Source of the DNA: Micrococcaceae bacterium Sec5.1
Lineage (GTDB): Bacteria > Actinomycetota > Actinomycetes > Actinomycetales > Micrococcaceae
NCBI GenBank assembly: GCA_039636795.1
Contig: CP143430.1
Coordinates: forward strand, 124,001-188,000
DNA: 64,000 nt
Reading direction: 5' to 3'
Position 1 is the first letter of the stretch; the number at the start of each line of letters is the position of its first letter. Under the pieces are notes generated by a model. It made no database searches, was not told the DNA's origin, and worked only from the letters and a program-made list of their open reading frames with translations. Below, piece by piece: positions 1-64,000 of this stretch. A program made the position numbers and the translations under genes.

Positions 1-1404
1 GCGGGGGAGGCAGGCGTTCCCTTCTTCTCCATCTCCGGCTCGGACTTCGTTGAAATGTTCGTCGGCGTTGGTGCTTCCCGTGTTCGCGACCTTTTCGAAC
101 AGGCCAAAGCAAGCTCCCCTGCCATCATCTTCGTTGATGAAATCGACGCCGTTGGTCGTCACCGTGGTGCCGGTATCGGCGGCGGCAACGACGAGCGCGA
201 GCAGACCTTGAACCAACTCCTCGTTGAGATGGACGGCTTCGACGTCAAGACCAACGTCATCCTCATCGCGGCTACCAACCGTCCGGACGTGCTGGACCCC
301 GCGCTGCTGCGCCCGGGCCGTTTTGACCGCCAGATCACCGTGGAAGCCCCGGATATGATCGGCCGCGAACAGATCCTCAACGTCCACGCCAAAGGCAAGC
401 CGATGGCCCCGGGCATCGACCTCAGGGGTGTTGCCAAGAAGACTCCCGGCTACACGGGTGCGGACCTGGCCAACGTCCTGAACGAAGCTGCGCTGCTGAC
501 TGCGCGTTCAAACGCCAACCTGATTGATGACCGTGCCCTGGACGAGGCAATCGACCGCGTCATGGCAGGCCCGCAGAAGCGCAGCCGCGTCATGAAGGAA
601 CTCGAGCGCAAGATCACCGCGTACCACGAAGGTGGTCACGCACTGGTTGCTGCCGCGCTGCGCAACTCCGCTCCGGTCACCAAGATCACCATCCTTCCCC
701 GTGGCCGTGCCCTTGGGTACACCATGGTGATTCCTGAGGACGACAAGTACTCGGTTACCCGTAACGAGTTGCTGGACCAGATGGCGTACGCCATGGGTGG
801 TCGCGTTGCCGAGGAAATCGTGTTCCATGACCCGTCCACCGGCGCGTCCAACGACATCGAAAAGGCCACGTCAACGGCCCGGAAGATGGTCACCCAATAC
901 GGGATGAGCGAACGCGTTGGTGCTGTGAAGCTGGGCCAGGGTGGCGGCGAGCCGTTCCTTGGCCGGGACGCCGCGCAGGAGCGCAACTTCTCGGACCAGA
1001 TCGCCTACGTTGTGGACGAGGAAGTGCGTCGCCTGATCGACCAGGCGCACGACGAGGCATACGCCATCCTCACAGAAAACCGCGAAGTCCTCGATCGGCT
1101 GGCACTGGAACTCCTTGAGCGCGAAACCCTCAACCAGGCCGAGATCGCCGAGATCTTCCACGACATCCGCAAGCGCGATTTCCGTGAGATCTGGCTGTCC
1201 AAAGAGTCCCGCCCTGTTCAGTCGATTCCGCCCGTAGAGTCGCGCGCAGAGAAGGCTGAGCGCGAGGCCCAGGAAGAGGCCAAGAAGGCTCGCCTGGATG
1301 AACCGCTTGATGCCGTAGCCCCGCATGCCCAGGGCGTCAGCAGCCAGGAGTCATTCCAGTCACCGGGACCCGACGGCGGCAACGACTCCCCGCTTCACGG
1401 CTAA
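1..1404 (+). CDS. ftsH: FtsH ATP-dependent zinc metalloprotease, N-terminus cut off
   Basis: Membrane-anchored AAA+ protease that degrades misassembled membrane proteins and some cytosolic regulators. The frame is open from base 1, so the transmembrane N-terminus and Walker A motif lie outside the window and 467 residues remain. Visible are Walker B (FVDEID, near 130-147), the second region of homology (ATNRPD...RPGRFDR, near 274-330), and the zinc motif HEGGH at 625-639. The peptidase domain continues through [12 protein letters not shown], which carries the usual third metal ligand. The C-terminal tail after about 1200 is charged and rich in E, K, A and Q, as in actinobacterial FtsH. The stop lies 10 nt before folE, so transcription probably continues into the folate genes. 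The family call is not in doubt. Confidence 0.97.
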
Positions 1405-1414
1405 GCTTTCTGCT

Positions 1415-2047
1415 GTGACTCATTTCGACGACGACGACCTCGCCGCCGACCACGGCTCAGCCGCGGACGGCAAGCGGGGCCACAAAGTAGACCGCCCGCG
1501 CATTGAAGCGGCAGTACGTGAAATCCTGCTGGCGATTGGTGAAGACCCTGATCGCGGGGGCCTGCATGACACGCCCAAGCGTGTTGCCAAGGCCTATGCG
1601 GAGGTCTTCGCGGGCCTCCACCAGCACCCGGCAGATGTCCTCTCCACCACGTTTGACCTTGACCATGAAGAGCTTGTCCTTGTGAAGGACATTCCCTTCT
1701 ACTCCACGTGTGAACACCACCTGGTGCCGTTCCACGGGGTGGCTCATGTCGGTTATATTCCGTCACATGAGGGCAAGGTGACGGGCCTGAGCAAGCTGGC
1801 CCGTTTGGTGGACATTTATGCGCGCCGGCCCCAGGTGCAGGAGCGGCTCACCACCCAGATCGTTGAGGCACTGGTCAAGCACCTCAACCCGCGTGGGGCG
1901 ATAGTCGTCATCGAATGCGAACACATGTGCATGTCCATGCGCGGCATCCGCAAGCCCGGCGCCAAGACTGTCACCAGTGCGGTGCGCGGTCAGCTCCATG
2001 ACCCGGCCACCCGCGCCGAGGCCATGAGCCTCATACTCGGAAGGTAA
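1415..2047 (+). CDS. folE: GTP cyclohydrolase I
   Basis: Converts GTP to 7,8-dihydroneopterin triphosphate, the first step of folate synthesis, in the cytoplasm. The frame is open from 1325, but that would overlap ftsH. GTG at 1415 gives a 210-residue protein starting [11 protein letters not shown] with the usual family length after a short acidic tail. Zinc and active-site motifs are clear: [10 protein letters not shown] followed by HVGYIP, and late in the protein [13 protein letters not shown]. These supply the two Cys and one His zinc ligands of the family. It follows ftsH by 10 nt and precedes folP by 7 nt, heading a folE-folP-folB-folK operon. The start codon is the only uncertain point; the Shine-Dalgarno sequence is weak. 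Confidence 0.96.
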
Positions 2048-2054
2048 GCAATAT

Positions 2055-2960
2055 ATGGATTCCCTCGCTGCAGCACCCGGAACCGGCCCGGCCACAAGCC
2101 CACTGCCGATTCTCCGCAAGCCGCGGCCCGCGGCCAGGTTTGAGGACCTGCCAACGGACCGCACGCTCGTTATGGGAATTCTCAACGTCACACCGGATTC
2201 CTTTAGCGACGGCGGCACCCACCGCACGCCGGACACCGCCATCGCGCTCGGGCTGCGTATGTTCTACGCCGGCGCGGACATCATCGACGTCGGTGGCGAG
2301 TCCACGCGCTCCGGCGCCGAACCCGTTTCTCCTGAAGAAGAACAACGCCGGGTCCTCCCGGTGATCCAGGCGCTGGTGAAGGCTGGCGCACTCGTCAGTA
2401 TCGACACGATGCACACGTCAACTGCGGCCGCTGCCGTGGAAGCCGGCGCGGCGATCATCAACGACGTCTCCGGCCTGACCATCGAGCCGGACATGCCCGA
2501 GCTCGTCGCACGCACCAAGGTCCCGTACATCCTCACGCATCGTCGTGGCGATGCCCGCACTATGGACAGCCTCACGGAGTACAACAACGTGACGGAAGAC
2601 GTTGTGGCTGAGCTCAGCGGTGTCCGCGACAAACTTTACGCGGCAGGCGTCGCTCCGGAGCAGATCATCGTTGACCCCGGGATTGGCTTCTCCAAGAACG
2701 AGAACCAGAACTGGGAAATCCTTAAGAACCTGGACAAGCTGTTCTCACTCGGCCACAAGGTCATGGTGGCTGCATCACGCAAGCGGTTCCTCGGCTCGCT
2801 CCTCACTGTTGCCGGCAAGTCTGCCGCACCGCTGGAACGCGACGCCGCCACCGCAGCTATCACTGCTTTGAGCGCTGCGAAGGGTGCTTGGGCTGTTCGC
2901 GTCCACGACGTCGGTCCGAGCCTTGACGCCGTCAAGGTTGCTGCTCGAATCGCCCGCTGA
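2055..2960 (+). CDS. folP: Dihydropteroate synthase
   Basis: Condenses 6-hydroxymethyl-dihydropterin pyrophosphate with p-aminobenzoate to give dihydropteroate; target of sulfonamides. The 301-residue TIM-barrel protein carries MGILNVTPDSFSDGG near residue 40 (first DHPS signature), GGESTRSGAEPVS (second loop), NDVSGL, DPGIGFSKN and ASRKRFLG near the C-terminus, in the expected order. It has about 30 extra N-terminal residues rich in A, P and G before the barrel. ATG at 2055 follows the folE stop by 7 nt, and folB begins 12 nt after its stop, so it is part of the same transcript. No disrupted motif was seen. Confidence 0.97.
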   Translation: MDSLAAAPGTGPATSPLPILRKPRPAARFEDLPTDRTLVMGILNVTPDSFSDGGTHRTPDTAIALGLRMFYAGADIIDVGGESTRSGAEPVSPEEEQRRVLPVIQALVKAGALVSIDTMHTSTAAAAVEAGAAIINDVSGLTIEPDMPELVARTKVPYILTHRRGDARTMDSLTEYNNVTEDVVAELSGVRDKLYAAGVAPEQIIVDPGIGFSKNENQNWEILKNLDKLFSLGHKVMVAASRKRFLGSLLTVAGKSAAPLERDAATAAITALSAAKGAWAVRVHDVGPSLDAVKVAARIAR

Positions 2961-2972
2961 CCGGAGGACCTT

Positions 2973-3332
2973 GTGGACAGGATCACGCTGACCGGTGTCA
3001 CCGCCGTCGGCCATCACGGAGTGTTCGATTTCGAGCGCCGGGACGGCCAGCCGTTCGTCGTGGACGCCGTCCTTCATACTGACTTCAGCAAGGCTGCGGA
3101 GACGGATGACCTCCAGTACACCGCGCACTACGGCGAGGTGGCTGAGCTCATCACCTCGCATATTGAGGGCGAGCCGCTGAACCTGATTGAGGGGTTGGCA
3201 GTGAGGATCGCCGATGGCATCCTCGCCAATTACAACGTGGCCGCAGTGGATGTCACCGTCCATAAGCCGAAAGCGCCCATTGAGGTTCCGTTTGGCGATG
3301 TCACTGTGAGTGTCCACAGGGAGCGATCATGA
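2973..3332 (+). CDS. folB: Dihydroneopterin aldolase
   Basis: Cleaves 7,8-dihydroneopterin to 6-hydroxymethyl-7,8-dihydropterin and glycolaldehyde. The protein has 119 residues, the normal size for this small T-fold enzyme, starting at GTG 2973 with GGAGG about 6 nt upstream. It begins MDRITLTGVTAVGHHGVF, matching the family N-terminus (I-x-L-x-G-[IV]-x-x-x-G-x-H-G-V). It then has the conserved Y-x-x-x-x-x segment HYGEVAELI, followed by LIEGLAVRIAD and late in the protein VTVHKPKAPI, all typical of FolB. Its stop overlaps the folK start by 4 nt (ATGA), implying translational coupling. The product feeds directly into FolK and FolP beside it. Confidence 0.96.
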   Translation: MDRITLTGVTAVGHHGVFDFERRDGQPFVVDAVLHTDFSKAAETDDLQYTAHYGEVAELITSHIEGEPLNLIEGLAVRIADGILANYNVAAVDVTVHKPKAPIEVPFGDVTVSVHRERS

Positions 3333-3868
3333 ACTCCGGATACACCAAAGCGATCCTGGCCCTCGGCAGCAACCTCGGCGAGCGGAACGACACCCTCTCC
3401 ACCGCCGTCGCCGATCTCGTGGACCCGCCGGACATAAGGCTCCTTGGAGTGTCTCCGGTGGTCCAGACAAAAGCAGTCGGCGGCCCGGAAGGGCAACCCG
3501 ATTTCCTGAACATGGTCATGGCAGTTGAGACAACGCTCAGTCCACTTGAGTTGTTGCGGCACTGCCACGACGTCGAGCAGAAGCACCACCGCACCCGTGA
3601 AGTGCGTTGGGGTCCGCGAACACTGGACGTAGACATCATCGTTTTCGGTGACGTGGTCAGTGACGACCCCGTCCTGACCCTGCCTCATCCGAGGGCGGCC
3701 GAACGCGCCTTTGTCCTGTACCCATGGTCGCTGCTGGAGCCGAACGCCCAACTGAACGGGCAAAGCGTTGCAGAGTTGGCGGCCGCAGCTGAGGACATGC
3801 CCGACATCCGTCGGTTCGACGGCTACGGCGATATCGCAGGTGTTCCGGCGACGGGAGCGGTGGAGTAG
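3329..3868 (+). CDS. folK: 2-amino-4-hydroxy-6-hydroxymethyl-dihydropteridine pyrophosphokinase
   Basis: Transfers pyrophosphate from ATP to 6-hydroxymethyl-dihydropterin, giving the substrate of FolP. The 179-residue protein shows the HPPK pattern: ALGSNLGER near the start, then LLGVSPVVQTKAVGGPEGQPDFLNMVMAVETTL in two blocks, RWGPRTLDVDIIVFGD (the Mg-binding D-x-D of the family), and LPHPRAAERAFVLYPWSLLEP. ATG overlaps the folB stop by 4 nt. GTG of the following DUF3180 gene starts 3 nt after the stop. Length and motif order fit an intact enzyme; the last 20 or so residues are variable. Confidence 0.97.
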   Translation: MNSGYTKAILALGSNLGERNDTLSTAVADLVDPPDIRLLGVSPVVQTKAVGGPEGQPDFLNMVMAVETTLSPLELLRHCHDVEQKHHRTREVRWGPRTLDVDIIVFGDVVSDDPVLTLPHPRAAERAFVLYPWSLLEPNAQLNGQSVAELAAAAEDMPDIRRFDGYGDIAGVPATGAVE

Positions 3869-3870
3869 AA

Positions 3871-4392
3871 GTGAAGCCCATGCGCCCCGCGGTCCTGGTC
3901 ATCATCGCCATCATCGCTGCCGCCATCGGTTGGCTGGCCACGGCGGCAACAAACCGCTTCAGCATGCCCACTCCCGTGCTTCCGGTTTCCGCACTGGTCA
4001 CCATGGGCGTCATCGCAGTACTCACCCTGATCATGGGAATCCGGGTGCTGCGGTGGCGTAACGGCAAGAAGAAGAACCTGCTCAACCCGATCCTTGCCGC
4101 CCGGACGCTGATCCTTGCCCAAGCCTGCGCATATGCCGGGACGCTCCTCCTGGGCTGGCACGCCGGCATCTCCTTTGACCTTCTCCGAATCGGGACCTTG
4201 CGCAGTGGTGAAGGCATCCTCTGGAACGCCGTCCTGATGGGCGGTGGTGGCGTGGTGATGGTGGTCGTCGGCCTGGTGGTCGAGAGATTCTGCCGGATCC
4301 CACCGGAAGACCTCGAAGGTGGCACCCCTGGACCGGAAACCCGCCGCGGGGAAGCAAAAGGCGAAGGCGAGTATGCGTACCGAGGCGATTGA
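3871..4392 (+). CDS. DUF3180 membrane protein
   Basis: A 173-residue membrane protein of unknown function that in actinobacteria sits directly after folK. Four hydrophobic segments are visible: about residues 8-27 (VLVIIAIIAAAIGWLATAA), 41-60 (LVTMGVIAVLTLIMGI), 81-98 (LILAQACAYAGTLLLGW) and 117-137 (LMGGGGVVMVVVGLVVERF). The C-terminal tail is charged. Translation probably starts at GTG 3871 (or ATG 3880, MRPAVLV). Its 3' end overlaps the next gene by about 20 nt in another frame. The DUF3180 call rests on topology, size and synteny. No catalytic motif can be seen. Confidence 0.82.
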   Translation: MKPMRPAVLVIIAIIAAAIGWLATAATNRFSMPTPVLPVSALVTMGVIAVLTLIMGIRVLRWRNGKKKNLLNPILAARTLILAQACAYAGTLLLGWHAGISFDLLRIGTLRSGEGILWNAVLMGGGGVVMVVVGLVVERFCRIPPEDLEGGTPGPETRRGEAKGEGEYAYRGD

Positions 4393-4885
4393 CCCTCCCG
4401 GCGTCCAGTGGCTGCGGGTCTCCCCGAAGTACGTCACGGTCCGCTTGGTGGAGTGGGCCATTGGAAACCTGGTGATGGTGGCGATCCTTAGCCTCCCTCT
4501 CGTGTTTGTGCAGCTGGGTTGGTGGCGCTGGCCTCCGCTGTGGCTCGCCATCACAGTACCCGCGGTGATGCTTGTCCTGGCGTTGTGGCGGCTCGTGCTG
4601 ATTCCGCGCCAGGTCCGTGCAATCGGTTACGCGGAGCGCGATGACGATCTCCTCATTCGCCGTGGCATCTTTTTCCAACGCACCATGGTGGTCCCGTACG
4701 GCCGGATGCAGTACGTGGATGTGACTGTTGGTCCGGTGGAACGCGGCCTTGGTCTTTGCACCTTGAAACTTCACACGGCTTCAGCTGGAACCAGCGCTTA
4801 CCTGCCTGGACTTCCTGCCGAGGAAGGCGCACGGCTGCGTGAACAGCTCTCGGCACGTGGAGAAGCCAGGCTGGCCGGGCTGTGA
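4373..4885 (+). CDS. PH domain-containing membrane protein (YdbS-like)
   Basis: A 170-residue protein with two hydrophobic segments near residues 25-45 and 50-70, followed by a bacterial PH (DUF304/bPH2) domain. The domain carries the typical DDLLIRRGIFFQRTMVVPYGRMQYVDV core and ends in LPAEEGARLREQL. The frame is open from 4319, but ATG at 4373 (MRTEAIDPPG) has a purine-rich GAAGGCGAG upstream and keeps the overlap with the previous gene short. Its stop overlaps the GTG start of the next gene. By analogy with paired YdbS/YdbT proteins it probably forms a membrane complex with the downstream larger PH protein. The biochemical role is unknown. Confidence 0.85.
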   Translation: MRTEAIDPPGVQWLRVSPKYVTVRLVEWAIGNLVMVAILSLPLVFVQLGWWRWPPLWLAITVPAVMLVLALWRLVLIPRQVRAIGYAERDDDLLIRRGIFFQRTMVVPYGRMQYVDVTVGPVERGLGLCTLKLHTASAGTSAYLPGLPAEEGARLREQLSARGEARLAGL

Positions 4886-6408
4886 GCACGGGGGGTAGCG
4901 CCACCGTGGGCCTCCCGGCTAAAGCGGACGACGGCGATTGGCGGCGCGTGCATCCAGCGTCACCGTTCGTACGCGGCTGGGTGGCGCTGGCCGCCGTCGG
5001 ATACTTTTTCGGTCGCGACGCCTTTGAACGCGTACTTCAGGGCCGCGACATCCTGGATCCCAACCTCAACGGACGGGTTCCCTGGCTGTTGGCCGGTGGC
5101 GGCATTGTGCTTCTCCTGACGGTGGGCGGATTCATCCTGAGCTGGTACTTCACGCGCTACCAGGTGGCCGAGGGCTATGTCCGGGTCAACACAGGATTCG
5201 TGTTCAGGCAGCAGCGGCAGGCTCGGTTGGACCGGGTCCAGGCGATCGACATCGTGCAGCCCCTTTTGGCGAGGATCTTTGGCCTCGCTGAGCTCAAGTT
5301 TGAAGTCGCCGACGCCGGCGAGTCGGCCGTGCGGCTCGCTTACCTTCCGCTGGCCCAGGCCAAACAGTTACGCGCCACTATCCTTGCCCGTGCCGCCGGA
5401 GTGGTGAGCGGCCCGGAAACTGCGCAAGAAATCCCCGAAGCGCCGGAGCACGTTGTCTTGTCCGTGCCGCCTTCCCGGCTTATTGGCTCGCTCCTGCTGA
5501 GCGAGCAGACCGTCGGGATCCTGCTCGGCGCCGCCGCATCCATAGCCATCTCCGTGTACACCGAAAACAGCGCCATCTTCCTGGCGCTGATCCCGGCCGT
5601 GCTGGGCATTGGTGCTGCTTATTGGAACTCATTCAACAAGGGCTACAACTTCACCGCGGCGATTTCCCCTGATGGGATCCGGCTACGCTACGGGCTCCTG
5701 GACACGCAAGCCCAGACCCTGCCCCCGGGCCGAATCCAGGCACTGAAGGTCAGGCAGCCGCCCATCTGGAGGATCTTCGGCTGGTACCGCATGCAAGTTA
5801 ACGTGGCCGGCTACGGTGGCGCGGCAGGCAATGAGAACGCTGCGCGGACCACTTTGCTGCCAGTGGGCTTGAAGCCGGATGTCATGCGGATGCTGTCCCT
5901 CGTGCTGCCGGACCCGGGTGTTGAGGATCCGGAACGGGTGTTCACTTCCGCGCTGGAAGGGTTGGCTGGGCCTACCTCCACGGATGGTTTCGTCACTACT
6001 CCGCGCCGGGCCTGGCTCCTGGCACCACTGGGCTGGCGGCGCAATGGTTTCCTGGCCACGCGAACGGCATTGTTGATTCGATCCGGCCGATGGTGGCGCA
6101 CCCTGGTTCTGGTTCCCCATCAGCGCACACAGTCCATGGCCTTGCAGCAAGGTCCGCTGGCGCGGCGTTTCGGGGTGGCTGATCTTGTCCTCCACACCAC
6201 GGCGGGACCTGTTGTGCCGCGCCTCTATCAGGCTGACGTGGAGCAGGCTGTGCAGCTGTTCGACCAGCAGGCCGCCCGTGCCCGCGAGGCGAGAAGGCGG
6301 CAGACCAGCGAGCAATGGCTCGCCGAGGTAAGCGGCCAGACTCTACCACAATCAGAACCTGAATCACTACCGCAAGCACCAACCCAGGAGGACCCTCAGC
6401 ATGGTTAG
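4882..6408 (+). CDS. Large PH domain-containing membrane protein (YdbT-like)
   Basis: A 508-residue membrane protein with repeated bPH2 (DUF304) domains. Paired hydrophobic segments lie near residues 31-45 and 70-95. The first PH core is GYVRVNTGFVFRQQRQARLDRVQ with VQAIDIVQPLLARIFGLAEL. A second membrane hairpin near 195-250 precedes a second PH-like core at SPDGIRLRYGLLDT and LPPGRIQALKVRQP. A third, weaker one lies near 390-450 (LLIRSGRWWRTLVLVPHQRTQSM). GTG at 4882 overlaps the previous stop by 4 nt. The tandem arrangement with the smaller PH protein is conserved in actinobacteria. Function is unknown, and the C-terminus is charged and Q/E/P-rich. Confidence 0.86.
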   Translation: MSTGGSATVGLPAKADDGDWRRVHPASPFVRGWVALAAVGYFFGRDAFERVLQGRDILDPNLNGRVPWLLAGGGIVLLLTVGGFILSWYFTRYQVAEGYVRVNTGFVFRQQRQARLDRVQAIDIVQPLLARIFGLAELKFEVADAGESAVRLAYLPLAQAKQLRATILARAAGVVSGPETAQEIPEAPEHVVLSVPPSRLIGSLLLSEQTVGILLGAAASIAISVYTENSAIFLALIPAVLGIGAAYWNSFNKGYNFTAAISPDGIRLRYGLLDTQAQTLPPGRIQALKVRQPPIWRIFGWYRMQVNVAGYGGAAGNENAARTTLLPVGLKPDVMRMLSLVLPDPGVEDPERVFTSALEGLAGPTSTDGFVTTPRRAWLLAPLGWRRNGFLATRTALLIRSGRWWRTLVLVPHQRTQSMALQQGPLARRFGVADLVLHTTAGPVVPRLYQADVEQAVQLFDQQAARAREARRRQTSEQWLAEVSGQTLPQSEPESLPQAPTQEDPQHG

Positions 6409-7309
6409 GCCAGGAAGACTCGGAGTCGGCATCATCGGCGCCGGAAAGGTGGGTGCCGTCCTGGGTGCCGCTTTGCGCGCGGCCGAGCACGCCGTCGTCG
6501 GGGTTTCCGCCGTTTCCGAAGCGAGCCGCGAGCGGGCAGAGACGCTGCTGCCGGGAGTCCCGATCCTTGGGATCCAGGACATTGTGGAGCGGTCGGAACT
6601 GGTGCTGCTGGCCGTTCCCGACGATGCCCTCGGCGAACTTGTTGAGGGACTCGCGAAGCTTGGTGCCTGGCAACCGGGCCAGTTGGTGGCGCATACATCC
6701 GGCCGTTTCGGCGTCGGGATCCTGCAACCGATCCGCAGCGCGGGTGCCATTCCGCTTGCCATGCATCCTGCCATGACTTTCACCGGCATGAGCCTGGACC
6801 TGACCCGCCTCATGGATTGCACCTTCGGAGTCACAGCCGACGCCGCCATGTTGCCGATTGCCCAGGCCCTGGTAGTGGAGATGGGTGCCGAGCCGGTAGC
6901 GATCGCCGAGGCAGACCGCACCCTGTACCACGCGGCCCTCGCGCACAGCTCCAACCACATGGTGACGCTTGTTGCGCAGGCATCCCAGTTGCTGCGGGAA
7001 ATCGGCGTCGAATCCCCGGAGACCATGCTGGGTCCATTGCTGCGGGCCACACTCGAGAACGCTCTCGCGTCCGGGGAGTCTGCATTGACCGGTCCAGTCG
7101 CGCGCGGCGATGTAGGCACCGTTGCTGCGCACGCCCAGGCGCTGAAAGAATACGACGGCGGTGCGGGCGGGGACGTGCTTGCGGCCTACCAGGCCATGGC
7201 CCGGGCAACGGCCCGGCGTGCCGGAAACCGCGGACTGCTGCGCCCTGAACAACTGACTGACATTGGCGAGGCCTTGGGAACAGAGCCCACGGCGCCGGAA
7301 GGAATCTGA
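6401..7309 (+). CDS. Rossmann-like and DUF2520 domain-containing protein
   Basis: A 302-residue cytoplasmic protein. The N-terminus (residues 7-20, [16 protein letters not shown]) is a Rossmann nucleotide-binding fold with GxGxxG. The following [18 protein letters not shown] is the usual second half of the fold. The C-terminal half carries [27 protein letters not shown] and [10 protein letters not shown], features of DUF2520 and of the ketopantoate-reductase-like helical domain. Its ATG overlaps the previous stop by 8 nt, and panC starts 5 nt after its stop. In actinobacteria this gene precedes panC, and a link to pantothenate synthesis is often assumed from position; the reaction is not known to me. 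Confidence 0.88.
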
Positions 7310-7314
7310 ACAGC

Positions 7315-8217
7315 ATGGCCATCAAACTCGTAACCACCGCGGCCGAACTGCGTGCTGAAAGCGCCCGGCTCCTGGCTTCCAAGGGAGGAAGTTCCCAAGG
7401 CCTGGTGCCGACCATGGGCGCGCTGCACTCCGGCCATGCAGCGCTGGCGTGGACCGCAGTGGCTGAGAACGACGTCGTGGTAGCCACCATTTTCGTGAAT
7501 CCGCTCCAGTTCGGCGACGCCGTGGATCTCGACCGCTATCCCCGTACCCTTGAGGCCGATATGGCCCTCCTCGATGCCGAAGGAGTGGACCTTGTCTTCG
7601 CACCCTCCGTGGACGAGGTGTACCCGGGTGGCCAGCCGCTGGTTCGCGTCACGGCCGGCCCGCTCGGCGGGAAATGGGAAGGCGCTTCACGACCCGGGCA
7701 CTTCGACGGTGCCCTGACCGTGGTGGCCAAGTTGCTGCACTACGGACTTCCCGGCGGTGCAGCTGCGGACGGTTCGACGCCGACCTACCGTGCCTACTTT
7801 GGCCAGAAGGACGCCCAGCAGCTTGCCCTCGTGAAGAGGATGGTCGTGGACCTGAACTTCCCCGTGGAGATCGTGCCGGTGCCAATCGTCCGCAGTGACG
7901 ACGGGTTGGCTCTTTCAAGCCGTAACCGCTTCCTCTCGGACGAAGAACGCGACGCAGCGCTGGTGCTCTCACGGGCTCTGCGCCTCATCGAGTCCCGCGC
8001 GAACGCACATGAACCACTGGACCTGGATTCCGCCGTCGCCCTTGTTGAATCCCAGCCACTGGTGGAACTGGACTATTTCGACGTCGTGGATCCCACCACT
8101 CTTGAGCCGCTGGCCGAGAACTGCAAGGAGACTCCGTTCCGCGGCGAAGGGCTGGCAATCGTTGCCGCAAAGGTGGGTCCTGTGCGGTTGATAGACAACG
8201 TTCCGCTTAATTCCTGA
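7315..8217 (+). CDS. panC: Pantothenate synthetase (pantoate-beta-alanine ligase)
   Basis: ATP-dependent ligation of pantoate and beta-alanine to pantothenate, the last step of vitamin B5 synthesis. The 300-residue protein has the adenylating signature [13 protein letters not shown] (HIGH-like HSGH) near residues 30-42, then FVNPLQFG, a central [16 protein letters not shown] block and the KMSKS-like loop [17 protein letters not shown] at 7315 lies 5 nt after the upstream gene. There is no panD directly behind it, unlike many actinobacteria where panC-panD continue; the operon seems to end here. All substrate-binding blocks of the family are present. Confidence 0.97.
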
Positions 8218-8333
8218 GGTTGAATACCTAACGTTTGGATTTTCTGCTGACGGGAATCTCTTGGGCGTCTAGACTGTTCCTGTCTTCACCGGCATTGATC
8301 GCCGGAATCCAAGCCCAAACCTGAGGAATCCTC

Positions 8334-9818
8334 ATGTCTACCGACGTCACGTCCGACGCCAACAGCGAGCCCGGTTCCGGCGCGTCCGCAAGTGCTGCCT
8401 CCACAGAGGAAGCGCTCACGCAGGCTCCTGTCTCAGCGAAGATGTCCCGTGAATCCGTCACGGTCATTGTCACCTTGTTGGTCGCCACGTTTGTGGTGAT
8501 CCTCAACGAGACCATCATGAACGTGGCGCTCCAGCGGCTGATGACCGATCTGAAGGTGGATGCGCCCACGGTCCAGTGGCTCGCCACCGGGTTCATGCTG
8601 ACCATGGCGGTCGTCATTCCGACCACCGGATTCATCCTGCAGCGATTGACCACGCGGGGCTCGTTCATGCTCGCCATGGGACTCTTCAGCGGCGGAACTC
8701 TGCTGGCCGCCCTGGCGCCCGGGTTTCCCGTGCTGCTCCTGGCACGCATCGTCCAGGCCGGCGGCACGGCCATCATGCTGCCATTGCTGATGACCACCAT
8801 TCTCACGCTTGTACCGATGTCCCGGCGCGGAGCCGTTATGGGCAACGTCAGCATCGCCATCTCAGTCGCTCCCGCCATGGGTCCCACCGTTTCAGGCATC
8901 ATCCTGGACCACTTCTCGTGGCGCTTCATGTTCGTGTTCGTGCTCCCCGTAGCGCTGGCTGCCTTGGCGATTGGCGCCAAGTTCCTCACCAATGTGGGGG
9001 AGCGCGGGAAGACTGGCTTGGACTTCACTTCAGTGGTCCTCACCGTTCCTGCTTTCGGTGGCTTGGTCTACGGCCTCAGCCAGATCGGTGGCGCCAACGC
9101 CGGGGTGGTCCCGATCATCGCACTCGTGGTTGGAGTCGTGTGCCTGGCGCTGTTCGTCTTCCGCCAACTCAAATTGCAGAAGACCGATTCGCCGCTGCTG
9201 GATCTCCGGGCCTTCAACTTCCGAATGTTCACAGTGTCCACACTGCTGATGGTCGTAGCGATGATGGCCCTGTTCGGTGGCGTCATCCTGCTCCCGCTGT
9301 ACCTGCAGAACACCCTGCACCTCCAGCCGATGGAAACCGGCCTGGCGCTCTTGCCCGGCGGTCTGGCCATGGGTCTGCTGGGTCCTGTAATCGGGCGGAT
9401 CTTCGACAAAGTGGGTCCCCTGCCCCTGACCGTATCCGGTTCGGTCCTCATGGTCCTGACGCTCTGGCAGTTCTCGCGCCTGGACCAGGCCAGTGCTCTG
9501 GGATGGGTGATTGCGCTGCACGTGACGCTGAGCCTCGGCCTGGCATTGCTCTTCACCCCTGCCTTCACCACCGGCTTGAACCCGCTGCCTCCGCACCTGT
9601 ACTCCCACGGATCGGCCATCATGAGCACAGCCCAGCAAGTTGCCGGCGCCGCTGGCACTGCGCTGCTCGTGTCCATCTTCGCCGTAGTGTCCGCATCCTC
9701 CGGCCTGGTAGCCGGGATGCAGGCAGCCTTCCTGGCGGCAACCATCATTGCCGGCGCCGCAGTGGTGCTCGGTGCGATGATGCGCAAAACCGAGGGCGCA
9801 GGCCACGGCGGTCACTGA
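8334..9818 (+). CDS. MFS multidrug exporter, DHA2 (EmrB/QacA-type, 14 TM)
   Basis: A 494-residue transporter with a hydrophilic N-terminus of about 35 residues rich in S, A and E, then roughly 14 hydrophobic segments. DHA2 signatures are visible: FVVILNETIMNVALQRLM in TM1, the ATGFMLTMAVVIPTTGFI segment (TM2), LARIVQAGGTAIMLPLLM (TM4) and GNVSIAISVAPAMGPTVSG, matching motif C of drug/proton antiporters. It is probably a proton-driven exporter of a hydrophobic compound in the cytoplasmic membrane. It stands alone, 116 nt after panC, with no adjacent regulator. The stretch after its stop carries repeats instead of another gene. The substrate cannot be told from sequence. Confidence 0.9.
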   Translation: MSTDVTSDANSEPGSGASASAASTEEALTQAPVSAKMSRESVTVIVTLLVATFVVILNETIMNVALQRLMTDLKVDAPTVQWLATGFMLTMAVVIPTTGFILQRLTTRGSFMLAMGLFSGGTLLAALAPGFPVLLLARIVQAGGTAIMLPLLMTTILTLVPMSRRGAVMGNVSIAISVAPAMGPTVSGIILDHFSWRFMFVFVLPVALAALAIGAKFLTNVGERGKTGLDFTSVVLTVPAFGGLVYGLSQIGGANAGVVPIIALVVGVVCLALFVFRQLKLQKTDSPLLDLRAFNFRMFTVSTLLMVVAMMALFGGVILLPLYLQNTLHLQPMETGLALLPGGLAMGLLGPVIGRIFDKVGPLPLTVSGSVLMVLTLWQFSRLDQASALGWVIALHVTLSLGLALLFTPAFTTGLNPLPPHLYSHGSAIMSTAQQVAGAAGTALLVSIFAVVSASSGLVAGMQAAFLAATIIAGAAVVLGAMMRKTEGAGHGGH

Positions 9819-9830
9819 GTCTTCGTGCCG

Positions 9831-9902
9831 TTTGGCTGGGCCCGGCTGTTCGGCTGGGTCCGGCTGTTCGGCTGGGTCCGGCTGTTCGGCTGGGCCCGGC
9901 CG
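9831..9902. repeat. 18-bp tandem repeat, four units
   Basis: Four contiguous 18-bp units begin 12 nt after the exporter stop: 9831-9848, 9849-9866, 9867-9884 and 9885-9902. The two middle units are identical (ttcggctgggtccggctg); the outer two differ at two or three positions. The unit length is a multiple of three, but no supported reading frame uses it. Confidence 0.9.
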
Positions 9903-9905
9903 ATA

Positions 9906-9967
9906 GGCGGGCATCCTCTGCGCGCTCGCTCGTGCCTCGCTTGGACGCGCGCTGCCGGATGCCCGCC
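9906..9967. repeat. Long hairpin, copy A of a dispersed element
   Basis: Perfect 11-bp outer arms (ggcgggcatcc at 9906-9916 and ggatgcccgcc at 9957-9967) flank a shared core ctcgctcgtgcctcgctt at 9925-9942. The same core recurs at 35399-35415, and a divergent inverted version lies at 33071-33150. It sits between the 18-bp and 32-bp tandem arrays. Confidence 0.8.
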
Positions 9968-9990
9968 AAACAGCCTCTTGCCCTTATCAA

Positions 9991-10214
9991 CGTTCTCTCA
10001 CATCCTGACCCGTTTTGCCCGACGTTCTCTCAGGTCCTGACGCGTTTTGCCCGATGTTCTCTCAGGTCCTGATGCGCTTGGACCGACGTTCTTTCAGGTC
10101 CTGACCCGTTTTGCCCGATGTTCTCTCAGGTCCTGACGTGTTTGGACCGACGTTCTCTCAGGTCCTGACGTGTTTCGCCCGATGTGCTCTCAGGTGCTGA
10201 TGCGCTTGGGCCGG
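9991..10214. repeat. 32-bp tandem repeat array, seven units
   Basis: Seven contiguous 32-bp units start at 9991, 10023, 10055, 10087, 10119, 10151 and 10183. Each begins with [ct]gttctctca (with single changes), continues with ggtcctga and ends in ttttgcccga or ttggaccga. From unit 3 on, the two end variants alternate, giving a 64-bp higher-order period. The units abut directly with no spacers, so this is not a CRISPR array. The last unit is the most degenerate. Confidence 0.92.
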
Positions 10215-10422
10215 TTGCTGCTGAGCTCAGTGCCTATTTGGCTTGCCAAGTACGAGCTGCTGACTAGGCTCGACGGCGGATCCTGGGTGCCGCTTCAAAG
10301 CGCGGCTATTGCCACCATTTCTTTGTGTGACGGGGTTCACGGATACTGGTTCTTCGGATATTGAGACGTTTCTGGGCTGTTTCCCCAGTGTTTACGGCGT
10401 TTTAAGCGGTGTCTGGGTGGAT
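10215..10422. other. Intergenic stretch without recognisable feature
   Basis: Between the 32-bp array and the first rRNA promoter I see no credible coding frame, RNA gene or repeat. Confidence 0.5.
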
Positions 10423-10451
10423 TTGTTCGGACGGTATGGCGCGTGTAAAGT
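10423..10451 (+). promoter_or_regulatory. Candidate promoter P1 of rRNA operon 1
   Basis: TTGTTC (10423-10428), 17-nt spacer, TAAAGT (10446-10451). The segment just downstream, ctgagtcgcc, is shared with the matching promoter of rRNA operon 2 at 19166-19194. That places both promoters in the same frame of reference although the spacers differ. Confidence 0.6.
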
Positions 10452-10565
10452 TATCTGAGTCGCCGCCGCTGATGCGGAAATAAAGGTGACGAAATCCCCT
10501 TCAAATTGCCGGATTCCGGTGGTGCTTTTTGCGCCTCTGATCTGGTTGGGGAAGCTGAGGACGGT

Positions 10566-10594
10566 TTGCTTCATGCGACCGAATCGGGTAACTT
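10566..10594 (+). promoter_or_regulatory. Candidate promoter P2 of rRNA operon 1
   Basis: TTGCTT (10566-10571), 17-nt spacer, TAACTT (10589-10594), about 250 nt upstream of 16S. Tandem promoters are common before rRNA operons. I found no equally good match at the corresponding place before operon 2. Confidence 0.4.
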
Positions 10595-10680
10595 TGCAAA
10601 GTTGCTCCGGAGCGATCCTGTGGCCCTGTTAGGGGTGCGGGTGGTGCCGGTTAGTGTCTGTTGTTTGAGAACTCAATAGT

Positions 10681-16128
<5,448 letters not shown>

Positions 16129-16268
16129 AACCCGTTGTCAGGAACAAAAACCACAACTAAATACACAACACCACAGGACCCTCACACCGAGGGAACACAC
16201 ATGTTGTAACCACAAAGCTTCCCACCCCAAAACACCCTCACCGGTGCACACGGGGTTCGGGTAACAAG

Positions 16269-16387
16269 GTTACGGCGGTCATAGCGTGGGGGAAACGCCC
16301 GGTCCCATTCCGAACCCGGAAGCTAAGACCCACAGCGCCGATGGTACTGCACCCGGGAGGGTGTGGGAGAGTAGGACACCGCCGGAC
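16269..16387 (+). rRNA. 5S ribosomal RNA, operon 1
   Basis: Starts gttacggcggtcatagcg and ends gacaccgccggac, whose ends pair to form helix I. It contains cccggtcccattccgaacc and the gtgggagagtagg motif. Length about 119 nt. It ends the operon, about 190 nt behind 23S. Confidence 0.96.
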
Positions 16388-16397
16388 AATCATTAAC

Positions 16398-16436
16398 AGG
16401 GAAAGCCCCGACCACGACGGTCGGGGCTTCCCCATT
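16398..16436 (+). terminator. Rho-independent terminator of rRNA operon 1
   Basis: Stem gaaagccccgacc / ggtcggggcttcc around a short acga loop, 11 nt after 5S. The following run is only weakly T-rich (ccccattt). Confidence 0.8.
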
Positions 16437-16497
16437 TAACCAACAAATGGTGCAAGGCCCAGTTTGACCAGACGCGCGCCCAGGCTCAAGCCAAGAC

Positions 16498-16530
16498 AAA
16501 GGCCTCCACTATGGAGGCCTTTCGTCGTTA
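16498..16530 (-). terminator. Hairpin terminator, probably for a minus-strand remnant
   Basis: aaaggcctcca / tggaggccttt forms an 11-bp stem with a 3-base loop (16498-16522). It lies directly behind the end of an open minus-strand frame that stops at 16528. It could also back up the rRNA operon 1 terminator on the plus strand. Confidence 0.55.
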
Positions 16531-16768
16531 AACCTGTTCAGGAACCCCAACGGGCTTATGGCTGGCGCCGATGATCAACCACTCGAAGCCTGCCACCAAC
16601 CTCAGGACCACGCCCTCCCCAGCCGCCGAGCTCAGCGGTAGACGGGATCACGCCGAGACGTCGGCCGTGGAGCCGCGCGATCTGTTGATCCCGAGGTCTT
16701 GAACGTCCCACCGCTCGTGCTCCCATGAATGCCGGCCCCGAATGACCGAGGAGCACGACGCCGCGCAA
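16528..16768 (-). pseudogene. Possible remnant of an unidentified gene
   Basis: On the minus strand an open stretch (GVVLLGHSGPAFMGARAV onward, from 16768) seems to continue after a frame change near 16630. It resumes in a second frame (LSSAAGEGVVLRLVAGFEWL onward) that stops at 16528, just before a terminator-like hairpin. Neither part has a recognisable domain or a good start. The idea of one broken gene rests on composition and on the terminator; it may be chance. Confidence 0.25.
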
Positions 16769-16778
16769 CGCTGCCGCC

Positions 16779-18305
16779 TCACGCAGGAGAGCGCCCCGAG
16801 GTGTTCAGGACCGGACGACGAGCAGGGGCCTGCGGGTGCTGCAGCTGACGTTCGACTGTCCCGGCCGTTGATTCAGGAGCACTCGCATTCCCCGGCAATG
16901 GTGGGGCTGTGGTTTTGTATCTGTGTCCCGTGGGTGTGCTCACTTCCAGTTCATGTCTGCCGCCGGGGAGTGTTTTTGTGTTCCAGCCGGGGTTTTCTTT
17001 GGTGTGGTTGCAGGCTTCGCAGAGTCCCGCGCCGTTGACGAGGCTCGTTTTGCCGCCTCGGTGCCAGGCAAGCACGTGGTCGATGTGGCGGATGGGCGCG
17101 TCGCAGTAGGGGGTGCGGCAGGTGTCGTCCCTGGTTTCGATGAAGCGCCGCATTCCGAGTGGGAAGAGTCGGGCTTTGGAGTCGATGGCCAGCAGTTCAC
17201 CGGAGGAAGGTGCGGTGTAGAGGCGGCGGAGCAAGACTCTAAAGTCCTTGCCCTCGTTGGACTTCGGGCTCACCTTGGACTCTGCGCTCACCTCAGCCTG
17301 CCCCGCGGCTCCGGCTCCGGCTCCGGCTCCGTCTTTCGCCTCTGCCCCAGCTGGCTCTCCGGCGATGAGGGTTCTGGCCCATTCGGCGGGGACGATTCCG
17401 TAGCCCTGAAGCCGTGCTGGTTCGCTGTCGCCTTGGAAGAGGGTCCGGTCGGTCATGACGAGCTGCACATCAACACCGCTGATGCCGCCGGGGGTGCCGG
17501 TGAGGTGTTCGGTCAGGGTGTCGGCCATGACCTGGCCCCGGGTCCGGGTGTCCCCGACCGAACGGGCCGAGTCAGCGTGCCGGGTGAGCGCGGCATACGC
17601 GGCGACGCCTTGGGCGACGGGGAGCAGTGCGGTGAGGATGGTCATGGTGTCCGGGGCGGGCCGGAGGCTGACGTGGCGCTCGGACGCGGCGTGGGCGGCG
17701 CGTTGGGTCACGGAGCGGGGGTCCCGCCGGTAGGCTGCGGCTCGTGCGGCGGCGATGATGGTTTTGTCTCCGGCGCCGTCGAAGGTTCCGGTGTCGGGGG
17801 CGAGTTCCTCATCGACGGCTGCCCGGTCTTCGACAGAGAGGCAGGCTGTTTCCTTCACCAACAAAGTGGCTCGCCATTCGTTCAGGTGTCCGGTTTCCAG
17901 GGCGGCCATGGTGCGCGGCATTTCTGAGACGAGGGCTTTGGCGAGTCCGAGGAGCCGGGACCCTTTGTTGGGTGATTCGTGCCGGGCCAGGGCGATCTGC
18001 GCACCCACACCCTGACCACGCTCAGCGGAGGGCACGCCTCCCGCGGCCTGTTCCCGGCGCTGCGCCAGGTCAAACGCCACCGACGCCCGCGCCTGCAAAG
18101 CCGCGATCGCTGACTTCACGTCCTCCAAACCACGAATCTGATCAATCAACTCATTGCTGGCCGCGGCGACGCGGAAAGCGCCCACCCGGACAAGCAGCTC
18201 CTCAGCGTCAGAGCGACGGAAGCCGGGGCCGGTGAAATCGCCGCTCCCAGGTACAGGCACAGTGGAAGCCACCCTGGCTGCTTGCAGCTCGCGAAACCTG
18301 TCCAT
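16779..18305 (-). CDS. DUF222 / HNH endonuclease domain protein
   Basis: A 508-residue protein of the actinobacterial DUF222-HNH family, usually present in several copies per genome; its biological role is unsettled. The N-terminal two-thirds is the helical DUF222 region. The HNH nuclease fold near the C-terminus shows DDTCRTPYCDAPIRHIDHVL, then AWHRGGKTSLVNGAGLCEAC and NHTKENPGW, with two Cys pairs for zinc and the catalytic H-I-D-H. A GTG at 18314 also opens the frame, but ATG at 18305 has GGAAG about 9 nt upstream. An A/G/E-rich low-complexity insert precedes the nuclease part. It lies between two rRNA operons and is transcribed against them. Confidence 0.9.
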   Translation of the reverse strand: MDRFRELQAARVASTVPVPGSGDFTGPGFRRSDAEELLVRVGAFRVAAASNELIDQIRGLEDVKSAIAALQARASVAFDLAQRREQAAGGVPSAERGQGVGAQIALARHESPNKGSRLLGLAKALVSEMPRTMAALETGHLNEWRATLLVKETACLSVEDRAAVDEELAPDTGTFDGAGDKTIIAAARAAAYRRDPRSVTQRAAHAASERHVSLRPAPDTMTILTALLPVAQGVAAYAALTRHADSARSVGDTRTRGQVMADTLTEHLTGTPGGISGVDVQLVMTDRTLFQGDSEPARLQGYGIVPAEWARTLIAGEPAGAEAKDGAGAGAGAAGQAEVSAESKVSPKSNEGKDFRVLLRRLYTAPSSGELLAIDSKARLFPLGMRRFIETRDDTCRTPYCDAPIRHIDHVLAWHRGGKTSLVNGAGLCEACNHTKENPGWNTKTLPGGRHELEVSTPTGHRYKTTAPPLPGNASAPESTAGTVERQLQHPQAPARRPVLNTSGRSPA

Positions 18306-18418
18306 GGAAAACACTCTTCCAGCACGGTCGATCCGGCAGCAGGCACCAATTCACCTATGTGGAAAAGCTGAAGGGGGAGGAACCTCGCGCGATCGCTAGT
18401 CTGCCGACGTCAGAGTAT

Positions 18419-19003
18419 TCAGGCGCTCGTTGGCTTAGAGGCCTTCGCAGCTGCTTTGGCCGCTTGTTTGCTTGCCCGAACTTTGACCAGTGAGTCTGGA
18501 TCCACGATGTCCGCGACAGAGAGGTATGAACCTTCCTCGCCGTAGTGCCCAGCCGCTTCCCGCCATCCGTTGGCCTGAAGGCCACATTGCTTTCCGAGGA
18601 GAGCAAGGAAGATCTTAGCCTTCTGCTCTCCGAACCCAGGCAAGGCCTTGAGCCGGCGCAATACTTCGGCGCCATCCGGATTGCCACTTGTCCAGATGGC
18701 TGCAGCGTCTCCGTTCCAATCCCGGTGCACGGTTTCGGCGAGGGCTTGGACCCTGCCGGCCATGGAGCCTGGGAAGCGATGCACAGCAGGGCGTTCTTTG
18801 AATACCTCTACGAAGCCTGCGGCGTCGTAGTCTGCGATCGTGCCTGGATCCAGTGATCCGAGGCGCGCACGGATCTTTTCCGGACCGGCAAACGCCGACT
18901 CCATGGTTACCTGTTGATCGAGCAACATTCCGGTCAGCAATGCGAACGCATCGTCACTTAACAGCTGATCGGCGGCGGCATCTCCTGTGATGTGCAGTTC
19001 CAT
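18419..19003 (-). CDS. HhH-GPD family base-excision repair-like protein
   Basis: A 194-residue cytoplasmic protein. LLSDDAFALLTGMLLDQQVTMESAF near the start and the helix-hairpin-helix LRRLKALPGFGEQKAKIFLALLGK near residues 135-158 are the hallmarks of the EndoIII/HhH-GPD superfamily. No C-terminal Fe-S cysteine cluster is present. The tail is A/K-rich (KASKQAAKAAAKASKPTSA), perhaps aiding DNA binding. ATG at 19003 has GGGAGG 9 nt upstream; an upstream ATG at 19012 would overlap that site. Homologues are often labelled Fe-S cluster assembly HesB-like by mistake; I call only the fold. It stands 113 nt from the HNH gene, on the same strand. Confidence 0.82.
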   Translation of the reverse strand: MELHITGDAAADQLLSDDAFALLTGMLLDQQVTMESAFAGPEKIRARLGSLDPGTIADYDAAGFVEVFKERPAVHRFPGSMAGRVQALAETVHRDWNGDAAAIWTSGNPDGAEVLRRLKALPGFGEQKAKIFLALLGKQCGLQANGWREAAGHYGEEGSYLSVADIVDPDSLVKVRASKQAAKAAAKASKPTSA

Positions 19004-19039
19004 GCGTCCCATCCTCCCACCAGTGCGCACGGTCGTCAT

Positions 19040-19165
19040 CGGGAGTGGTCACGTTGGCCAGGTTGATGAACGAGCGGAGTTATGCCCGACGGCGGGGCTG
19101 TCGCCAGTTTTTGGGGTGGTGTTCGGGGGGTGTTGGGGTTGTGTTGGGTGGTTGTTGGGGTGGAT
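19040..19165. other. G/T-rich intergenic tract upstream of rRNA operon 2
   Basis: From about 19108 the plus strand is almost free of C and A, with several runs of four to six G separated by short T-rich loops. It ends immediately before the operon 2 promoter. Open frames through it come from this skew. G-quadruplex formation is possible. Confidence 0.6.
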
Positions 19166-19194
19166 TTGCGTTGGGGGTGTGGGGCGTGTATTGT
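19166..19194 (+). promoter_or_regulatory. Candidate promoter of rRNA operon 2
   Basis: TTGCGT (19166-19171), 17-nt spacer, TATTGT (19189-19194), followed by ctgagtcgcc exactly as behind P1 of operon 1. Confidence 0.55.
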
Positions 19195-19529
19195 TTTCTG
19201 AGTCGCCGGGTGCGAAACGGAAAGCCGGAAGGTGTGTACGGTTCGGTAGGCGGCCAAAAATAACTCTTCTTTTCCAATGGCCTTGTTGGGTGCGCTGTTT
19301 TTGTGGTGCGCTGTGCGGGGTGATGTTTTGGGGGGTCTGTTGTTTGAGAACTCAATAGTGTGCCAAGTTTGTTGATGCCGATTGTTTTATTGATTGGTTG
19401 AAATTATGGCCGGGCCGTTGCGCACCCCCGTGTGTGGTGGTTTGGTTTTCAGCTGGTTTCGAATTTTGTGCAGCCGCGCTGGCCGTTATTTCCGGTGGGT
19501 GTGGTTGTGTCTGTTTGATTTGTTTTTCT

Positions 19530-24766
<5,237 letters not shown>

Positions 24767-24956
24767 ACACACAACACTGCACGCGTCCACTATGTGGTTC
24801 CCGAACAACAAAACCCGTTGCTTCCAGGAACAAAAACCACAACTAAATACACAACACCACAGGACCCTCAACATCGAGGGAACACACATGTTGTAACCAC
24901 AAAAGCTTCCCACCCCAAAACACCCTCACCGGTGCACACGGGGTTCGGGTAACAAG

Positions 24957-25075
24957 GTTACGGCGGTCATAGCGTGGGGGAAACGCCCGGTCCCATTCCG
25001 AACCCGGAAGCTAAGACCCACAGCGCCGATGGTACTGCACCCGGGAGGGTGTGGGAGAGTAGGACACCGCCGGAC
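24957..25075 (+). rRNA. 5S ribosomal RNA, operon 2
   Basis: Same sequence as the first 5S, starting gttacggcggtcatagcg and ending gacaccgccggac. Confidence 0.96.
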
Positions 25076-25085
25076 AATCATTAAC

Positions 25086-25125
25086 AGGGAAAGCCCCGAC
25101 CACGACGGTCGGGGCTTCCCCCATT
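25086..25125 (+). terminator. Rho-independent terminator of rRNA operon 2
   Basis: Same stem as operon 1 (aaagccccgacc / ggtcggggctt) followed by one extra C before the att run. Transcription of the next gene converges on it. Confidence 0.8.
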
Positions 25126-25181
25126 TAACCAACCAACCAGACACGGCAAGGTGGGAAAGCCCACCCCTGAGGCGAACTCCC

Positions 25182-26015
25182 CTAGCCCGAGAAGAACTCA
25201 GACAACTCTGCGATGAGCTTGTCGGGCGCCTTGTTGGGGCCGTCGTGCCCGAACCCAGGGAGGATGGTGTAGCTGGAGCCGGACAGGACATCGTGGATCT
25301 GGCCGCACGCTACACCGAAGTATGCGGGGCTTTTCTCGCCCACCACGATCAGTGTTTCCAAGGGCAGTTCAAGGAACGGCTCGGCGGGCATGTCGGCAGC
25401 GATGACTGCCTTGATTTCCCGGACTCCGCACGTCATCAGTTCCCGCATCTGCTTACCCATGGGTGTTCCGGCCGTCAGCTTCGTGGCGAGCGTCAACATG
25501 GACAGGGGCATGCGCGCGAAGGCGCCTCCTGTCTCTACTCCCTTGATGAGAACGGCGAGTCCGCGATCGTAGTCTCCTGCCGCCGTCGCGCGTTCATATT
25601 CCGGCGTCCAGTCGGCTTTGACGCTGTGGTTGACGGACACGGCGGGATCGTAAACGGCGAGTCGCTCCACGGGTAAGGTTCGCGCCGCATGCAGCGCAAC
25701 CGCGCCGCCGAAGCTGTGCCCGAAAACGTCTGTGCTGGATGTGTGCTTCATGACCGCGTCGAGATCCCGGATGTCGGCTTCGAGGGTGTAGTCCTCGGGC
25801 TGGGGGGATGATTCACCACGACCGCGGCGGTTAAACGTATGTACGGGCCGCCCGAGGGACTCGCTCAGCTTCTGCGCGAAACGTGTGTAGTCAGAGGCCG
25901 TCACCATTGAGGCGGGCACGACCACAATACCCGAGCCTGCCGCCGCCAGGTCACCGCCTGTGGTGAGTACTTCGAGGTGTCCGCCGTCCGTTGTGGTGAT
26001 GATCTCGCGCGTCAT
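25182..26015 (-). CDS. Alpha/beta hydrolase 1 of three tandem paralogues
   Basis: A 277-residue cytoplasmic alpha/beta hydrolase. The nucleophile elbow is GHSFGG with Ser101; NRRGRGESS near residues 62-70 is the conserved strand-4 loop. A late Asp and the His of FGHDGPNKA complete a plausible triad. There is no signal peptide. It lies 62 nt downstream of a close paralogue; both share the layout TTDGG...RRGRG...GHS-GG. Substrate is unknown; esterase, lactonase or dienelactone-like activity are all possible. Its end converges on the terminator of rRNA operon 2. No lid domain of unusual length is seen. Confidence 0.85.
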   Translation of the reverse strand: MTREIITTTDGGHLEVLTTGGDLAAAGSGIVVVPASMVTASDYTRFAQKLSESLGRPVHTFNRRGRGESSPQPEDYTLEADIRDLDAVMKHTSSTDVFGHSFGGAVALHAARTLPVERLAVYDPAVSVNHSVKADWTPEYERATAAGDYDRGLAVLIKGVETGGAFARMPLSMLTLATKLTAGTPMGKQMRELMTCGVREIKAVIAADMPAEPFLELPLETLIVVGEKSPAYFGVACGQIHDVLSGSSYTILPGFGHDGPNKAPDKLIAELSEFFSG

Positions 26016-26077
26016 GTCTTGAGCCTAACCGAGCCACCTGAACGCAGGCAGCATGCAGGACGTTATGTGGATAACAA

Positions 26078-26932
26078 TCAGCTTTTGAAGTAGTCCGAAA
26101 TGTCCACGACTAGTTCCTTCACGGCGGCTGGAACGGAACCGTGGAAGCCCTTTGGCGATACTTCAAGGGTGCTTCCTGGAACGGCCGCGTGCAAACGCGC
26201 GGCCGTCACTTTGTAGTATTGGGGACTCTTCTTGCCCACCATGAAATGGGTGCCGGGAGGTAGGACGGAGAAGTCGCGCGGAGTTTCCGTGGCTTCGAAC
26301 GCAGCCTTGAGTTCTCCGACGCCGGAGGGCATGAGTTCACGGAACATTGTGTTGACCTTGGTTCGCGAGACTACAGCCATGAGACCCACCAGTATGGGTT
26401 CAGGGACGCGGGCCAGGGCAGTTCCGGGATGCATTCCACGCTTCATACGGGCAAGCGCAAGGTTGATGTTGCCCTTGTTCACCGAGTCCTCGAAGCCGGC
26501 CATCCAATCCGTGTCCATGCTCCCGTCGATATTAACTGCGGCGTCGTAAACGGCGAGCCTGTCCGGTTGGTGTCTTGTGCCGGCAAATGCCTGCGCAGCG
26601 TTGAGGGCCACCGACCCACCCAGGCTGTGGCCGAGGATGTTCCTGGCAGCGGTGGCATCCATGATGGTGCGAACATCCGCAATTTCCGTGACCATGGAGT
26701 AGTTGTGTGGTTGATCGCTGGAGCCGCCGCGGCCCCTGCGATCGTAGACGTCCACGGCCCACCCATCTCCGAGGCCCTTCGCGAGGGCGATGGAGAAGGG
26801 ACGATAGATCAGGGCCGTGAGGAATGCGCCGCCGATCAGAACCACGCGGCGCTCCCCGGGTGCGTCTTCCGCGCCGTAGCTGTATAACGCGAGTTTGCCG
26901 CCGTCGTGCGTTTTGATGGTGCGTTCCCTCAC
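26078..26932 (-). CDS. Alpha/beta hydrolase 2 of three tandem paralogues
   Basis: A 284-residue alpha/beta hydrolase with YDRRGRGGSS near residues 63-72, the nucleophile elbow GHSLGG (Ser103) and a C-terminal GFHGSVPAAVKELVVDISDY block whose His fits the triad. Its ATG overlaps the stop of the upstream paralogue by 4 nt (ATGA on the minus strand), so the two are translationally coupled. It resembles its neighbours along the whole length, so the three arose by tandem duplication. Substrate unknown. Confidence 0.85.
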   Translation of the reverse strand: MRERTIKTHDGGKLALYSYGAEDAPGERRVVLIGGAFLTALIYRPFSIALAKGLGDGWAVDVYDRRGRGGSSDQPHNYSMVTEIADVRTIMDATAARNILGHSLGGSVALNAAQAFAGTRHQPDRLAVYDAAVNIDGSMDTDWMAGFEDSVNKGNINLALARMKRGMHPGTALARVPEPILVGLMAVVSRTKVNTMFRELMPSGVGELKAAFEATETPRDFSVLPPGTHFMVGKKSPQYYKVTAARLHAAVPGSTLEVSPKGFHGSVPAAVKELVVDISDYFKS

Positions 26933-27831
26933 CGGTTTATCCTACGGCGCGCTGGCATTGGGGCTGTGCCTCCTGAAAGGAAGCGGGCGATTCGGGCTGC
27001 AAGCCGCCTGCCTGGCCGCAGGGGACCTTCGTGGAACTGCAACGGCACAATAGCGAAGTCGATGACTGGAACCGCTCCAGCAAGGGTGCGTCCGGTTTCG
27101 GCGAAGTAGGACGGACTCCAGCCGCCGCTAAGCATGAGTGTCGGAGTCACGAGCGAGGTGAAATCGTGAAGATGCGCGTCGGCATCGAGGACCGCGCGCA
27201 TTTCCGCGACGGCGGTGGGCAACAGGGAGCGCATCTCCGAACCCAGCCGCGTCTGTGCAGAGAGGATGCTCAGCATCCGCAAGGCGCCCATCGGCAGGTA
27301 GGAGATGGGACCGGCAGTTCTCAGACCCTGCACCAGATGGGCCCATGCGTGGTCCAGTTGGCCTGCGGTAATTGCGGCTTCCAATTCCGGACGCCACCGA
27401 CCATGGAGATTTCCTGATAGCGAGACAGCGGCGTCGTAGGTGACCAAGCGGTTGATCCTGGTGCTGCGCGCCGCCTGGAGCGCCACGAAACCGCCATAAC
27501 TGTGCGCCACGACGTCCCGTGAATCGGTCTTCCGCATCACCGCCTGAAGGTCGGCGATCTCGGTGTCAGCGGAGTATCCGGGCGGTTGCGGCGCTGAGTG
27601 GCCCCGGCCGCGCCGGTTGTAGCAATGAACCGGCCGCCCGAGCATGAGACTCAAGGTCCGCGCGAAGGGCCAGTAAAGGGAGTCGGTCACCAAAGTGCCA
27701 TGGACAACGACGACGCCGGACGGTTCCGTAGGCGCGTGCGAACCAGGAATCGAGGCTTTCGACGCCGGTCGGAACGTGTGCACCTCAAGCTGCCCGCCGC
27801 CGTCGTCCGTTTCAACTGTCCACGTCTCCAC
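26929..27831 (-). CDS. Alpha/beta hydrolase 3 of three tandem paralogues
   Basis: First gene of the minus-strand hydrolase set, 300 residues. It has VVVHGTLVTDSLYWPFA (oxyanion region), YNRRGRGHSAPQPPG, the nucleophile elbow AHSYGG with Ser111 and the late FHEGPLRPGRRLAARIARFL with a candidate His. The elbow is A-H-S-Y-G-G where its paralogues have G-H-S. Its start is 56 nt from the divergent lysS start, so the two share a short promoter region. Hydrolases 3 and 2 overlap by 4 nt. Function unknown; three near-equal paralogues suggest related but differing substrates. Confidence 0.85.
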   Translation of the reverse strand: METWTVETDDGGGQLEVHTFRPASKASIPGSHAPTEPSGVVVVHGTLVTDSLYWPFARTLSLMLGRPVHCYNRRGRGHSAPQPPGYSADTEIADLQAVMRKTDSRDVVAHSYGGFVALQAARSTRINRLVTYDAAVSLSGNLHGRWRPELEAAITAGQLDHAWAHLVQGLRTAGPISYLPMGALRMLSILSAQTRLGSEMRSLLPTAVAEMRAVLDADAHLHDFTSLVTPTLMLSGGWSPSYFAETGRTLAGAVPVIDFAIVPLQFHEGPLRPGRRLAARIARFLSGGTAPMPARRRINR

Positions 27832-27887
27832 AGCCCGAGTCTATGTCCGGACGTAGAGGCCCGTAATCACCGGTAAACTTAAGGACT

Positions 27888-29417
27888 GTGACTTCCGCAA
27901 ACACCCCAGCCCTGAACACCTCCGCAGAGCCCATCGACGCCAGCGAGCAGATGCGTATCCGCATGGACAAGCGCGCCAAGCTGATCGAACGTGGCACCGA
28001 GGCCTATCCCGTGGGCGTTGAGCGGACGCATTCCTTGAGCGAGATCCGCGAAAAGTATGCGCACCTGGAAGCCGACGAGACCACCGGTGACATCGTAGGC
28101 GTCACCGGCCGCGTCGTGTTCGTGCGCAACACCGGCAAACTCTGCTTCGCTACCCTCCAGGAAGGTGGCGTTGACGGCAAGGGCGTTCGTCTCCAGGCAA
28201 TGCTGAGCCTGGCCAACGTGGGCGAGGAAGCACTGGCCGATTGGAAAGCCCTGGTTGACCTGGGGGACCACGTTTTCATCAAGGGCGAGGTGATTTCCTC
28301 CCGCCGCGGCGAGCTCTCCGTCATGGCCGATTCCTGGTCCATGGCCTCCAAGGCCCTGCGCCCGCTCCCGGTCCTGCACGCGGAACTTAACGAAGAAACC
28401 CGTGTTCGCCAGCGCTATGTGGACCTCATGGTCCGCGATGAAGCCCGCGAGATGGTCTATAAGCGTGCTGCCATCACTAGGTCTGTCCGCGACACCCTTG
28501 ACCGCCACGGCTACGTCGAGGTGGAGACCCCCATCCTGCAGCTGGTCCATGGTGGTGCCACGGCCCGTCCGTTCGAGACGCACATGAACGCGTTCGATCA
28601 GAAGATGACCCTGCGCATCGCCACGGAACTTTTCCTGAAGCGTGCGGTAGTGGGTGGCATCGACCGCGTCTACGACATGGGCCGCGTGTTCCGGAACGAA
28701 GGCGTCGACTCCACGCACAGCCCCGAATTCACCACCCTTGAGTGCTATGAAGCCTGGGCTGACCAGTTCGTCATGGCCGAGCGCATGAAAGAAATCATCC
28801 TCAACGTGGCGGACGTGGTTGGCACCCGTACCATCCAGACCGACGCCGGCGAGATTAACCTCGACGGCGAATGGGCTTGGGTTGCGGTGTACCCGGGGCT
28901 TTCTGAAGCGGTTGGCGTTGAAGTCACTCCCGACACCACAGTGGAGGAACTGCTGGCCATTGCTGCCAAGCACGAGGTCAAGGTGGACCCGCAGTGGGAC
29001 GCCGAGAAGATCGTGGTTGAGCTCTTTGGCGAGATTGTGGAGCCCACACTGCTGAATCCGACTTTCGTTTACAACTACCCGCCGTCGGCTCAGCCGCTTG
29101 CCCGACCGCATCGCGAAGACGGCCGGCTGATCGAGGCATGGGACCTGATTATCGGTGGCATGGAGCGCGGCACGGCCTTCTCTGAACTCATTGACCCCGT
29201 TATCCAGCGAGAACGGCTCACGGAGCAGTCACGCCGTTCTGCGGCTGGCGACGTTGAGGCCATGCAACTCGACGAAGACTTCCTTCGCGCCCTTGAATAC
29301 GGTGCCCCGCCCATGGGTGGTATCGGGCTGGGCATTGATCGCCTTGTCATGCTGTTCACCGGTGCAGGTATCCGCGAAACCATTCTGTTCCCCTTACTGA
29401 AGCCCGAAGGACACTGA
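27888..29417 (+). CDS. lysS: Lysyl-tRNA synthetase, class II
   Basis: Charges tRNA-Lys. The 509-residue protein has an N-terminal OB-fold anticodon-binding domain (GRVVFVRNTGKLCFATLQEGG near residues 80-100). The class II catalytic core follows: motif 1 around VETPILQLVHGGATARPF, motif 2 FRNEGVDSTHSPEFTTLE and motif 3 GIGLGIDRLVMLFTGAG. GTG at 27888 gives a 20-residue extension before MRIRMDKRAKLIE, as seen in relatives. An ATG in this extension (27951) is possible but less likely. The gene is followed after 2 nt by a small membrane protein. It resumes the core gene order interrupted after panC. Confidence 0.97.
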   Translation: MTSANTPALNTSAEPIDASEQMRIRMDKRAKLIERGTEAYPVGVERTHSLSEIREKYAHLEADETTGDIVGVTGRVVFVRNTGKLCFATLQEGGVDGKGVRLQAMLSLANVGEEALADWKALVDLGDHVFIKGEVISSRRGELSVMADSWSMASKALRPLPVLHAELNEETRVRQRYVDLMVRDEAREMVYKRAAITRSVRDTLDRHGYVEVETPILQLVHGGATARPFETHMNAFDQKMTLRIATELFLKRAVVGGIDRVYDMGRVFRNEGVDSTHSPEFTTLECYEAWADQFVMAERMKEIILNVADVVGTRTIQTDAGEINLDGEWAWVAVYPGLSEAVGVEVTPDTTVEELLAIAAKHEVKVDPQWDAEKIVVELFGEIVEPTLLNPTFVYNYPPSAQPLARPHREDGRLIEAWDLIIGGMERGTAFSELIDPVIQRERLTEQSRRSAAGDVEAMQLDEDFLRALEYGAPPMGGIGLGIDRLVMLFTGAGIRETILFPLLKPEGH

Positions 29418-29419
29418 TC

Positions 29420-29593
29420 ATGGAATACATCGCAGTCCTGGCGCCATCGATCGTTGTTGGTTTGATCTTCTGGTTTGCCATGAAGTCCATCTTCAATGCC
29501 GACAAATCCGAGCGGCAAGCAGAAGCCCGCGCCCAAGCAGAGGCCAATTTGCGCAATTCCGGCCCTGAGAGTGAAGGTCCGGCAGCTAAATAG
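29420..29593 (+). CDS. Small single-pass membrane protein between lysS and lsr2
   Basis: A 57-residue frame starting at ATG 29420, 2 nt after the lysS stop. Residues 4-20 (IAVLAPSIVVGLIFWFA) form one membrane segment. The remainder is charged and A/E/Q-rich (ADKSERQAEARAQAEANL) and likely helical in the cytoplasm. Placement and composition support a real gene, expressed with lysS. I do not recognise a function. It is too short for most gene-length cut-offs. Confidence 0.75.
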   Translation: MEYIAVLAPSIVVGLIFWFAMKSIFNADKSERQAEARAQAEANLRNSGPESEGPAAK

Positions 29594-29635
29594 GCTGCAA
29601 ATTGGGTGTCCTTAGCAGGAAACCCAAATGTGCCT

Positions 29636-29697
29636 TTGACGTGTGTGCTTGGCGTGAACGATAATCAGGAATAGGAACCCTCAAATTTCTGATTATC
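29636..29697 (+). promoter_or_regulatory. lsr2 promoter with a perfect inverted repeat over the -10 box
   Basis: TTGACG (29636-29641), 18-nt spacer, GATAAT (29660-29665). GATAATCAG at 29660-29668 and CTGATTATC at 29689-29697 form a perfect 9-bp inverted repeat with a 20-nt AT-rich centre. It covers the -10 and the start of the transcript. Confidence 0.65.
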
Positions 29698-29722
29698 CAA
29701 CCCTCCAAAAGAGAGGCTACTC

Positions 29723-30049
29723 ATGGCACAGAAAGTTAAAATCATCCTCGTCGATGACCTGGATGAAGGGTCAGCGGACGAAACTGTCCGTTTCGGGCTG
29801 GACGGCGTTAGCTACGAGATGGACTTGTCCACCGCTAACGCAGAATCTTTGCGCAAAGCACTGGAGCCCTACGTAGCCAAGGCCAGGAAGACCTCTTCGG
29901 GCCGTGCAACACGTGGCCGTGCGACTGCCACTCGAAACCAGGATTCGGCACAGATCCGTCAATGGGCTCGTGACAACGGTTACACCGTAAACAGCCGCGG
30001 ACGTATTCAGGCTGAAATTCAGGAAGCGTACCAGAAGGCCAATTCCTGA
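29723..30049 (+). CDS. lsr2: Lsr2 nucleoid-associated protein
   Basis: H-NS-like protein that binds the minor groove of AT-rich DNA, bridges it and silences horizontally acquired genes. The 108-residue protein has the N-terminal dimerisation domain (VKIILVDDLDEGSADETVRFGLDG, in two blocks), a flexible R/T/S-rich linker near residues 55-75 (SSGRATRGRATATR), and the C-terminal DNA-binding domain IRQWARDNGYTVNSRGRI with the RGR AT-hook-like motif at about 92-94. It starts 26 nt behind an inverted repeat. A strong terminator follows, so it is probably monocistronic. Confidence 0.97.
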   Translation: MAQKVKIILVDDLDEGSADETVRFGLDGVSYEMDLSTANAESLRKALEPYVAKARKTSSGRATRGRATATRNQDSAQIRQWARDNGYTVNSRGRIQAEIQEAYQKANS

Positions 30050-30061
30050 TTCACCCGCCTT

Positions 30062-30100
30062 CAATGCCCCGGCAGCTTCTGCCGGGGCATTAGGTTTTTA
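30062..30100 (+). terminator. Rho-independent terminator of lsr2
   Basis: Stem aatgccccggcag / ctgccggggcatt with a 3-base loop, followed by aggttttt. Confidence 0.9.
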
Positions 30101-30486
30101 AGCCCGTAGTTTGTTGCCAAGCCTTCCCAGAGGTGCCTGGAACAGGTCTTGGAATATTCCGTGAATCCTTCCGGCGCCTGGAGTGGGGATTATCCGGCCC
30201 TTTTGGGACTGGACAAAGCGTGTGGTCAAAACGACTGGCCAAGCCGAGGGGCTCGAGTCCTGCCGCTGCCCTGGACGGCTGACCACGTCCTTCAGGAGGC
30301 GTGACCACGTCCTTCACGAGGCCGGCACGGGTATGCGACAGGCGTTCCGCGGGCGGGCATCCCGGCTGCGAGGGGGGTGCCAGGTTTATTCCGCCGGGCG
30401 TCATGTTTCCCCTGTGGCGAACACGCTCCAAAAGTCGGGCTCCGGCACGTAGCATCAAAGTACGTCGTAGCTAGGAGTGTGGCGAA
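30101..30486. other. Intergenic region upstream of clpC
   Basis: No credible gene. It contains two imperfect copies of ctgaccacgtccttcaggag spaced 22 bp apart (30279-30318) and the ClgR-like site listed separately. The clpC Shine-Dalgarno AGGAG lies at about 30472. Confidence 0.6.
30405..30422 (+). promoter_or_regulatory. Possible ClgR operator upstream of clpC
   Basis: gtttcccctgtggcgaac agrees at 16 of 18 positions with the pattern GTTCGCYNNNNRGCGMAC that I recall for ClgR, the activator of clp genes in actinobacteria. The left half-site carries both mismatches. It lies 64 nt before the clpC start. The consensus is from memory. Confidence 0.35.
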
Positions 30487-32979
30487 ATGTTTGAGAGATT
30501 TACGGACCGTGCCCGTCGCGTGGTTGTCCTTGCCCAAGAAGAGGCACGGATGCTCAATCACAATTACATTGGTACCGAGCACATCCTCTTGGGTCTGATC
30601 CACGAGGGTGAAGGCGTTGCCGCCAAGGCGCTTGAATCCCTGAGCATTTCGCTCGATGGCGTCCGCGAACAGGTGCAGGAGATCATCGGCCAGGGTCAGC
30701 AGGCTCCATCCGGGCACATCCCCTTCACCCCGCGCGCCAAGAAGGTGCTTGAGCTTTCGCTCCGCGAAGCACTGCAGCTCGGCCACAATTACATTGGTAC
30801 CGAGCACATCCTGCTCGGTCTCATCCGCGAGGGCGAAGGCGTTGCTGCCCAGGTACTGGTCAAGCTTGGTGCGGACCTCAACAGGGTCCGTCAGCAGGTC
30901 ATCCAGCTGCTTTCCGGCTACCAGGGCAAGGAAACCGCGGGTTCGGGTTCCAGCCAGGGCCAGCCGGAGGGAACTCCCGCAGGTTCGGTGGTACTGGACC
31001 AGTTCGGACGCAACCTCACCCAGGCTGCCCGCGAGAACAAGCTCGATCCCGTGATCGGCCGCGAGCAGGAGATGGAACGCGTCATGCAGGTCCTCTCCCG
31101 CCGTACCAAGAACAACCCAGTGCTCATCGGTGAGCCCGGCGTCGGTAAGACTGCCGTCGTCGAAGGCCTCGCCCAGGCGATTGTCCGCGGCGACGTCCCG
31201 GAAACCATCAAGGACAAGCAGCTGTACACGCTTGACCTTGGTTCACTGGTTGCCGGCTCACGCTACCGTGGCGACTTCGAAGAGCGCCTGAAGAAGGTCC
31301 TCAAGGAGATCCGCACACGCGGCGACATCATCCTCTTCATTGACGAGATCCACACCCTCGTTGGTGCAGGTGCTGCTGAGGGCGCGATCGATGCTGCATC
31401 CATCCTGAAGCCGATGCTTGCCCGTGGTGAACTCCAGACCATTGGTGCCACCACGTTGGATGAGTACCGCAAGCACATTGAGAAGGACGCTGCCCTTGAG
31501 CGCCGCTTCCAGCCGATCCAGGTCAAGGAGCCTTCCGTCGCTCACGCGATCGAGATCCTGAAGGGCCTGCGGGACCGCTACGAGGCACACCACCGCGTAA
31601 CGATTACCGACGGCGCCCTCGCCTCAGCAGCGCAGCTGGCCGAACGCTACATTTCGGACCGCTTCCTGCCGGACAAGGCGATCGACCTCATCGATGAAGC
31701 CGGTGCACGCCTGCGTATCCGCCGCATGACCGCTCCGCCGGAGCTCAAGGCCATGGACGAGCGCATTGCCGACGTCAAGATGGAGAAGGAATCCGCCATC
31801 GACGCCCAGGACTTTGAGGGTGCCGCTTCGCTGCGCGACAAAGAGCAGAAGCTCATTGCCGAACGCGCTGAGAAGGAACGCAACTGGAAGTCCGGCGGCA
31901 TGGATGACATCTCAGAGGTTGATGAAGACCTGATCGCCGAGGTTCTTGCGAACTCCACCGGCATCCCCGTCTTCAAGCTCACCGAGGAAGAGTCCTCGCG
32001 GCTCCTCAAGATGGAAGACGAACTGCACAAGCGCGTCGTTGGCCAGGACGAGGCCATCAGGGCCCTGTCCCAGGCTATCCGCCGTACACGTGCAGGCCTG
32101 AAGGACCCCAAGCGTCCCGGTGGCTCTTTCATCTTCGCCGGGCCTACGGGTGTCGGCAAGACCGAGCTCGCAAAGGCCCTTGCCGAGTTCCTGTTCGGTG
32201 AAGAGGATGCCCTCATCACGCTGGACATGTCCGAGTACTCCGAGAAGCACACGGTTTCGCGGCTCTTCGGTGCACCTCCGGGCTATGTTGGCTACGAAGA
32301 AGGCGGCCAGCTCACCGAGAAGGTTCGTCGCCGTCCGTTCTCCGTGGTCCTGTTCGACGAAGTTGAGAAGGCCCACGCGGACCTCTTCAACTCGCTCCTG
32401 CAGATCCTGGAAGATGGCCGACTGACCGACTCCCAGGGCCGCGTGGTGGACTTCAAGAACACTGTGATCATCATGACCACCAACCTGGGTACCCGCGATA
32501 TCTCCAAGAGCGTCGCTACGGGCTTCCAGTCCGGCACGGATACCCAGACCGGTTACAACCGGATGCGTGCCCGGGTCACGGAGGAGCTCAAGCAGCACTT
32601 CCGCCCCGAGTTCCTCAACCGTGTTGACGACGTTGTGGTGTTCCCGCAGCTCACCCAGGACGAGATCATCGAGATCGTGGACATGTTCGTTACCCGCCTG
32701 GAGCGTCGCCTCAAGGACAAGGACATGGGCATCGAGCTCACCACGGCAGCAAAGGTTCTTCTTGCCACCCGTGGCTACGATCCCGCAATGGGTGCCCGGC
32801 CGCTGCGCCGTACCATCCAGCGCGAGATCGAGGACCAGCTCTCCGAGAAGATCCTCTTCGGCGAATTGCACTCCGGTGACATCGTGGTGGTGGATGTGGA
32901 CGGCGAAGGCGACGACGCCAAGTTCACGTTTGCAGGCAACGCCAAGCCGCGGATCCCGGAGATCGCTCCGACCGCGTAA
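30487..32979 (+). CDS. clpC: ATP-dependent Clp protease ATP-binding subunit ClpC
   Basis: AAA+ unfoldase that feeds proteins to ClpP. The 830-residue protein has two Clp_N repeats (residues 1-145, each with [14 protein letters not shown]), the first AAA domain with GEPGVGKT at 215-222 and [19 protein letters not shown], and a UVR coiled segment around 420-455. The second AAA domain has GPTGVGKT at 552-559, [20 protein letters not shown] and the ClpP-contacting loop region, followed by the ClpB-D2-small domain. ATG at 30487 has AGGAG 10 nt upstream. Typical actinobacterial ClpC1 length. The acidic C-terminal tail ([13 protein letters not shown] onward) is usual. A terminator follows. Confidence 0.98.
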
Positions 32980-33012
32980 GGCAGGCCCCACAAAGCACAA
33001 GCACCACAAAGC

Positions 33013-33054
33013 AAAGCCCCATCCGCTCCGAAACGAACGGGTGGGGCTTTCGCG
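33013..33054 (+). terminator. Rho-independent terminator of clpC
   Basis: Stem aaagccccatccg / gggtggggcttt around a 12-14 base loop, ending in tttcg. Confidence 0.8.
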
Positions 33055-33070
33055 TCAGGTGAGGTCTTGT

Positions 33071-33150
33071 TGGCGGTGCCGGAGGCATTTGCGTAGCTTG
33101 CGTCAAAGCGACGAAGGAGCAGCAAGCGGCAAATGGCGCCGGTACCGCCA
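33071..33150. repeat. Long hairpin, copy C (inverted) of a dispersed element
   Basis: Outer arms tggcggtgccgg (33071-33082) and ccggtaccgcca (33139-33150) pair at 11 of 12 positions. Inside, gcatttgcgtagcttgcg pairs partly with agcaagcggcaaatg. Read on the minus strand, it matches the element at 35370-35450, including ccatttgccgc and gacgcaagctacgcaaat. Confidence 0.75.
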
Positions 33151-33233
33151 GTATCACGCCATATCTGAAAGTACTGTTTCACTCTGAGTGAACCACCCTG
33201 TGATCGGCGACACAATACGTGTTGAATCGGAGC

Positions 33234-35342
33234 ATGGATTCGACTCACAGCCCAAGCCCAGGCACGCCACCTGAAACTCCTTTTCACCACATCGACCACT
33301 ACCTCTCCATTCCCAGAGTCAGTGGTCTCACCCTCAGCCCGGACGGCAAGCGCCTGGTCACTACCGTTTCAACCCTGAATGGCAAGGGCACCGAGTATGT
33401 CACCGCACTCTGGGAGATCGACCCCACCGGCCAAAGCCATGCCCGGCGGATCACCCGGAGTTCCAAAGGCGAGGCCGGTGCCGCCTTTGCCGCCAACGGT
33501 GATCTCTACTTCACGTCTTCCCGCCCCGACCCCGAGAGCGCAGATCCCGAGGCCGATCCGGTGAACGCACTGTGGCTGCTCCCTGCCAGTGGGGGAGAAG
33601 CTCGGGTTGTGCACACTCGGGCCGGCGGGATCAGTTCCGTCATGGCGGCAAAGAGTGCGGATGCCGTCTTCGTCAACGCCGAGGTTCTGGCAGGTTCCAG
33701 CAATGAGGAGAACGACGAAGAACGCCGCAAGACCCGCAAAGACAACAAAGTGTCCGCCATTCTGCACAGTGGCTACCCGATCCGCTATTGGGACGCGGAC
33801 CTGGGTCCTGCCGAGCCGCGCTTGTTTGCAGTGGAACCGGGCGAGGAGAAGGAAGCCGGCAAACCAACCACCGTTGACATTCCGGCTCCGCTTAAGTTGC
33901 GCAACCTGACGCCCGGCGTCGGAGGTTCGCTGCGGGAAGCCAAAACTGTGGTGAGTCCGGACGGCAAGACCATTTACACGAGCCTCACCAAAGCCCTTGC
34001 CAAGGCCGACAGCCGTGAGGTGCTTGCCGCCGTCGACGTCGCCACTGGGGCTGTGAAGGTACTTCTGGACCGCGAGGGAATGAGCTACTTCCCTGGGCCC
34101 GTCAGCCCGGACAACCGCACGTTGGTTGTGGAGAGCGAAAGTGACACCACGCCCACCCAGGCTCCGCAGATCAAGCTGCACCTGCTGGACGTATCGGGCA
34201 GCGAAACGACTGACCTGGAGCCGCTCGCACACCAATGGGACCGCTGGCCTACTGCCTTGGAGTGGCTCCCGCAAGGCAATGCCATCCTGGTGAAAGCGGA
34301 CGACGACGGCGCGTCGCCGCTTTTCCGGATCGACGTCGCCGATGGAGCGGTAACACGGGTGACGAAAGACGCTGCGGCGTATTCCGACGTCGTGGTTTCG
34401 CCGGACGGGACCACAGCGTACGCACTGCGGAGCTCCTACGAGTTCCCCGCTGAAGCTGTGCGGATCGACCTCGCTTCCGGAGATGTGGTGAGGTTGCAGG
34501 CACCCGCGGAACGGCCAAGGTACAAGGGGCACCTCGAACGCGTGGAAACGACGGCGGAGGACGGCTCGCGCGTGCCGGCTTACCTGGCGCTCCCGGAAGG
34601 TGCATCCGCAGACCGCCCGGCTCCCCTCCTGCTGTGGATCCACGGTGGACCGCTGGGCTCATGGAACGCCTGGACCTGGCGTTGGAACCCCTGGCTGCTG
34701 GTCGCCAAGGGCTATGCCGTACTGCTGCCCGACCCCGCCCTCTCCACCGGTTACGGCCAGGAGTTCATTCAGCGCGGCTGGGGTGAATGGGGCAAGAAGC
34801 CCTTCTCGGACCTTATGGCTATCACAGATGCCGTAGTCGAGCGGGCGGACATCGACGAGTCACGGACAGCGGCTATGGGCGGGTCCTTCGGAGGCTACAT
34901 GGCCAACTGGGTGGCAGGCCAGACGGACCGCTTCAAGGCGATCGTGACCCACGCCAGTTTGTGGGCCCTGGACCAGTTCGGCCCCACCACCGACGCCGCG
35001 CAGTACTGGCTGAAGGAAATGACGGTTGAGATGGCGATGGAGAACTCGCCCCACCTCAACGTACGCAACATCAAGACGCCCATGCTGGTGATCCACGGAG
35101 ACAAGGATTATCGCGTACCGATCGGCGAGGGCCTGCGGCTTTGGTACGAACTGTTGTCCTCATCGCAGCTGCCCGCAGACGACAACGGCCAGAGCCCGCA
35201 CCGCTTCCTCTACTTCCCCGACGAAAACCACTGGATCCTCCAGCCGCAGCACGCGAAGGTTTGGTACGGAGTCGTGGAGCACTTCCTGGCACAGCAGGTG
35301 CTGGGCGAGGACGTGGCGCTGCCGGAGGAGTTGGGGATCTAG
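33234..35342 (+). CDS. S9 family peptidase (acylaminoacyl peptidase-like)
   Basis: A 702-residue cytoplasmic serine peptidase of the prolyl oligopeptidase family. The N-terminal half is a beta-propeller (repeated LSPDGKRLV, VSPDGKTIYTS, VSPDGTTAYAL blades). The C-terminal alpha/beta hydrolase domain has LLLWIHGGPLGSW, the nucleophile elbow GGSFGGYMANW with Ser551, Asp625 in GDKDYRVP and His666 in DENHWI, a complete triad. GTG at 33219 would add five residues; ATG at 33234 is preferred although its GGAG sits close. No signal peptide. Likely trims small peptides; exact specificity unknown. It stands alone between two copies of a dispersed hairpin element. Confidence 0.92.
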   Translation: MDSTHSPSPGTPPETPFHHIDHYLSIPRVSGLTLSPDGKRLVTTVSTLNGKGTEYVTALWEIDPTGQSHARRITRSSKGEAGAAFAANGDLYFTSSRPDPESADPEADPVNALWLLPASGGEARVVHTRAGGISSVMAAKSADAVFVNAEVLAGSSNEENDEERRKTRKDNKVSAILHSGYPIRYWDADLGPAEPRLFAVEPGEEKEAGKPTTVDIPAPLKLRNLTPGVGGSLREAKTVVSPDGKTIYTSLTKALAKADSREVLAAVDVATGAVKVLLDREGMSYFPGPVSPDNRTLVVESESDTTPTQAPQIKLHLLDVSGSETTDLEPLAHQWDRWPTALEWLPQGNAILVKADDDGASPLFRIDVADGAVTRVTKDAAAYSDVVVSPDGTTAYALRSSYEFPAEAVRIDLASGDVVRLQAPAERPRYKGHLERVETTAEDGSRVPAYLALPEGASADRPAPLLLWIHGGPLGSWNAWTWRWNPWLLVAKGYAVLLPDPALSTGYGQEFIQRGWGEWGKKPFSDLMAITDAVVERADIDESRTAAMGGSFGGYMANWVAGQTDRFKAIVTHASLWALDQFGPTTDAAQYWLKEMTVEMAMENSPHLNVRNIKTPMLVIHGDKDYRVPIGEGLRLWYELLSSSQLPADDNGQSPHRFLYFPDENHWILQPQHAKVWYGVVEHFLAQQVLGEDVALPEELGI

Positions 35343-35369
35343 TCCGTTGCTGGGTCTGGCGTGAGTCCG

Positions 35370-35450
35370 GCGCTGGACCTGCGCCATTTGCCGCGTGCTC
35401 GCTCGTGCCTCGCTTAGACGCACGCTACGCAAATAGCCCAGGACCAGCGC
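35370..35450. repeat. Long hairpin, copy B of a dispersed element
   Basis: Outer arms gcgctggacct (35370-35380) and aggaccagcgc (35440-35450) pair at 10 of 11 positions. Inner arms gccatttgc / gcaaatagc and cgcgtgc / gcacgct enclose the conserved core tcgctcgtgcctcgctt, shared with the element at 9906-9967. Confidence 0.8.
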
Positions 35451-35567
35451 CTCGCGGCGGCCCTCCGGTACTAAATGGTGACCATGGCGTCCGTCAGCGC
35501 CGCCCGGCTCAGCCCCGGCGTAGGTCATGCGCGGTCGGGCTCCTCTTTGTCTCGTTAGGATGGGGGA

Positions 35568-36077
35568 GTGAATTCGACCTTTAGCCTTCGTCCTGCCCGT
35601 ACTAGTGATGTGGCGGCGATCAAGAGGCTGGTTGCCCCTCTCGCGGAGCAGCGGATTTTGATGGCCAAGGAAACTGTGGCGTACTACGAGAGCCTCCAGG
35701 AATTCCGGATTGCCGAATCCCATGACGGCGACGTGATCGGCTGCGGGGCCCTGCACGTTATGTGGGAGGACCTGGCCGAGATCCGCACCCTTGCCGCTGC
35801 GGACACGTGGCGGGGGCGGGGCGTGGGGCACGTGCTGGTGGAGGATCTCGTCGAAAAAGCCAAGGAGCTCGGCGTCAGCCGTGTGTTCTGCTTGACGTTT
35901 GAGGTGGACTTCTTCAAACGTCACGGCTTTGAGGTCATGGAGGACCAATCGGCCGTGGACCCGCAGGTGTACTCGGAGCTGCTGCGCTCGCATGACGAGG
36001 GCGTTGCCGAATTCCTTGATCTGGCGCGGGTAAAACCGAATACGCTGGGCAATACCCGGATGATCAAGCACCTCTAA
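35568..36077 (+). CDS. argA: Amino-acid N-acetyltransferase (class III N-acetylglutamate synthase)
   Basis: A stand-alone GNAT enzyme of 169 residues that acetylates glutamate with acetyl-CoA, priming arginine synthesis. It has the GNAT core IRTLAAADTWRGRGVGHVLV (R-G-x-G-[IV]-G acetyl-CoA loop) and VFCLTFEVDFFKRHGFE. The C-terminal signature is DEGVAEFLDLARVKPNTLGN, closely matching the mycobacterial ArgA (Rv2747) type. GTG at 35568 follows GGGGGAG. It is not in an arg operon here, which is normal for this class. Glutamine can also serve as substrate in relatives. Confidence 0.88.
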   Translation: MNSTFSLRPARTSDVAAIKRLVAPLAEQRILMAKETVAYYESLQEFRIAESHDGDVIGCGALHVMWEDLAEIRTLAAADTWRGRGVGHVLVEDLVEKAKELGVSRVFCLTFEVDFFKRHGFEVMEDQSAVDPQVYSELLRSHDEGVAEFLDLARVKPNTLGNTRMIKHL

Positions 36078-36226
36078 GAGGACCCTCAACAAGGGCTGTC
36101 GGGTCGCAGTTCAACCCTGCCCGGATTATGCGTGATTTAAAACCCCTTCTCTTATCTAAAGTTGATGGATAAACTGATCGAGGCTTGCTGGGGAGCTTCC
36201 GCCATTCGTTCAATCGAGAGAAGATC

Positions 36227-37702
36227 ATGCAGTCCCACGCGTCGTTTTCAGGTAATTCAAGCGTTTCAGAACTCCAACTCAGCGTGCGCGGTCCCGTGTT
36301 CACGCCTGCCGATCCCGGCTTCGCAGCCGAGGTAGCGGCCTTCAACCTCTCCACTCAACACCAGCCGGATGTTGCCTTCGGCGCCCTCGACGCAGAGGAC
36401 GTTTCGGCGGCTATCAAATGGGCGGCGGAACGGGGAATGCCCGTAGCCGTTCAGTCCACGGGGCATGGCGCAACAAACGCGATAGAAGGCGGGCTGCTCA
36501 TCAGTACCCGCCGCATGCTTGAGCTCAGCATCGACCCCCTTGAGAAGACTGCCCGGGTCGGGGCCGGTGTTCGTTGGAAGGCCGTGGTTGACCTTGCTGC
36601 GACCTTCGGTTTGATGGGCCTTTGTGGTTCAACCAGTGACGTGGGCGTGGTGGGATACACGCTGGGCGGGGGCCTGCCAATCCTGGGCCGTAAGTACGGC
36701 TTTGCCTCGGATCATGTCATCGCCTTCGAGCTGGTCACAGCCGACGGCACCCAACAAAGGGTGACCAAGGACGAGAACGCTGAGCTGTTCTTCCTCCTGC
36801 GAGGCGGCAAGGGCAATCTGGGCATTGTGACGGCCATGGAATTCCACCTCTTCCCAGCCGCCGATCTCTATGCAGGCGGTGTTTACTTCGACGGCGGGCA
36901 CGCCCCGGAAGTCCTGGGGGCGTTTAGGGAATGGGTGCCATCGCTACCTGCGGAGGCATCGGCGTCGTTGGCGTTTTTGCGCCTTCCGGAGATGGAGATG
37001 ATTCCGGAGCCGTTACGGGGAAAGTTTGTGATCCACCTGCGCTACGCCTACCAAGGCGACCTGGCTGCAGCGGCGGAGCTGCTGGAGCCCATGCGCCGAA
37101 GCGCCCCGTTCATGATGGACGCCACCGGCCCTTTGGAAGCAAGCCAATTCGACACGATCCACCAGGATCCGGACCAGCCAGTCCCCGTTCGCGAGCGTGG
37201 CTTCCTGCTTGATCGTTTGGACGAAGAGGCGGCCGAGGCAATCCTGCGGCACTTCGGTCCAGGCGTCGATAGCCCAGTGTTGTTGGCAGAACTCCGGCTG
37301 CTGGGCGGCGCCCTCGCCAAGAGCGCGGAGGGCGAGGATATTGTGGGCGGTCGTGATGCGGCGTTCAGCTTCTACATGGTTGCCATTGCTATGCCTCCTG
37401 TTGTCGAGATGCTGCCGGCAGTTTTCGAGGCCGTGCATACAGACCTTCGACCTGCTGCCAACGCCGGCACATTTGTGAACCTCCATGGCCACTTTGTGGA
37501 TGCCGAGGACAGGGAGCGGCCTTGGGGCCCCAGCGCACGGGAGCGGCTTAAGAAGGCGAAGGCGGAGCTGGATCCGAAGAACATGTTCAGCTTTGGGCAT
37601 GTAGTGGGTCTTCCTGCCACGGAACAGCCGGTTGTTATGGATCAGACCGCGCTGCTCGAAGACGTGGTCACGGCCGGCGGCGACGCCGTGCTGAACAGTT
37701 AA
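36227..37702 (+). CDS. FAD-binding oxidoreductase, berberine bridge enzyme-like
   Basis: A 491-residue flavoprotein of the PCMH/BBE type. The FAD-binding part shows PVAVQSTGHGATNAIEGGLL with His80, a candidate for the covalent flavin link. It then has RVGAGVRWKAVVD, GLCGSTSDVGVVGYTLGGGL and GRKYGFASDHV, and ends with the BBE C-terminal motif RERLKKAKAELDPKNMFSFG. Only one covalent attachment site is clear; the usual Cys is replaced in GSTSDVGVVGY. The frame opens at 36185, but ATG at 36227 follows GAGAAG and gives a standard N-terminus. Probably oxidises an alcohol or sugar with oxygen; substrate unknown. No signal peptide. A small gene follows 10 nt later. Confidence 0.87.
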   Translation: MQSHASFSGNSSVSELQLSVRGPVFTPADPGFAAEVAAFNLSTQHQPDVAFGALDAEDVSAAIKWAAERGMPVAVQSTGHGATNAIEGGLLISTRRMLELSIDPLEKTARVGAGVRWKAVVDLAATFGLMGLCGSTSDVGVVGYTLGGGLPILGRKYGFASDHVIAFELVTADGTQQRVTKDENAELFFLLRGGKGNLGIVTAMEFHLFPAADLYAGGVYFDGGHAPEVLGAFREWVPSLPAEASASLAFLRLPEMEMIPEPLRGKFVIHLRYAYQGDLAAAAELLEPMRRSAPFMMDATGPLEASQFDTIHQDPDQPVPVRERGFLLDRLDEEAAEAILRHFGPGVDSPVLLAELRLLGGALAKSAEGEDIVGGRDAAFSFYMVAIAMPPVVEMLPAVFEAVHTDLRPAANAGTFVNLHGHFVDAEDRERPWGPSARERLKKAKAELDPKNMFSFGHVVGLPATEQPVVMDQTALLEDVVTAGGDAVLNS

Positions 37703-37712
37703 GGAGCGGACC

Positions 37713-37919
37713 GTGCAAGATCGTGTCACGTTTCCGGACTTTTCAGCTTTCCAGATAGACATCCCCCACGGGTCCTGGCCGAACGAATCTTTCTGGCCGG
37801 GGACGGCCCACTCAAACCCGGACCTGTATTCCGCATTTTGGCTCGACTTCCATGCCCGGAGTGAGGCGGACTTCAGTCCTCCAGGCACCACCGCGCAGCC
37901 CGGGCACCACGAAGATTAA
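37713..37919 (+). CDS. Small hypothetical protein behind the FAD oxidoreductase
   Basis: A 68-residue frame starting at GTG 37713 with a strong AAGGAG 6 nt upstream, 10 nt behind the oxidoreductase stop. It is aromatic-rich (6 Phe and 4 Trp/Tyr, for example [10 protein letters not shown] and [11 protein letters not shown]) and has neither membrane segment nor known domain. The ribosome site and operon position support translation. Function unknown; it may serve the upstream enzyme. Confidence 0.6.
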
Positions 37920-38068
37920 GCGTGTCATTCCGGCAGGGACAGGTCTTTGGGCCCTCCCTGCCGGCCTTTAACGGGCGTTGGCGGCTTCTGCACGCGACGA
38001 GGCCTACCCTGTGCCCGGGCCCGGTAGTAGGGTCAGAGCACCAGCCACAGCACGCCCAGGAGCATCCC

Positions 38069-39070
38069 ATGAAAAAGCTCATCAATGATCCACGCGCCGT
38101 GGTGGACGAGTCCGTCGAAGGTTTCGGCATGGCCCATGCCGACATCGTGGACGTCCATCCCGAGCCCAAGTACGTCATCCGGAAAGGCGCACCTGTAGCG
38201 GGCAAGGTTGCCCTGGTATCCGGCGGGGGCAGCGGCCATGAGCCACTGCACGCCGGGTTCGTCGGCCTCGGCATGCTCGACGCCGCGGTGCCCGGCGCCG
38301 TCTTCACCTCGCCCACGCCCGACCAGATCATACCGGCGACAGTCGCTGTCGACTCAGGTGCCGGCGTCGTGCATATCGTCAAGAACTACACAGGCGACGT
38401 CCTGAACTTTGAGACTGCGGCGGAGATGGCACAAGCCGAGGGCGTGCACGTACGTTCGGTGCTGGTAAACGACGACGTTGCTGTGGAGGACTCGCTGTAC
38501 ACGGCGGGCCGCCGTGGAGTGGGCGGGACTGTGCTCGTGGAGAAGATTGCGGGTGCTGCCGCTGAGCGTGGGGACGGTCTTGAAGCTGTTGCCGCCATCG
38601 CGGAGCGGGTCGCCGCCAATGTGCGGACCATGGGAGTCGCTCTCTCTGGCTGCACGGTTCCGCACGCAGGTACGCCGAGCTTCGAGCTGGCGGAGGACGA
38701 GATCGAGATCGGCATCGGAATCCATGGCGAGCCCGGACGCCACAGGATCGCCATGGAAAGCGCTGACGCGATCACCGACCGTCTGCTGGAGCCCGTGCTT
38801 GAGGATCTCTCCCTCTCCTCCGGCGACAGGGTGCTGCTGTTCGTGAACGGCATGGGCGGCACGCCGCAGAGTGAGCTCTACATCGTCTATCGCCGGGCCG
38901 CCCAGGTACTCGCAGAGCGCGGCGCAACAGTGGAGCGCTCGCTGGTAGGGAACTACGTGACGTCCCTCGAAATGCAAGGTTGCTCGGTGTCCGTGCTACG
39001 CCTCGACGACGAATTGACGAGTTTGTGGGATGCCCCGGTTCATACGGCTGCCCTGCGTTGGGGAGCGTGA
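38069..39070 (+). CDS. dhaK: Dihydroxyacetone kinase subunit DhaK
   Basis: Substrate-binding subunit that phosphorylates dihydroxyacetone using ADP-DhaL as phosphoryl donor. The 333-residue protein has [18 protein letters not shown] near residues 48-65, [12 protein letters not shown], and GIGIHGEPG with His219, which holds the substrate as a hemiaminal in E. coli DhaK. The frame is open from 37922, but ATG at 38069 with AGGAG upstream gives the family N-terminus MKKLINDP. It starts the dhaK-dhaL-dhaM operon; the dhaL start lies 2 nt past its stop. Confidence 0.97.
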
Positions 39071-39072
39071 GC

Positions 39073-39735
39073 ATGGGGCTGGGCGTTGAATGGGCACTGG
39101 ACTGGCTGAAGCTGTCCGCGAAGGCCATGGCAGAACATCGAAGGGAACTGATAGAGCTGGACCGGCCAATTGGCGATTCGGACCACGGCGAGAACATGGA
39201 CAGAGGATTCCAGGCGGTTCTGCAGAAGCTGGACGAGACGCCGCCGGAAACTGCGGGAGCTGCCCTTAAGGCGGCTGCGATGGCGCTGATGTCCAAGGTG
39301 GGCGGAGCTGCCGGGCCCCTTTACGGCACCGCATATCTTCGGGCGGCCACATCCCTCGGTGATTCCACCGACATTGATGCAGAGGCGCTGGCTTCCGCGC
39401 TCGCCGCTGCCCGCGACGGCGTGGTGGCGCGCGGCAAAGCCGAGACCGGTGACAAGACCATGATTGACGCATGGACGCCGGCAGTGGAGGCAGCGCAGAA
39501 CGCCGCGTCCAACGGCGGTGATGTACTCGCCGTCCTGGAAGCTGCTGCCGAGGCAGCCGAAGTGGGGGCTGTGGCTACCGATCCGCTGGTGGCTCGCAAG
39601 GGCCGGGCAAGCTACCTTGGGGAGCGAAGCGCGGGGCATCGCGATCCAGGAGCGGCCTCCACGGCACTGCTCTTGCGCGCCGCGGCAGCAGCAGCGGCCG
39701 GCTCCGCAGGAAACACGGGAACCGACGCCGTATGA
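39073..39735 (+). CDS. dhaL: Dihydroxyacetone kinase subunit DhaL
   Basis: Nucleotide-binding subunit (220 residues) that keeps ADP bound and passes phosphate from DhaM to dihydroxyacetone in DhaK. The Mg-binding Asp cluster is visible in LDRPIGDSDHGENMDRGF. Further blocks are SKVGGAAGPLYGTAYLRA, KAETGDKTMIDAWTPAVEA, and a C-terminal KGRASYLGERSAGHRDPGA. ATG at 39073 has GGGAG 7 nt upstream; GTG at 39067, overlapping the dhaK stop, is the alternative. Its stop overlaps the dhaM ATG by 4 nt. No separate ATP site is expected, consistent with a PTS-dependent system. Confidence 0.95.
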   Translation: MGLGVEWALDWLKLSAKAMAEHRRELIELDRPIGDSDHGENMDRGFQAVLQKLDETPPETAGAALKAAAMALMSKVGGAAGPLYGTAYLRAATSLGDSTDIDAEALASALAAARDGVVARGKAETGDKTMIDAWTPAVEAAQNAASNGGDVLAVLEAAAEAAEVGAVATDPLVARKGRASYLGERSAGHRDPGAASTALLLRAAAAAAAGSAGNTGTDAV

Positions 39736-40430
39736 CAGTTGGGATCGTGGTTGTCTCGCACAGCAGCAAGATCGCTGAAGGTGCAGTGGAACTCGCCGCA
39801 CAGATGGCGCCCGACGTCGAACTCGTCGCCGCCGGGGGCACTGACGACGCACGGATTGGCACCAGCCTCGAGAAGGTGTTGGCCGCCGTCGAGCAGTCGC
39901 TGATTGATGCGGGAGGCGATGGCGTGGTGGTGCTGACGGATCTGGGCTCAGCAGTAATGACAGCTGAGTCTGCGATCGAATTCGCCAGTGATCCTGACGC
40001 CATACTGCTTGCCGATGCGCCTTTGGTTGAAGGGCTCGTGGCCGCGGCTGTAGCGGCGCAGGGCGGGGCCGGCGTCGAGGAGGTGCGTAAGGCTGCCGAG
40101 GCCGTTGGATTCAGGGCTTCCACCGATACTGAAGCCTCGGCCGGTACTGACACGCCCGCAAGTACTGACGCGCCGGATGCTGCCGGCGACTTCGAGCTAA
40201 TTAATCCCATGGGCATCCACGCGCGGCCTGCCGCGAAGATAGCCGGTGGCCTGTCCGGCCTTGACGCTGAGGTGACTATCAACGACGTCGACGGGACGTC
40301 CATGATGGCGCTCATGACACTCGCGGCCGGGCAGGGTGCAACCCTGCGCGTGGAGGCCCGTGGAAAGGACGCTGCGAAGGCTGTTCAGTATGTCGGGCGG
40401 TTGGTGCGCGAGGGATTTGGGGAGATGTGA
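39732..40430 (+). CDS. dhaM: PTS-dependent phosphotransfer protein DhaM (EIIA-HPr fusion)
   Basis: Phosphocarrier that receives phosphate from the PTS and hands it to DhaL. The 232-residue protein has an N-terminal EIIA-Man domain (IVVVSHSSKIAEG, phospho-His10). A 25-residue linker of S, T, D and A repeats (about 129-153) precedes an HPr domain with NPMGIHARPAAKIAGG (phospho-His163). It lacks the EI-like domain present in E. coli DhaM, so an external Enzyme I is required. ATGA overlap with dhaL gives coupling. Ser in the HPr regulatory region is not obvious (DGTSMMALMTLA has S at a similar place). Confidence 0.94.
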   Translation: MTVGIVVVSHSSKIAEGAVELAAQMAPDVELVAAGGTDDARIGTSLEKVLAAVEQSLIDAGGDGVVVLTDLGSAVMTAESAIEFASDPDAILLADAPLVEGLVAAAVAAQGGAGVEEVRKAAEAVGFRASTDTEASAGTDTPASTDAPDAAGDFELINPMGIHARPAAKIAGGLSGLDAEVTINDVDGTSMMALMTLAAGQGATLRVEARGKDAAKAVQYVGRLVREGFGEM

Positions 40431-40519
40431 TCACGACGTCTTCATGGGCAAATATTGCTAAGTACCCTGATTAGTGATGTTGTAGAGGTACAGGTTCACA
40501 ACAAGGAAGAGGTGCGGGC

Positions 40520-40696
40520 ATGGGTGCTGACGACAAGATGGAGAACGCTGGCGAGAAGATTTCAGGCAAGGCTAAAGAAGCTGCCGGAAAGCTTACCGAC
40601 AACGAGCGCCTGGAAGCCGAAGGCAAGGGCGAGCAGGTCAAGAGTGACCTCAAGGGTGCTGGCGAAAAGGTAAAGGACGCCTTCAAGAAGGACTAG
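40520..40696 (+). CDS. CsbD family stress protein
   Basis: A 58-residue hydrophilic protein, rich in K, E, G and A, with the family pattern MGADDKMENAGEKISGKAKE and a second half repeating GxGEQVKSDLKGAGEKVKDA. Such proteins are induced by general stress in many bacteria; their action is unknown. ATG at 40520 follows GGAAGAGG. It stands alone before a strong terminator, 89 nt behind dhaM. It is too short for usual length cut-offs but well supported by the family match. Confidence 0.88.
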   Translation: MGADDKMENAGEKISGKAKEAAGKLTDNERLEAEGKGEQVKSDLKGAGEKVKDAFKKD

Positions 40697-40702
40697 GAAT
40701 TC

Positions 40703-40750
40703 GGGCGGGGCCGTTGCAGTTGCAGCGGCCCCGCCTTCCTATTGTGTTTT
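40703..40750 (+). terminator. Rho-independent terminator behind csbD-like gene
   Basis: Stem ggcggggccgttgca / tgcagcggccccgcc (14 of 15 pairs) with a 2-base loop, followed by ttcctattgtgtttt. Confidence 0.85.
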
Positions 40751-40790
40751 GACAGGCATAACACCGCACGATCAGATGGAGGATTCTTTC

Positions 40791-41051
40791 GTGAATTTGC
40801 TGGTGAAATTGTTCGGCCTGGCAGTCAGCCTTGGAGCTGGCGTGCTGGCAAACAAGACGCTTGAAGGACTCTGGGAGAAAAAGACAGGAAAACCTGCCCC
40901 CAAGGACGGAACTGATCTGAACGATTCCTTGCCGGGAGTGCTGGTGTTCGCTGTGGTCTCGGCGGGCGTCGGGGCGGTGGTTCACGTTCTCACCCAAAGG
41001 GGCACCAAGAGCGCGCTGGCCCGTATGAAGAAAACGGCAGACGAGGTTTAG
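40791..41051 (+). CDS. DUF4235 small membrane protein
   Basis: An 86-residue protein from GTG 40791, with TGGAGGA about 7 nt upstream; the frame opens earlier at 40749 but without a ribosome site. It has an N-terminal hydrophobic helix (LLVKLFGLAVSLGAGVLANK) followed by LEGLWEKKTGKPAP, typical for DUF4235. A second membrane segment (GVLVFAVVSAGVGAVVHVLT) and a short basic tail follow. Function unknown. The next gene starts 4 nt later, so the two are probably cotranscribed. Confidence 0.82.
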   Translation: MNLLVKLFGLAVSLGAGVLANKTLEGLWEKKTGKPAPKDGTDLNDSLPGVLVFAVVSAGVGAVVHVLTQRGTKSALARMKKTADEV

Positions 41052-41055
41052 GAAA

Positions 41056-41415
41056 ATGGCAATAGCCCGATACCCGAGTGTAGTTATCGATTGTCCGGAT
41101 GCGCCCGCCCTCGCCGCCTTTTATGGGGAACTGCTGGGCTGGGACGTGAAGGGCGAAACCGATTGGTTCGAGATCCGTCCCAGCGATGGGAACAATTGCA
41201 TCGCTTTCCAGCAGGTCGAGTCATATCACGCGCCGGAATGGCCGGGGCAGAAAGTTCCTCAACAAATGCATCTTGATCTAATGGTGGAGGACTTGGACAA
41301 GGGCGAGGAAGTGGCTCTTTCGCTCGGTGCAAGCAAGGCGGAGCACCAGCCGGGGACCACCTTCAGGGTGTTCCTTGATCCGGCCGGCCATCCGTTCTGC
41401 CTGTGCCTTTCTTAA
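41056..41415 (+). CDS. VOC (glyoxalase/bleomycin resistance fold) protein
   Basis: A 119-residue single-module VOC protein: VVIDCPDAPALAAFYGELLG at the start, QQMHLDLMVEDLDKGEEVAL in the middle and FLDPAGHPFCLCLS at the end. The metal ligands typical of glyoxalase I are only partly present (H in QMHLDL), so it may bind a small molecule without catalysis. It is 4 nt behind DUF4235 and converges on the next VOC gene, their stops overlapping by 4 nt. Confidence 0.85.
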   Translation: MAIARYPSVVIDCPDAPALAAFYGELLGWDVKGETDWFEIRPSDGNNCIAFQQVESYHAPEWPGQKVPQQMHLDLMVEDLDKGEEVALSLGASKAEHQPGTTFRVFLDPAGHPFCLCLS

Positions 41416-41924
41416 CCCTGCTGGGCCGCCCACTCCTCGACGCGACGGTTGCTTTCCTCTTCGGAGAGATCTTCCACGCGGGTCATGATGGACCAGCGCA
41501 CGCCGAAAGGATCCCGGATACTGGCATATCGATCCCCTGACACGAAGGTGGTCAGGGGTTCGCGGATGGTGGCGCCGGCTTGTTCCGCTCGCTGCACAAG
41601 TGCGTCTGCGTCCGGGCAGTAGAAGCCCAGGGAGTAGCAGTCATCATCGCCATCGGGTGCCGGGACCAAGTGGTATTCCGGGTTGGGCTCGCCCAGCTGA
41701 AGGTGGCCATTCCCGAGGTCGAGTTCGGCATGGACCACAACTCCGCCCATCTCGGTGGCGCCAACAACCCGTGCCCCGAAAACGTCTCGGTAGAACGCGA
41801 TCGCATTCTTGGCATCGGGTACGGCGAGGAAGGGCGTCAGGCTGGTCAGCCCGTTGGGTATTCCGTGGGTAGTGTACTTGCCGTGGGCGGCCGTGGTTGG
41901 CTCAGTGCTTGTAGTATCTGTCAT
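41412..41924 (-). CDS. VOC family protein (PhnB/YraH-like)
   Basis: A 170-residue protein starting at ATG 41924 (MTDTTSTEPT); the frame runs further upstream but would overlap the divergent AraC gene. The VOC core reads SLTPFLAVPDAKNAIAFYRDVFGA, GGVVVHAELDLGNGHLQLGE, CYSLGFYCPDADALVQRAEQAG, and GDRYASIRDPFGVRWSIMTR near the C-terminus. This matches the PhnB-like clade of unknown substrate. It is divergent from the AraC-type gene 73 nt away, which may control it. Confidence 0.86.
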   Translation of the reverse strand: MTDTTSTEPTTAAHGKYTTHGIPNGLTSLTPFLAVPDAKNAIAFYRDVFGARVVGATEMGGVVVHAELDLGNGHLQLGEPNPEYHLVPAPDGDDDCYSLGFYCPDADALVQRAEQAGATIREPLTTFVSGDRYASIRDPFGVRWSIMTRVEDLSEEESNRRVEEWAAQQG

Positions 41925-41997
41925 GTCCACGACGCTACCGGCCGGGCTGCTGGCGGCGCTTGGAAATTCGCGACAGACTTTGTTGGGGAGGGCTCTT

Positions 41998-42783
41998 ATG
42001 GATAGTTCGTTCAAGGGCATTCTGTACCCGGCGCGGCTTCCCACCTTCAACCGTTTAGCGGCGCCGGAGTCTGTTGCGGAGCTGGTCCAGTGGTTCTGGA
42101 TTCCCGAATGGGACATTGAGCCAGGCCGCACCTCCCGTCAGCATCTGATCGCCTACCCCGCATCCAATCTCGTTGTGCAGTTGGACGATGTGGTCTTTTC
42201 CGGTCCAACAACCCGTGCCGCCTATCGCGACTTGACTGGCCAGGGTTGGGCAGTGGGAGCGCTGCTGCGCCCGGCCGCGGTTCCGGTGTTCGCCGATGAT
42301 CCGGGCAGCTTGCGTGATGCCGAAGTGGCGCTGCCGTTGGAGGATCTCCACCGTTCTGTCGCACGGGCCATGAACGCCCCCGACGGCGGCACTCGCCGCG
42401 ACCAGGCAGTGGATGCCTTTGTGTCGTGGCTCGGTTCCCTGGACTACGTTCCTTCCCAAGAAGCCTTGTTGGCGAACCGGATGATGGACACTGTTGCCTC
42501 GGACCCGGAGGTGGCCCGGATTGAGGATGTGGCGGCCCGGCTGGCTGTCTCTGGGCGGACGCTCCAGCGAATTGCGAGGAAATACATCGGCCTCAGCCCC
42601 TCAGTGCTGATCCGTCGCCGTCGCCTGCAGGACGCCGCCGAGAGGGCTCGTTTGGACCCATCCGCTGATCTTGCGGACATCGCTGCCGGGCTTGGCTACG
42701 CCGACCACGCACACCTGACGAACGACTTCCAGAAGTACCTGGGGTTCACGCCGAGCACGTACCGGCGTGCTGTTGGCAGTTAG
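41998..42783 (+). CDS. AraC family transcriptional regulator
   Basis: A 261-residue regulator. ATG at 41998 is preceded by GGGGAGGG, so the longer open frame is not used. The N-terminal part resembles the DUF6597-like sensor (WFWIPEWDIEPGRTSRQHLI). The C-terminal double HTH shows EDVAARLAVSGRTLQRIARKYI then LADIAAGLGYADHAHLTNDF and FQKYLGFTPSTYRR, the AraC signature. It is divergent from a VOC gene and converges with an SDR, overlapping its stop by 4 nt. Likely ligand unknown. Confidence 0.9.
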   Translation: MDSSFKGILYPARLPTFNRLAAPESVAELVQWFWIPEWDIEPGRTSRQHLIAYPASNLVVQLDDVVFSGPTTRAAYRDLTGQGWAVGALLRPAAVPVFADDPGSLRDAEVALPLEDLHRSVARAMNAPDGGTRRDQAVDAFVSWLGSLDYVPSQEALLANRMMDTVASDPEVARIEDVAARLAVSGRTLQRIARKYIGLSPSVLIRRRRLQDAAERARLDPSADLADIAAGLGYADHAHLTNDFQKYLGFTPSTYRRAVGS

Positions 42784-43577
42784 TCGTCGCCCGATCCTGG
42801 CTCGCTCAAATGCCGGTTGAACTGGGCTCCCGCGGCATCCGGCATGACGTTGCTGCCGAGCCCCATGATGCGTGATTTCAGGGAGCCGCCCAGCACGTTA
42901 CCTTCACCTTTCATCATCGCTTTGAAGCCTTGCCCGGCAACCTGCGCCGGATCGTCCTTCTCCTCGGTCCCTACCTTCGTGTCCATCAGCTCTGCCCGTT
43001 CAAAGAACGGAGTCTCCGTGGGGCCCGGCAGCAGGGTGGTTACAGTGACCCCTGTGTGCCGCAGTTCATTCCTCAGCGCTTGTCCAAAGGACTGAACGAA
43101 GGCCTTTGATGCGCCATAGACGGCCTGGAAGGGTGCTGGCCCCCGGGCAATGATTGAGGAGGTGAACAGTATCCTTCCTTGACCGCGTTCCACCATGTCC
43201 GCCGCGATCCACTTGGCGAGGGCGACTGTTGAGGTCACGTTCAGATCGATAATCCTGATTTCCTGTTCAAGGTCCGTCTCCACAAAGGGACCTCCCACAC
43301 CGATCCCGGCGTTGAGGGCCACGGCGTCAAGTGGTCTTCCGAGAGCTGCAACCGCGGAGCGCAACTGCTCCACACCCTGCCTGCTGGCGAGGTCGATCTG
43401 TTCCGCCGTTACGGCACCGCCGAGATTGGCCAGGCGTTGTGCCGCTCCGTGGATCCCGTCATTTTCAGCGACGATAATCGTGTCGAATCCGTTGCTGAGG
43501 AACTGCCGCGCAAGCTCGTACCCGATGCCGGTGGATGCTCCCGTGACAAGGGCCAGTTGCCTCTCATTGGTGTTCAT
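42780..43577 (-). CDS. Short-chain dehydrogenase/reductase
   Basis: A 265-residue classical SDR. The nucleotide-binding motif TGASTGIG lies at residues 14-21, NAG at LNAGIG, the catalytic Ser in TSSIIA, and Y-x-x-x-K as YGASK. The C-terminus is longer than usual, with KAMMKGEGNVLGGSLKSRIM. It resembles DltE-like oxidoreductases. The promoter region (43578-43700) holds a TetR-type inverted repeat. Substrate unknown. Confidence 0.9.
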   Translation of the reverse strand: MNTNERQLALVTGASTGIGYELARQFLSNGFDTIIVAENDGIHGAAQRLANLGGAVTAEQIDLASRQGVEQLRSAVAALGRPLDAVALNAGIGVGGPFVETDLEQEIRIIDLNVTSTVALAKWIAADMVERGQGRILFTSSIIARGPAPFQAVYGASKAFVQSFGQALRNELRHTGVTVTTLLPGPTETPFFERAELMDTKVGTEEKDDPAQVAGQGFKAMMKGEGNVLGGSLKSRIMGLGSNVMPDAAGAQFNRHLSEPGSGDD

Positions 43578-43641
43578 CGGTCATCCCTTTCGGTTCGCTA
43601 TGGCGGGAGATTCCAGCGCGAAGCGCGTCCGGAGAAAGTCT

Positions 43642-43657
43642 GTAACTGACAGGTTAC
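43642..43657. promoter_or_regulatory. TetR-type inverted repeat upstream of the SDR
   Basis: gtaactgacaggttac has perfect 5-bp arms (GTAAC/GTTAC) with a 6-base centre, 65 nt upstream of the SDR start. Its form is like operators of TetR regulators, but no tetR gene is adjacent. Confidence 0.4.
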
Positions 43658-43700
43658 TTAGTATTTTCGCATCCGGCACCAAGAGGGACAAAGCTGCTGA

Positions 43701-45101
43701 CTACACAGAAACGGGCACCGGTGGTTCCGTAGCCTCTTTGCTGGCTTCCGGCGTCGTGGTTTCCCCGCGGAAGGCGGCGAGCATCGCCTCGCGATCGAAT
43801 TGCCCCTCCCACTTGGACACCACGAACGTGGCAACGCAGTTGCCAAGCAGGTTGACCACGACGCGCATGGAATCCATCAACCTGTCGGCTCCGAGGAGTA
43901 GTGCCACGCCCGCTACGGGGAAGATTCCCAGGGCCCCGGCCGTGGCGGAGAGGGCCAGGAAGGCCGAGCCGGGAACGCCTGCCATGCCCTTGGAGGTCAG
44001 CATGAGGATTCCGAGGGCAGCCAGCTGTTGGCCCAAGTCGAGGTTGTGGCCGAAGGCTTGGGCAAGGAACAGCAACGAGATGGAAAGGTAGAGAGCAGCG
44101 CCGTCGAGGTTGAAAGAGTATCCCGTGGGAACCACCAGCCCAGTGGTTGCGCGGGAACAGCCAGCGTTGCTCAGCTTGGTCATGATTCGCGGCAGTACTG
44201 ATTCCGTGGATGCCGTGCCCAGTGCCAGGAGGAACTCTTCGCGGGAGTACTTGATGAACTGCCACAGCGGGACGCGTGGGTAAACCCAGGCCACAATGAA
44301 CAGCAAGCCGATAAAGACCAGTGCCGAGCCGTAGCATGCCGCCACCAGCAGGGCGTAGGTGCTCAACGAACTCAGCCCGTACTGGCCGATGATGAATGCC
44401 ATTGCCCCGAAGGCGCCTACCGGGGCAACCCTCATCACCCAGGACATGATCTTGAAGAAGAGTTCCAGGGTGGTCTCCATGAGGTCGATGACGGGCTTGC
44501 ACTTCTCCCGTCCCACCACCACGATGGCCGCCCCGAAGAAGACGGCGAAACAGAGGACCTGCAACAGCGTGTTGGATGCGAACGCTCCAACCACGCTGGT
44601 CGGAATGATGCCCAGCAGGAACTGCCCTGCGTCCTTGGGCGGGGCCGTGGTGGTCTTGGCGTTGACTGCTTCCGCTGACAGGGAAGCCGGATCAATGTTC
44701 AACCCTGCCCCCGGCTGGACGATGTTGGCCACGAGCAGCCCGAACGCCAGCGCGAAAAGTGTGGCGGCGGTGAAGTAGACGAGGGCTTTGACTCCCACGC
44801 GGCCAACAGACTTCACGTCGCCTACCGCCGAGATTCCAGTGACGATCACCAGGAATATCAGTGGCGCAATGATCATCTTGATGAGTTGGATAAAGCCGTC
44901 GCCAAGAGGGCGAAGCGCAGATCCGATGCCCGGCCAGAAGTAGCCGATGGCGACCCCCAGCACCACGGCCACCAGGATCTGGAAGAACAGGGATTTATAG
45001 AGTGGCTTCTTTGCCGCTGGCCTCACAGCAACAGCGAGTGCGGGAGTCTTCAAGGTGGCGCCTATCTGTGCGGGGCCATGAAGGGTCACGGCCGGGGTCA
45101 C
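43701..45101 (-). CDS. dctA: C4-dicarboxylate transporter, DctA family
   Basis: Secondary transporter for succinate, fumarate and malate with cations, in the cytoplasmic membrane. The 466-residue protein has about eight membrane helices and the re-entrant hairpins of the DAACS family. Signatures are IQLIKMIIAPLIFLVIVTGI, VVPTGYSFNLDGAALYLSI (the substrate-binding serine-rich/NxDG region), SKGMAGVPGSAFLALSATAG and LGADRLMDSMRVVVNLLGN. The GTG start gives an N-terminal extension of about 30 residues before the first helix; a later start is possible. The C-terminus is hydrophilic. It stands alone. Confidence 0.92.
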   Translation of the reverse strand: MTPAVTLHGPAQIGATLKTPALAVAVRPAAKKPLYKSLFFQILVAVVLGVAIGYFWPGIGSALRPLGDGFIQLIKMIIAPLIFLVIVTGISAVGDVKSVGRVGVKALVYFTAATLFALAFGLLVANIVQPGAGLNIDPASLSAEAVNAKTTTAPPKDAGQFLLGIIPTSVVGAFASNTLLQVLCFAVFFGAAIVVVGREKCKPVIDLMETTLELFFKIMSWVMRVAPVGAFGAMAFIIGQYGLSSLSTYALLVAACYGSALVFIGLLFIVAWVYPRVPLWQFIKYSREEFLLALGTASTESVLPRIMTKLSNAGCSRATTGLVVPTGYSFNLDGAALYLSISLLFLAQAFGHNLDLGQQLAALGILMLTSKGMAGVPGSAFLALSATAGALGIFPVAGVALLLGADRLMDSMRVVVNLLGNCVATFVVSKWEGQFDREAMLAAFRGETTTPEASKEATEPPVPVSV

Positions 45102-46067
45102 AGATGACGCTATGAGGGGCGTGTTTCGGAACTGCTAATTCCAATGCCCCCTTGTGTTTAATATCGGAAGCAAGATTCCATGATGCGAAAACTCTAAAGA
45201 AGTTGAAGTGGTTGGCAGCCTTCGGCGAGCACCTCCGCAGGCTTTGGCGTCGGCTTATGGAATGCATCAAGAAACAACCGGTAGGAGACGATGCCCGCAT
45301 TTGCGGACCCGGTGGAGCAGCAGCATCGGTAGGCGTGCGTCATCCACGGGCCGGGCAGGAGCGCTCGAAGCCACGAGTCGCATTCGGTCAACGAGAGGGA
45401 GGCTTGGACTCCACTATCCCTGCGATGAGCAGCAACGGACACCGTGACGCAGGTCCCAGCCGGGGCTGGGCCGGGGGCGAACCATCCCCACTCCACAGTC
45501 TCCACGACGATCGTCACGTTGATGTTCTCGTTCTCGATCGATGGCGTGGGACCCAGTCGGTGATGCCGACGGCCGCTATGGATTGGCTCGCCCTGTGAAG
45601 ATCGGCTTACTTCCTGGCGTAGTTCGTTCAGTTCGGCGGCATGTTTACTGCGGATCCTCGCACTGAGATCCATGATCAGGGTTTCCTCTGCTGCGGCAGG
45701 CGCTTCGGTGTCGACGGAAGGTCGGGGTGGCGCAACAGAAAACGTGTCACGAAGGGGCTGCTCAGACCGGTGCACAACACCTCCAGGACTCGACCATCAG
45801 CGCACGGGTGAGACGAGAATACCGGTCTAAAAATCAAATCGCCAGAGGAAGCCGCGTGAGGCATTGGCTACTATTTTGCATGGCTTCGGCCACGGCAGGC
45901 GCCTCTACCGCGACCTCAGTACACTCCTCATGGCGCTGGAGCTCATGCAGCAAAGACGCTCCTGCAGCGAAACTGCATCTCAGGTCCGTGCCCGGGGCCC
46001 CGGGCCGGAAGCCGCAGCCCGCCGTCGTGCATGTCCGCACGGGCACTGCGCGACTCAATGCGCTACC
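45102..46067. other. Region of about 970 bp without a convincing gene
   Basis: Between dctA and the first IclR gene several mid-length frames exist on both strands. The longest runs on the minus strand at 45194-45775 (193 codons; LIMDLSARIRSKHAAELNEL near its start). None has a recognised domain, a good ribosome site or balanced composition. It may hold remnants of decayed genes at the edge of an inserted catabolic cluster. Confidence 0.4.
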
Positions 46068-46922
46068 TTAGGCGACGCCGTTGGACTGCACCTTGTTAGG
46101 TTGGGGCCGAATGGCCACCCGGGAGCTTGCGATACGGTCGGTGAGGGCCGCAGCGGAGTCTTTGACGAGGCGCACGAGCTCGGATTCGGTGCCCAAATTG
46201 AAGCGACTCTCGGGGATCGTGATGCCGATATCACCGACGACGATGGTGCCCGAGAGCCCGAACACCGGGGCCGCGACGGAGATCGCACCCTCGATCCGCT
46301 CTCCGTGCGAGATGGCATAGCCATCCCGGCGGATTTCATCGAGTCGATCGCTGAGCTTGCCTGGGTCGACGCGGGTGCGTGCAGTCAATGCAGGGAGTGG
46401 GCCGTGGACGATCTCGTGCCGGGTCTCATCAGGTAGGAAGGCGAGTATCGCGAGCCCACTGGCGCCTGCGTGCAGAGGCAGCCAAGTATGCATCGGCAAA
46501 ACGTAGCGCAGGGGGTGCGGGGATTCCACTGTGTGGGTGAACATCATCTGCTGGCGCTGTTCGTTGTAGACGCCGAAGAACGAAGACTCGCCTGTGCGCT
46601 CGGTGAGCTGACCGAGGATGTCCGTAGCCGCCTCCTCGAGCGGGAGACGGGCAGTCGTGGCCCAGGCAAGCCGCAGGAACTCGAGTCCGAGCCGATATGC
46701 GCCGTCGCGGGTGCGGCCAACCATCCCAAGCTTCTCCAGGTCGCCGAGCAGCCGATGGGCCGTACTCGCGCTGACACCCATGAGGGAGGCCAGCTCGCGA
46801 ACGCCATAGGAGTCCTCGCCGGTGTCGACCATGAGGGTCAGCAGTTCGATCCCTCGCGCCAGCGGATGCCGTTGCCTGTCCGGCGACTGCTCCGAACCAG
46901 CAGTCGTTTCGTTTGTACTCAT
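46068..46922 (-). CDS. IclR family transcriptional regulator 1
   Basis: A 284-residue regulator with an N-terminal winged HTH (GVRELASLMGVSASTAHRLL, then DLEKLGMVGRT) and the C-terminal IclR effector domain (LPLHAGASGLAILAFLP, DGYAISHGERIEGAISVAAPV). The start lies 105 nt downstream of the MFS gene on the same strand. It is strikingly similar to the second IclR at 56482-57315 throughout, including HPLARGIELLTLM. IclR proteins in catabolic clusters respond to aromatic or alicyclic intermediates; the ligand here is unknown. Confidence 0.93.
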   Translation of the reverse strand: MSTNETTAGSEQSPDRQRHPLARGIELLTLMVDTGEDSYGVRELASLMGVSASTAHRLLGDLEKLGMVGRTRDGAYRLGLEFLRLAWATTARLPLEEAATDILGQLTERTGESSFFGVYNEQRQQMMFTHTVESPHPLRYVLPMHTWLPLHAGASGLAILAFLPDETRHEIVHGPLPALTARTRVDPGKLSDRLDEIRRDGYAISHGERIEGAISVAAPVFGLSGTIVVGDIGITIPESRFNLGTESELVRLVKDSAAALTDRIASSRVAIRPQPNKVQSNGVA

Positions 46923-47027
46923 TGACCCTCCCGACTCACCGACGACGAAGTGCGAAGTCGTTCTGGATGAGTCTATTCAACAGGACACGCCTTCGGATGA
47001 AGAATTGCAGCATTGGGCGCGTGTGTG

Positions 47028-48515
47028 TCAGGGATGGGCAGACGCTTCCGCCTCTTGGGCTGGTTGTTCGGTTTCGGCGACCACCTCGATGACTGCGCCG
47101 CGCTGGTTCATGGGTATCGATTTCTTGATGGCCATGATGGCAGCCAATGCGGCTGCACCCGTGATGACGATGAAAATGATGCCGGCGTTCCATGAAGAAA
47201 TAGTCGGTGCCGTGGTGCCGGGTACCGTGCTCGACGCCAACACGACACCGATGATCGCTGTGCCGATCGCACTGAAGAGGGTCCGACCCACAGTAAAGAT
47301 CAGGCCGACGGCTTCGCTGGTGTCGCGGGCGGAAACGTTCTCCACGATGACGATGGGAATGCTGATCGTGAGGAACACTGTTCCGACCGAGCCAATCACG
47401 ACTGCGACGATCGCAAGCGGGAGATTATGGGTCGAGAAGAAGAAACCGGAGTAGCCCAGGATTCCCAGGCCCGCACCCGAAGCGAGTATCACCTTTCCCC
47501 CGAGCCTTCCGGCGACCCGACCTGCGACGGGTGACAGGATGAATGCGATCGCCCCGGAGATCAGCCCATACAGGCCGGCTTGGGTCGGAGTCAGGCCGAG
47601 CCCGACAGGCAAATTCGCCGGGCTTTGCTGCAGGATGGGCGTGAGGAGACCGGGCGCCGTAAGGATGCCGAGCGATACAAAAGCGGTCACGATGAGAACA
47701 AGAACCAATGAACGCTCGCGGAACAGCCGCAGGTTGAACATCGGCTTCTTGATTCGCAGTTCCCAGATGATCCAGAACGTGAACAGCAGCGCGCCGACAA
47801 CAATGAGGCCGACGACCAACGGGGTGGCGCCCTGAGTGCGCGACGTTGTGAATCCGTACAGGATTGCGGCAATTGCCGGGGCCATCAAGACACCGCCCAG
47901 CACATCCACTCGGCCGCGTTCGGCCACAGCGCCCACGGACCTGGGAAGTGCAAGTGCGACAAGGATCGCCACGACCGCCAGGATGGCCGAGGCGATGAAC
48001 ATGCTGCGCCAACCGCCCGCGGCGAGAAGGATGCCGGCAGCGACGCCTCCTATTGATCCGCCAATCAGGCCCATGCCCGATGTCAGGCTGATGAGCACCG
48101 ACACTCGGGAAGGCGGCGCAACCTCGCGGGCGACGCCGATGAGCAGCGGAAAGAGACCCGCGCTGGTTCCCTGCAGCGCACGACCGATCAGCACTCCCTC
48201 GAGGTTGCCCATGATCACGCTGATGATGGGACCTGCAGCGGATATGAGCATCAGAATGATGAGGACCTTCTTCCGGCCATAAATATCGCCGAGCCGCCCC
48301 GCGATAGCCGCAGTGCCCGCGCCGACGAGCAGGAAAATGGTGACCACCCAGGAGATCGCTGATGCATCGGCATCGAAGGTAGCCATCAGGGTGGGGATGG
48401 CCACGTACATCATGGTCACTTCGAATATCGGGGTGAGTTCGATGACCATGAAGATCGCAACGATCAAGGCGAAGGGCCTGACCGCAATTGACCGTGTGGG
48501 ATCGGTCGACAACAT
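47028..48515 (-). CDS. MFS transporter in the catabolic cluster
   Basis: A 495-residue transporter with about 14 membrane helices of DHA2-like topology. TM1 carries IFEVTMMYVAIPTLM, the following loop GRLGDIYGRKKVLIIL (motif A), and later GRALQGTSAGLFPLLIGVAR. Its C-terminal tail is acidic. ATG at 48515 has TTAGGA 5 nt upstream; the longer open frame lacks a ribosome site. A perfect 6-bp inverted repeat (48557-48572) lies in the promoter. It may import the pathway substrate or export a toxic intermediate. Substrate unknown. Confidence 0.88.
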   Translation of the reverse strand: MLSTDPTRSIAVRPFALIVAIFMVIELTPIFEVTMMYVAIPTLMATFDADASAISWVVTIFLLVGAGTAAIAGRLGDIYGRKKVLIILMLISAAGPIISVIMGNLEGVLIGRALQGTSAGLFPLLIGVAREVAPPSRVSVLISLTSGMGLIGGSIGGVAAGILLAAGGWRSMFIASAILAVVAILVALALPRSVGAVAERGRVDVLGGVLMAPAIAAILYGFTTSRTQGATPLVVGLIVVGALLFTFWIIWELRIKKPMFNLRLFRERSLVLVLIVTAFVSLGILTAPGLLTPILQQSPANLPVGLGLTPTQAGLYGLISGAIAFILSPVAGRVAGRLGGKVILASGAGLGILGYSGFFFSTHNLPLAIVAVVIGSVGTVFLTISIPIVIVENVSARDTSEAVGLIFTVGRTLFSAIGTAIIGVVLASSTVPGTTAPTISSWNAGIIFIVITGAAALAAIMAIKKSIPMNQRGAVIEVVAETEQPAQEAEASAHP

Positions 48516-48556
48516 TTCATTCCTAACTACGTTGTTAGAGAGGGTGTTCGTTTTAG

Positions 48557-48572
48557 CGAAACGACAGTTTCG
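48557..48572. promoter_or_regulatory. Inverted repeat upstream of the MFS gene
   Basis: cgaaacgacagtttcg: perfect 6-bp arms with a 4-base centre, about 42 nt before the MFS start. AACGAA repeats adjoin it. A candidate operator for one of the two IclR regulators. Confidence 0.4.
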
Positions 48573-48657
48573 TTGTGTGGTCTTTCTCATGGTTTCACCG
48601 CCAAAGTGCTCTGTCAAGAGCCTGCGATTCGCTCGCCGAGGAGCTGCGGCGCGACTG

Positions 48658-49482
48658 TCACCGCGCCACTAGGCGAAGAGGCTGGTTGGATACTTCCTTG
48701 AGCAGGCGATCCACCGAGGGCCGGATCCGTACTAAAGGTTCGATGGCTGGAACTGCGTATAGAAAGTTGGCCTCCATGGCCGCTAGTGCGGCTTCTGCTA
48801 CATCCAATGGGTCGATGGCCGTAACGGATGGAATGGAACTTTTTGCTGAGGACCCCCCGGCATTCTTAATTCCAGCGGTTGCAAGTGCCGCGCTCATGGG
48901 GGTGCGGACAATACCTGGGCAGAGGACGGTTGCGCTGACACCCGGCGCTGATGCCTCCAATTCCGCACGCAGCGTTTCCGTGAGTGCGACAACCGCATGT
49001 TTGGTGACGACGTAATCGGCAATGCCTGGAACGATGGACAGTCCCGACATGGAGGCAGTGTTCAGCACATGGCCATGCTTCTTTTCGACCAAGTGGGGCA
49101 CGAATGCCCGGATCCCATGGATGACACTCCATAGGTTCAGGGAAAGGAGCCTTTGCCAAGCCTCCGCGCCGATCTCCCATGACGGGCGCTGATCATTGGC
49201 TGCCCCGACGTTGTTGCATACGAGGTCAAATGTTCCGAAGTGCTCAAGTGTTGCCCGTGCCAGGCTCTCGACCGATTCGGCATCGGTTACGTCGGTGGGG
49301 ACGGCGAGGATTTCAGTACCCAGTGCTTTCAGGTCATTGCGGGTTGCCTCCAATCCGTCGGAGTCGATGTCGGCAATCGCGAGCTTGAGCCCGCGTGAAG
49401 CCAACGACAGCGCGAGCGATCTCCCAATTCCGCTTCCCGCCGCAGTTACTACGGCCACATCGCCTGGCTTGAAACTGGTCAT
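48658..49482 (-). CDS. Short-chain dehydrogenase/reductase
   Basis: A 274-residue SDR from ATG 49482 with AAAGG upstream. It shows TAAGSGIGRSLALSL (cofactor), the acidic D-I-D after strand 2 (AIADIDSDG) favouring NAD, CNNVGAAND, catalytic Ser in NTASMSG and Y-V-V-T-K. After the core, PGIVRTPMSAALATAGIKN resembles SDRs acting on larger hydrophobic alcohols. It is in a run of minus-strand genes with an SDR, an EthD-like protein and the BVMO upstream; 142 nt separates it from the MFS gene. Confidence 0.9.
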   Translation of the reverse strand: MTSFKPGDVAVVTAAGSGIGRSLALSLASRGLKLAIADIDSDGLEATRNDLKALGTEILAVPTDVTDAESVESLARATLEHFGTFDLVCNNVGAANDQRPSWEIGAEAWQRLLSLNLWSVIHGIRAFVPHLVEKKHGHVLNTASMSGLSIVPGIADYVVTKHAVVALTETLRAELEASAPGVSATVLCPGIVRTPMSAALATAGIKNAGGSSAKSSIPSVTAIDPLDVAEAALAAMEANFLYAVPAIEPLVRIRPSVDRLLKEVSNQPLRLVAR

Positions 49483-49596
49483 ATCGTCGACCTTTCTGTG
49501 CTGTTGTCTGTTCGGGAACGCGAGTTCTGTTACGGCCCGAACTGTTATTTGGGCCAGCGACAGGTGCTGCTCCAACGGCGGGCCGGATGTGGTTCA

Positions 49597-50403
49597 TTAC
49601 CCGGTGAATGCGCCACCGTTGACACCCATCGTTTGCCCCGTGATGAATGAGGCCTCGTCCGAGCAGAGAAAGGCGCAGGAAGCTGCGATGTCCGTGCCCG
49701 TGCCGATGCGCCCGACGGGAAGGCTTTGCCCCAGGACATCGCTGGGGGGAAGTTTCCCTGCCGCCTGCTTCTTGCGAACGCTCGGCGTGTCGATGGCAGA
49801 GGGCGCGATGGTGTTGACGGTGAGGCCTGAGGACGCGTATTCGAGAGCCAAGGTCTTCGTCAATGCGATCACGCCGCCCTTCGACGCGGAATAGGACGCC
49901 ATGGTGGGGGCTCCGACCTGGGCGGCCATGGAAGAGATCAGGACCACCCTGCCCCATTTGGCATCCACCATGTCTTTGATGACGGACTGGATGCAGTTGA
50001 ACGTTCCGGTCAGGTTTATGGCTAGAATGCGGTTCCAGGATTCTGCGGTGATATCGGCAAAAGGCTCCTGGACGGCGACGGCCGCACTGCAGATCAACAC
50101 TCCTATGGCGCCGAGTTCATCCCGGATGTTCTCGATGGCATTGTCGACTTGGGCTCGATCGCTAACGTCAACCTGGTAGCCCAGGGCCCGGGCTCCAGCC
50201 GCGGATAGCTCCTTGGCCACGAGCTTGGCGCCCTCGCCGTCCACATCCAGGACTGCGACGGCGTAACCCTCATCAGCCAGTCGCGTGGAAACTTCGCGGC
50301 CGATGCCGGATGCTCCTCCGCTGACGACCGCGACTCGCCTTACCGCCCCGCCCTGGCCAGCCCGCTCGGCCGGTCGGGCTAACTGCTGCTTTGAAGTAAC
50401 CAT
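49597..50403 (-). CDS. Short-chain dehydrogenase/reductase, FabG-like, paralogue of the SDR at 55487
   Basis: A 268-residue SDR from ATG 50403 with AGGAGAG upstream. Motifs: SGGASGIGREVS, the acidic residue in VAVLDVDGEG, catalytic Ser in LISSMAAQ and YSASKGG, followed by PSAIDTPSVRKKQAAGKLP and ITGQTMGVNGGAFTG. In the usual NAG position it reads ICSAAVA, shared in type (ANAAVA) with the SDR at 55487-56242. The whole sequences are clearly paralogous. Probably an NAD-linked alcohol dehydrogenase of the pathway. Confidence 0.9.
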   Translation of the reverse strand: MVTSKQQLARPAERAGQGGAVRRVAVVSGGASGIGREVSTRLADEGYAVAVLDVDGEGAKLVAKELSAAGARALGYQVDVSDRAQVDNAIENIRDELGAIGVLICSAAVAVQEPFADITAESWNRILAINLTGTFNCIQSVIKDMVDAKWGRVVLISSMAAQVGAPTMASYSASKGGVIALTKTLALEYASSGLTVNTIAPSAIDTPSVRKKQAAGKLPPSDVLGQSLPVGRIGTGTDIAASCAFLCSDEASFITGQTMGVNGGAFTG

Positions 50404-50507
50404 GGTTCTCTCCTGTGATTCAGATCTGTGATGCGGTTCGTCCATGAACGCGAGTGGCTGTCTGCTTTCTCAGTGAAGTCTTCGAGACGCAGACCATGCC
50501 GCAGGTC

Positions 50508-50843
50508 CTAGGGGAGGATGGGGTTTCCTTCAGCTACGAAGGGCACGAAAACCATGCTGCTGAGATCGAGGTCCGGGCTCATGCCGAGACCAGCCCCGAA
50601 GAGCAGGTCCCGGGCGGAGGAGGCCGACCCCTCAACTTCGTAGATCGTTGCGTACTGGTGGGAAACCGAAGCGGGCTCTTCGGAGGCTGTGCGGTAGCGC
50701 TGTGCGGCGATAAAACCGGGAAGTTCAAGCACCTGAGGTATGTGTGTGTCCCAGTACCATGTGCGGAACACGTCGTCCCGTTCTTCCACGGGATTAACGA
50801 GCGCCAGTAACATCTCGCGCGGGGGCAGCAGTTCTTCAGTCAT
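50508..50843 (-). CDS. EthD-like dimeric alpha-beta barrel protein
   Basis: A 111-residue protein from ATG 50843 with GGAG 6 nt upstream. It carries LLALVNPVEERDDVFRTWYW, then DTHIPQVLELPGFIAAQRYR, the pattern of the EthD/dimeric alpha-beta-barrel group (F-x-x-W-Y-x-x-x-H-x-P). Such proteins accompany oxygenases in degradation clusters with a poorly known role. It follows the BVMO gene by 29 nt on the same strand, so the two are likely coexpressed. Confidence 0.72.
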   Translation of the reverse strand: MTEELLPPREMLLALVNPVEERDDVFRTWYWDTHIPQVLELPGFIAAQRYRTASEEPASVSHQYATIYEVEGSASSARDLLFGAGLGMSPDLDLSSMVFVPFVAEGNPILP

Positions 50844-50872
50844 TTCAGTCTCCATTTCGGGCGGAACGGTCG

Positions 50873-52516
50873 TCAGCTAGCGCTGATGCTTTCGCGTATG
50901 GTCGACAGCGCACCGTTGTAGTCCCCGGTTGCGGTCATCTCACCCAGGATTTCGTGCAGCTTGGCGCGACCTCCCGGGTTGAGCAGGAACTTTCGCACTT
51001 TGCCCTCGACGTTCGCGCCGTAGTAGTGGCTGTGCTCTGCCGAGAAGATGGATTTGGGCGCCAGTGTCTCGATCATGGTCATCCACGTTTCCTGCTGTTC
51101 GGCGGTCGGTTCGAAGCGTTCATAGCCGTGTCCGCGTGCGTGGATAAGCGTGCCGATGATCCAGTCGATCTGATCCTGCGAGTACCGCGGGTAGTTGCCT
51201 CCGCCGGCGCCGTGCGGCCCGCCGGGGAAGAAGAAGTTTGGCAGCTGGTGGGCGCTGAACCCGCCGAAGTCCGTGGGCCCCTCTTCCCAGTCCGTGCTGA
51301 GGTCCAGGCCGTCGAGGCCCTTGATGCCCATGCGTGTGAGCGCACCGGTGCCGAAGTCGAAGCCTGTTGCGAAGACGATGATGTCATACTCGCGGTGTCC
51401 CTCGGTCGTTTCGATACCCGTCGTGTCGATCCGCGCGATCGGCGTCTCCCTGAGCGCGATCAGCGAGGCCGCCGGATTGTTGAATGACTCGTAGTAGTTG
51501 GTGACGAACGGAGGGCGCTTCGCGCCAAACAGATGGTCCTTCGGGATCAGCCTTTCGGCCGTAACTGGATCCTTGACGATGCTGCGGACCTTGTTGGCGA
51601 GGAAGTCGCAGAATTCGAGGTTGACGTCGCGGTTGGTAGTCATGTCGTAGTAGTTGGAAGTTAGCTTGGCGAAGCCCGGGCTGTTCCAGATCTTCTCGTA
51701 GAAGGCCTGCCGTTCTTCGAATGAGTCGGCGGTGGAGAACTTGCCGGCGGGCTCGTGCAGGAAGCCGGTTGGGTTTGCCGCGGACCCGAGTTTCGCGGCG
51801 ATCCCGTCGAAGTTCTTGCGGAGCCACGTGGTGCGCTCGTCGCTGATGACCCCGTTGTTCAGTGGGGTGGTCCAGGTTGGCGTGCGCTGATAGAGGTCCA
51901 CGGTCTCAACCAAGTCGACGATCGCGGGAAGAATCTGGGCTCCGCTCGGTCCGTTGCCGATGATGGCGACGCGCTTGCCCGTGAAATCGACCGGCGTATG
52001 CGGCCACGCGCCGGTGTGGTAGGCCTGGCCCCTGAAGTCCTCAAGGCCCTTCAAGTCTGGGTAGTTCGGCACGGAGAGGCCGCCGGTCGCCGAGATGACC
52101 CAGCGTGCCCGGACAGTTTCGCCCTTCTCAGTGGTCACCGTCCATGTGGTCTCTGCCTCGCTCCACAGTGCCGATACGACCCTCTGGCCGGTCCGGATGT
52201 GCCCGCGGAGGTCGAAATGGTCCACCACGAAGTTGAGGTAGCGCTCGATTTCGGGCTGGGTGGCGAACTCTTCCTCCCAGCGCCACTTCTCGAAGAGCTC
52301 TTTGGAATGGATGTATCCGTACGTGTAGCTCTCGGAATCGAAGCGCGCGGACGGGTAGCGGTTCCAGTACCAGACGCCGCCGACGCCGTCACCCGCTTCC
52401 AGCGTCTGGGCCGAGAACCCGGCCTCAAGCGCACGCTGCAGCGCGTAGATGCCCACGACGCCAGCCCCGATTACAAGTACTTCGACGTCGATGTCGCTGC
52501 TGGTCTGTTCTGCCAT
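50873..52516 (-). CDS. Baeyer-Villiger monooxygenase (type I, class B flavoprotein)
   Basis: Inserts one oxygen atom from O2 next to a ketone carbonyl, giving an ester or lactone, with FAD and NADPH. The 547-residue protein has the FAD Rossmann motif GAGVVG (17-22). The BVMO fingerprint F-x-G-x-x-x-H-x-x-x-W-P-H covers residues 161-173 (FRGQAYHTGAWPH), and the NADPH motif GNGPSG is at 187-192. YPSARFDSESYTYGY also matches cycloalkanone monooxygenases. ATG at 52516 has AGGAG 8 nt upstream. It leads the minus-strand run and is divergent from an SDR. It needs no ferredoxin, so the redox operon nearby serves something else. Confidence 0.94.
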   Translation of the reverse strand: MAEQTSSDIDVEVLVIGAGVVGIYALQRALEAGFSAQTLEAGDGVGGVWYWNRYPSARFDSESYTYGYIHSKELFEKWRWEEEFATQPEIERYLNFVVDHFDLRGHIRTGQRVVSALWSEAETTWTVTTEKGETVRARWVISATGGLSVPNYPDLKGLEDFRGQAYHTGAWPHTPVDFTGKRVAIIGNGPSGAQILPAIVDLVETVDLYQRTPTWTTPLNNGVISDERTTWLRKNFDGIAAKLGSAANPTGFLHEPAGKFSTADSFEERQAFYEKIWNSPGFAKLTSNYYDMTTNRDVNLEFCDFLANKVRSIVKDPVTAERLIPKDHLFGAKRPPFVTNYYESFNNPAASLIALRETPIARIDTTGIETTEGHREYDIIVFATGFDFGTGALTRMGIKGLDGLDLSTDWEEGPTDFGGFSAHQLPNFFFPGGPHGAGGGNYPRYSQDQIDWIIGTLIHARGHGYERFEPTAEQQETWMTMIETLAPKSIFSAEHSHYYGANVEGKVRKFLLNPGGRAKLHEILGEMTATGDYNGALSTIRESISAS

Positions 52517-52570
52517 TGACTTCACTCCTACTCGGGCGGCGCCACCATGGCCTCCGCAGGATGTAATTCA

Positions 52571-52582
52571 AGCACTGGTGCT
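52571..52582. promoter_or_regulatory. Short palindrome between the BVMO and the divergent SDR
   Basis: agcactggtgct: 5-bp arms with a 2-base centre, in the 175-nt divergent promoter region. A possible regulator site for the TetR or IclR proteins of the cluster. Confidence 0.3.
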
Positions 52583-52691
52583 CAATTAATGCAATGGAGG
52601 CTCTAAATTCGCGTAAGTTTAGACAAAGTTGCCATTGCCATATTTGAGCGGGCGTGATGAAATTTGTTGACTCATACTTCAAAGGAGAACC

Positions 52692-53633
52692 ATGAACGCC
52701 ACCCCTGACCTACGATTCGACGGACGTGTTGCCATAGTTACAGGAGCTGGCCGCGGCCTTGGCCGCGCCCACGCCCTGCTGCTCGCCGAGCGCGGTGCCA
52801 GGGTCGTCGTGAATGACCTCGGAGGGTCGAAGGAGGGCGAAGGCAACGACGCCGGGCCCGCGAACGAGACCGCAGCGGAAATCGTCGCGGCGGGTGGCAT
52901 CGCCGTAGCCGACACGAACGACGTAGGCAGTGAAGCAGGTTGCCATGCGCTCGTCGAGACCGCGATCCGTGAGTTCGGCCGCATCGACATCGTCGTGAAC
53001 AACGCGGGTATCTCGCGCTGGGCGACCTTCCCGGAAGCTGACGCCACAAACCTTGAGCTCACGCTCGACGTGCATCTGCGCGGCACCTGGCACACGACCC
53101 GGGCAGCCTGGCCCTACATGGAGGAGCAAGGCTATGGGCGGGTCATCACCACAACATCAACCGGAATGCTGGGTCTGCCGGACAACCTTGCCTATGCCAC
53201 CGCGAAGGGGGCCCTCATAGGTTTCACCCGCAGCCTGGCTTTGGCAGCAGCCCCGAAGGGTATCCTCGTCAACTGCGTCGCACCGAACTCGGTGACCAGA
53301 CCGAGCCTTTCGGCCGACAAACCGAATATCGTCACCGCCAATGAAGCGGATTCAGCCCGCCTCCAGGCGATGCAGACCGACCTCGTCTCGCCAATGGTGG
53401 CCTACCTCGCCCACGAGTCGTGCGAGGTGAACGGCGAGATCCTCGTTGCCGGCGCCAAGCGTTTCGCCCGCTGGTTCATGGGGTTCACGCCGGGCTGGCT
53501 CGACGAAAGCGACGGAGTTCCCACCATCGAAGACGTCGTGTCCCACTGGGACGAGATCAACGACCGGGATGGCTACTACATACCTACGGGCACCTACGAT
53601 TGGGGCTCAAAGTTTATGGCGCACCTGGCCTGA
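52692..53633 (+). CDS. Short-chain dehydrogenase, 3-hydroxyacyl-CoA dehydrogenase-like (HSD17B4 type)
   Basis: A 313-residue SDR with AAAGGAG upstream of ATG 52692. The cofactor motif is TGAGRGLGRAHALLLAERGA with VVVNDLGGSKEGEGND, the extended loop typical of peroxisomal multifunctional enzyme type 2 relatives. NNAGISRW, catalytic Ser in TTTSTGM and YATAKGAL follow. The C-terminal 60 residues (FMGFTPGWLDESD, EDVVSHWDEINDRDGYYIP) also resemble that group. It could oxidise a hydroxyacyl-CoA or a cyclic alcohol. It is the only plus-strand gene among the left part of the cluster and is divergent from the BVMO. Confidence 0.88.
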   Translation: MNATPDLRFDGRVAIVTGAGRGLGRAHALLLAERGARVVVNDLGGSKEGEGNDAGPANETAAEIVAAGGIAVADTNDVGSEAGCHALVETAIREFGRIDIVVNNAGISRWATFPEADATNLELTLDVHLRGTWHTTRAAWPYMEEQGYGRVITTTSTGMLGLPDNLAYATAKGALIGFTRSLALAAAPKGILVNCVAPNSVTRPSLSADKPNIVTANEADSARLQAMQTDLVSPMVAYLAHESCEVNGEILVAGAKRFARWFMGFTPGWLDESDGVPTIEDVVSHWDEINDRDGYYIPTGTYDWGSKFMAHLA

Positions 53634-53644
53634 GTTTAAACACC

Positions 53645-53681
53645 AAAATCGGGGCCGGCATTTCCATGCTGGCCCCGATTT
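53645..53681. terminator. Bidirectional terminator between SDR and tetR
   Basis: aaatcggggccggcat / atgctggccccgattt forms a 16-bp stem with one mismatch and a 4-base loop. T/A runs on both sides serve the convergent genes. Confidence 0.85.
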
Positions 53682-54359
53682 CTATGTATCGGAGTCACGC
53701 TCCGCGAGCGGCGCTGAAAGCCCTGCACTCAGGAAGGTAATGAGGTCGGAGATGAGTGCTTCGATCCCTGCCGGAAGGTGTTCCCGTTTGCGCTGGGCGG
53801 TATGGTATCGAGCCAGCGCATGTACAGCGCTGGTCAACGTAACCCACCATCGCTCGTCCAGGACCGATTCCGGAATCCCGGGGACGAGCTTGCCGAGCAG
53901 AGTGCGCAACGTGACAACCGCGGCGCCGACACGCACCCCAACGAGCCCTTCATAGCCCCCTTCTTCGGTGATGTAGAGGGAGAGGAAGGGGAGGTAGTGG
54001 TTGTCCGGCTGGAAGTGAATTGCGAGCGGGCGCACGAAGGCGCTGACCACGTCGGATACGGTGGGAGTTGTTTCGCTCAACATGAGGCCGGCGACCATTT
54101 CGGTACGGCTTACTTCACTCTCCCCGCCGCGGTATTCCATAATCGCCTTCACGATTTCGTCGCGCTCGCCGAAGTGGTATTGCACGGCTGCGTGGTTGCG
54201 CTGGCCGGCGGCTTTGCCGATGTCACGCAGTGGCACCGCCGAGATGCCGTGTTGTGCGAAAAGCCGCTCTGCCTCTGTGATGATCCGTTGGCGTGTTGCC
54301 TGTCCCCGTACATTTTTCCGCTCGCCGGATGACCTGGAGGCAACTGAAGTTTGAGACAT
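53682..54359 (-). CDS. TetR family transcriptional regulator
   Basis: A 225-residue regulator with the N-terminal HTH RQRIITEAERLFAQHGISAV, PLRDIGKAAGQRNHAAVQYH and FGERDEIVKAI. That is the TetR pattern, with a glutamine/histidine-rich recognition segment (RNHAAVQYHF) seen in KstR2-like regulators of steroid and related catabolism. The C-terminal ligand domain is unassigned. The start is 2 nt behind the HtaA-like gene stop, so it is the last gene of the SDR-CMD-HtaA-tetR run. Confidence 0.9.
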   Translation of the reverse strand: MSQTSVASRSSGERKNVRGQATRQRIITEAERLFAQHGISAVPLRDIGKAAGQRNHAAVQYHFGERDEIVKAIMEYRGGESEVSRTEMVAGLMLSETTPTVSDVVSAFVRPLAIHFQPDNHYLPFLSLYITEEGGYEGLVGVRVGAAVVTLRTLLGKLVPGIPESVLDERWWVTLTSAVHALARYHTAQRKREHLPAGIEALISDLITFLSAGLSAPLAERDSDT

Positions 54360-54361
54360 GC

Positions 54362-54850
54362 CTATGAGTCTAGTGAGACGCGAACCTTGAGCGGAGCCAT
54401 GTCGGTCCCCGCGGGGTAAACGCCGCCGAACAGTTCGACACCGCTTTCCAAGAGATGGACATCGTTCATCGTCCAGGTCAGGTCCACGTCGTTGTGCTCA
54501 GGCTCTTCCGTGCCGGTCGCAGCAATGAGGGTGGTGGTGCCGTCAACATCGGTGCGGGCGGACAGAACTCCGCCCTCGGGTCCGGCGACAAGTTCGGGAT
54601 CGGCGATGAGGACGTCGAGGAAACCGTGATGCGCCTCAAATCGCACGGAACCTGCGAAAGACAGGCGCCATTGCCCTTCCTTTTGCGCCGCGCGGCGCAG
54701 CGGGAACGTGATGGCGCCGTCCGTGGTGACGGCGGCGCCACCCTCCACCGTGTACGAGCCGCGGGCAATGACGGTGACATAGCGCAGCAATGAATCGCGG
54801 ACCGCCCATGTGAGCAATCCGCGATTCACGGCGTCGTGCAATTCCGTCAT
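54362..54850 (-). CDS. HtaA-like domain protein without signal peptide
   Basis: A 162-residue protein resembling one conserved region of the corynebacterial haem-binding protein HtaA. It shows LLTWAVRDSLLRYVTVIARG (W-x-[VR]-x-S-x-x-x-Y), a GAAVTTDGAITFPL segment, and GSVRFEAHHGFLDVLIADPE (G-S-V-x-F-x-x-H-x-G-x-L-x-[VL]). Tyr24 and His74/75 sit where the haem ligands of HtaA repeats lie. Unlike HtaA it has no signal peptide, no LPXTG and no membrane anchor. It is therefore probably cytoplasmic. The start overlaps the CMD gene stop by 4 nt. Its role in a catabolic operon is unknown; it could bind haem or a hydrophobic intermediate. Confidence 0.6.
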   Translation of the reverse strand: MTELHDAVNRGLLTWAVRDSLLRYVTVIARGSYTVEGGAAVTTDGAITFPLRRAAQKEGQWRLSFAGSVRFEAHHGFLDVLIADPELVAGPEGGVLSARTDVDGTTTLIAATGTEEPEHNDVDLTWTMNDVHLLESGVELFGGVYPAGTDMAPLKVRVSLDS

Positions 54851-55470
54851 TTGCCCAGCTCGGGGGAGTGGCTGTCAGGGAAGCCCTCCATGCCGGCCTC
54901 GAGTTCGAGGCCCATGGTCCGGAACACCATGCAGTGGAAATCGTAGGTACCCACTGTGAACAACAGATCGATCAGTTGCTGGCGGTTGAACCGCTCTTCG
55001 AGCGCCCGCCAGGTCTCGTCGCTCACGTTCTTGTCGCGGCACATCTCGTCGATCGCACGTACGAGCACGGAGTCATCCTCGGACCACAGGGCCGCATCGG
55101 GTCCCTCGGCCAACGCGGCGATTTCATCGTCCGTGAGGCAGCCCGCGGCCCTGCTCATGCGCACGTGCTGCGCCCACTCGTACTCGCCGTAGCCAAGCCA
55201 AGTAGTGCGAATGATGGTGATCTCTCGAATACGGTCGCCAAGGCTCGAGTTCCGAAGGTGGTTCGAGTACGGCATCCACCCGCGCATCAGCTCAGGATGC
55301 CACGCATAGATACCGAGGATGTTCGATTTCGGCCTGGTGTCGGGGGTGAGCTGCGGGGCGGCTTGGCCACCGGCGCCGTGCGTGGCGAGCACGCTCAATG
55401 CGTTATCAACCTCGGCATCCCAGTCTTCGGTTGGGCGGGGGGAAATTCGGGGTTGGGTTAGCTGTGTCAT
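54847..55470 (-). CDS. Carboxymuconolactone decarboxylase family protein
   Basis: A 207-residue AhpD-like helical protein from ATG 55470 with AGGAGG upstream. Family features are NILGIYAWHPELMRGWMPYS, LGDRIREITIIRTTWLGYGE, YEWAQHVRMSRAAGCLTDDE and LIDLLFTVGTYDFHCMVF. The redox C-x-x-C of AhpD is not present; instead Y-x-W-x-x-H occupies the active region, as in many enzymes annotated as carboxymuconolactone decarboxylase or 4-carboxymuconolactone-like. It may decarboxylate or hydrolyse a lactone-like intermediate. It lies 16 nt behind the SDR and overlaps the HtaA-like gene. Confidence 0.85.
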   Translation of the reverse strand: MTQLTQPRISPRPTEDWDAEVDNALSVLATHGAGGQAAPQLTPDTRPKSNILGIYAWHPELMRGWMPYSNHLRNSSLGDRIREITIIRTTWLGYGEYEWAQHVRMSRAAGCLTDDEIAALAEGPDAALWSEDDSVLVRAIDEMCRDKNVSDETWRALEERFNRQQLIDLLFTVGTYDFHCMVFRTMGLELEAGMEGFPDSHSPELGK

Positions 55471-55486
55471 CTCTGTCCTCCTGTTT

Positions 55487-56242
55487 TCATGCGATGAAAG
55501 ATCCGCCATTGACGCTGATGGTCTGGCCAGTCACGTACGAGGCGTCATCGGAGGCCAAGTAAGAGACAGCGGCGGCGATGTCCGCGCCGGTACCCATGCG
55601 GCCCACAGGGATGTATTTCGCCATGTCAGCGACTGATGGCATGGTGCCGGCTGCCCGCTTCCTCTCCACGCTCGGGGTGTCGATCGACGACGGAACCACC
55701 GTATTAACCGTCACTCCGGACTTGGCAAATTCCACTGCCAACGCTTTGGTCAACGCCAGCTGACCGCCCTTGGATGCGGCGTAGTGCGCCATTCGCGGTG
55801 CACCGCGCTGGGCGCTCGACGACGAAATCAGCACGACACGGCCTTTGCCTGCCTCGAGCAGGTCCGGCATGCCGGATTGCACGAGGTTGAAGGTACCCGT
55901 GAGGTTGATATGCAGGGTCTGGTTCCACTGCTCAAGCGTCATGTCAAGGAATGGCTGCTGCGGCGCAACGGCTGCGTTGGCCACGATCACCGACAGTGGG
56001 CCGAGATCGGCCCGGATAGCGGCAAGTGCAGCGTCTACTTGTTCACGGTCGCTCACGTCGGCCTGGTATCCGCGGGCGATGCCCCCCGTCTCTTCGATCC
56101 CGGCAGCGGCCTTCTCGGCCGCACCCTCGGTGCGCGTGAGGATAGCGACCGCGAAGCCGTCCTTCGCAAGCCTCTCTGCGATCGACAGACCAATGCCTGC
56201 CGCTCCTCCTGAGATGACTGCGACGCGCCCTGCCCCGCTCAT
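55487..56242 (-). CDS. Short-chain dehydrogenase/reductase, FabG-like, paralogue of the SDR at 49597
   Basis: A 251-residue SDR from ATG 56242 with AAGGAG 8 nt upstream. Cofactor motif SGGAAGIGLSIAERLA; ANAAVA at the NAG position; LISSSSAQ and YAASKGG for the catalytic Ser, Tyr and Lys; SSIDTPSVERKRAAGTMPS and VTGQTISVNGGSFIA at the end. Strand 2 ends in AILTRTEG, with no acidic residue and an Arg, hinting at NADP. It resembles the SDR at 49597-50403 throughout. It heads the run SDR-CMD-HtaA-tetR and is divergent from the second IclR gene. Confidence 0.9.
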   Translation of the reverse strand: MSGAGRVAVISGGAAGIGLSIAERLAKDGFAVAILTRTEGAAEKAAAGIEETGGIARGYQADVSDREQVDAALAAIRADLGPLSVIVANAAVAPQQPFLDMTLEQWNQTLHINLTGTFNLVQSGMPDLLEAGKGRVVLISSSSAQRGAPRMAHYAASKGGQLALTKALAVEFAKSGVTVNTVVPSSIDTPSVERKRAAGTMPSVADMAKYIPVGRMGTGADIAAAVSYLASDDASYVTGQTISVNGGSFIA

Positions 56243-56481
56243 TGGATCTCCTTGCGGATGAAGCGCGTGCTTTTCTTTGTGGTCATGGTTTGTCCCTATT
56301 CCTTGCCTGGCGGACTGCTGAGGCGAGGCGGGCGTGCCGCCACGCCTTCCTGTGATGCTCCGCATGCGCTACTGTTTTCTACAACTGAACAGACGTTCCG
56401 TTCTCGGGAGATTTTAGAATCGCATGTCCCGAAGATGGATGTCAAGCCACTGCAAGTGGCCATAAAACGGGATGGTGAGCG

Positions 56482-57315
56482 ATGGGTAGTGCGGCAGGAA
56501 ACAGCGATCGAGAGGCCGTCGACGGGCTACGCCGCAGGCACCCTTTGGCCCGCGGCATTGAATTGCTCACGCTCATGACTGACAGTGACCACGATGTCCA
56601 CGGAGTGCGGGAATTGGCGGGCCGTCTTGAGGTAAGTCCAAGCACCGCGCATCGCCTCATCGCAGATCTTGAAAAGCTGGGGCTTGTCAGCCGCACGGCC
56701 AATGGTTCGTATCGGCTGGGTCTTGAATACCTGCGTCTTGCGTGGACGACGACGGAACGGTATCCGATCCAGGAGGTGTCGAGGGATACTCTGCAGGAGC
56801 TCACGGAGCAGAGTGGCGAGTCATCATTCTTCGCCGTCTTTGGCGAGCAGCGGCTGAAGATGATGTTTGCGCTCGTGGTGGAGTCGTCGCACCCCCTGCG
56901 CTACACACTGCCCCTGCGCCAGCAACTCCCGCTCCACGCCGGTGCGAGCGGTTTGGCGATCCTCGCGTTTCTGCCGGCGCAGATCCAAGCCAGCGTTGCG
57001 CATGGCAGGCTGCACCCGGCCACCGATCGCACACTGGTTCGGTCGGAGAGCCTCCTCGACAGGCTGGCCATTATCAGGAGTGACGGGTACGCGATTACCC
57101 ACGGTGAGCGTATTGAGGGGGCCATCGCAATCGCTTCGCCGGTCTTCGGGCCATCGGGCACTGTGGTCGGTTCGGCGGGGATCTCCCTTCCCGAGGCGCG
57201 CTTCAACGCCGCGCATACGTCGTCGCTCGCGGGCCTGGTCAAGCAGTCCGCGCGCCAGATCACCGACTACCTCACTGGCGCTCGGGATCCACGCACCGGC
57301 ATCGCGCGGAAGTAG
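56482..57315 (+). CDS. IclR family transcriptional regulator 2
   Basis: A 277-residue regulator paralogous to IclR 1, with HPLARGIELLTLMTDSDHDV, the HTH GVRELAGRLEVSPSTAHRLI, and the effector domain LPLHAGASGLAILAFLPAQI and DGYAITHGERIEGAIAIASP. It sits between the divergent SDR run and the redox operon, a usual place for the regulator of one or both. The 239-nt divergent region holds gaacagacgttccgttc near 56390, a loose inverted repeat. Ligand unknown. Confidence 0.93.
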   Translation: MGSAAGNSDREAVDGLRRRHPLARGIELLTLMTDSDHDVHGVRELAGRLEVSPSTAHRLIADLEKLGLVSRTANGSYRLGLEYLRLAWTTTERYPIQEVSRDTLQELTEQSGESSFFAVFGEQRLKMMFALVVESSHPLRYTLPLRQQLPLHAGASGLAILAFLPAQIQASVAHGRLHPATDRTLVRSESLLDRLAIIRSDGYAITHGERIEGAIAIASPVFGPSGTVVGSAGISLPEARFNAAHTSSLAGLVKQSARQITDYLTGARDPRTGIARK

Positions 57316-57366
57316 TCAAGGCGTCCTTGACATGGGTTCGGAGCTAAGCTCATACTGATCCTGTTG

Positions 57367-57396
57367 CGTTGAAAGAATCAACTGTTCGATTCAACG
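57367..57396. promoter_or_regulatory. Inverted repeat upstream of the redox operon
   Basis: CGTTGAA (57367-57373) and TTCAACG (57390-57396) form perfect 7-bp arms with a 16-base centre, 77 nt before the ferredoxin reductase start. tgttcgattcaacgaaa inside resembles the TGTTCGAT-type sites of PobR/PcaU-like IclR proteins. Confidence 0.45.
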
Positions 57397-57472
57397 AAAA
57401 GCTAACGTACGAGAAGTATCGCGAGGCCAATCCAAACCCCCTCGCGATCCCTGACTACACCGAGGATCAACG

Positions 57473-58702
57473 ATGACCCAAGCAAGCGCCGACCGCCACG
57501 TAGTCATTGTGGGCGCGTCCTTGGCCGGAACACGCGCGGCCGAGGGCCTGCGCAATCTTGGCCACACCGGCCGCATCACGCTGATCGGGGCCGAGTCCGA
57601 GTTGCCGTACGACCGCCCGCCCCTGTCGAAAGACCTGCTCACGTCCGATTGGTCCGATGAGTCTGTCGAGTCGTTTCGCCTGGCCACCAAAGCCAGCCTC
57701 GAAGGTGCCGGCATCGAGCTCGAGCTGGGTGTCGCCGCAGCCGGGCTGGACGTCGCCAAACGCAGCGTAATTCTGGCCGATGGCACAATCATCAGCTACG
57801 ACCTCGTTGTCATCGCGACAGGTGCAGCCGCCAGGCCTTCGCCTTGGCGCCCCGGGACCGGTGTTTATCAACTCAGAACGCTTGAAGACTCGCGAGCCAT
57901 TGCCGCCCGCTTGAAGCTCGGCGAGCCCGTCGTCGTGGTCGGCGGCGGTTTCATCGGCACAGAGATCGCTGCGGCCGCGGTCGGCTTTGGCTGCGACGTC
58001 ACAGTGGTGGACCCCGTTTCCGAGCCGATGGCGCGTATCGTCGGTCCTGAGATCGCCCGCAGCCTCGTCGAACTGCATCACCGGCACGGGGCCCAAACCC
58101 GGTTCGGCGTCGGCGTCGCCGACATCCAGGGCAAGGACGGTGAACTTACAGTCATCCTCGACGACGGCACTCGCCTTGAGACCTCGACGGCGGTAGTAGG
58201 CATCGGCTCGATCGCATCGACCGAATGGCTCGCGAGTTCCGGTCTCACGCTCGACAACGGCGTAGTAACGGACGGCTTCCTCCGCGCCGTAGGAGTCGAT
58301 GACGTCTATGCGATCGGCGACGTGGCGCGCTGGCCCCACCCCGGCCGCGGCGTGCAGGTTCGTGCCGAGCACTGGACCAATGCCAGCGACCAGGCGCGTT
58401 ATGTTGCCACCGCCATCACCCAAGGGGTCGATGAGCCCTATGACTCCACGGATTACGTGTGGTCGCACCAGTACGACTGGAAGGTCCACACCATCGGCTG
58501 GCGTCACCCCGGGGGCAGCTCCACTATCGTCGGCGACCTCGCCAAAGGAGGGAAAACCGCGGTGATTCACAGCGACGCGAATGGAGACGTCTGTGGTGCG
58601 GTCACCGTGAACTGGCCACGCGGGCTCAACCTGGCCCGCAGGCTCTTCGCCAGCGGGGAGTCCGCAGAGACAATCGTCGAAAAACTTGGGCAGCTGGCCT
58701 GA
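57473..58702 (+). CDS. FAD-dependent ferredoxin reductase (rhodocoxin/putidaredoxin reductase type)
   Basis: A 409-residue flavoprotein of the class that passes electrons from NAD(P)H to a ferredoxin for oxygenases. The FAD motif is VIVGASLAGTRAAEGLR at residues 11-27; the NAD motif VVVVGGGFIGTEIAAAA is in the middle; VDDVYAIGDVARWP supplies the second FAD contact. The C-terminal reductase domain (YVWSHQYDWKVHTIGW) matches rhodocoxin reductase relatives. It heads a four-gene operon. Normally such a reductase serves a P450 or Rieske oxygenase; neither is in the window. ATG at 57473 has a weak ribosome site (GAGGATCAACG). Confidence 0.93.
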   Translation: MTQASADRHVVIVGASLAGTRAAEGLRNLGHTGRITLIGAESELPYDRPPLSKDLLTSDWSDESVESFRLATKASLEGAGIELELGVAAAGLDVAKRSVILADGTIISYDLVVIATGAAARPSPWRPGTGVYQLRTLEDSRAIAARLKLGEPVVVVGGGFIGTEIAAAAVGFGCDVTVVDPVSEPMARIVGPEIARSLVELHHRHGAQTRFGVGVADIQGKDGELTVILDDGTRLETSTAVVGIGSIASTEWLASSGLTLDNGVVTDGFLRAVGVDDVYAIGDVARWPHPGRGVQVRAEHWTNASDQARYVATAITQGVDEPYDSTDYVWSHQYDWKVHTIGWRHPGGSSTIVGDLAKGGKTAVIHSDANGDVCGAVTVNWPRGLNLARRLFASGESAETIVEKLGQLA

Positions 58703-58738
58703 CGGCCGCGCTGTCAGTGTGTAGAGAGGAAACGAACC

Positions 58739-59062
58739 ATGGTCTATGTGATTGCTGACGCCTGCGTCGACATTCAGGACAAGAGCTGCATGCAGGAGTG
58801 CCCTGCCGACTGCATCTTCGAGGGGGGACGGATGACCTACATCAACCCCGACCTCTGCATTGACTGCGGGGCCTGCATGACGGCCTGTCCCGTGGATGCC
58901 GTGTTCTACGAGGCCGAACTTCCGGCCGACAAGGAGGACTACCTAGGAATCAACGAGCGCTTCTTCGAAGAGGTAGAGACGCCGAAGAGCGGCCGGAAGG
59001 CCGGCAAGATCGACTATGACGTCGACGTTATTGCCGCTCTTCCGCCGCGAACAGGAGCCTGA
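58739..59062 (+). CDS. fdxA: 7Fe ferredoxin (FdxA type)
   Basis: A 107-residue soluble ferredoxin. Cysteines at 9, 17 and 50 fit a 3Fe-4S cluster; those at 21, 40, 43 and 46 fit a 4Fe-4S cluster; Cys25 is the usual extra. The layout CMQECPADCIFEGG and CIDCGACMTACPVDAVFYE is the FdxA signature. ATG at 58739 has AGAGAGG upstream, 36 nt after the reductase stop. Most actinobacteria also have a housekeeping fdxA near dapC, so this one may be an accessory copy dedicated to this operon. It is the obvious partner of the reductases on both sides. Confidence 0.93.
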   Translation: MVYVIADACVDIQDKSCMQECPADCIFEGGRMTYINPDLCIDCGACMTACPVDAVFYEAELPADKEDYLGINERFFEEVETPKSGRKAGKIDYDVDVIAALPPRTGA

Positions 59063-59064
59063 AC

Positions 59065-60405
59065 ATGACTGCCCTGCGCGTCGCCGTCGTCGGTTCCGGC
59101 CCGTCGGGGGCCTATTGCGCCCAACTGCTGACCGAAGAGTCCGGGTCGCCGGTTGAGGTGGACGTCTTCGAGCGCCTGCCGGCACCGTTCGGCCTGGTTC
59201 GCTACGGTGTCGCACCCGACCACCCCCGCGTCAAGTCGATAACCACCTCGTTCGCCGAAGTGTTCGACGAGACCCCGGGTATACGCTTCCTCGGCAACGT
59301 GCAGGTGGGCACAGATATTACGCTCGATGAGCTCCGCGCGAATTACGACGCCGTAGTGTTCGCGAGCGGGGCGCAGGTTGACCGGAACCTCGGCATCCAG
59401 GGCGAGGACCTGGCTGGTGTGCACGGGGTCCGCGAATTCGTGTCGTGGTACCAAGGCCACCCCGACACCAAGACCGATGCCTTCGCCCTCAACGGAAAGC
59501 GTGCGGTCATCATTGGCATGGGCAATGTCGCACTCGACGCAGCACGCATGCTTGCCCACACCCCAGAAGCACTCCGGGCTACAGACGTGCCCGAGCACAT
59601 CGTTGACGCCTTCGCAGCGAGCACATACCGCGAGATCGTGGTGATCGGCCGCCGTGGCCCCGCGTTCGCGAAGTTCACGAACAAGGAGTTCATCGAGCTG
59701 CTGGAGGTCGATAGCTGCGACGTCGTCATCGATCCCGCCGACCTCGAGCTCGACGCCCAGCAACAGGCACACGCCGACGCCGACCCGGCAGCAAGGCGGT
59801 TGCTCGCCACGTTCGCGAAGGCAGCCGAACGCGGCGTTCTCGGGCGTAACACAGCCATCCGCTTCCTTTTCGACTGCACACCCGTCGAACTGATCGGCGA
59901 GGAATCCGCGTTGGCCATCCGCCTGGCAAAGACCAGCGACCCCAACATCACGGAAATCCTGGAAACCGACCTCGTCCTCCGCTCGGTCGGATATCGGGGC
60001 GCAGCGATCGACGGCCTGCCCTTTGACGAGAAGTCCGGCACCATTGCGCACCTCGACTCGCGCGTCGCCGACGGCCGGAATGTATTGCCAGGCGTGTATG
60101 TAGCCGGCTGGATCAAGCGAGGCCCCTCGGGTGTCGTTGGCACGAACCGCCGCTGCGCGTCCGAGACTGTGACCTCGATCCTCGCAGACGTCGCCGCACC
60201 GGGCTGGACATCCACGGCGACCCCAGCTGCCGTCGTCGACGAGCTGTTGCGCTCGCGCGGCGTGGACGTTGTCGATTGGACCGCATGGCAGTCTCTCGAG
60301 CAGGCCGAGTTCGCGGCGGGTGAGGCGGTGGGTCGCGAACGCGTCAAGCTGCACGACCGCGCCGAGATGCTCCGCGCCGCAGGCGTCGGGGTTGGGGTCG
60401 ACTGA
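59065..60405 (+). CDS. Ferredoxin-NADP reductase, adrenodoxin reductase-like (FprA)
   Basis: A 446-residue flavoprotein starting 2 nt behind fdxA. It shows the FAD motif VAVVGSGPSGAYCAQLL, RLPAPFGLVRYGVAPDHP, the NADP motif GMGNVALDAARML followed by VVIGRRGPAFAKFTNKE, and VYVAGWIKRGPSGVVGTNR. That is the signature of the adrenodoxin reductase/FprA family, which transfers electrons between NADPH and FdxA-type ferredoxin. Having a second, unrelated ferredoxin reductase in the same operon is unusual. The C-terminal 100 residues match the expected helical tail. Confidence 0.93.
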   Translation: MTALRVAVVGSGPSGAYCAQLLTEESGSPVEVDVFERLPAPFGLVRYGVAPDHPRVKSITTSFAEVFDETPGIRFLGNVQVGTDITLDELRANYDAVVFASGAQVDRNLGIQGEDLAGVHGVREFVSWYQGHPDTKTDAFALNGKRAVIIGMGNVALDAARMLAHTPEALRATDVPEHIVDAFAASTYREIVVIGRRGPAFAKFTNKEFIELLEVDSCDVVIDPADLELDAQQQAHADADPAARRLLATFAKAAERGVLGRNTAIRFLFDCTPVELIGEESALAIRLAKTSDPNITEILETDLVLRSVGYRGAAIDGLPFDEKSGTIAHLDSRVADGRNVLPGVYVAGWIKRGPSGVVGTNRRCASETVTSILADVAAPGWTSTATPAAVVDELLRSRGVDVVDWTAWQSLEQAEFAAGEAVGRERVKLHDRAEMLRAAGVGVGVD

Positions 60406-60421
60406 GGGAGCAACGCAAGAT

Positions 60422-61582
60422 ATGGATAGCTTCTCTTCAGGCCTCGCCGCTGCGGTGCGCGAGGCCGTGGGGCGGGTGAGCGATCCCGAATTGCGTCGCC
60501 CCTTGGCCGAACTCGGCATGATTAAGGGCGTCGAGGTCACGGGCGGTGTCGCCGTCATCGGCATCGTGCTGACCATCTCGACGTGCCCCGCCGCTGCCCG
60601 CATTGAGCGGGACGTGCGGGCGGCGGCCACCGCCGTCGGCGGCGTCAAAGAGGTGGTCATCAACGTCGGTGTCATGACCGCGGAGGAGCGCAATGCTCTC
60701 ACGGCCAAGCTGCGGGAGGGACGGGGCCAATCAAGTATGCCTTTCACCGCAGAATCGCTCACGCGCGTTATCGCGGTATCCAGCGGCAAGGGCGGCGTGG
60801 GTAAGTCCACCGTCACCACGAATCTCGCCGCGGCCATGGCTGCGCGGGGGCTGAGCGTCGGGATCATCGACGCCGACGTACACGGATTCTCAGTCCCGGG
60901 ACTCCTTGGACTCTTCGACAATCAAGGCAAGATCATCAGGCCCACCCGCATAGACAATCTTGTACTGCCGCCTGTTGCGCACGGTATCAAGGCCGTATCG
61001 ATCGGCATGTTCCTCCCGGAGGGTGCCGAGGACACTGCTGTGTCATGGCGGGGTCCCATGCTGCACCGCACGCTCGAGCAGTTCCTCACCGATGTCTACT
61101 TTGGGGACCTCGACGTGCTGCTGATCGACTTGCCGCCCGGAACCGGCGACATCGCAATCTCCCTGGGGCAGATCCTGCCACACGCGGAAGTGCTCGTCGT
61201 TACGACGCCGCAGCCAGCGGCCTCTGGTGTTGCGGTCCGGAGCGGCATGCTGGCACGCGAGTTCGACCAGCGCGTCATCGGGGTGGTCGAAACAATGTCG
61301 CCCATGCGGTTCGCCGACGGCAGCGCCTTTGAGCCGTTCGGTGTTGGCGGCGGGGCGGCAGTCGCGGCGAGGCTCTCCGCCCTTGGCGGTAACGTGCCTC
61401 TGCTCGCCTCAATCCCCTTCAGCAATGGGCTGCGCGCCGGCGGTGATACCGGAGTGCCTGTAGCCGCAGCCGACCCCGAAGATCCCGCGGCCCGGGCGTT
61501 CACTGATCTCGCCGAAAGGCTGGTTGTGAGCCCGCGCGGACTGTCCGGACGCAGGCTCCCGCTCTCTCCGGTCACTGCTTAG
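60422..61582 (+). CDS. Mrp/NBP35-type P-loop ATPase, Fe-S carrier family
   Basis: A 386-residue protein. The N-terminal DUF59/MIP18 domain (VSDPELRRPLAELGMIKGVE and LTISTCPAAARIERDV) precedes a Mrp ATPase with the deviant Walker A GKGGVGKST at residues 122-130, DADVHGFSVPGLLG and LLIDLPPGTGDIAISLGQ. The C-x-x-C that binds the bridging cluster in many Mrp proteins is missing: the segment reads ETMSPMRFADGSAFEPFG. This also occurs in actinobacterial Mrp as I recall it. ATG at 60422 has GAGGGAG upstream; the longer open frame overlaps fprA. Position suggests cluster delivery to the ferredoxin or to an oxygenase elsewhere. Confidence 0.9.
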   Translation: MDSFSSGLAAAVREAVGRVSDPELRRPLAELGMIKGVEVTGGVAVIGIVLTISTCPAAARIERDVRAAATAVGGVKEVVINVGVMTAEERNALTAKLREGRGQSSMPFTAESLTRVIAVSSGKGGVGKSTVTTNLAAAMAARGLSVGIIDADVHGFSVPGLLGLFDNQGKIIRPTRIDNLVLPPVAHGIKAVSIGMFLPEGAEDTAVSWRGPMLHRTLEQFLTDVYFGDLDVLLIDLPPGTGDIAISLGQILPHAEVLVVTTPQPAASGVAVRSGMLAREFDQRVIGVVETMSPMRFADGSAFEPFGVGGGAAVAARLSALGGNVPLLASIPFSNGLRAGGDTGVPVAAADPEDPAARAFTDLAERLVVSPRGLSGRRLPLSPVTA

Positions 61583-61756
61583 TTGAGATCGAAAGGGGTT
61601 TAACTGTTCCGCAGCCTATTCATGGGACCTCCTGGCTGAAAGGGCTTTATGGCGGGTGGAGAAGACACGGCGTAGTGTCATGTTCAACGACGAACCTTGG
61701 GACCGGCACTCATATCCGGCAACCGCTTGTCGGGTTAATTCGCTGCAGGGGCAGGA

Positions 61757-63916
61757 ATGGCTGGATGGAATGCTGATACGGCGGCCGGACCGCTGGGAGC
61801 CGGGACTGTCACCTTGGTTGAGGGATCCTCCTTCTGCATCTCCCTGCCAAACGGAAACATGCATCCCGAATTACCCCACGGTGTCTTCTTTCAGGACACG
61901 CGCATTCTGTCTGGCTGGAGTCTCACCGTCAACGGCCAGCCGCTTGAGCCGCTGGCGGCGGAGACCAAGGAACCCTACCGTGCGCAATTTGTGAGCCGCG
62001 TTCCCCGAACAGATGGATATGCGGACAGCACGCTGATTGTGGAGCGCCTACGCGAAGTGGGTGCCGGCATCCAGGAACAAGTCACTGTTCGGAACTACTC
62101 AGCGCAAGCTGCTGAATGCCTTATCTCCGTGAGGACTGAAGCGGATTTCGCCGACCTCTTCGAGGTTAAGGAGGCCCGGATCCAGCGCCGCTGGGACGAA
62201 ACACGGCAAGCTGACGGTGATTCCTTGATCATCCAGGCTATTTGGCAAGACGTCCGGAAGGCCATTCTTGTCCGGGCCCCGGGGGCCAATGTAGGGCACG
62301 ACGGCCTTGAGTATCGCATATCCATCGCCCCGCATGGCCTTTGGAGCGCGATCCTGACCGTAGTCCCCGTTATCGAGGGCGCTGGCCCCGCGACGCCATT
62401 CGTGCATCATGACGGGAACGGACTGTCCCCGCGGGACCGGCGCCACCAAGAATGGGTGGCCAAAATTCCTGTGGTAAAGATGGGAAACCGATCCATCGAA
62501 CGGACTTTGCAGCGAAGTTACGACGACTTGGGCGCCCTTCGCATCGAAGACCCGAACTATCCGGAGCGCGTCGTAGTGGCTGCGGGGGCGCCGTGGTTTA
62601 TGACGCTGTTCGGCCGTGACTCGTTGTGGGCTTCGGAAATGTCGTTGCCCGTGGACCCGTCCTTGGCGCTGGGCACCTTGCAGACACTGGCTGACCGCCA
62701 GGGCACCGAAGTGGATCCGATAAGCGAGGAGGAACCGGGCAAGATCCTGCACGAAGTCAGGCTCGATGTCTCCAGCGGGCTATCTTTGGGTGGCAAATCC
62801 ATCTACTACGGCAGTGTGGACGCCACTCCGCTGTTCGTGATTGTGCTTGCCTCTGTTAGCCGCTGGGGATTCGCAGCGGAAACCATTTCGGCACTGCTGC
62901 CCCACGCCGACCGAGCGCTGGAGTGGATCCAGGATTACGGTGACAAGGACGGCGACGGGTTCGTCGAGTATGAACGTCTCAACGATCACGGGCTGATCAA
63001 TCAGGGCTGGAAAGACTCCTGGGACGGGATCAACTTCGCGGACGGCACGATGGCGGAGGGCCCGATCGCACTGTGCGAGGTCCAGGCTTACGTCTATGCC
63101 GCGTATATAGCGCGCGCATGGATGGCGAGTGAAGCAGGCGACGCGACTCTGGCGGCCCGGCTCATTGATCGCGCCGCGCGATTGAAGAAGCAGTTCAACG
63201 AGCAGTTCTGGATGCCTGAGCGCGGTTACTACGCCATCGCCCTGGATGGTAAGAAACGCCAAGTGGATGCCTGTGCGTCCAACATGGGCCACTGCCTATG
63301 GCCCGGCATAGTCGATGACGACAAGGCACCGCTCGTGGCTGAGCGCCTGATGTCCCCGGAAATGTTCAGCGGCTGGGGGGTGCGAACGCTGGCCACCGAT
63401 ATGGGCGCATACAACCCCGCCAGTTACCACAACGGCTCGGTGTGGCCGCATGATAATGCGATCATCGCGGCTGGCTTGGTGCGTTACGGCTTCGTCGCCG
63501 AGGCGCAGCGGATCGCCACGGCACTGCTCGAGGCGGCCGAGTTTTCGGACGGCCGGCTACCGGAGTTGTTCTGCGGCTTTACCCGGGACGAGGTGGTGGC
63601 CAAGCCGGTTCCGTACCCCACCGCCTGCTCACCGCAGGCCTGGGCGGCCACCACCCCAATCCGGCTGGTCACGAGTCTGATGCGGTATGACGCCCATGTT
63701 TCCCGCGGTAGCTTGTGGATGGATCCCGTATTCCCGGAGTCCTTCGGCGACCTGCACATCACCAATGCCCCCTTGGCTGGGGGCCGGATCACCATCGACG
63801 TTGCCGGTTCAACGGCATCTGTCCGTGGTCTGCCCGAAGGGATGACTTTCCATCAAGGGCGCCGTCCGTGGCTGGCCGAACTCATGGAAGAAGCCAAGCC
63901 GCCCCTGGACACTTAG
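61757..63916 (+). CDS. Amylo-alpha-1,6-glucosidase / glycogen debranching-like protein
   Basis: A 719-residue protein with an N-terminal GDE_N_bis domain (SSFCISLPNGNMHPELPHGV, then FFQDTRILSGWSL) and a C-terminal (alpha/alpha)6 barrel. The barrel has APWFMTLFGRDSLWASEMSL, LINQGWKDSWDGINFADGTM, SYHNGSVWPHDNAIIAAGLV and CSPQAWAATTPIRLV, the signatures of the trehalase-like GH group used for this family. Candidate acids are the Asp in FGRDSLW and in NQGWKDSWD. ATG at 61757 follows CAGGGGCAGGA. It is 174 nt behind the redox operon and belongs to another process, probably breakdown of a branched glucan or glycosylated compatible solute. Confidence 0.87.
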   Translation: MAGWNADTAAGPLGAGTVTLVEGSSFCISLPNGNMHPELPHGVFFQDTRILSGWSLTVNGQPLEPLAAETKEPYRAQFVSRVPRTDGYADSTLIVERLREVGAGIQEQVTVRNYSAQAAECLISVRTEADFADLFEVKEARIQRRWDETRQADGDSLIIQAIWQDVRKAILVRAPGANVGHDGLEYRISIAPHGLWSAILTVVPVIEGAGPATPFVHHDGNGLSPRDRRHQEWVAKIPVVKMGNRSIERTLQRSYDDLGALRIEDPNYPERVVVAAGAPWFMTLFGRDSLWASEMSLPVDPSLALGTLQTLADRQGTEVDPISEEEPGKILHEVRLDVSSGLSLGGKSIYYGSVDATPLFVIVLASVSRWGFAAETISALLPHADRALEWIQDYGDKDGDGFVEYERLNDHGLINQGWKDSWDGINFADGTMAEGPIALCEVQAYVYAAYIARAWMASEAGDATLAARLIDRAARLKKQFNEQFWMPERGYYAIALDGKKRQVDACASNMGHCLWPGIVDDDKAPLVAERLMSPEMFSGWGVRTLATDMGAYNPASYHNGSVWPHDNAIIAAGLVRYGFVAEAQRIATALLEAAEFSDGRLPELFCGFTRDEVVAKPVPYPTACSPQAWAATTPIRLVTSLMRYDAHVSRGSLWMDPVFPESFGDLHITNAPLAGGRITIDVAGSTASVRGLPEGMTFHQGRRPWLAELMEEAKPPLDT

Positions 63917-63934
63917 CACCGGGACCCTTGGGAT

Positions 63935-64000
63935 TCACGAGTTGTCTCTCTCCGCCGCACGAATCACGCCGTCGGCCAGCAACTCGGCAACTTCTGCACT
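63935..64000 (-). CDS. C-terminal end of a minus-strand gene
   Basis: The minus-strand frame at the window edge reads SAEVAELLADGVIRAAERDN followed by Ser and stop. It looks like a genuine helical C-terminus convergent with the glucosidase gene 19 nt away. Too short to identify. Confidence 0.35.
   Translation of the reverse strand, partial: SAEVAELLADGVIRAAERDNS

Follow-up and report, generated by a model that had tools for sequence, protein, structure and literature searches.

The locus between positions 46068 and 61582 of the window (the whole stretch of 64,000 nucleotides analysed here) raises two questions: which catabolic pathway it encodes, and why a protein of the HtaA family, with its heme-binding fold, stands among oxidative genes. 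A search of the open-access literature (subscription papers were outside its scope) found neither a substrate for the cluster nor a link between HtaA and cytochromes P450.

Gene content and conservation of the locus

Profile searches of the translated frames showed that all 16 genes of the block are real, and the families that the earlier note had read from the letters were borne out for every gene but one (Table 1). The exception is the 115-aa protein, previously called EthD-like: no EthD match was obtained at E 1e-3 and no family cut-off was reached, DUF4286 scoring 22.6 bits against a Pfam cut-off of 25.8. Homologues of this protein adjoin the Baeyer-Villiger monooxygenase (BVMO) gene in 9 of the 13 BVMO-containing related loci (one per genome). 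Three gene starts also need attention. The Mrp/ApbC gene had been placed with its start inside FprA and most likely starts at 60422, outside it; the MFS transporter probably starts downstream of the listed TTG, and SDR 1 probably at the ATG near 49482. The window genome has two strong Mrp/ApbC copies, and the cluster copy scores below the copy elsewhere. When ten intergenic stretches were scanned crudely, no shared operator-like motif emerged.

Table 1. Features of the locus; positions above 64000 continue the numbering of the window.
Feature	Position	Strand	Matches and remarks
IclR-family regulator 1	46068..46922	-	PF01614, PF09339; 84-86% in two other Arthrobacter genomes
MFS transporter, DHA2/EmrB-like	47028..48617	-	DHA2/EmrB match below family cut-off
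SDR 1	48658..49575	-	PF00106
SDR 2, FabG/BadH-like	49597..50445	-	57% to SDR 4 over 244 aa
115-aa small protein (earlier called EthD-like)	50508..50855	-	only Pfam match DUF4286, below cut-off
Type I BVMO	50873..52525	-	PF00743, PF13738 (FMO-like); PDB relatives PAMO, OTEMO, steroid MO
SDR 3	52692..53633	+	70-91% in related loci
TetR-family regulator	53682..54359	-	PF00440, PF17939
Stand-alone HtaA (CR-domain) protein, 162 aa	54362..54850	-	PF04213
Carboxymuconolactone-decarboxylase-family (CMD) protein	54847..55509	-	PF02627
SDR 4, FabG/BadH-like	55487..56365	-	family matches
IclR-family regulator 2	56482..57315	+	family match
Ferredoxin reductase (FdR), HcaD/AndAa type	57473..58702	+	PF07992, PF14759; NCBIfam HcaD/AndAa below cut-off
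FdxA-type ferredoxin	58739..59062	+	NF045480 FdxA_Actino, 159.7 bits (cut-off 125)
FprA-like NAD(P)H-dependent reductase	59065..60405	+	PF07992
Mrp/ApbC-type Fe-S carrier	60422..61582	+	PF10609
Glycogen-debranching-type enzyme, between the two halves of the locus	61757..63916	+	PF14742
CoA-transferase III	63935-65158	-	window holds 3' end, 63935..64000
Thiolase (Thiolase_C_1 type)	65155-66453	-
ChsH2-type OB-fold protein	about 66305-66760	-
One-cluster ferredoxin	66703-66921	-
CYP150-type P450	66918-68207	-
Oligopeptide-type ABC transporter	68542-74141	+

The same gene order was searched for in other genomes and found in other genera. Sixteen copies of the cluster with the HtaA gene were counted, including those in Arthrobacter, Rhodococcus and five other named genera; a Streptomyces locus with several HtaA copies and none of the cluster genes (L052) was excluded from this number. 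Since the gene set and mostly the gene order recur in other genera, the grouping goes beyond chance. The earlier note had been prepared to abandon the cluster if its order were conserved nowhere, and with conservation in other genera this ground falls away. When the genome contigs were scanned with the single HtaA sequence no match appeared, and the scan with an HtaA alignment gave 12 loci, L052 among them. A plasmid-borne cluster was considered and rejected, as the BVMO matches on 21 plasmid records and the P450 matches on 3 were all below 60%. More distant BVMO loci with P450s (G548 at 52%, Rhizobium at 53% and Streptomyces at 56%) gave no HtaA match. Those of Rhizobium lusitanum plasmid p_2 and Streptomyces sp. 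NBC_00080 share P450, ferredoxin, FAD reductase, SDR, CMD and BVMO (53-56%) with the present locus, but carry other genes beside these, namely an alpha/beta hydrolase (in Rhizobium) and genes for acyl-CoA dehydrogenase and 2-oxoacid dehydrogenase.

The P450 operon and the proposed pathway

The locus had been taken to end at 61582. It was found to continue beyond the window into a CYP150-type P450 operon, whose CoA-transferase III gene begins at 63935 on the minus strand and whose P450 gene is some 3 kb beyond the end of the window. The P450 is closest to CYP150 through its Rhodococcus globerulus ortholog (77% to the P450 of the window genome), for which the best match was CYP150A6 (6dcd, 432 bits; the next, 154) when compared with PDB sequences only.

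An oxidative catabolic cluster running from alcohol to ketone to ester or lactone had been proposed, and this logic is supported, its order being conserved in other genera. The BVMO translation contains the motif FxGxxxHxxxWP, which we take to be that of type I BVMOs, as FRGQAYHTGAWP, together with two Rossmann motifs, GAGVVG and GNGPSG. Among PDB sequences it is about equally close to phenylacetone monooxygenase, OTEMO and steroid monooxygenase (418, 414 and 392 bits), and therefore the substrate cannot be read from its relatives. The alcohol as starting point is not supported: with a P450 and its own ferredoxin, CoA-transferase III, thiolase and OB-fold protein past the window end, the cluster is incomplete within the window and the pathway most likely does not begin with an alcohol. 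A cycloalkanol or monoterpenoid-alcohol pathway, in which the nearby P450 is unrelated and HtaA a stray, would agree with a window that has SDRs and a BVMO and no P450, and with the debranching-type gene that, in the window genome, stands between the block and the P450 operon. That gene is probably not part of the locus, and in L021 and L022 nothing next to the cluster matched it. On the other hand, the P450-thiolase-CoA-transferase set adjoins the block in 12 of the 16 copies, it lies directly upstream of the FprA-FdxA-FdR run in L043, L044 and L046, and within the block no other oxygenase pairs with the window's ferredoxin reductase. We regard an alcohol-starting pathway as quite improbable. 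HtaA itself was considered as the missing oxygenase, a reading given up once the P450 operon had been found beyond the window.

It is highly probable that the locus is a P450-to-BVMO catabolic locus of actinobacteria. In the pathway we propose, the CYP150-type P450 would hydroxylate an alicyclic, perhaps terpenoid, substrate with electrons fed by the HcaD-type ferredoxin reductase, which fits as its electron donor, and the small ferredoxins; the SDRs would oxidise the alcohol to a ketone, into which the BVMO would insert oxygen; the CoA-transferase would activate the opened product, and the thiolase/OB-fold pair would cut it. The thiolase/OB-fold pairing is familiar from steroid side-chain cleavage. 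The IclR and TetR regulators, the MFS carrier and the ABC importer would serve the pathway, and the intracellular CR-domain HtaA may handle heme for the P450, by storage, hand-over to the apo-enzyme or capture of lost heme. Taken as a whole, a peripheral catabolic locus with HtaA as P450 heme handler is the best explanation, and we give it somewhat better than even chances. The substrate is probably a ring-shaped compound, perhaps an alicyclic terpenoid.

Known systems resemble the locus in part. The hydroxylation by a P450, the dehydrogenase and the BVMO follow the logic of camphor- and cineole-type pathways, but here the P450 is of CYP150 type, there is no clear lactone hydrolase and the gene set is another one. 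The earlier remark that a clear lactonase is missing holds, none of the 16 genes encoding an alpha/beta hydrolase, and the block, having no lactone hydrolase gene, does not match the cyclohexanol (chn) type. CYP150A5 and CYP150A6 of Mycobacterium are alike in P450 family and in the one-cluster ferredoxin beside the P450, whereas here BVMO, SDR, CoA-transferase and thiolase genes accompany the P450. As in the steroid Ltp2/ChsH2 aldolase pair, a thiolase, here of Thiolase_C_1 type, adjoins a ChsH2-type OB-fold protein, but the remaining steroid gene set was not seen in the stretch examined here. The locus offers the full set of genes from P450 to BVMO, conserved in several actinobacterial genera, and the search for its substrate now has a defined first enzyme.

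The HtaA protein and heme

The label HtaA-like given previously was right as to family (92.4 bits against PF04213, cut-off 24); nothing had been drawn from the gene, although it is the unusual part of the cluster. A structure model has the CR fold. The protein keeps W15, S20, Y24, H74 and Y145, among them the axial Tyr, the helper His and the propionate Tyr, residues whose roles in CR domains are described in PMC12494546. The first 4 nt of its gene are shared with the end of the CMD gene. No signal peptide was evident in the 162 residues (N-terminus judged by eye and with a simple hydropathy window), and no heme ABC transporter was found among the families of the window block, the ABC system beyond being of oligopeptide type. 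It differs from the CR domains of Corynebacterium HtaA, ChtA and HtaB in being a single domain with no evident signal peptide and in sitting in a catabolic cluster without a heme ABC transporter.

The axial Tyr and the propionate Tyr never vary (58 of 58), and a helper His or Tyr is present in all 58. The HtaA of the cluster is likely to bind heme. If HtaA had lost heme handling and become a pocket for a substrate, product or effector, the residues should have drifted with varied substrates; their retention in all 58 makes such a pocket very improbable. In the tree the stand-alone HtaA proteins are separated from the multi-domain ones, apart from one divergent domain, with support 88/99 and several long branches; a single origin was obtained in 64% of the bootstrap trees. 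Signal peptides of stand-alone proteins were judged by eye for 21 proteins, the A1 members and the window protein, and L108 (302 aa) was left out.

HtaA could also be a heme enzyme or electron carrier, with a Tyr-ligated heme fed by the ferredoxin reductase. A Tyr heme ligand is also used by catalases, and stand-alone HtaA genes adjoin FdR in L039, L115 and L107, an FprA-like gene in L035, L036 and L104, and flavodoxin in L037 and L101. However, FdR, FprA and flavodoxin are customary P450 partners as well, and in L142 the P450 is fused to two such parts. Known CR domains are, according to PMC12494546, five-coordinate ferric hemophores with tyrosinate ligation and a masked metal, which is a poor fit to catalysis. 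An enzymatic or electron-carrying HtaA is accordingly improbable in our judgement.

HtaA genes in the neighbourhood of P450 genes

Of 45 Arthrobacter-clade loci with a stand-alone HtaA gene, 20 have a P450 no more than 10 kb away, where 1.1 would be expected; outside that clade, among the matches listed, the figure is 8 of 12 loci (0.9 expected). Both expected values assume even gene placement. None of 11 multi-domain loci picked among the matches listed has a P450 within this distance, their "secreted" class being judged by frame length and domain repeats. The set outside the genus consists of short frames among the matches listed, excluding those inside multi-domain loci (G413, G1273) and a cluster copy (G322). 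Some of the P450s used to build the search profile came from the loci being counted; the Pfam PF00067 listing, read by eye, gave 20 of 45 again. Some regions are short (L103, 4.5 kb; L109, 12.8 kb; L139, 6.3 kb), and therefore the P450 count can only be lowered by them. In the window cluster some 12 kb lie between the P450 and HtaA, outside the 10-kb limit, and in the two sister genomes the distance is 13 and 22 kb. No P450 was seen in the 20 kb of L051.

The closeness might arise because both genes merely ride in catabolic islands. Many of the loci are catabolic, several of them and one whole subtype are without a P450 (the 17-member vertical subtype among the 45 genus loci), and even placement is too generous an assumption for the expectation. 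But of 45 flavin-monooxygenase genes from the same 34 genomes, likewise accessory and oxidative, at least 4 (by eye) have a listed P450 within that distance, compared with 20 of 45 for HtaA (p 2e-4); without the 17-member subtype, a split made after the P450 counts were known, HtaA reaches 20 of 28 (p 4e-8 against the same control). In addition, HtaA and P450 look co-operonic in seven groups, where they share a strand and lie close together: the gap is 4 nt in L038 and L109 and 136 nt in L040, and in L140 the two genes overlap by 4 nt. Shared islands as the whole cause seem unlikely to us.

For the cluster HtaA, a task tied to the P450 is close to an even bet, falling a little short of it, and heme supply in particular is a tentative suggestion. 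It is likewise doubtful, though possible, that stand-alone intracellular HtaA proteins in general act as partners of bacterial P450s in heme handling, a hemophore domain redirected to the cell interior and made from the operon of the P450 that it serves. To our knowledge, how soluble bacterial P450s acquire heme is not settled. A protein of heme-binding fold in P450 operons of several unrelated groups is a concrete candidate for P450 heme handling; if true, this would give bacterial P450s a dedicated heme-delivery or heme-buffering factor, of use in P450 biotechnology where yield is limited by heme loading.

The majority of P450 genes have no HtaA gene nearby. Other neighbours of stand-alone HtaA genes are a Rieske oxygenase (L107), an XdhC/PucR/RraA purine-type locus (L031) and an acyl-CoA dehydrogenase (L034).

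Gene content and conservation of the cluster

The earlier note described sixteen genes of stated families; their coordinates and families were confirmed, except that the protein called EthD-like stayed below every family cut-off. SDR4, the carboxymuconolactone-decarboxylase-family gene (CMD), the stand-alone HtaA gene and TetR form a tight run on the minus strand, with a CMD/HtaA overlap of 4 nt and an HtaA/TetR gap of 2 nt, and the ferredoxin reductase, FdxA, FprA-like and Mrp genes form a second run on the plus strand. A further Mrp copy elsewhere in the genome scores better than that of the cluster. The window also carries two complete rRNA operons (16S-23S-5S), on the same strand and about 3 kb apart, and no tRNA was found in it.

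Conservation of the gene order, which had been proposed as a check, was borne out: genomes G045 and G022 contain the cluster genes at about 71-92% identity, arranged as in the window except at the IclR1/MFS end. An alignment-based scan of named genomes gave more copies in Arthrobacter sp. HMWF013, two Rhodococcus, Herbiconiux daphne, Microbacterium sp. SS28 and Leaf159, Leifsonia sp. Leaf264, two Leucobacter and Streptacidiphilus jeojiense. A search with the BVMO as query matched 5 of the 206 genus genomes examined and, own genome not counted, 3 of the 396 from the order, two with 75-76% identity and one with 52%. Four new loci from the BVMO searches had at least 75% identity; HtaA lies between CMD and TetR in three, and the fourth (G486) stops at the BVMO. 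No HtaA match was seen at loci with a BVMO of 52-56% identity (G548, Streptomyces, Rhizobium). All searches combined, 16 cluster copies carry HtaA.

Coordinates of the features discussed
Feature	Sequence	Position	Strand
rRNA operon	window	10842-16387	
rRNA operon	window	19530-25075	
Mrp start (probable)	window	60422	
Glycogen-debranching-type gene	window	61757-63916	
Cluster P450	contig CP143430.1	190927-192207	
Second P450	locus L045	10657-12290	
HtaA with Rieske oxygenase	locus L107	6937-12790	
P450 fusion gene	locus L142	5712-8735	minus

The P450 operon beyond the window

Neighbours of the cluster-related loci include P450, thiolase, CoA-transferase III and aldehyde dehydrogenase genes. In the window genome the P450, at 77% to that of R. 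globerulus, lies about 3 kb beyond the window end and is followed by a one-cluster ferredoxin, a ChsH2-type OB-fold protein, thiolase and CoA-transferase III; an oligopeptide-type ABC transporter adjoins this operon. The P450 is present in 12 of the 16 HtaA-bearing copies, in L046 only as an edge fragment. Among the others, L042 is a 6-kb contig, the sequence of L047 and L130 stops before the P450 site, and none was seen over 20 kb in L051. The locus is probably a P450-to-BVMO catabolic cluster, of an already known kind, in which this P450 would be the first enzyme, missing from the window. Compared with solved structures, the R. globerulus P450 matched CYP150A6 best. Because CYP150A5 converts beta-ionone to its 4-hydroxy form (PMC6237146), an alicyclic terpenoid would be a fair guess, at most, for the substrate.

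In L045, L048-L050, L074 and L134 the cluster is joined by a further P450, for which CYP105-type structures are the nearest; L045, L074 and L134 also have an additional FdxA-like ferredoxin there. This second P450 is absent from the stretch of the window genome examined.

Stand-alone HtaA and its neighbours

What is new is the stand-alone HtaA, a hemophore domain predicted to be retained inside the cell. It is placed with oxidative gene sets, P450s foremost, and would be a putative heme handler for P450. In the genus, 45 HtaA matches were found in 34 genomes, and 20 of the 45 have a P450 within 10 kb (1.12 expected from the same genomes' P450 counts, assuming even placement). Clustered at 50% identity, 8-9 of the 14 groups have a P450 neighbour (expected 0.53). 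The cluster described here accounts for three of the genus matches, which were scored as having none, since their P450 sits 12-22 kb off. Among the matches listed outside the genus, a P450 was near short HtaA genes in 5 of 6 cases in a first batch and 3 of 6 (expected 0.34) in a second, selected without prior view of the gene surroundings; pooled, this is 8 of 12 (expected 0.90). Around hand-picked multi-domain HtaA genes, 0 of 11 loci had a P450 within 10 kb.

This closeness may be mere co-residence in catabolic islands. In a control for such islands, at least 4 of 45 flavin-monooxygenase genes of the same 34 genomes, counted by eye, had a listed P450 within 10 kb, against the 20 of 45 for HtaA. 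HtaA and P450 share a run (same strand, gaps of at most 400 nt) in L032, both L038 genes, L039, L040, L109 and L115, and overlap by 4 nt in L140, so that seven groups show a run or overlap. The association is not with CMD, since the Herbiconiux cluster HtaA directly follows the P450-thiolase-CoA-transferase run and CMD is not adjacent to HtaA in L048-L050. Several HtaA loci without a close P450 keep its usual redox partners adjacent, for example FprA-like and flavodoxin genes in L035.

Nevertheless, P450 is not the sole context of HtaA, because other loci differ. L107 has LysR and PadR regulators, a VanA-type Rieske oxygenase and a ferredoxin reductase, and L031 and L034 have purine-type and acyl-CoA-dehydrogenase surroundings. 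A vertically inherited subtype (L089, adjoining a BTAD regulator and a GGDEF/EAL protein, and 16 sister loci, in 17 genus genomes) has a P450 within 10 kb in 0 of 17 cases, against 20 of the other 28. The role of HtaA may be wider than P450, and a catalytic or a ligand-binding role may apply in place of heme handling.

In L142 an intact frame of 1007 aa fuses P450, FprA-like reductase and flavodoxin; a stand-alone HtaA gene lies 1 kb away. We know of no such part order, and none was found in a literature search. The glycogen-debranching-type gene beside the window cluster has counterparts of 75-76% identity in three other genomes (L023, L024, L025), where another HtaA-P450 locus lies at a distance of 5-7 kb; its surroundings are perhaps a favoured insertion neighbourhood.
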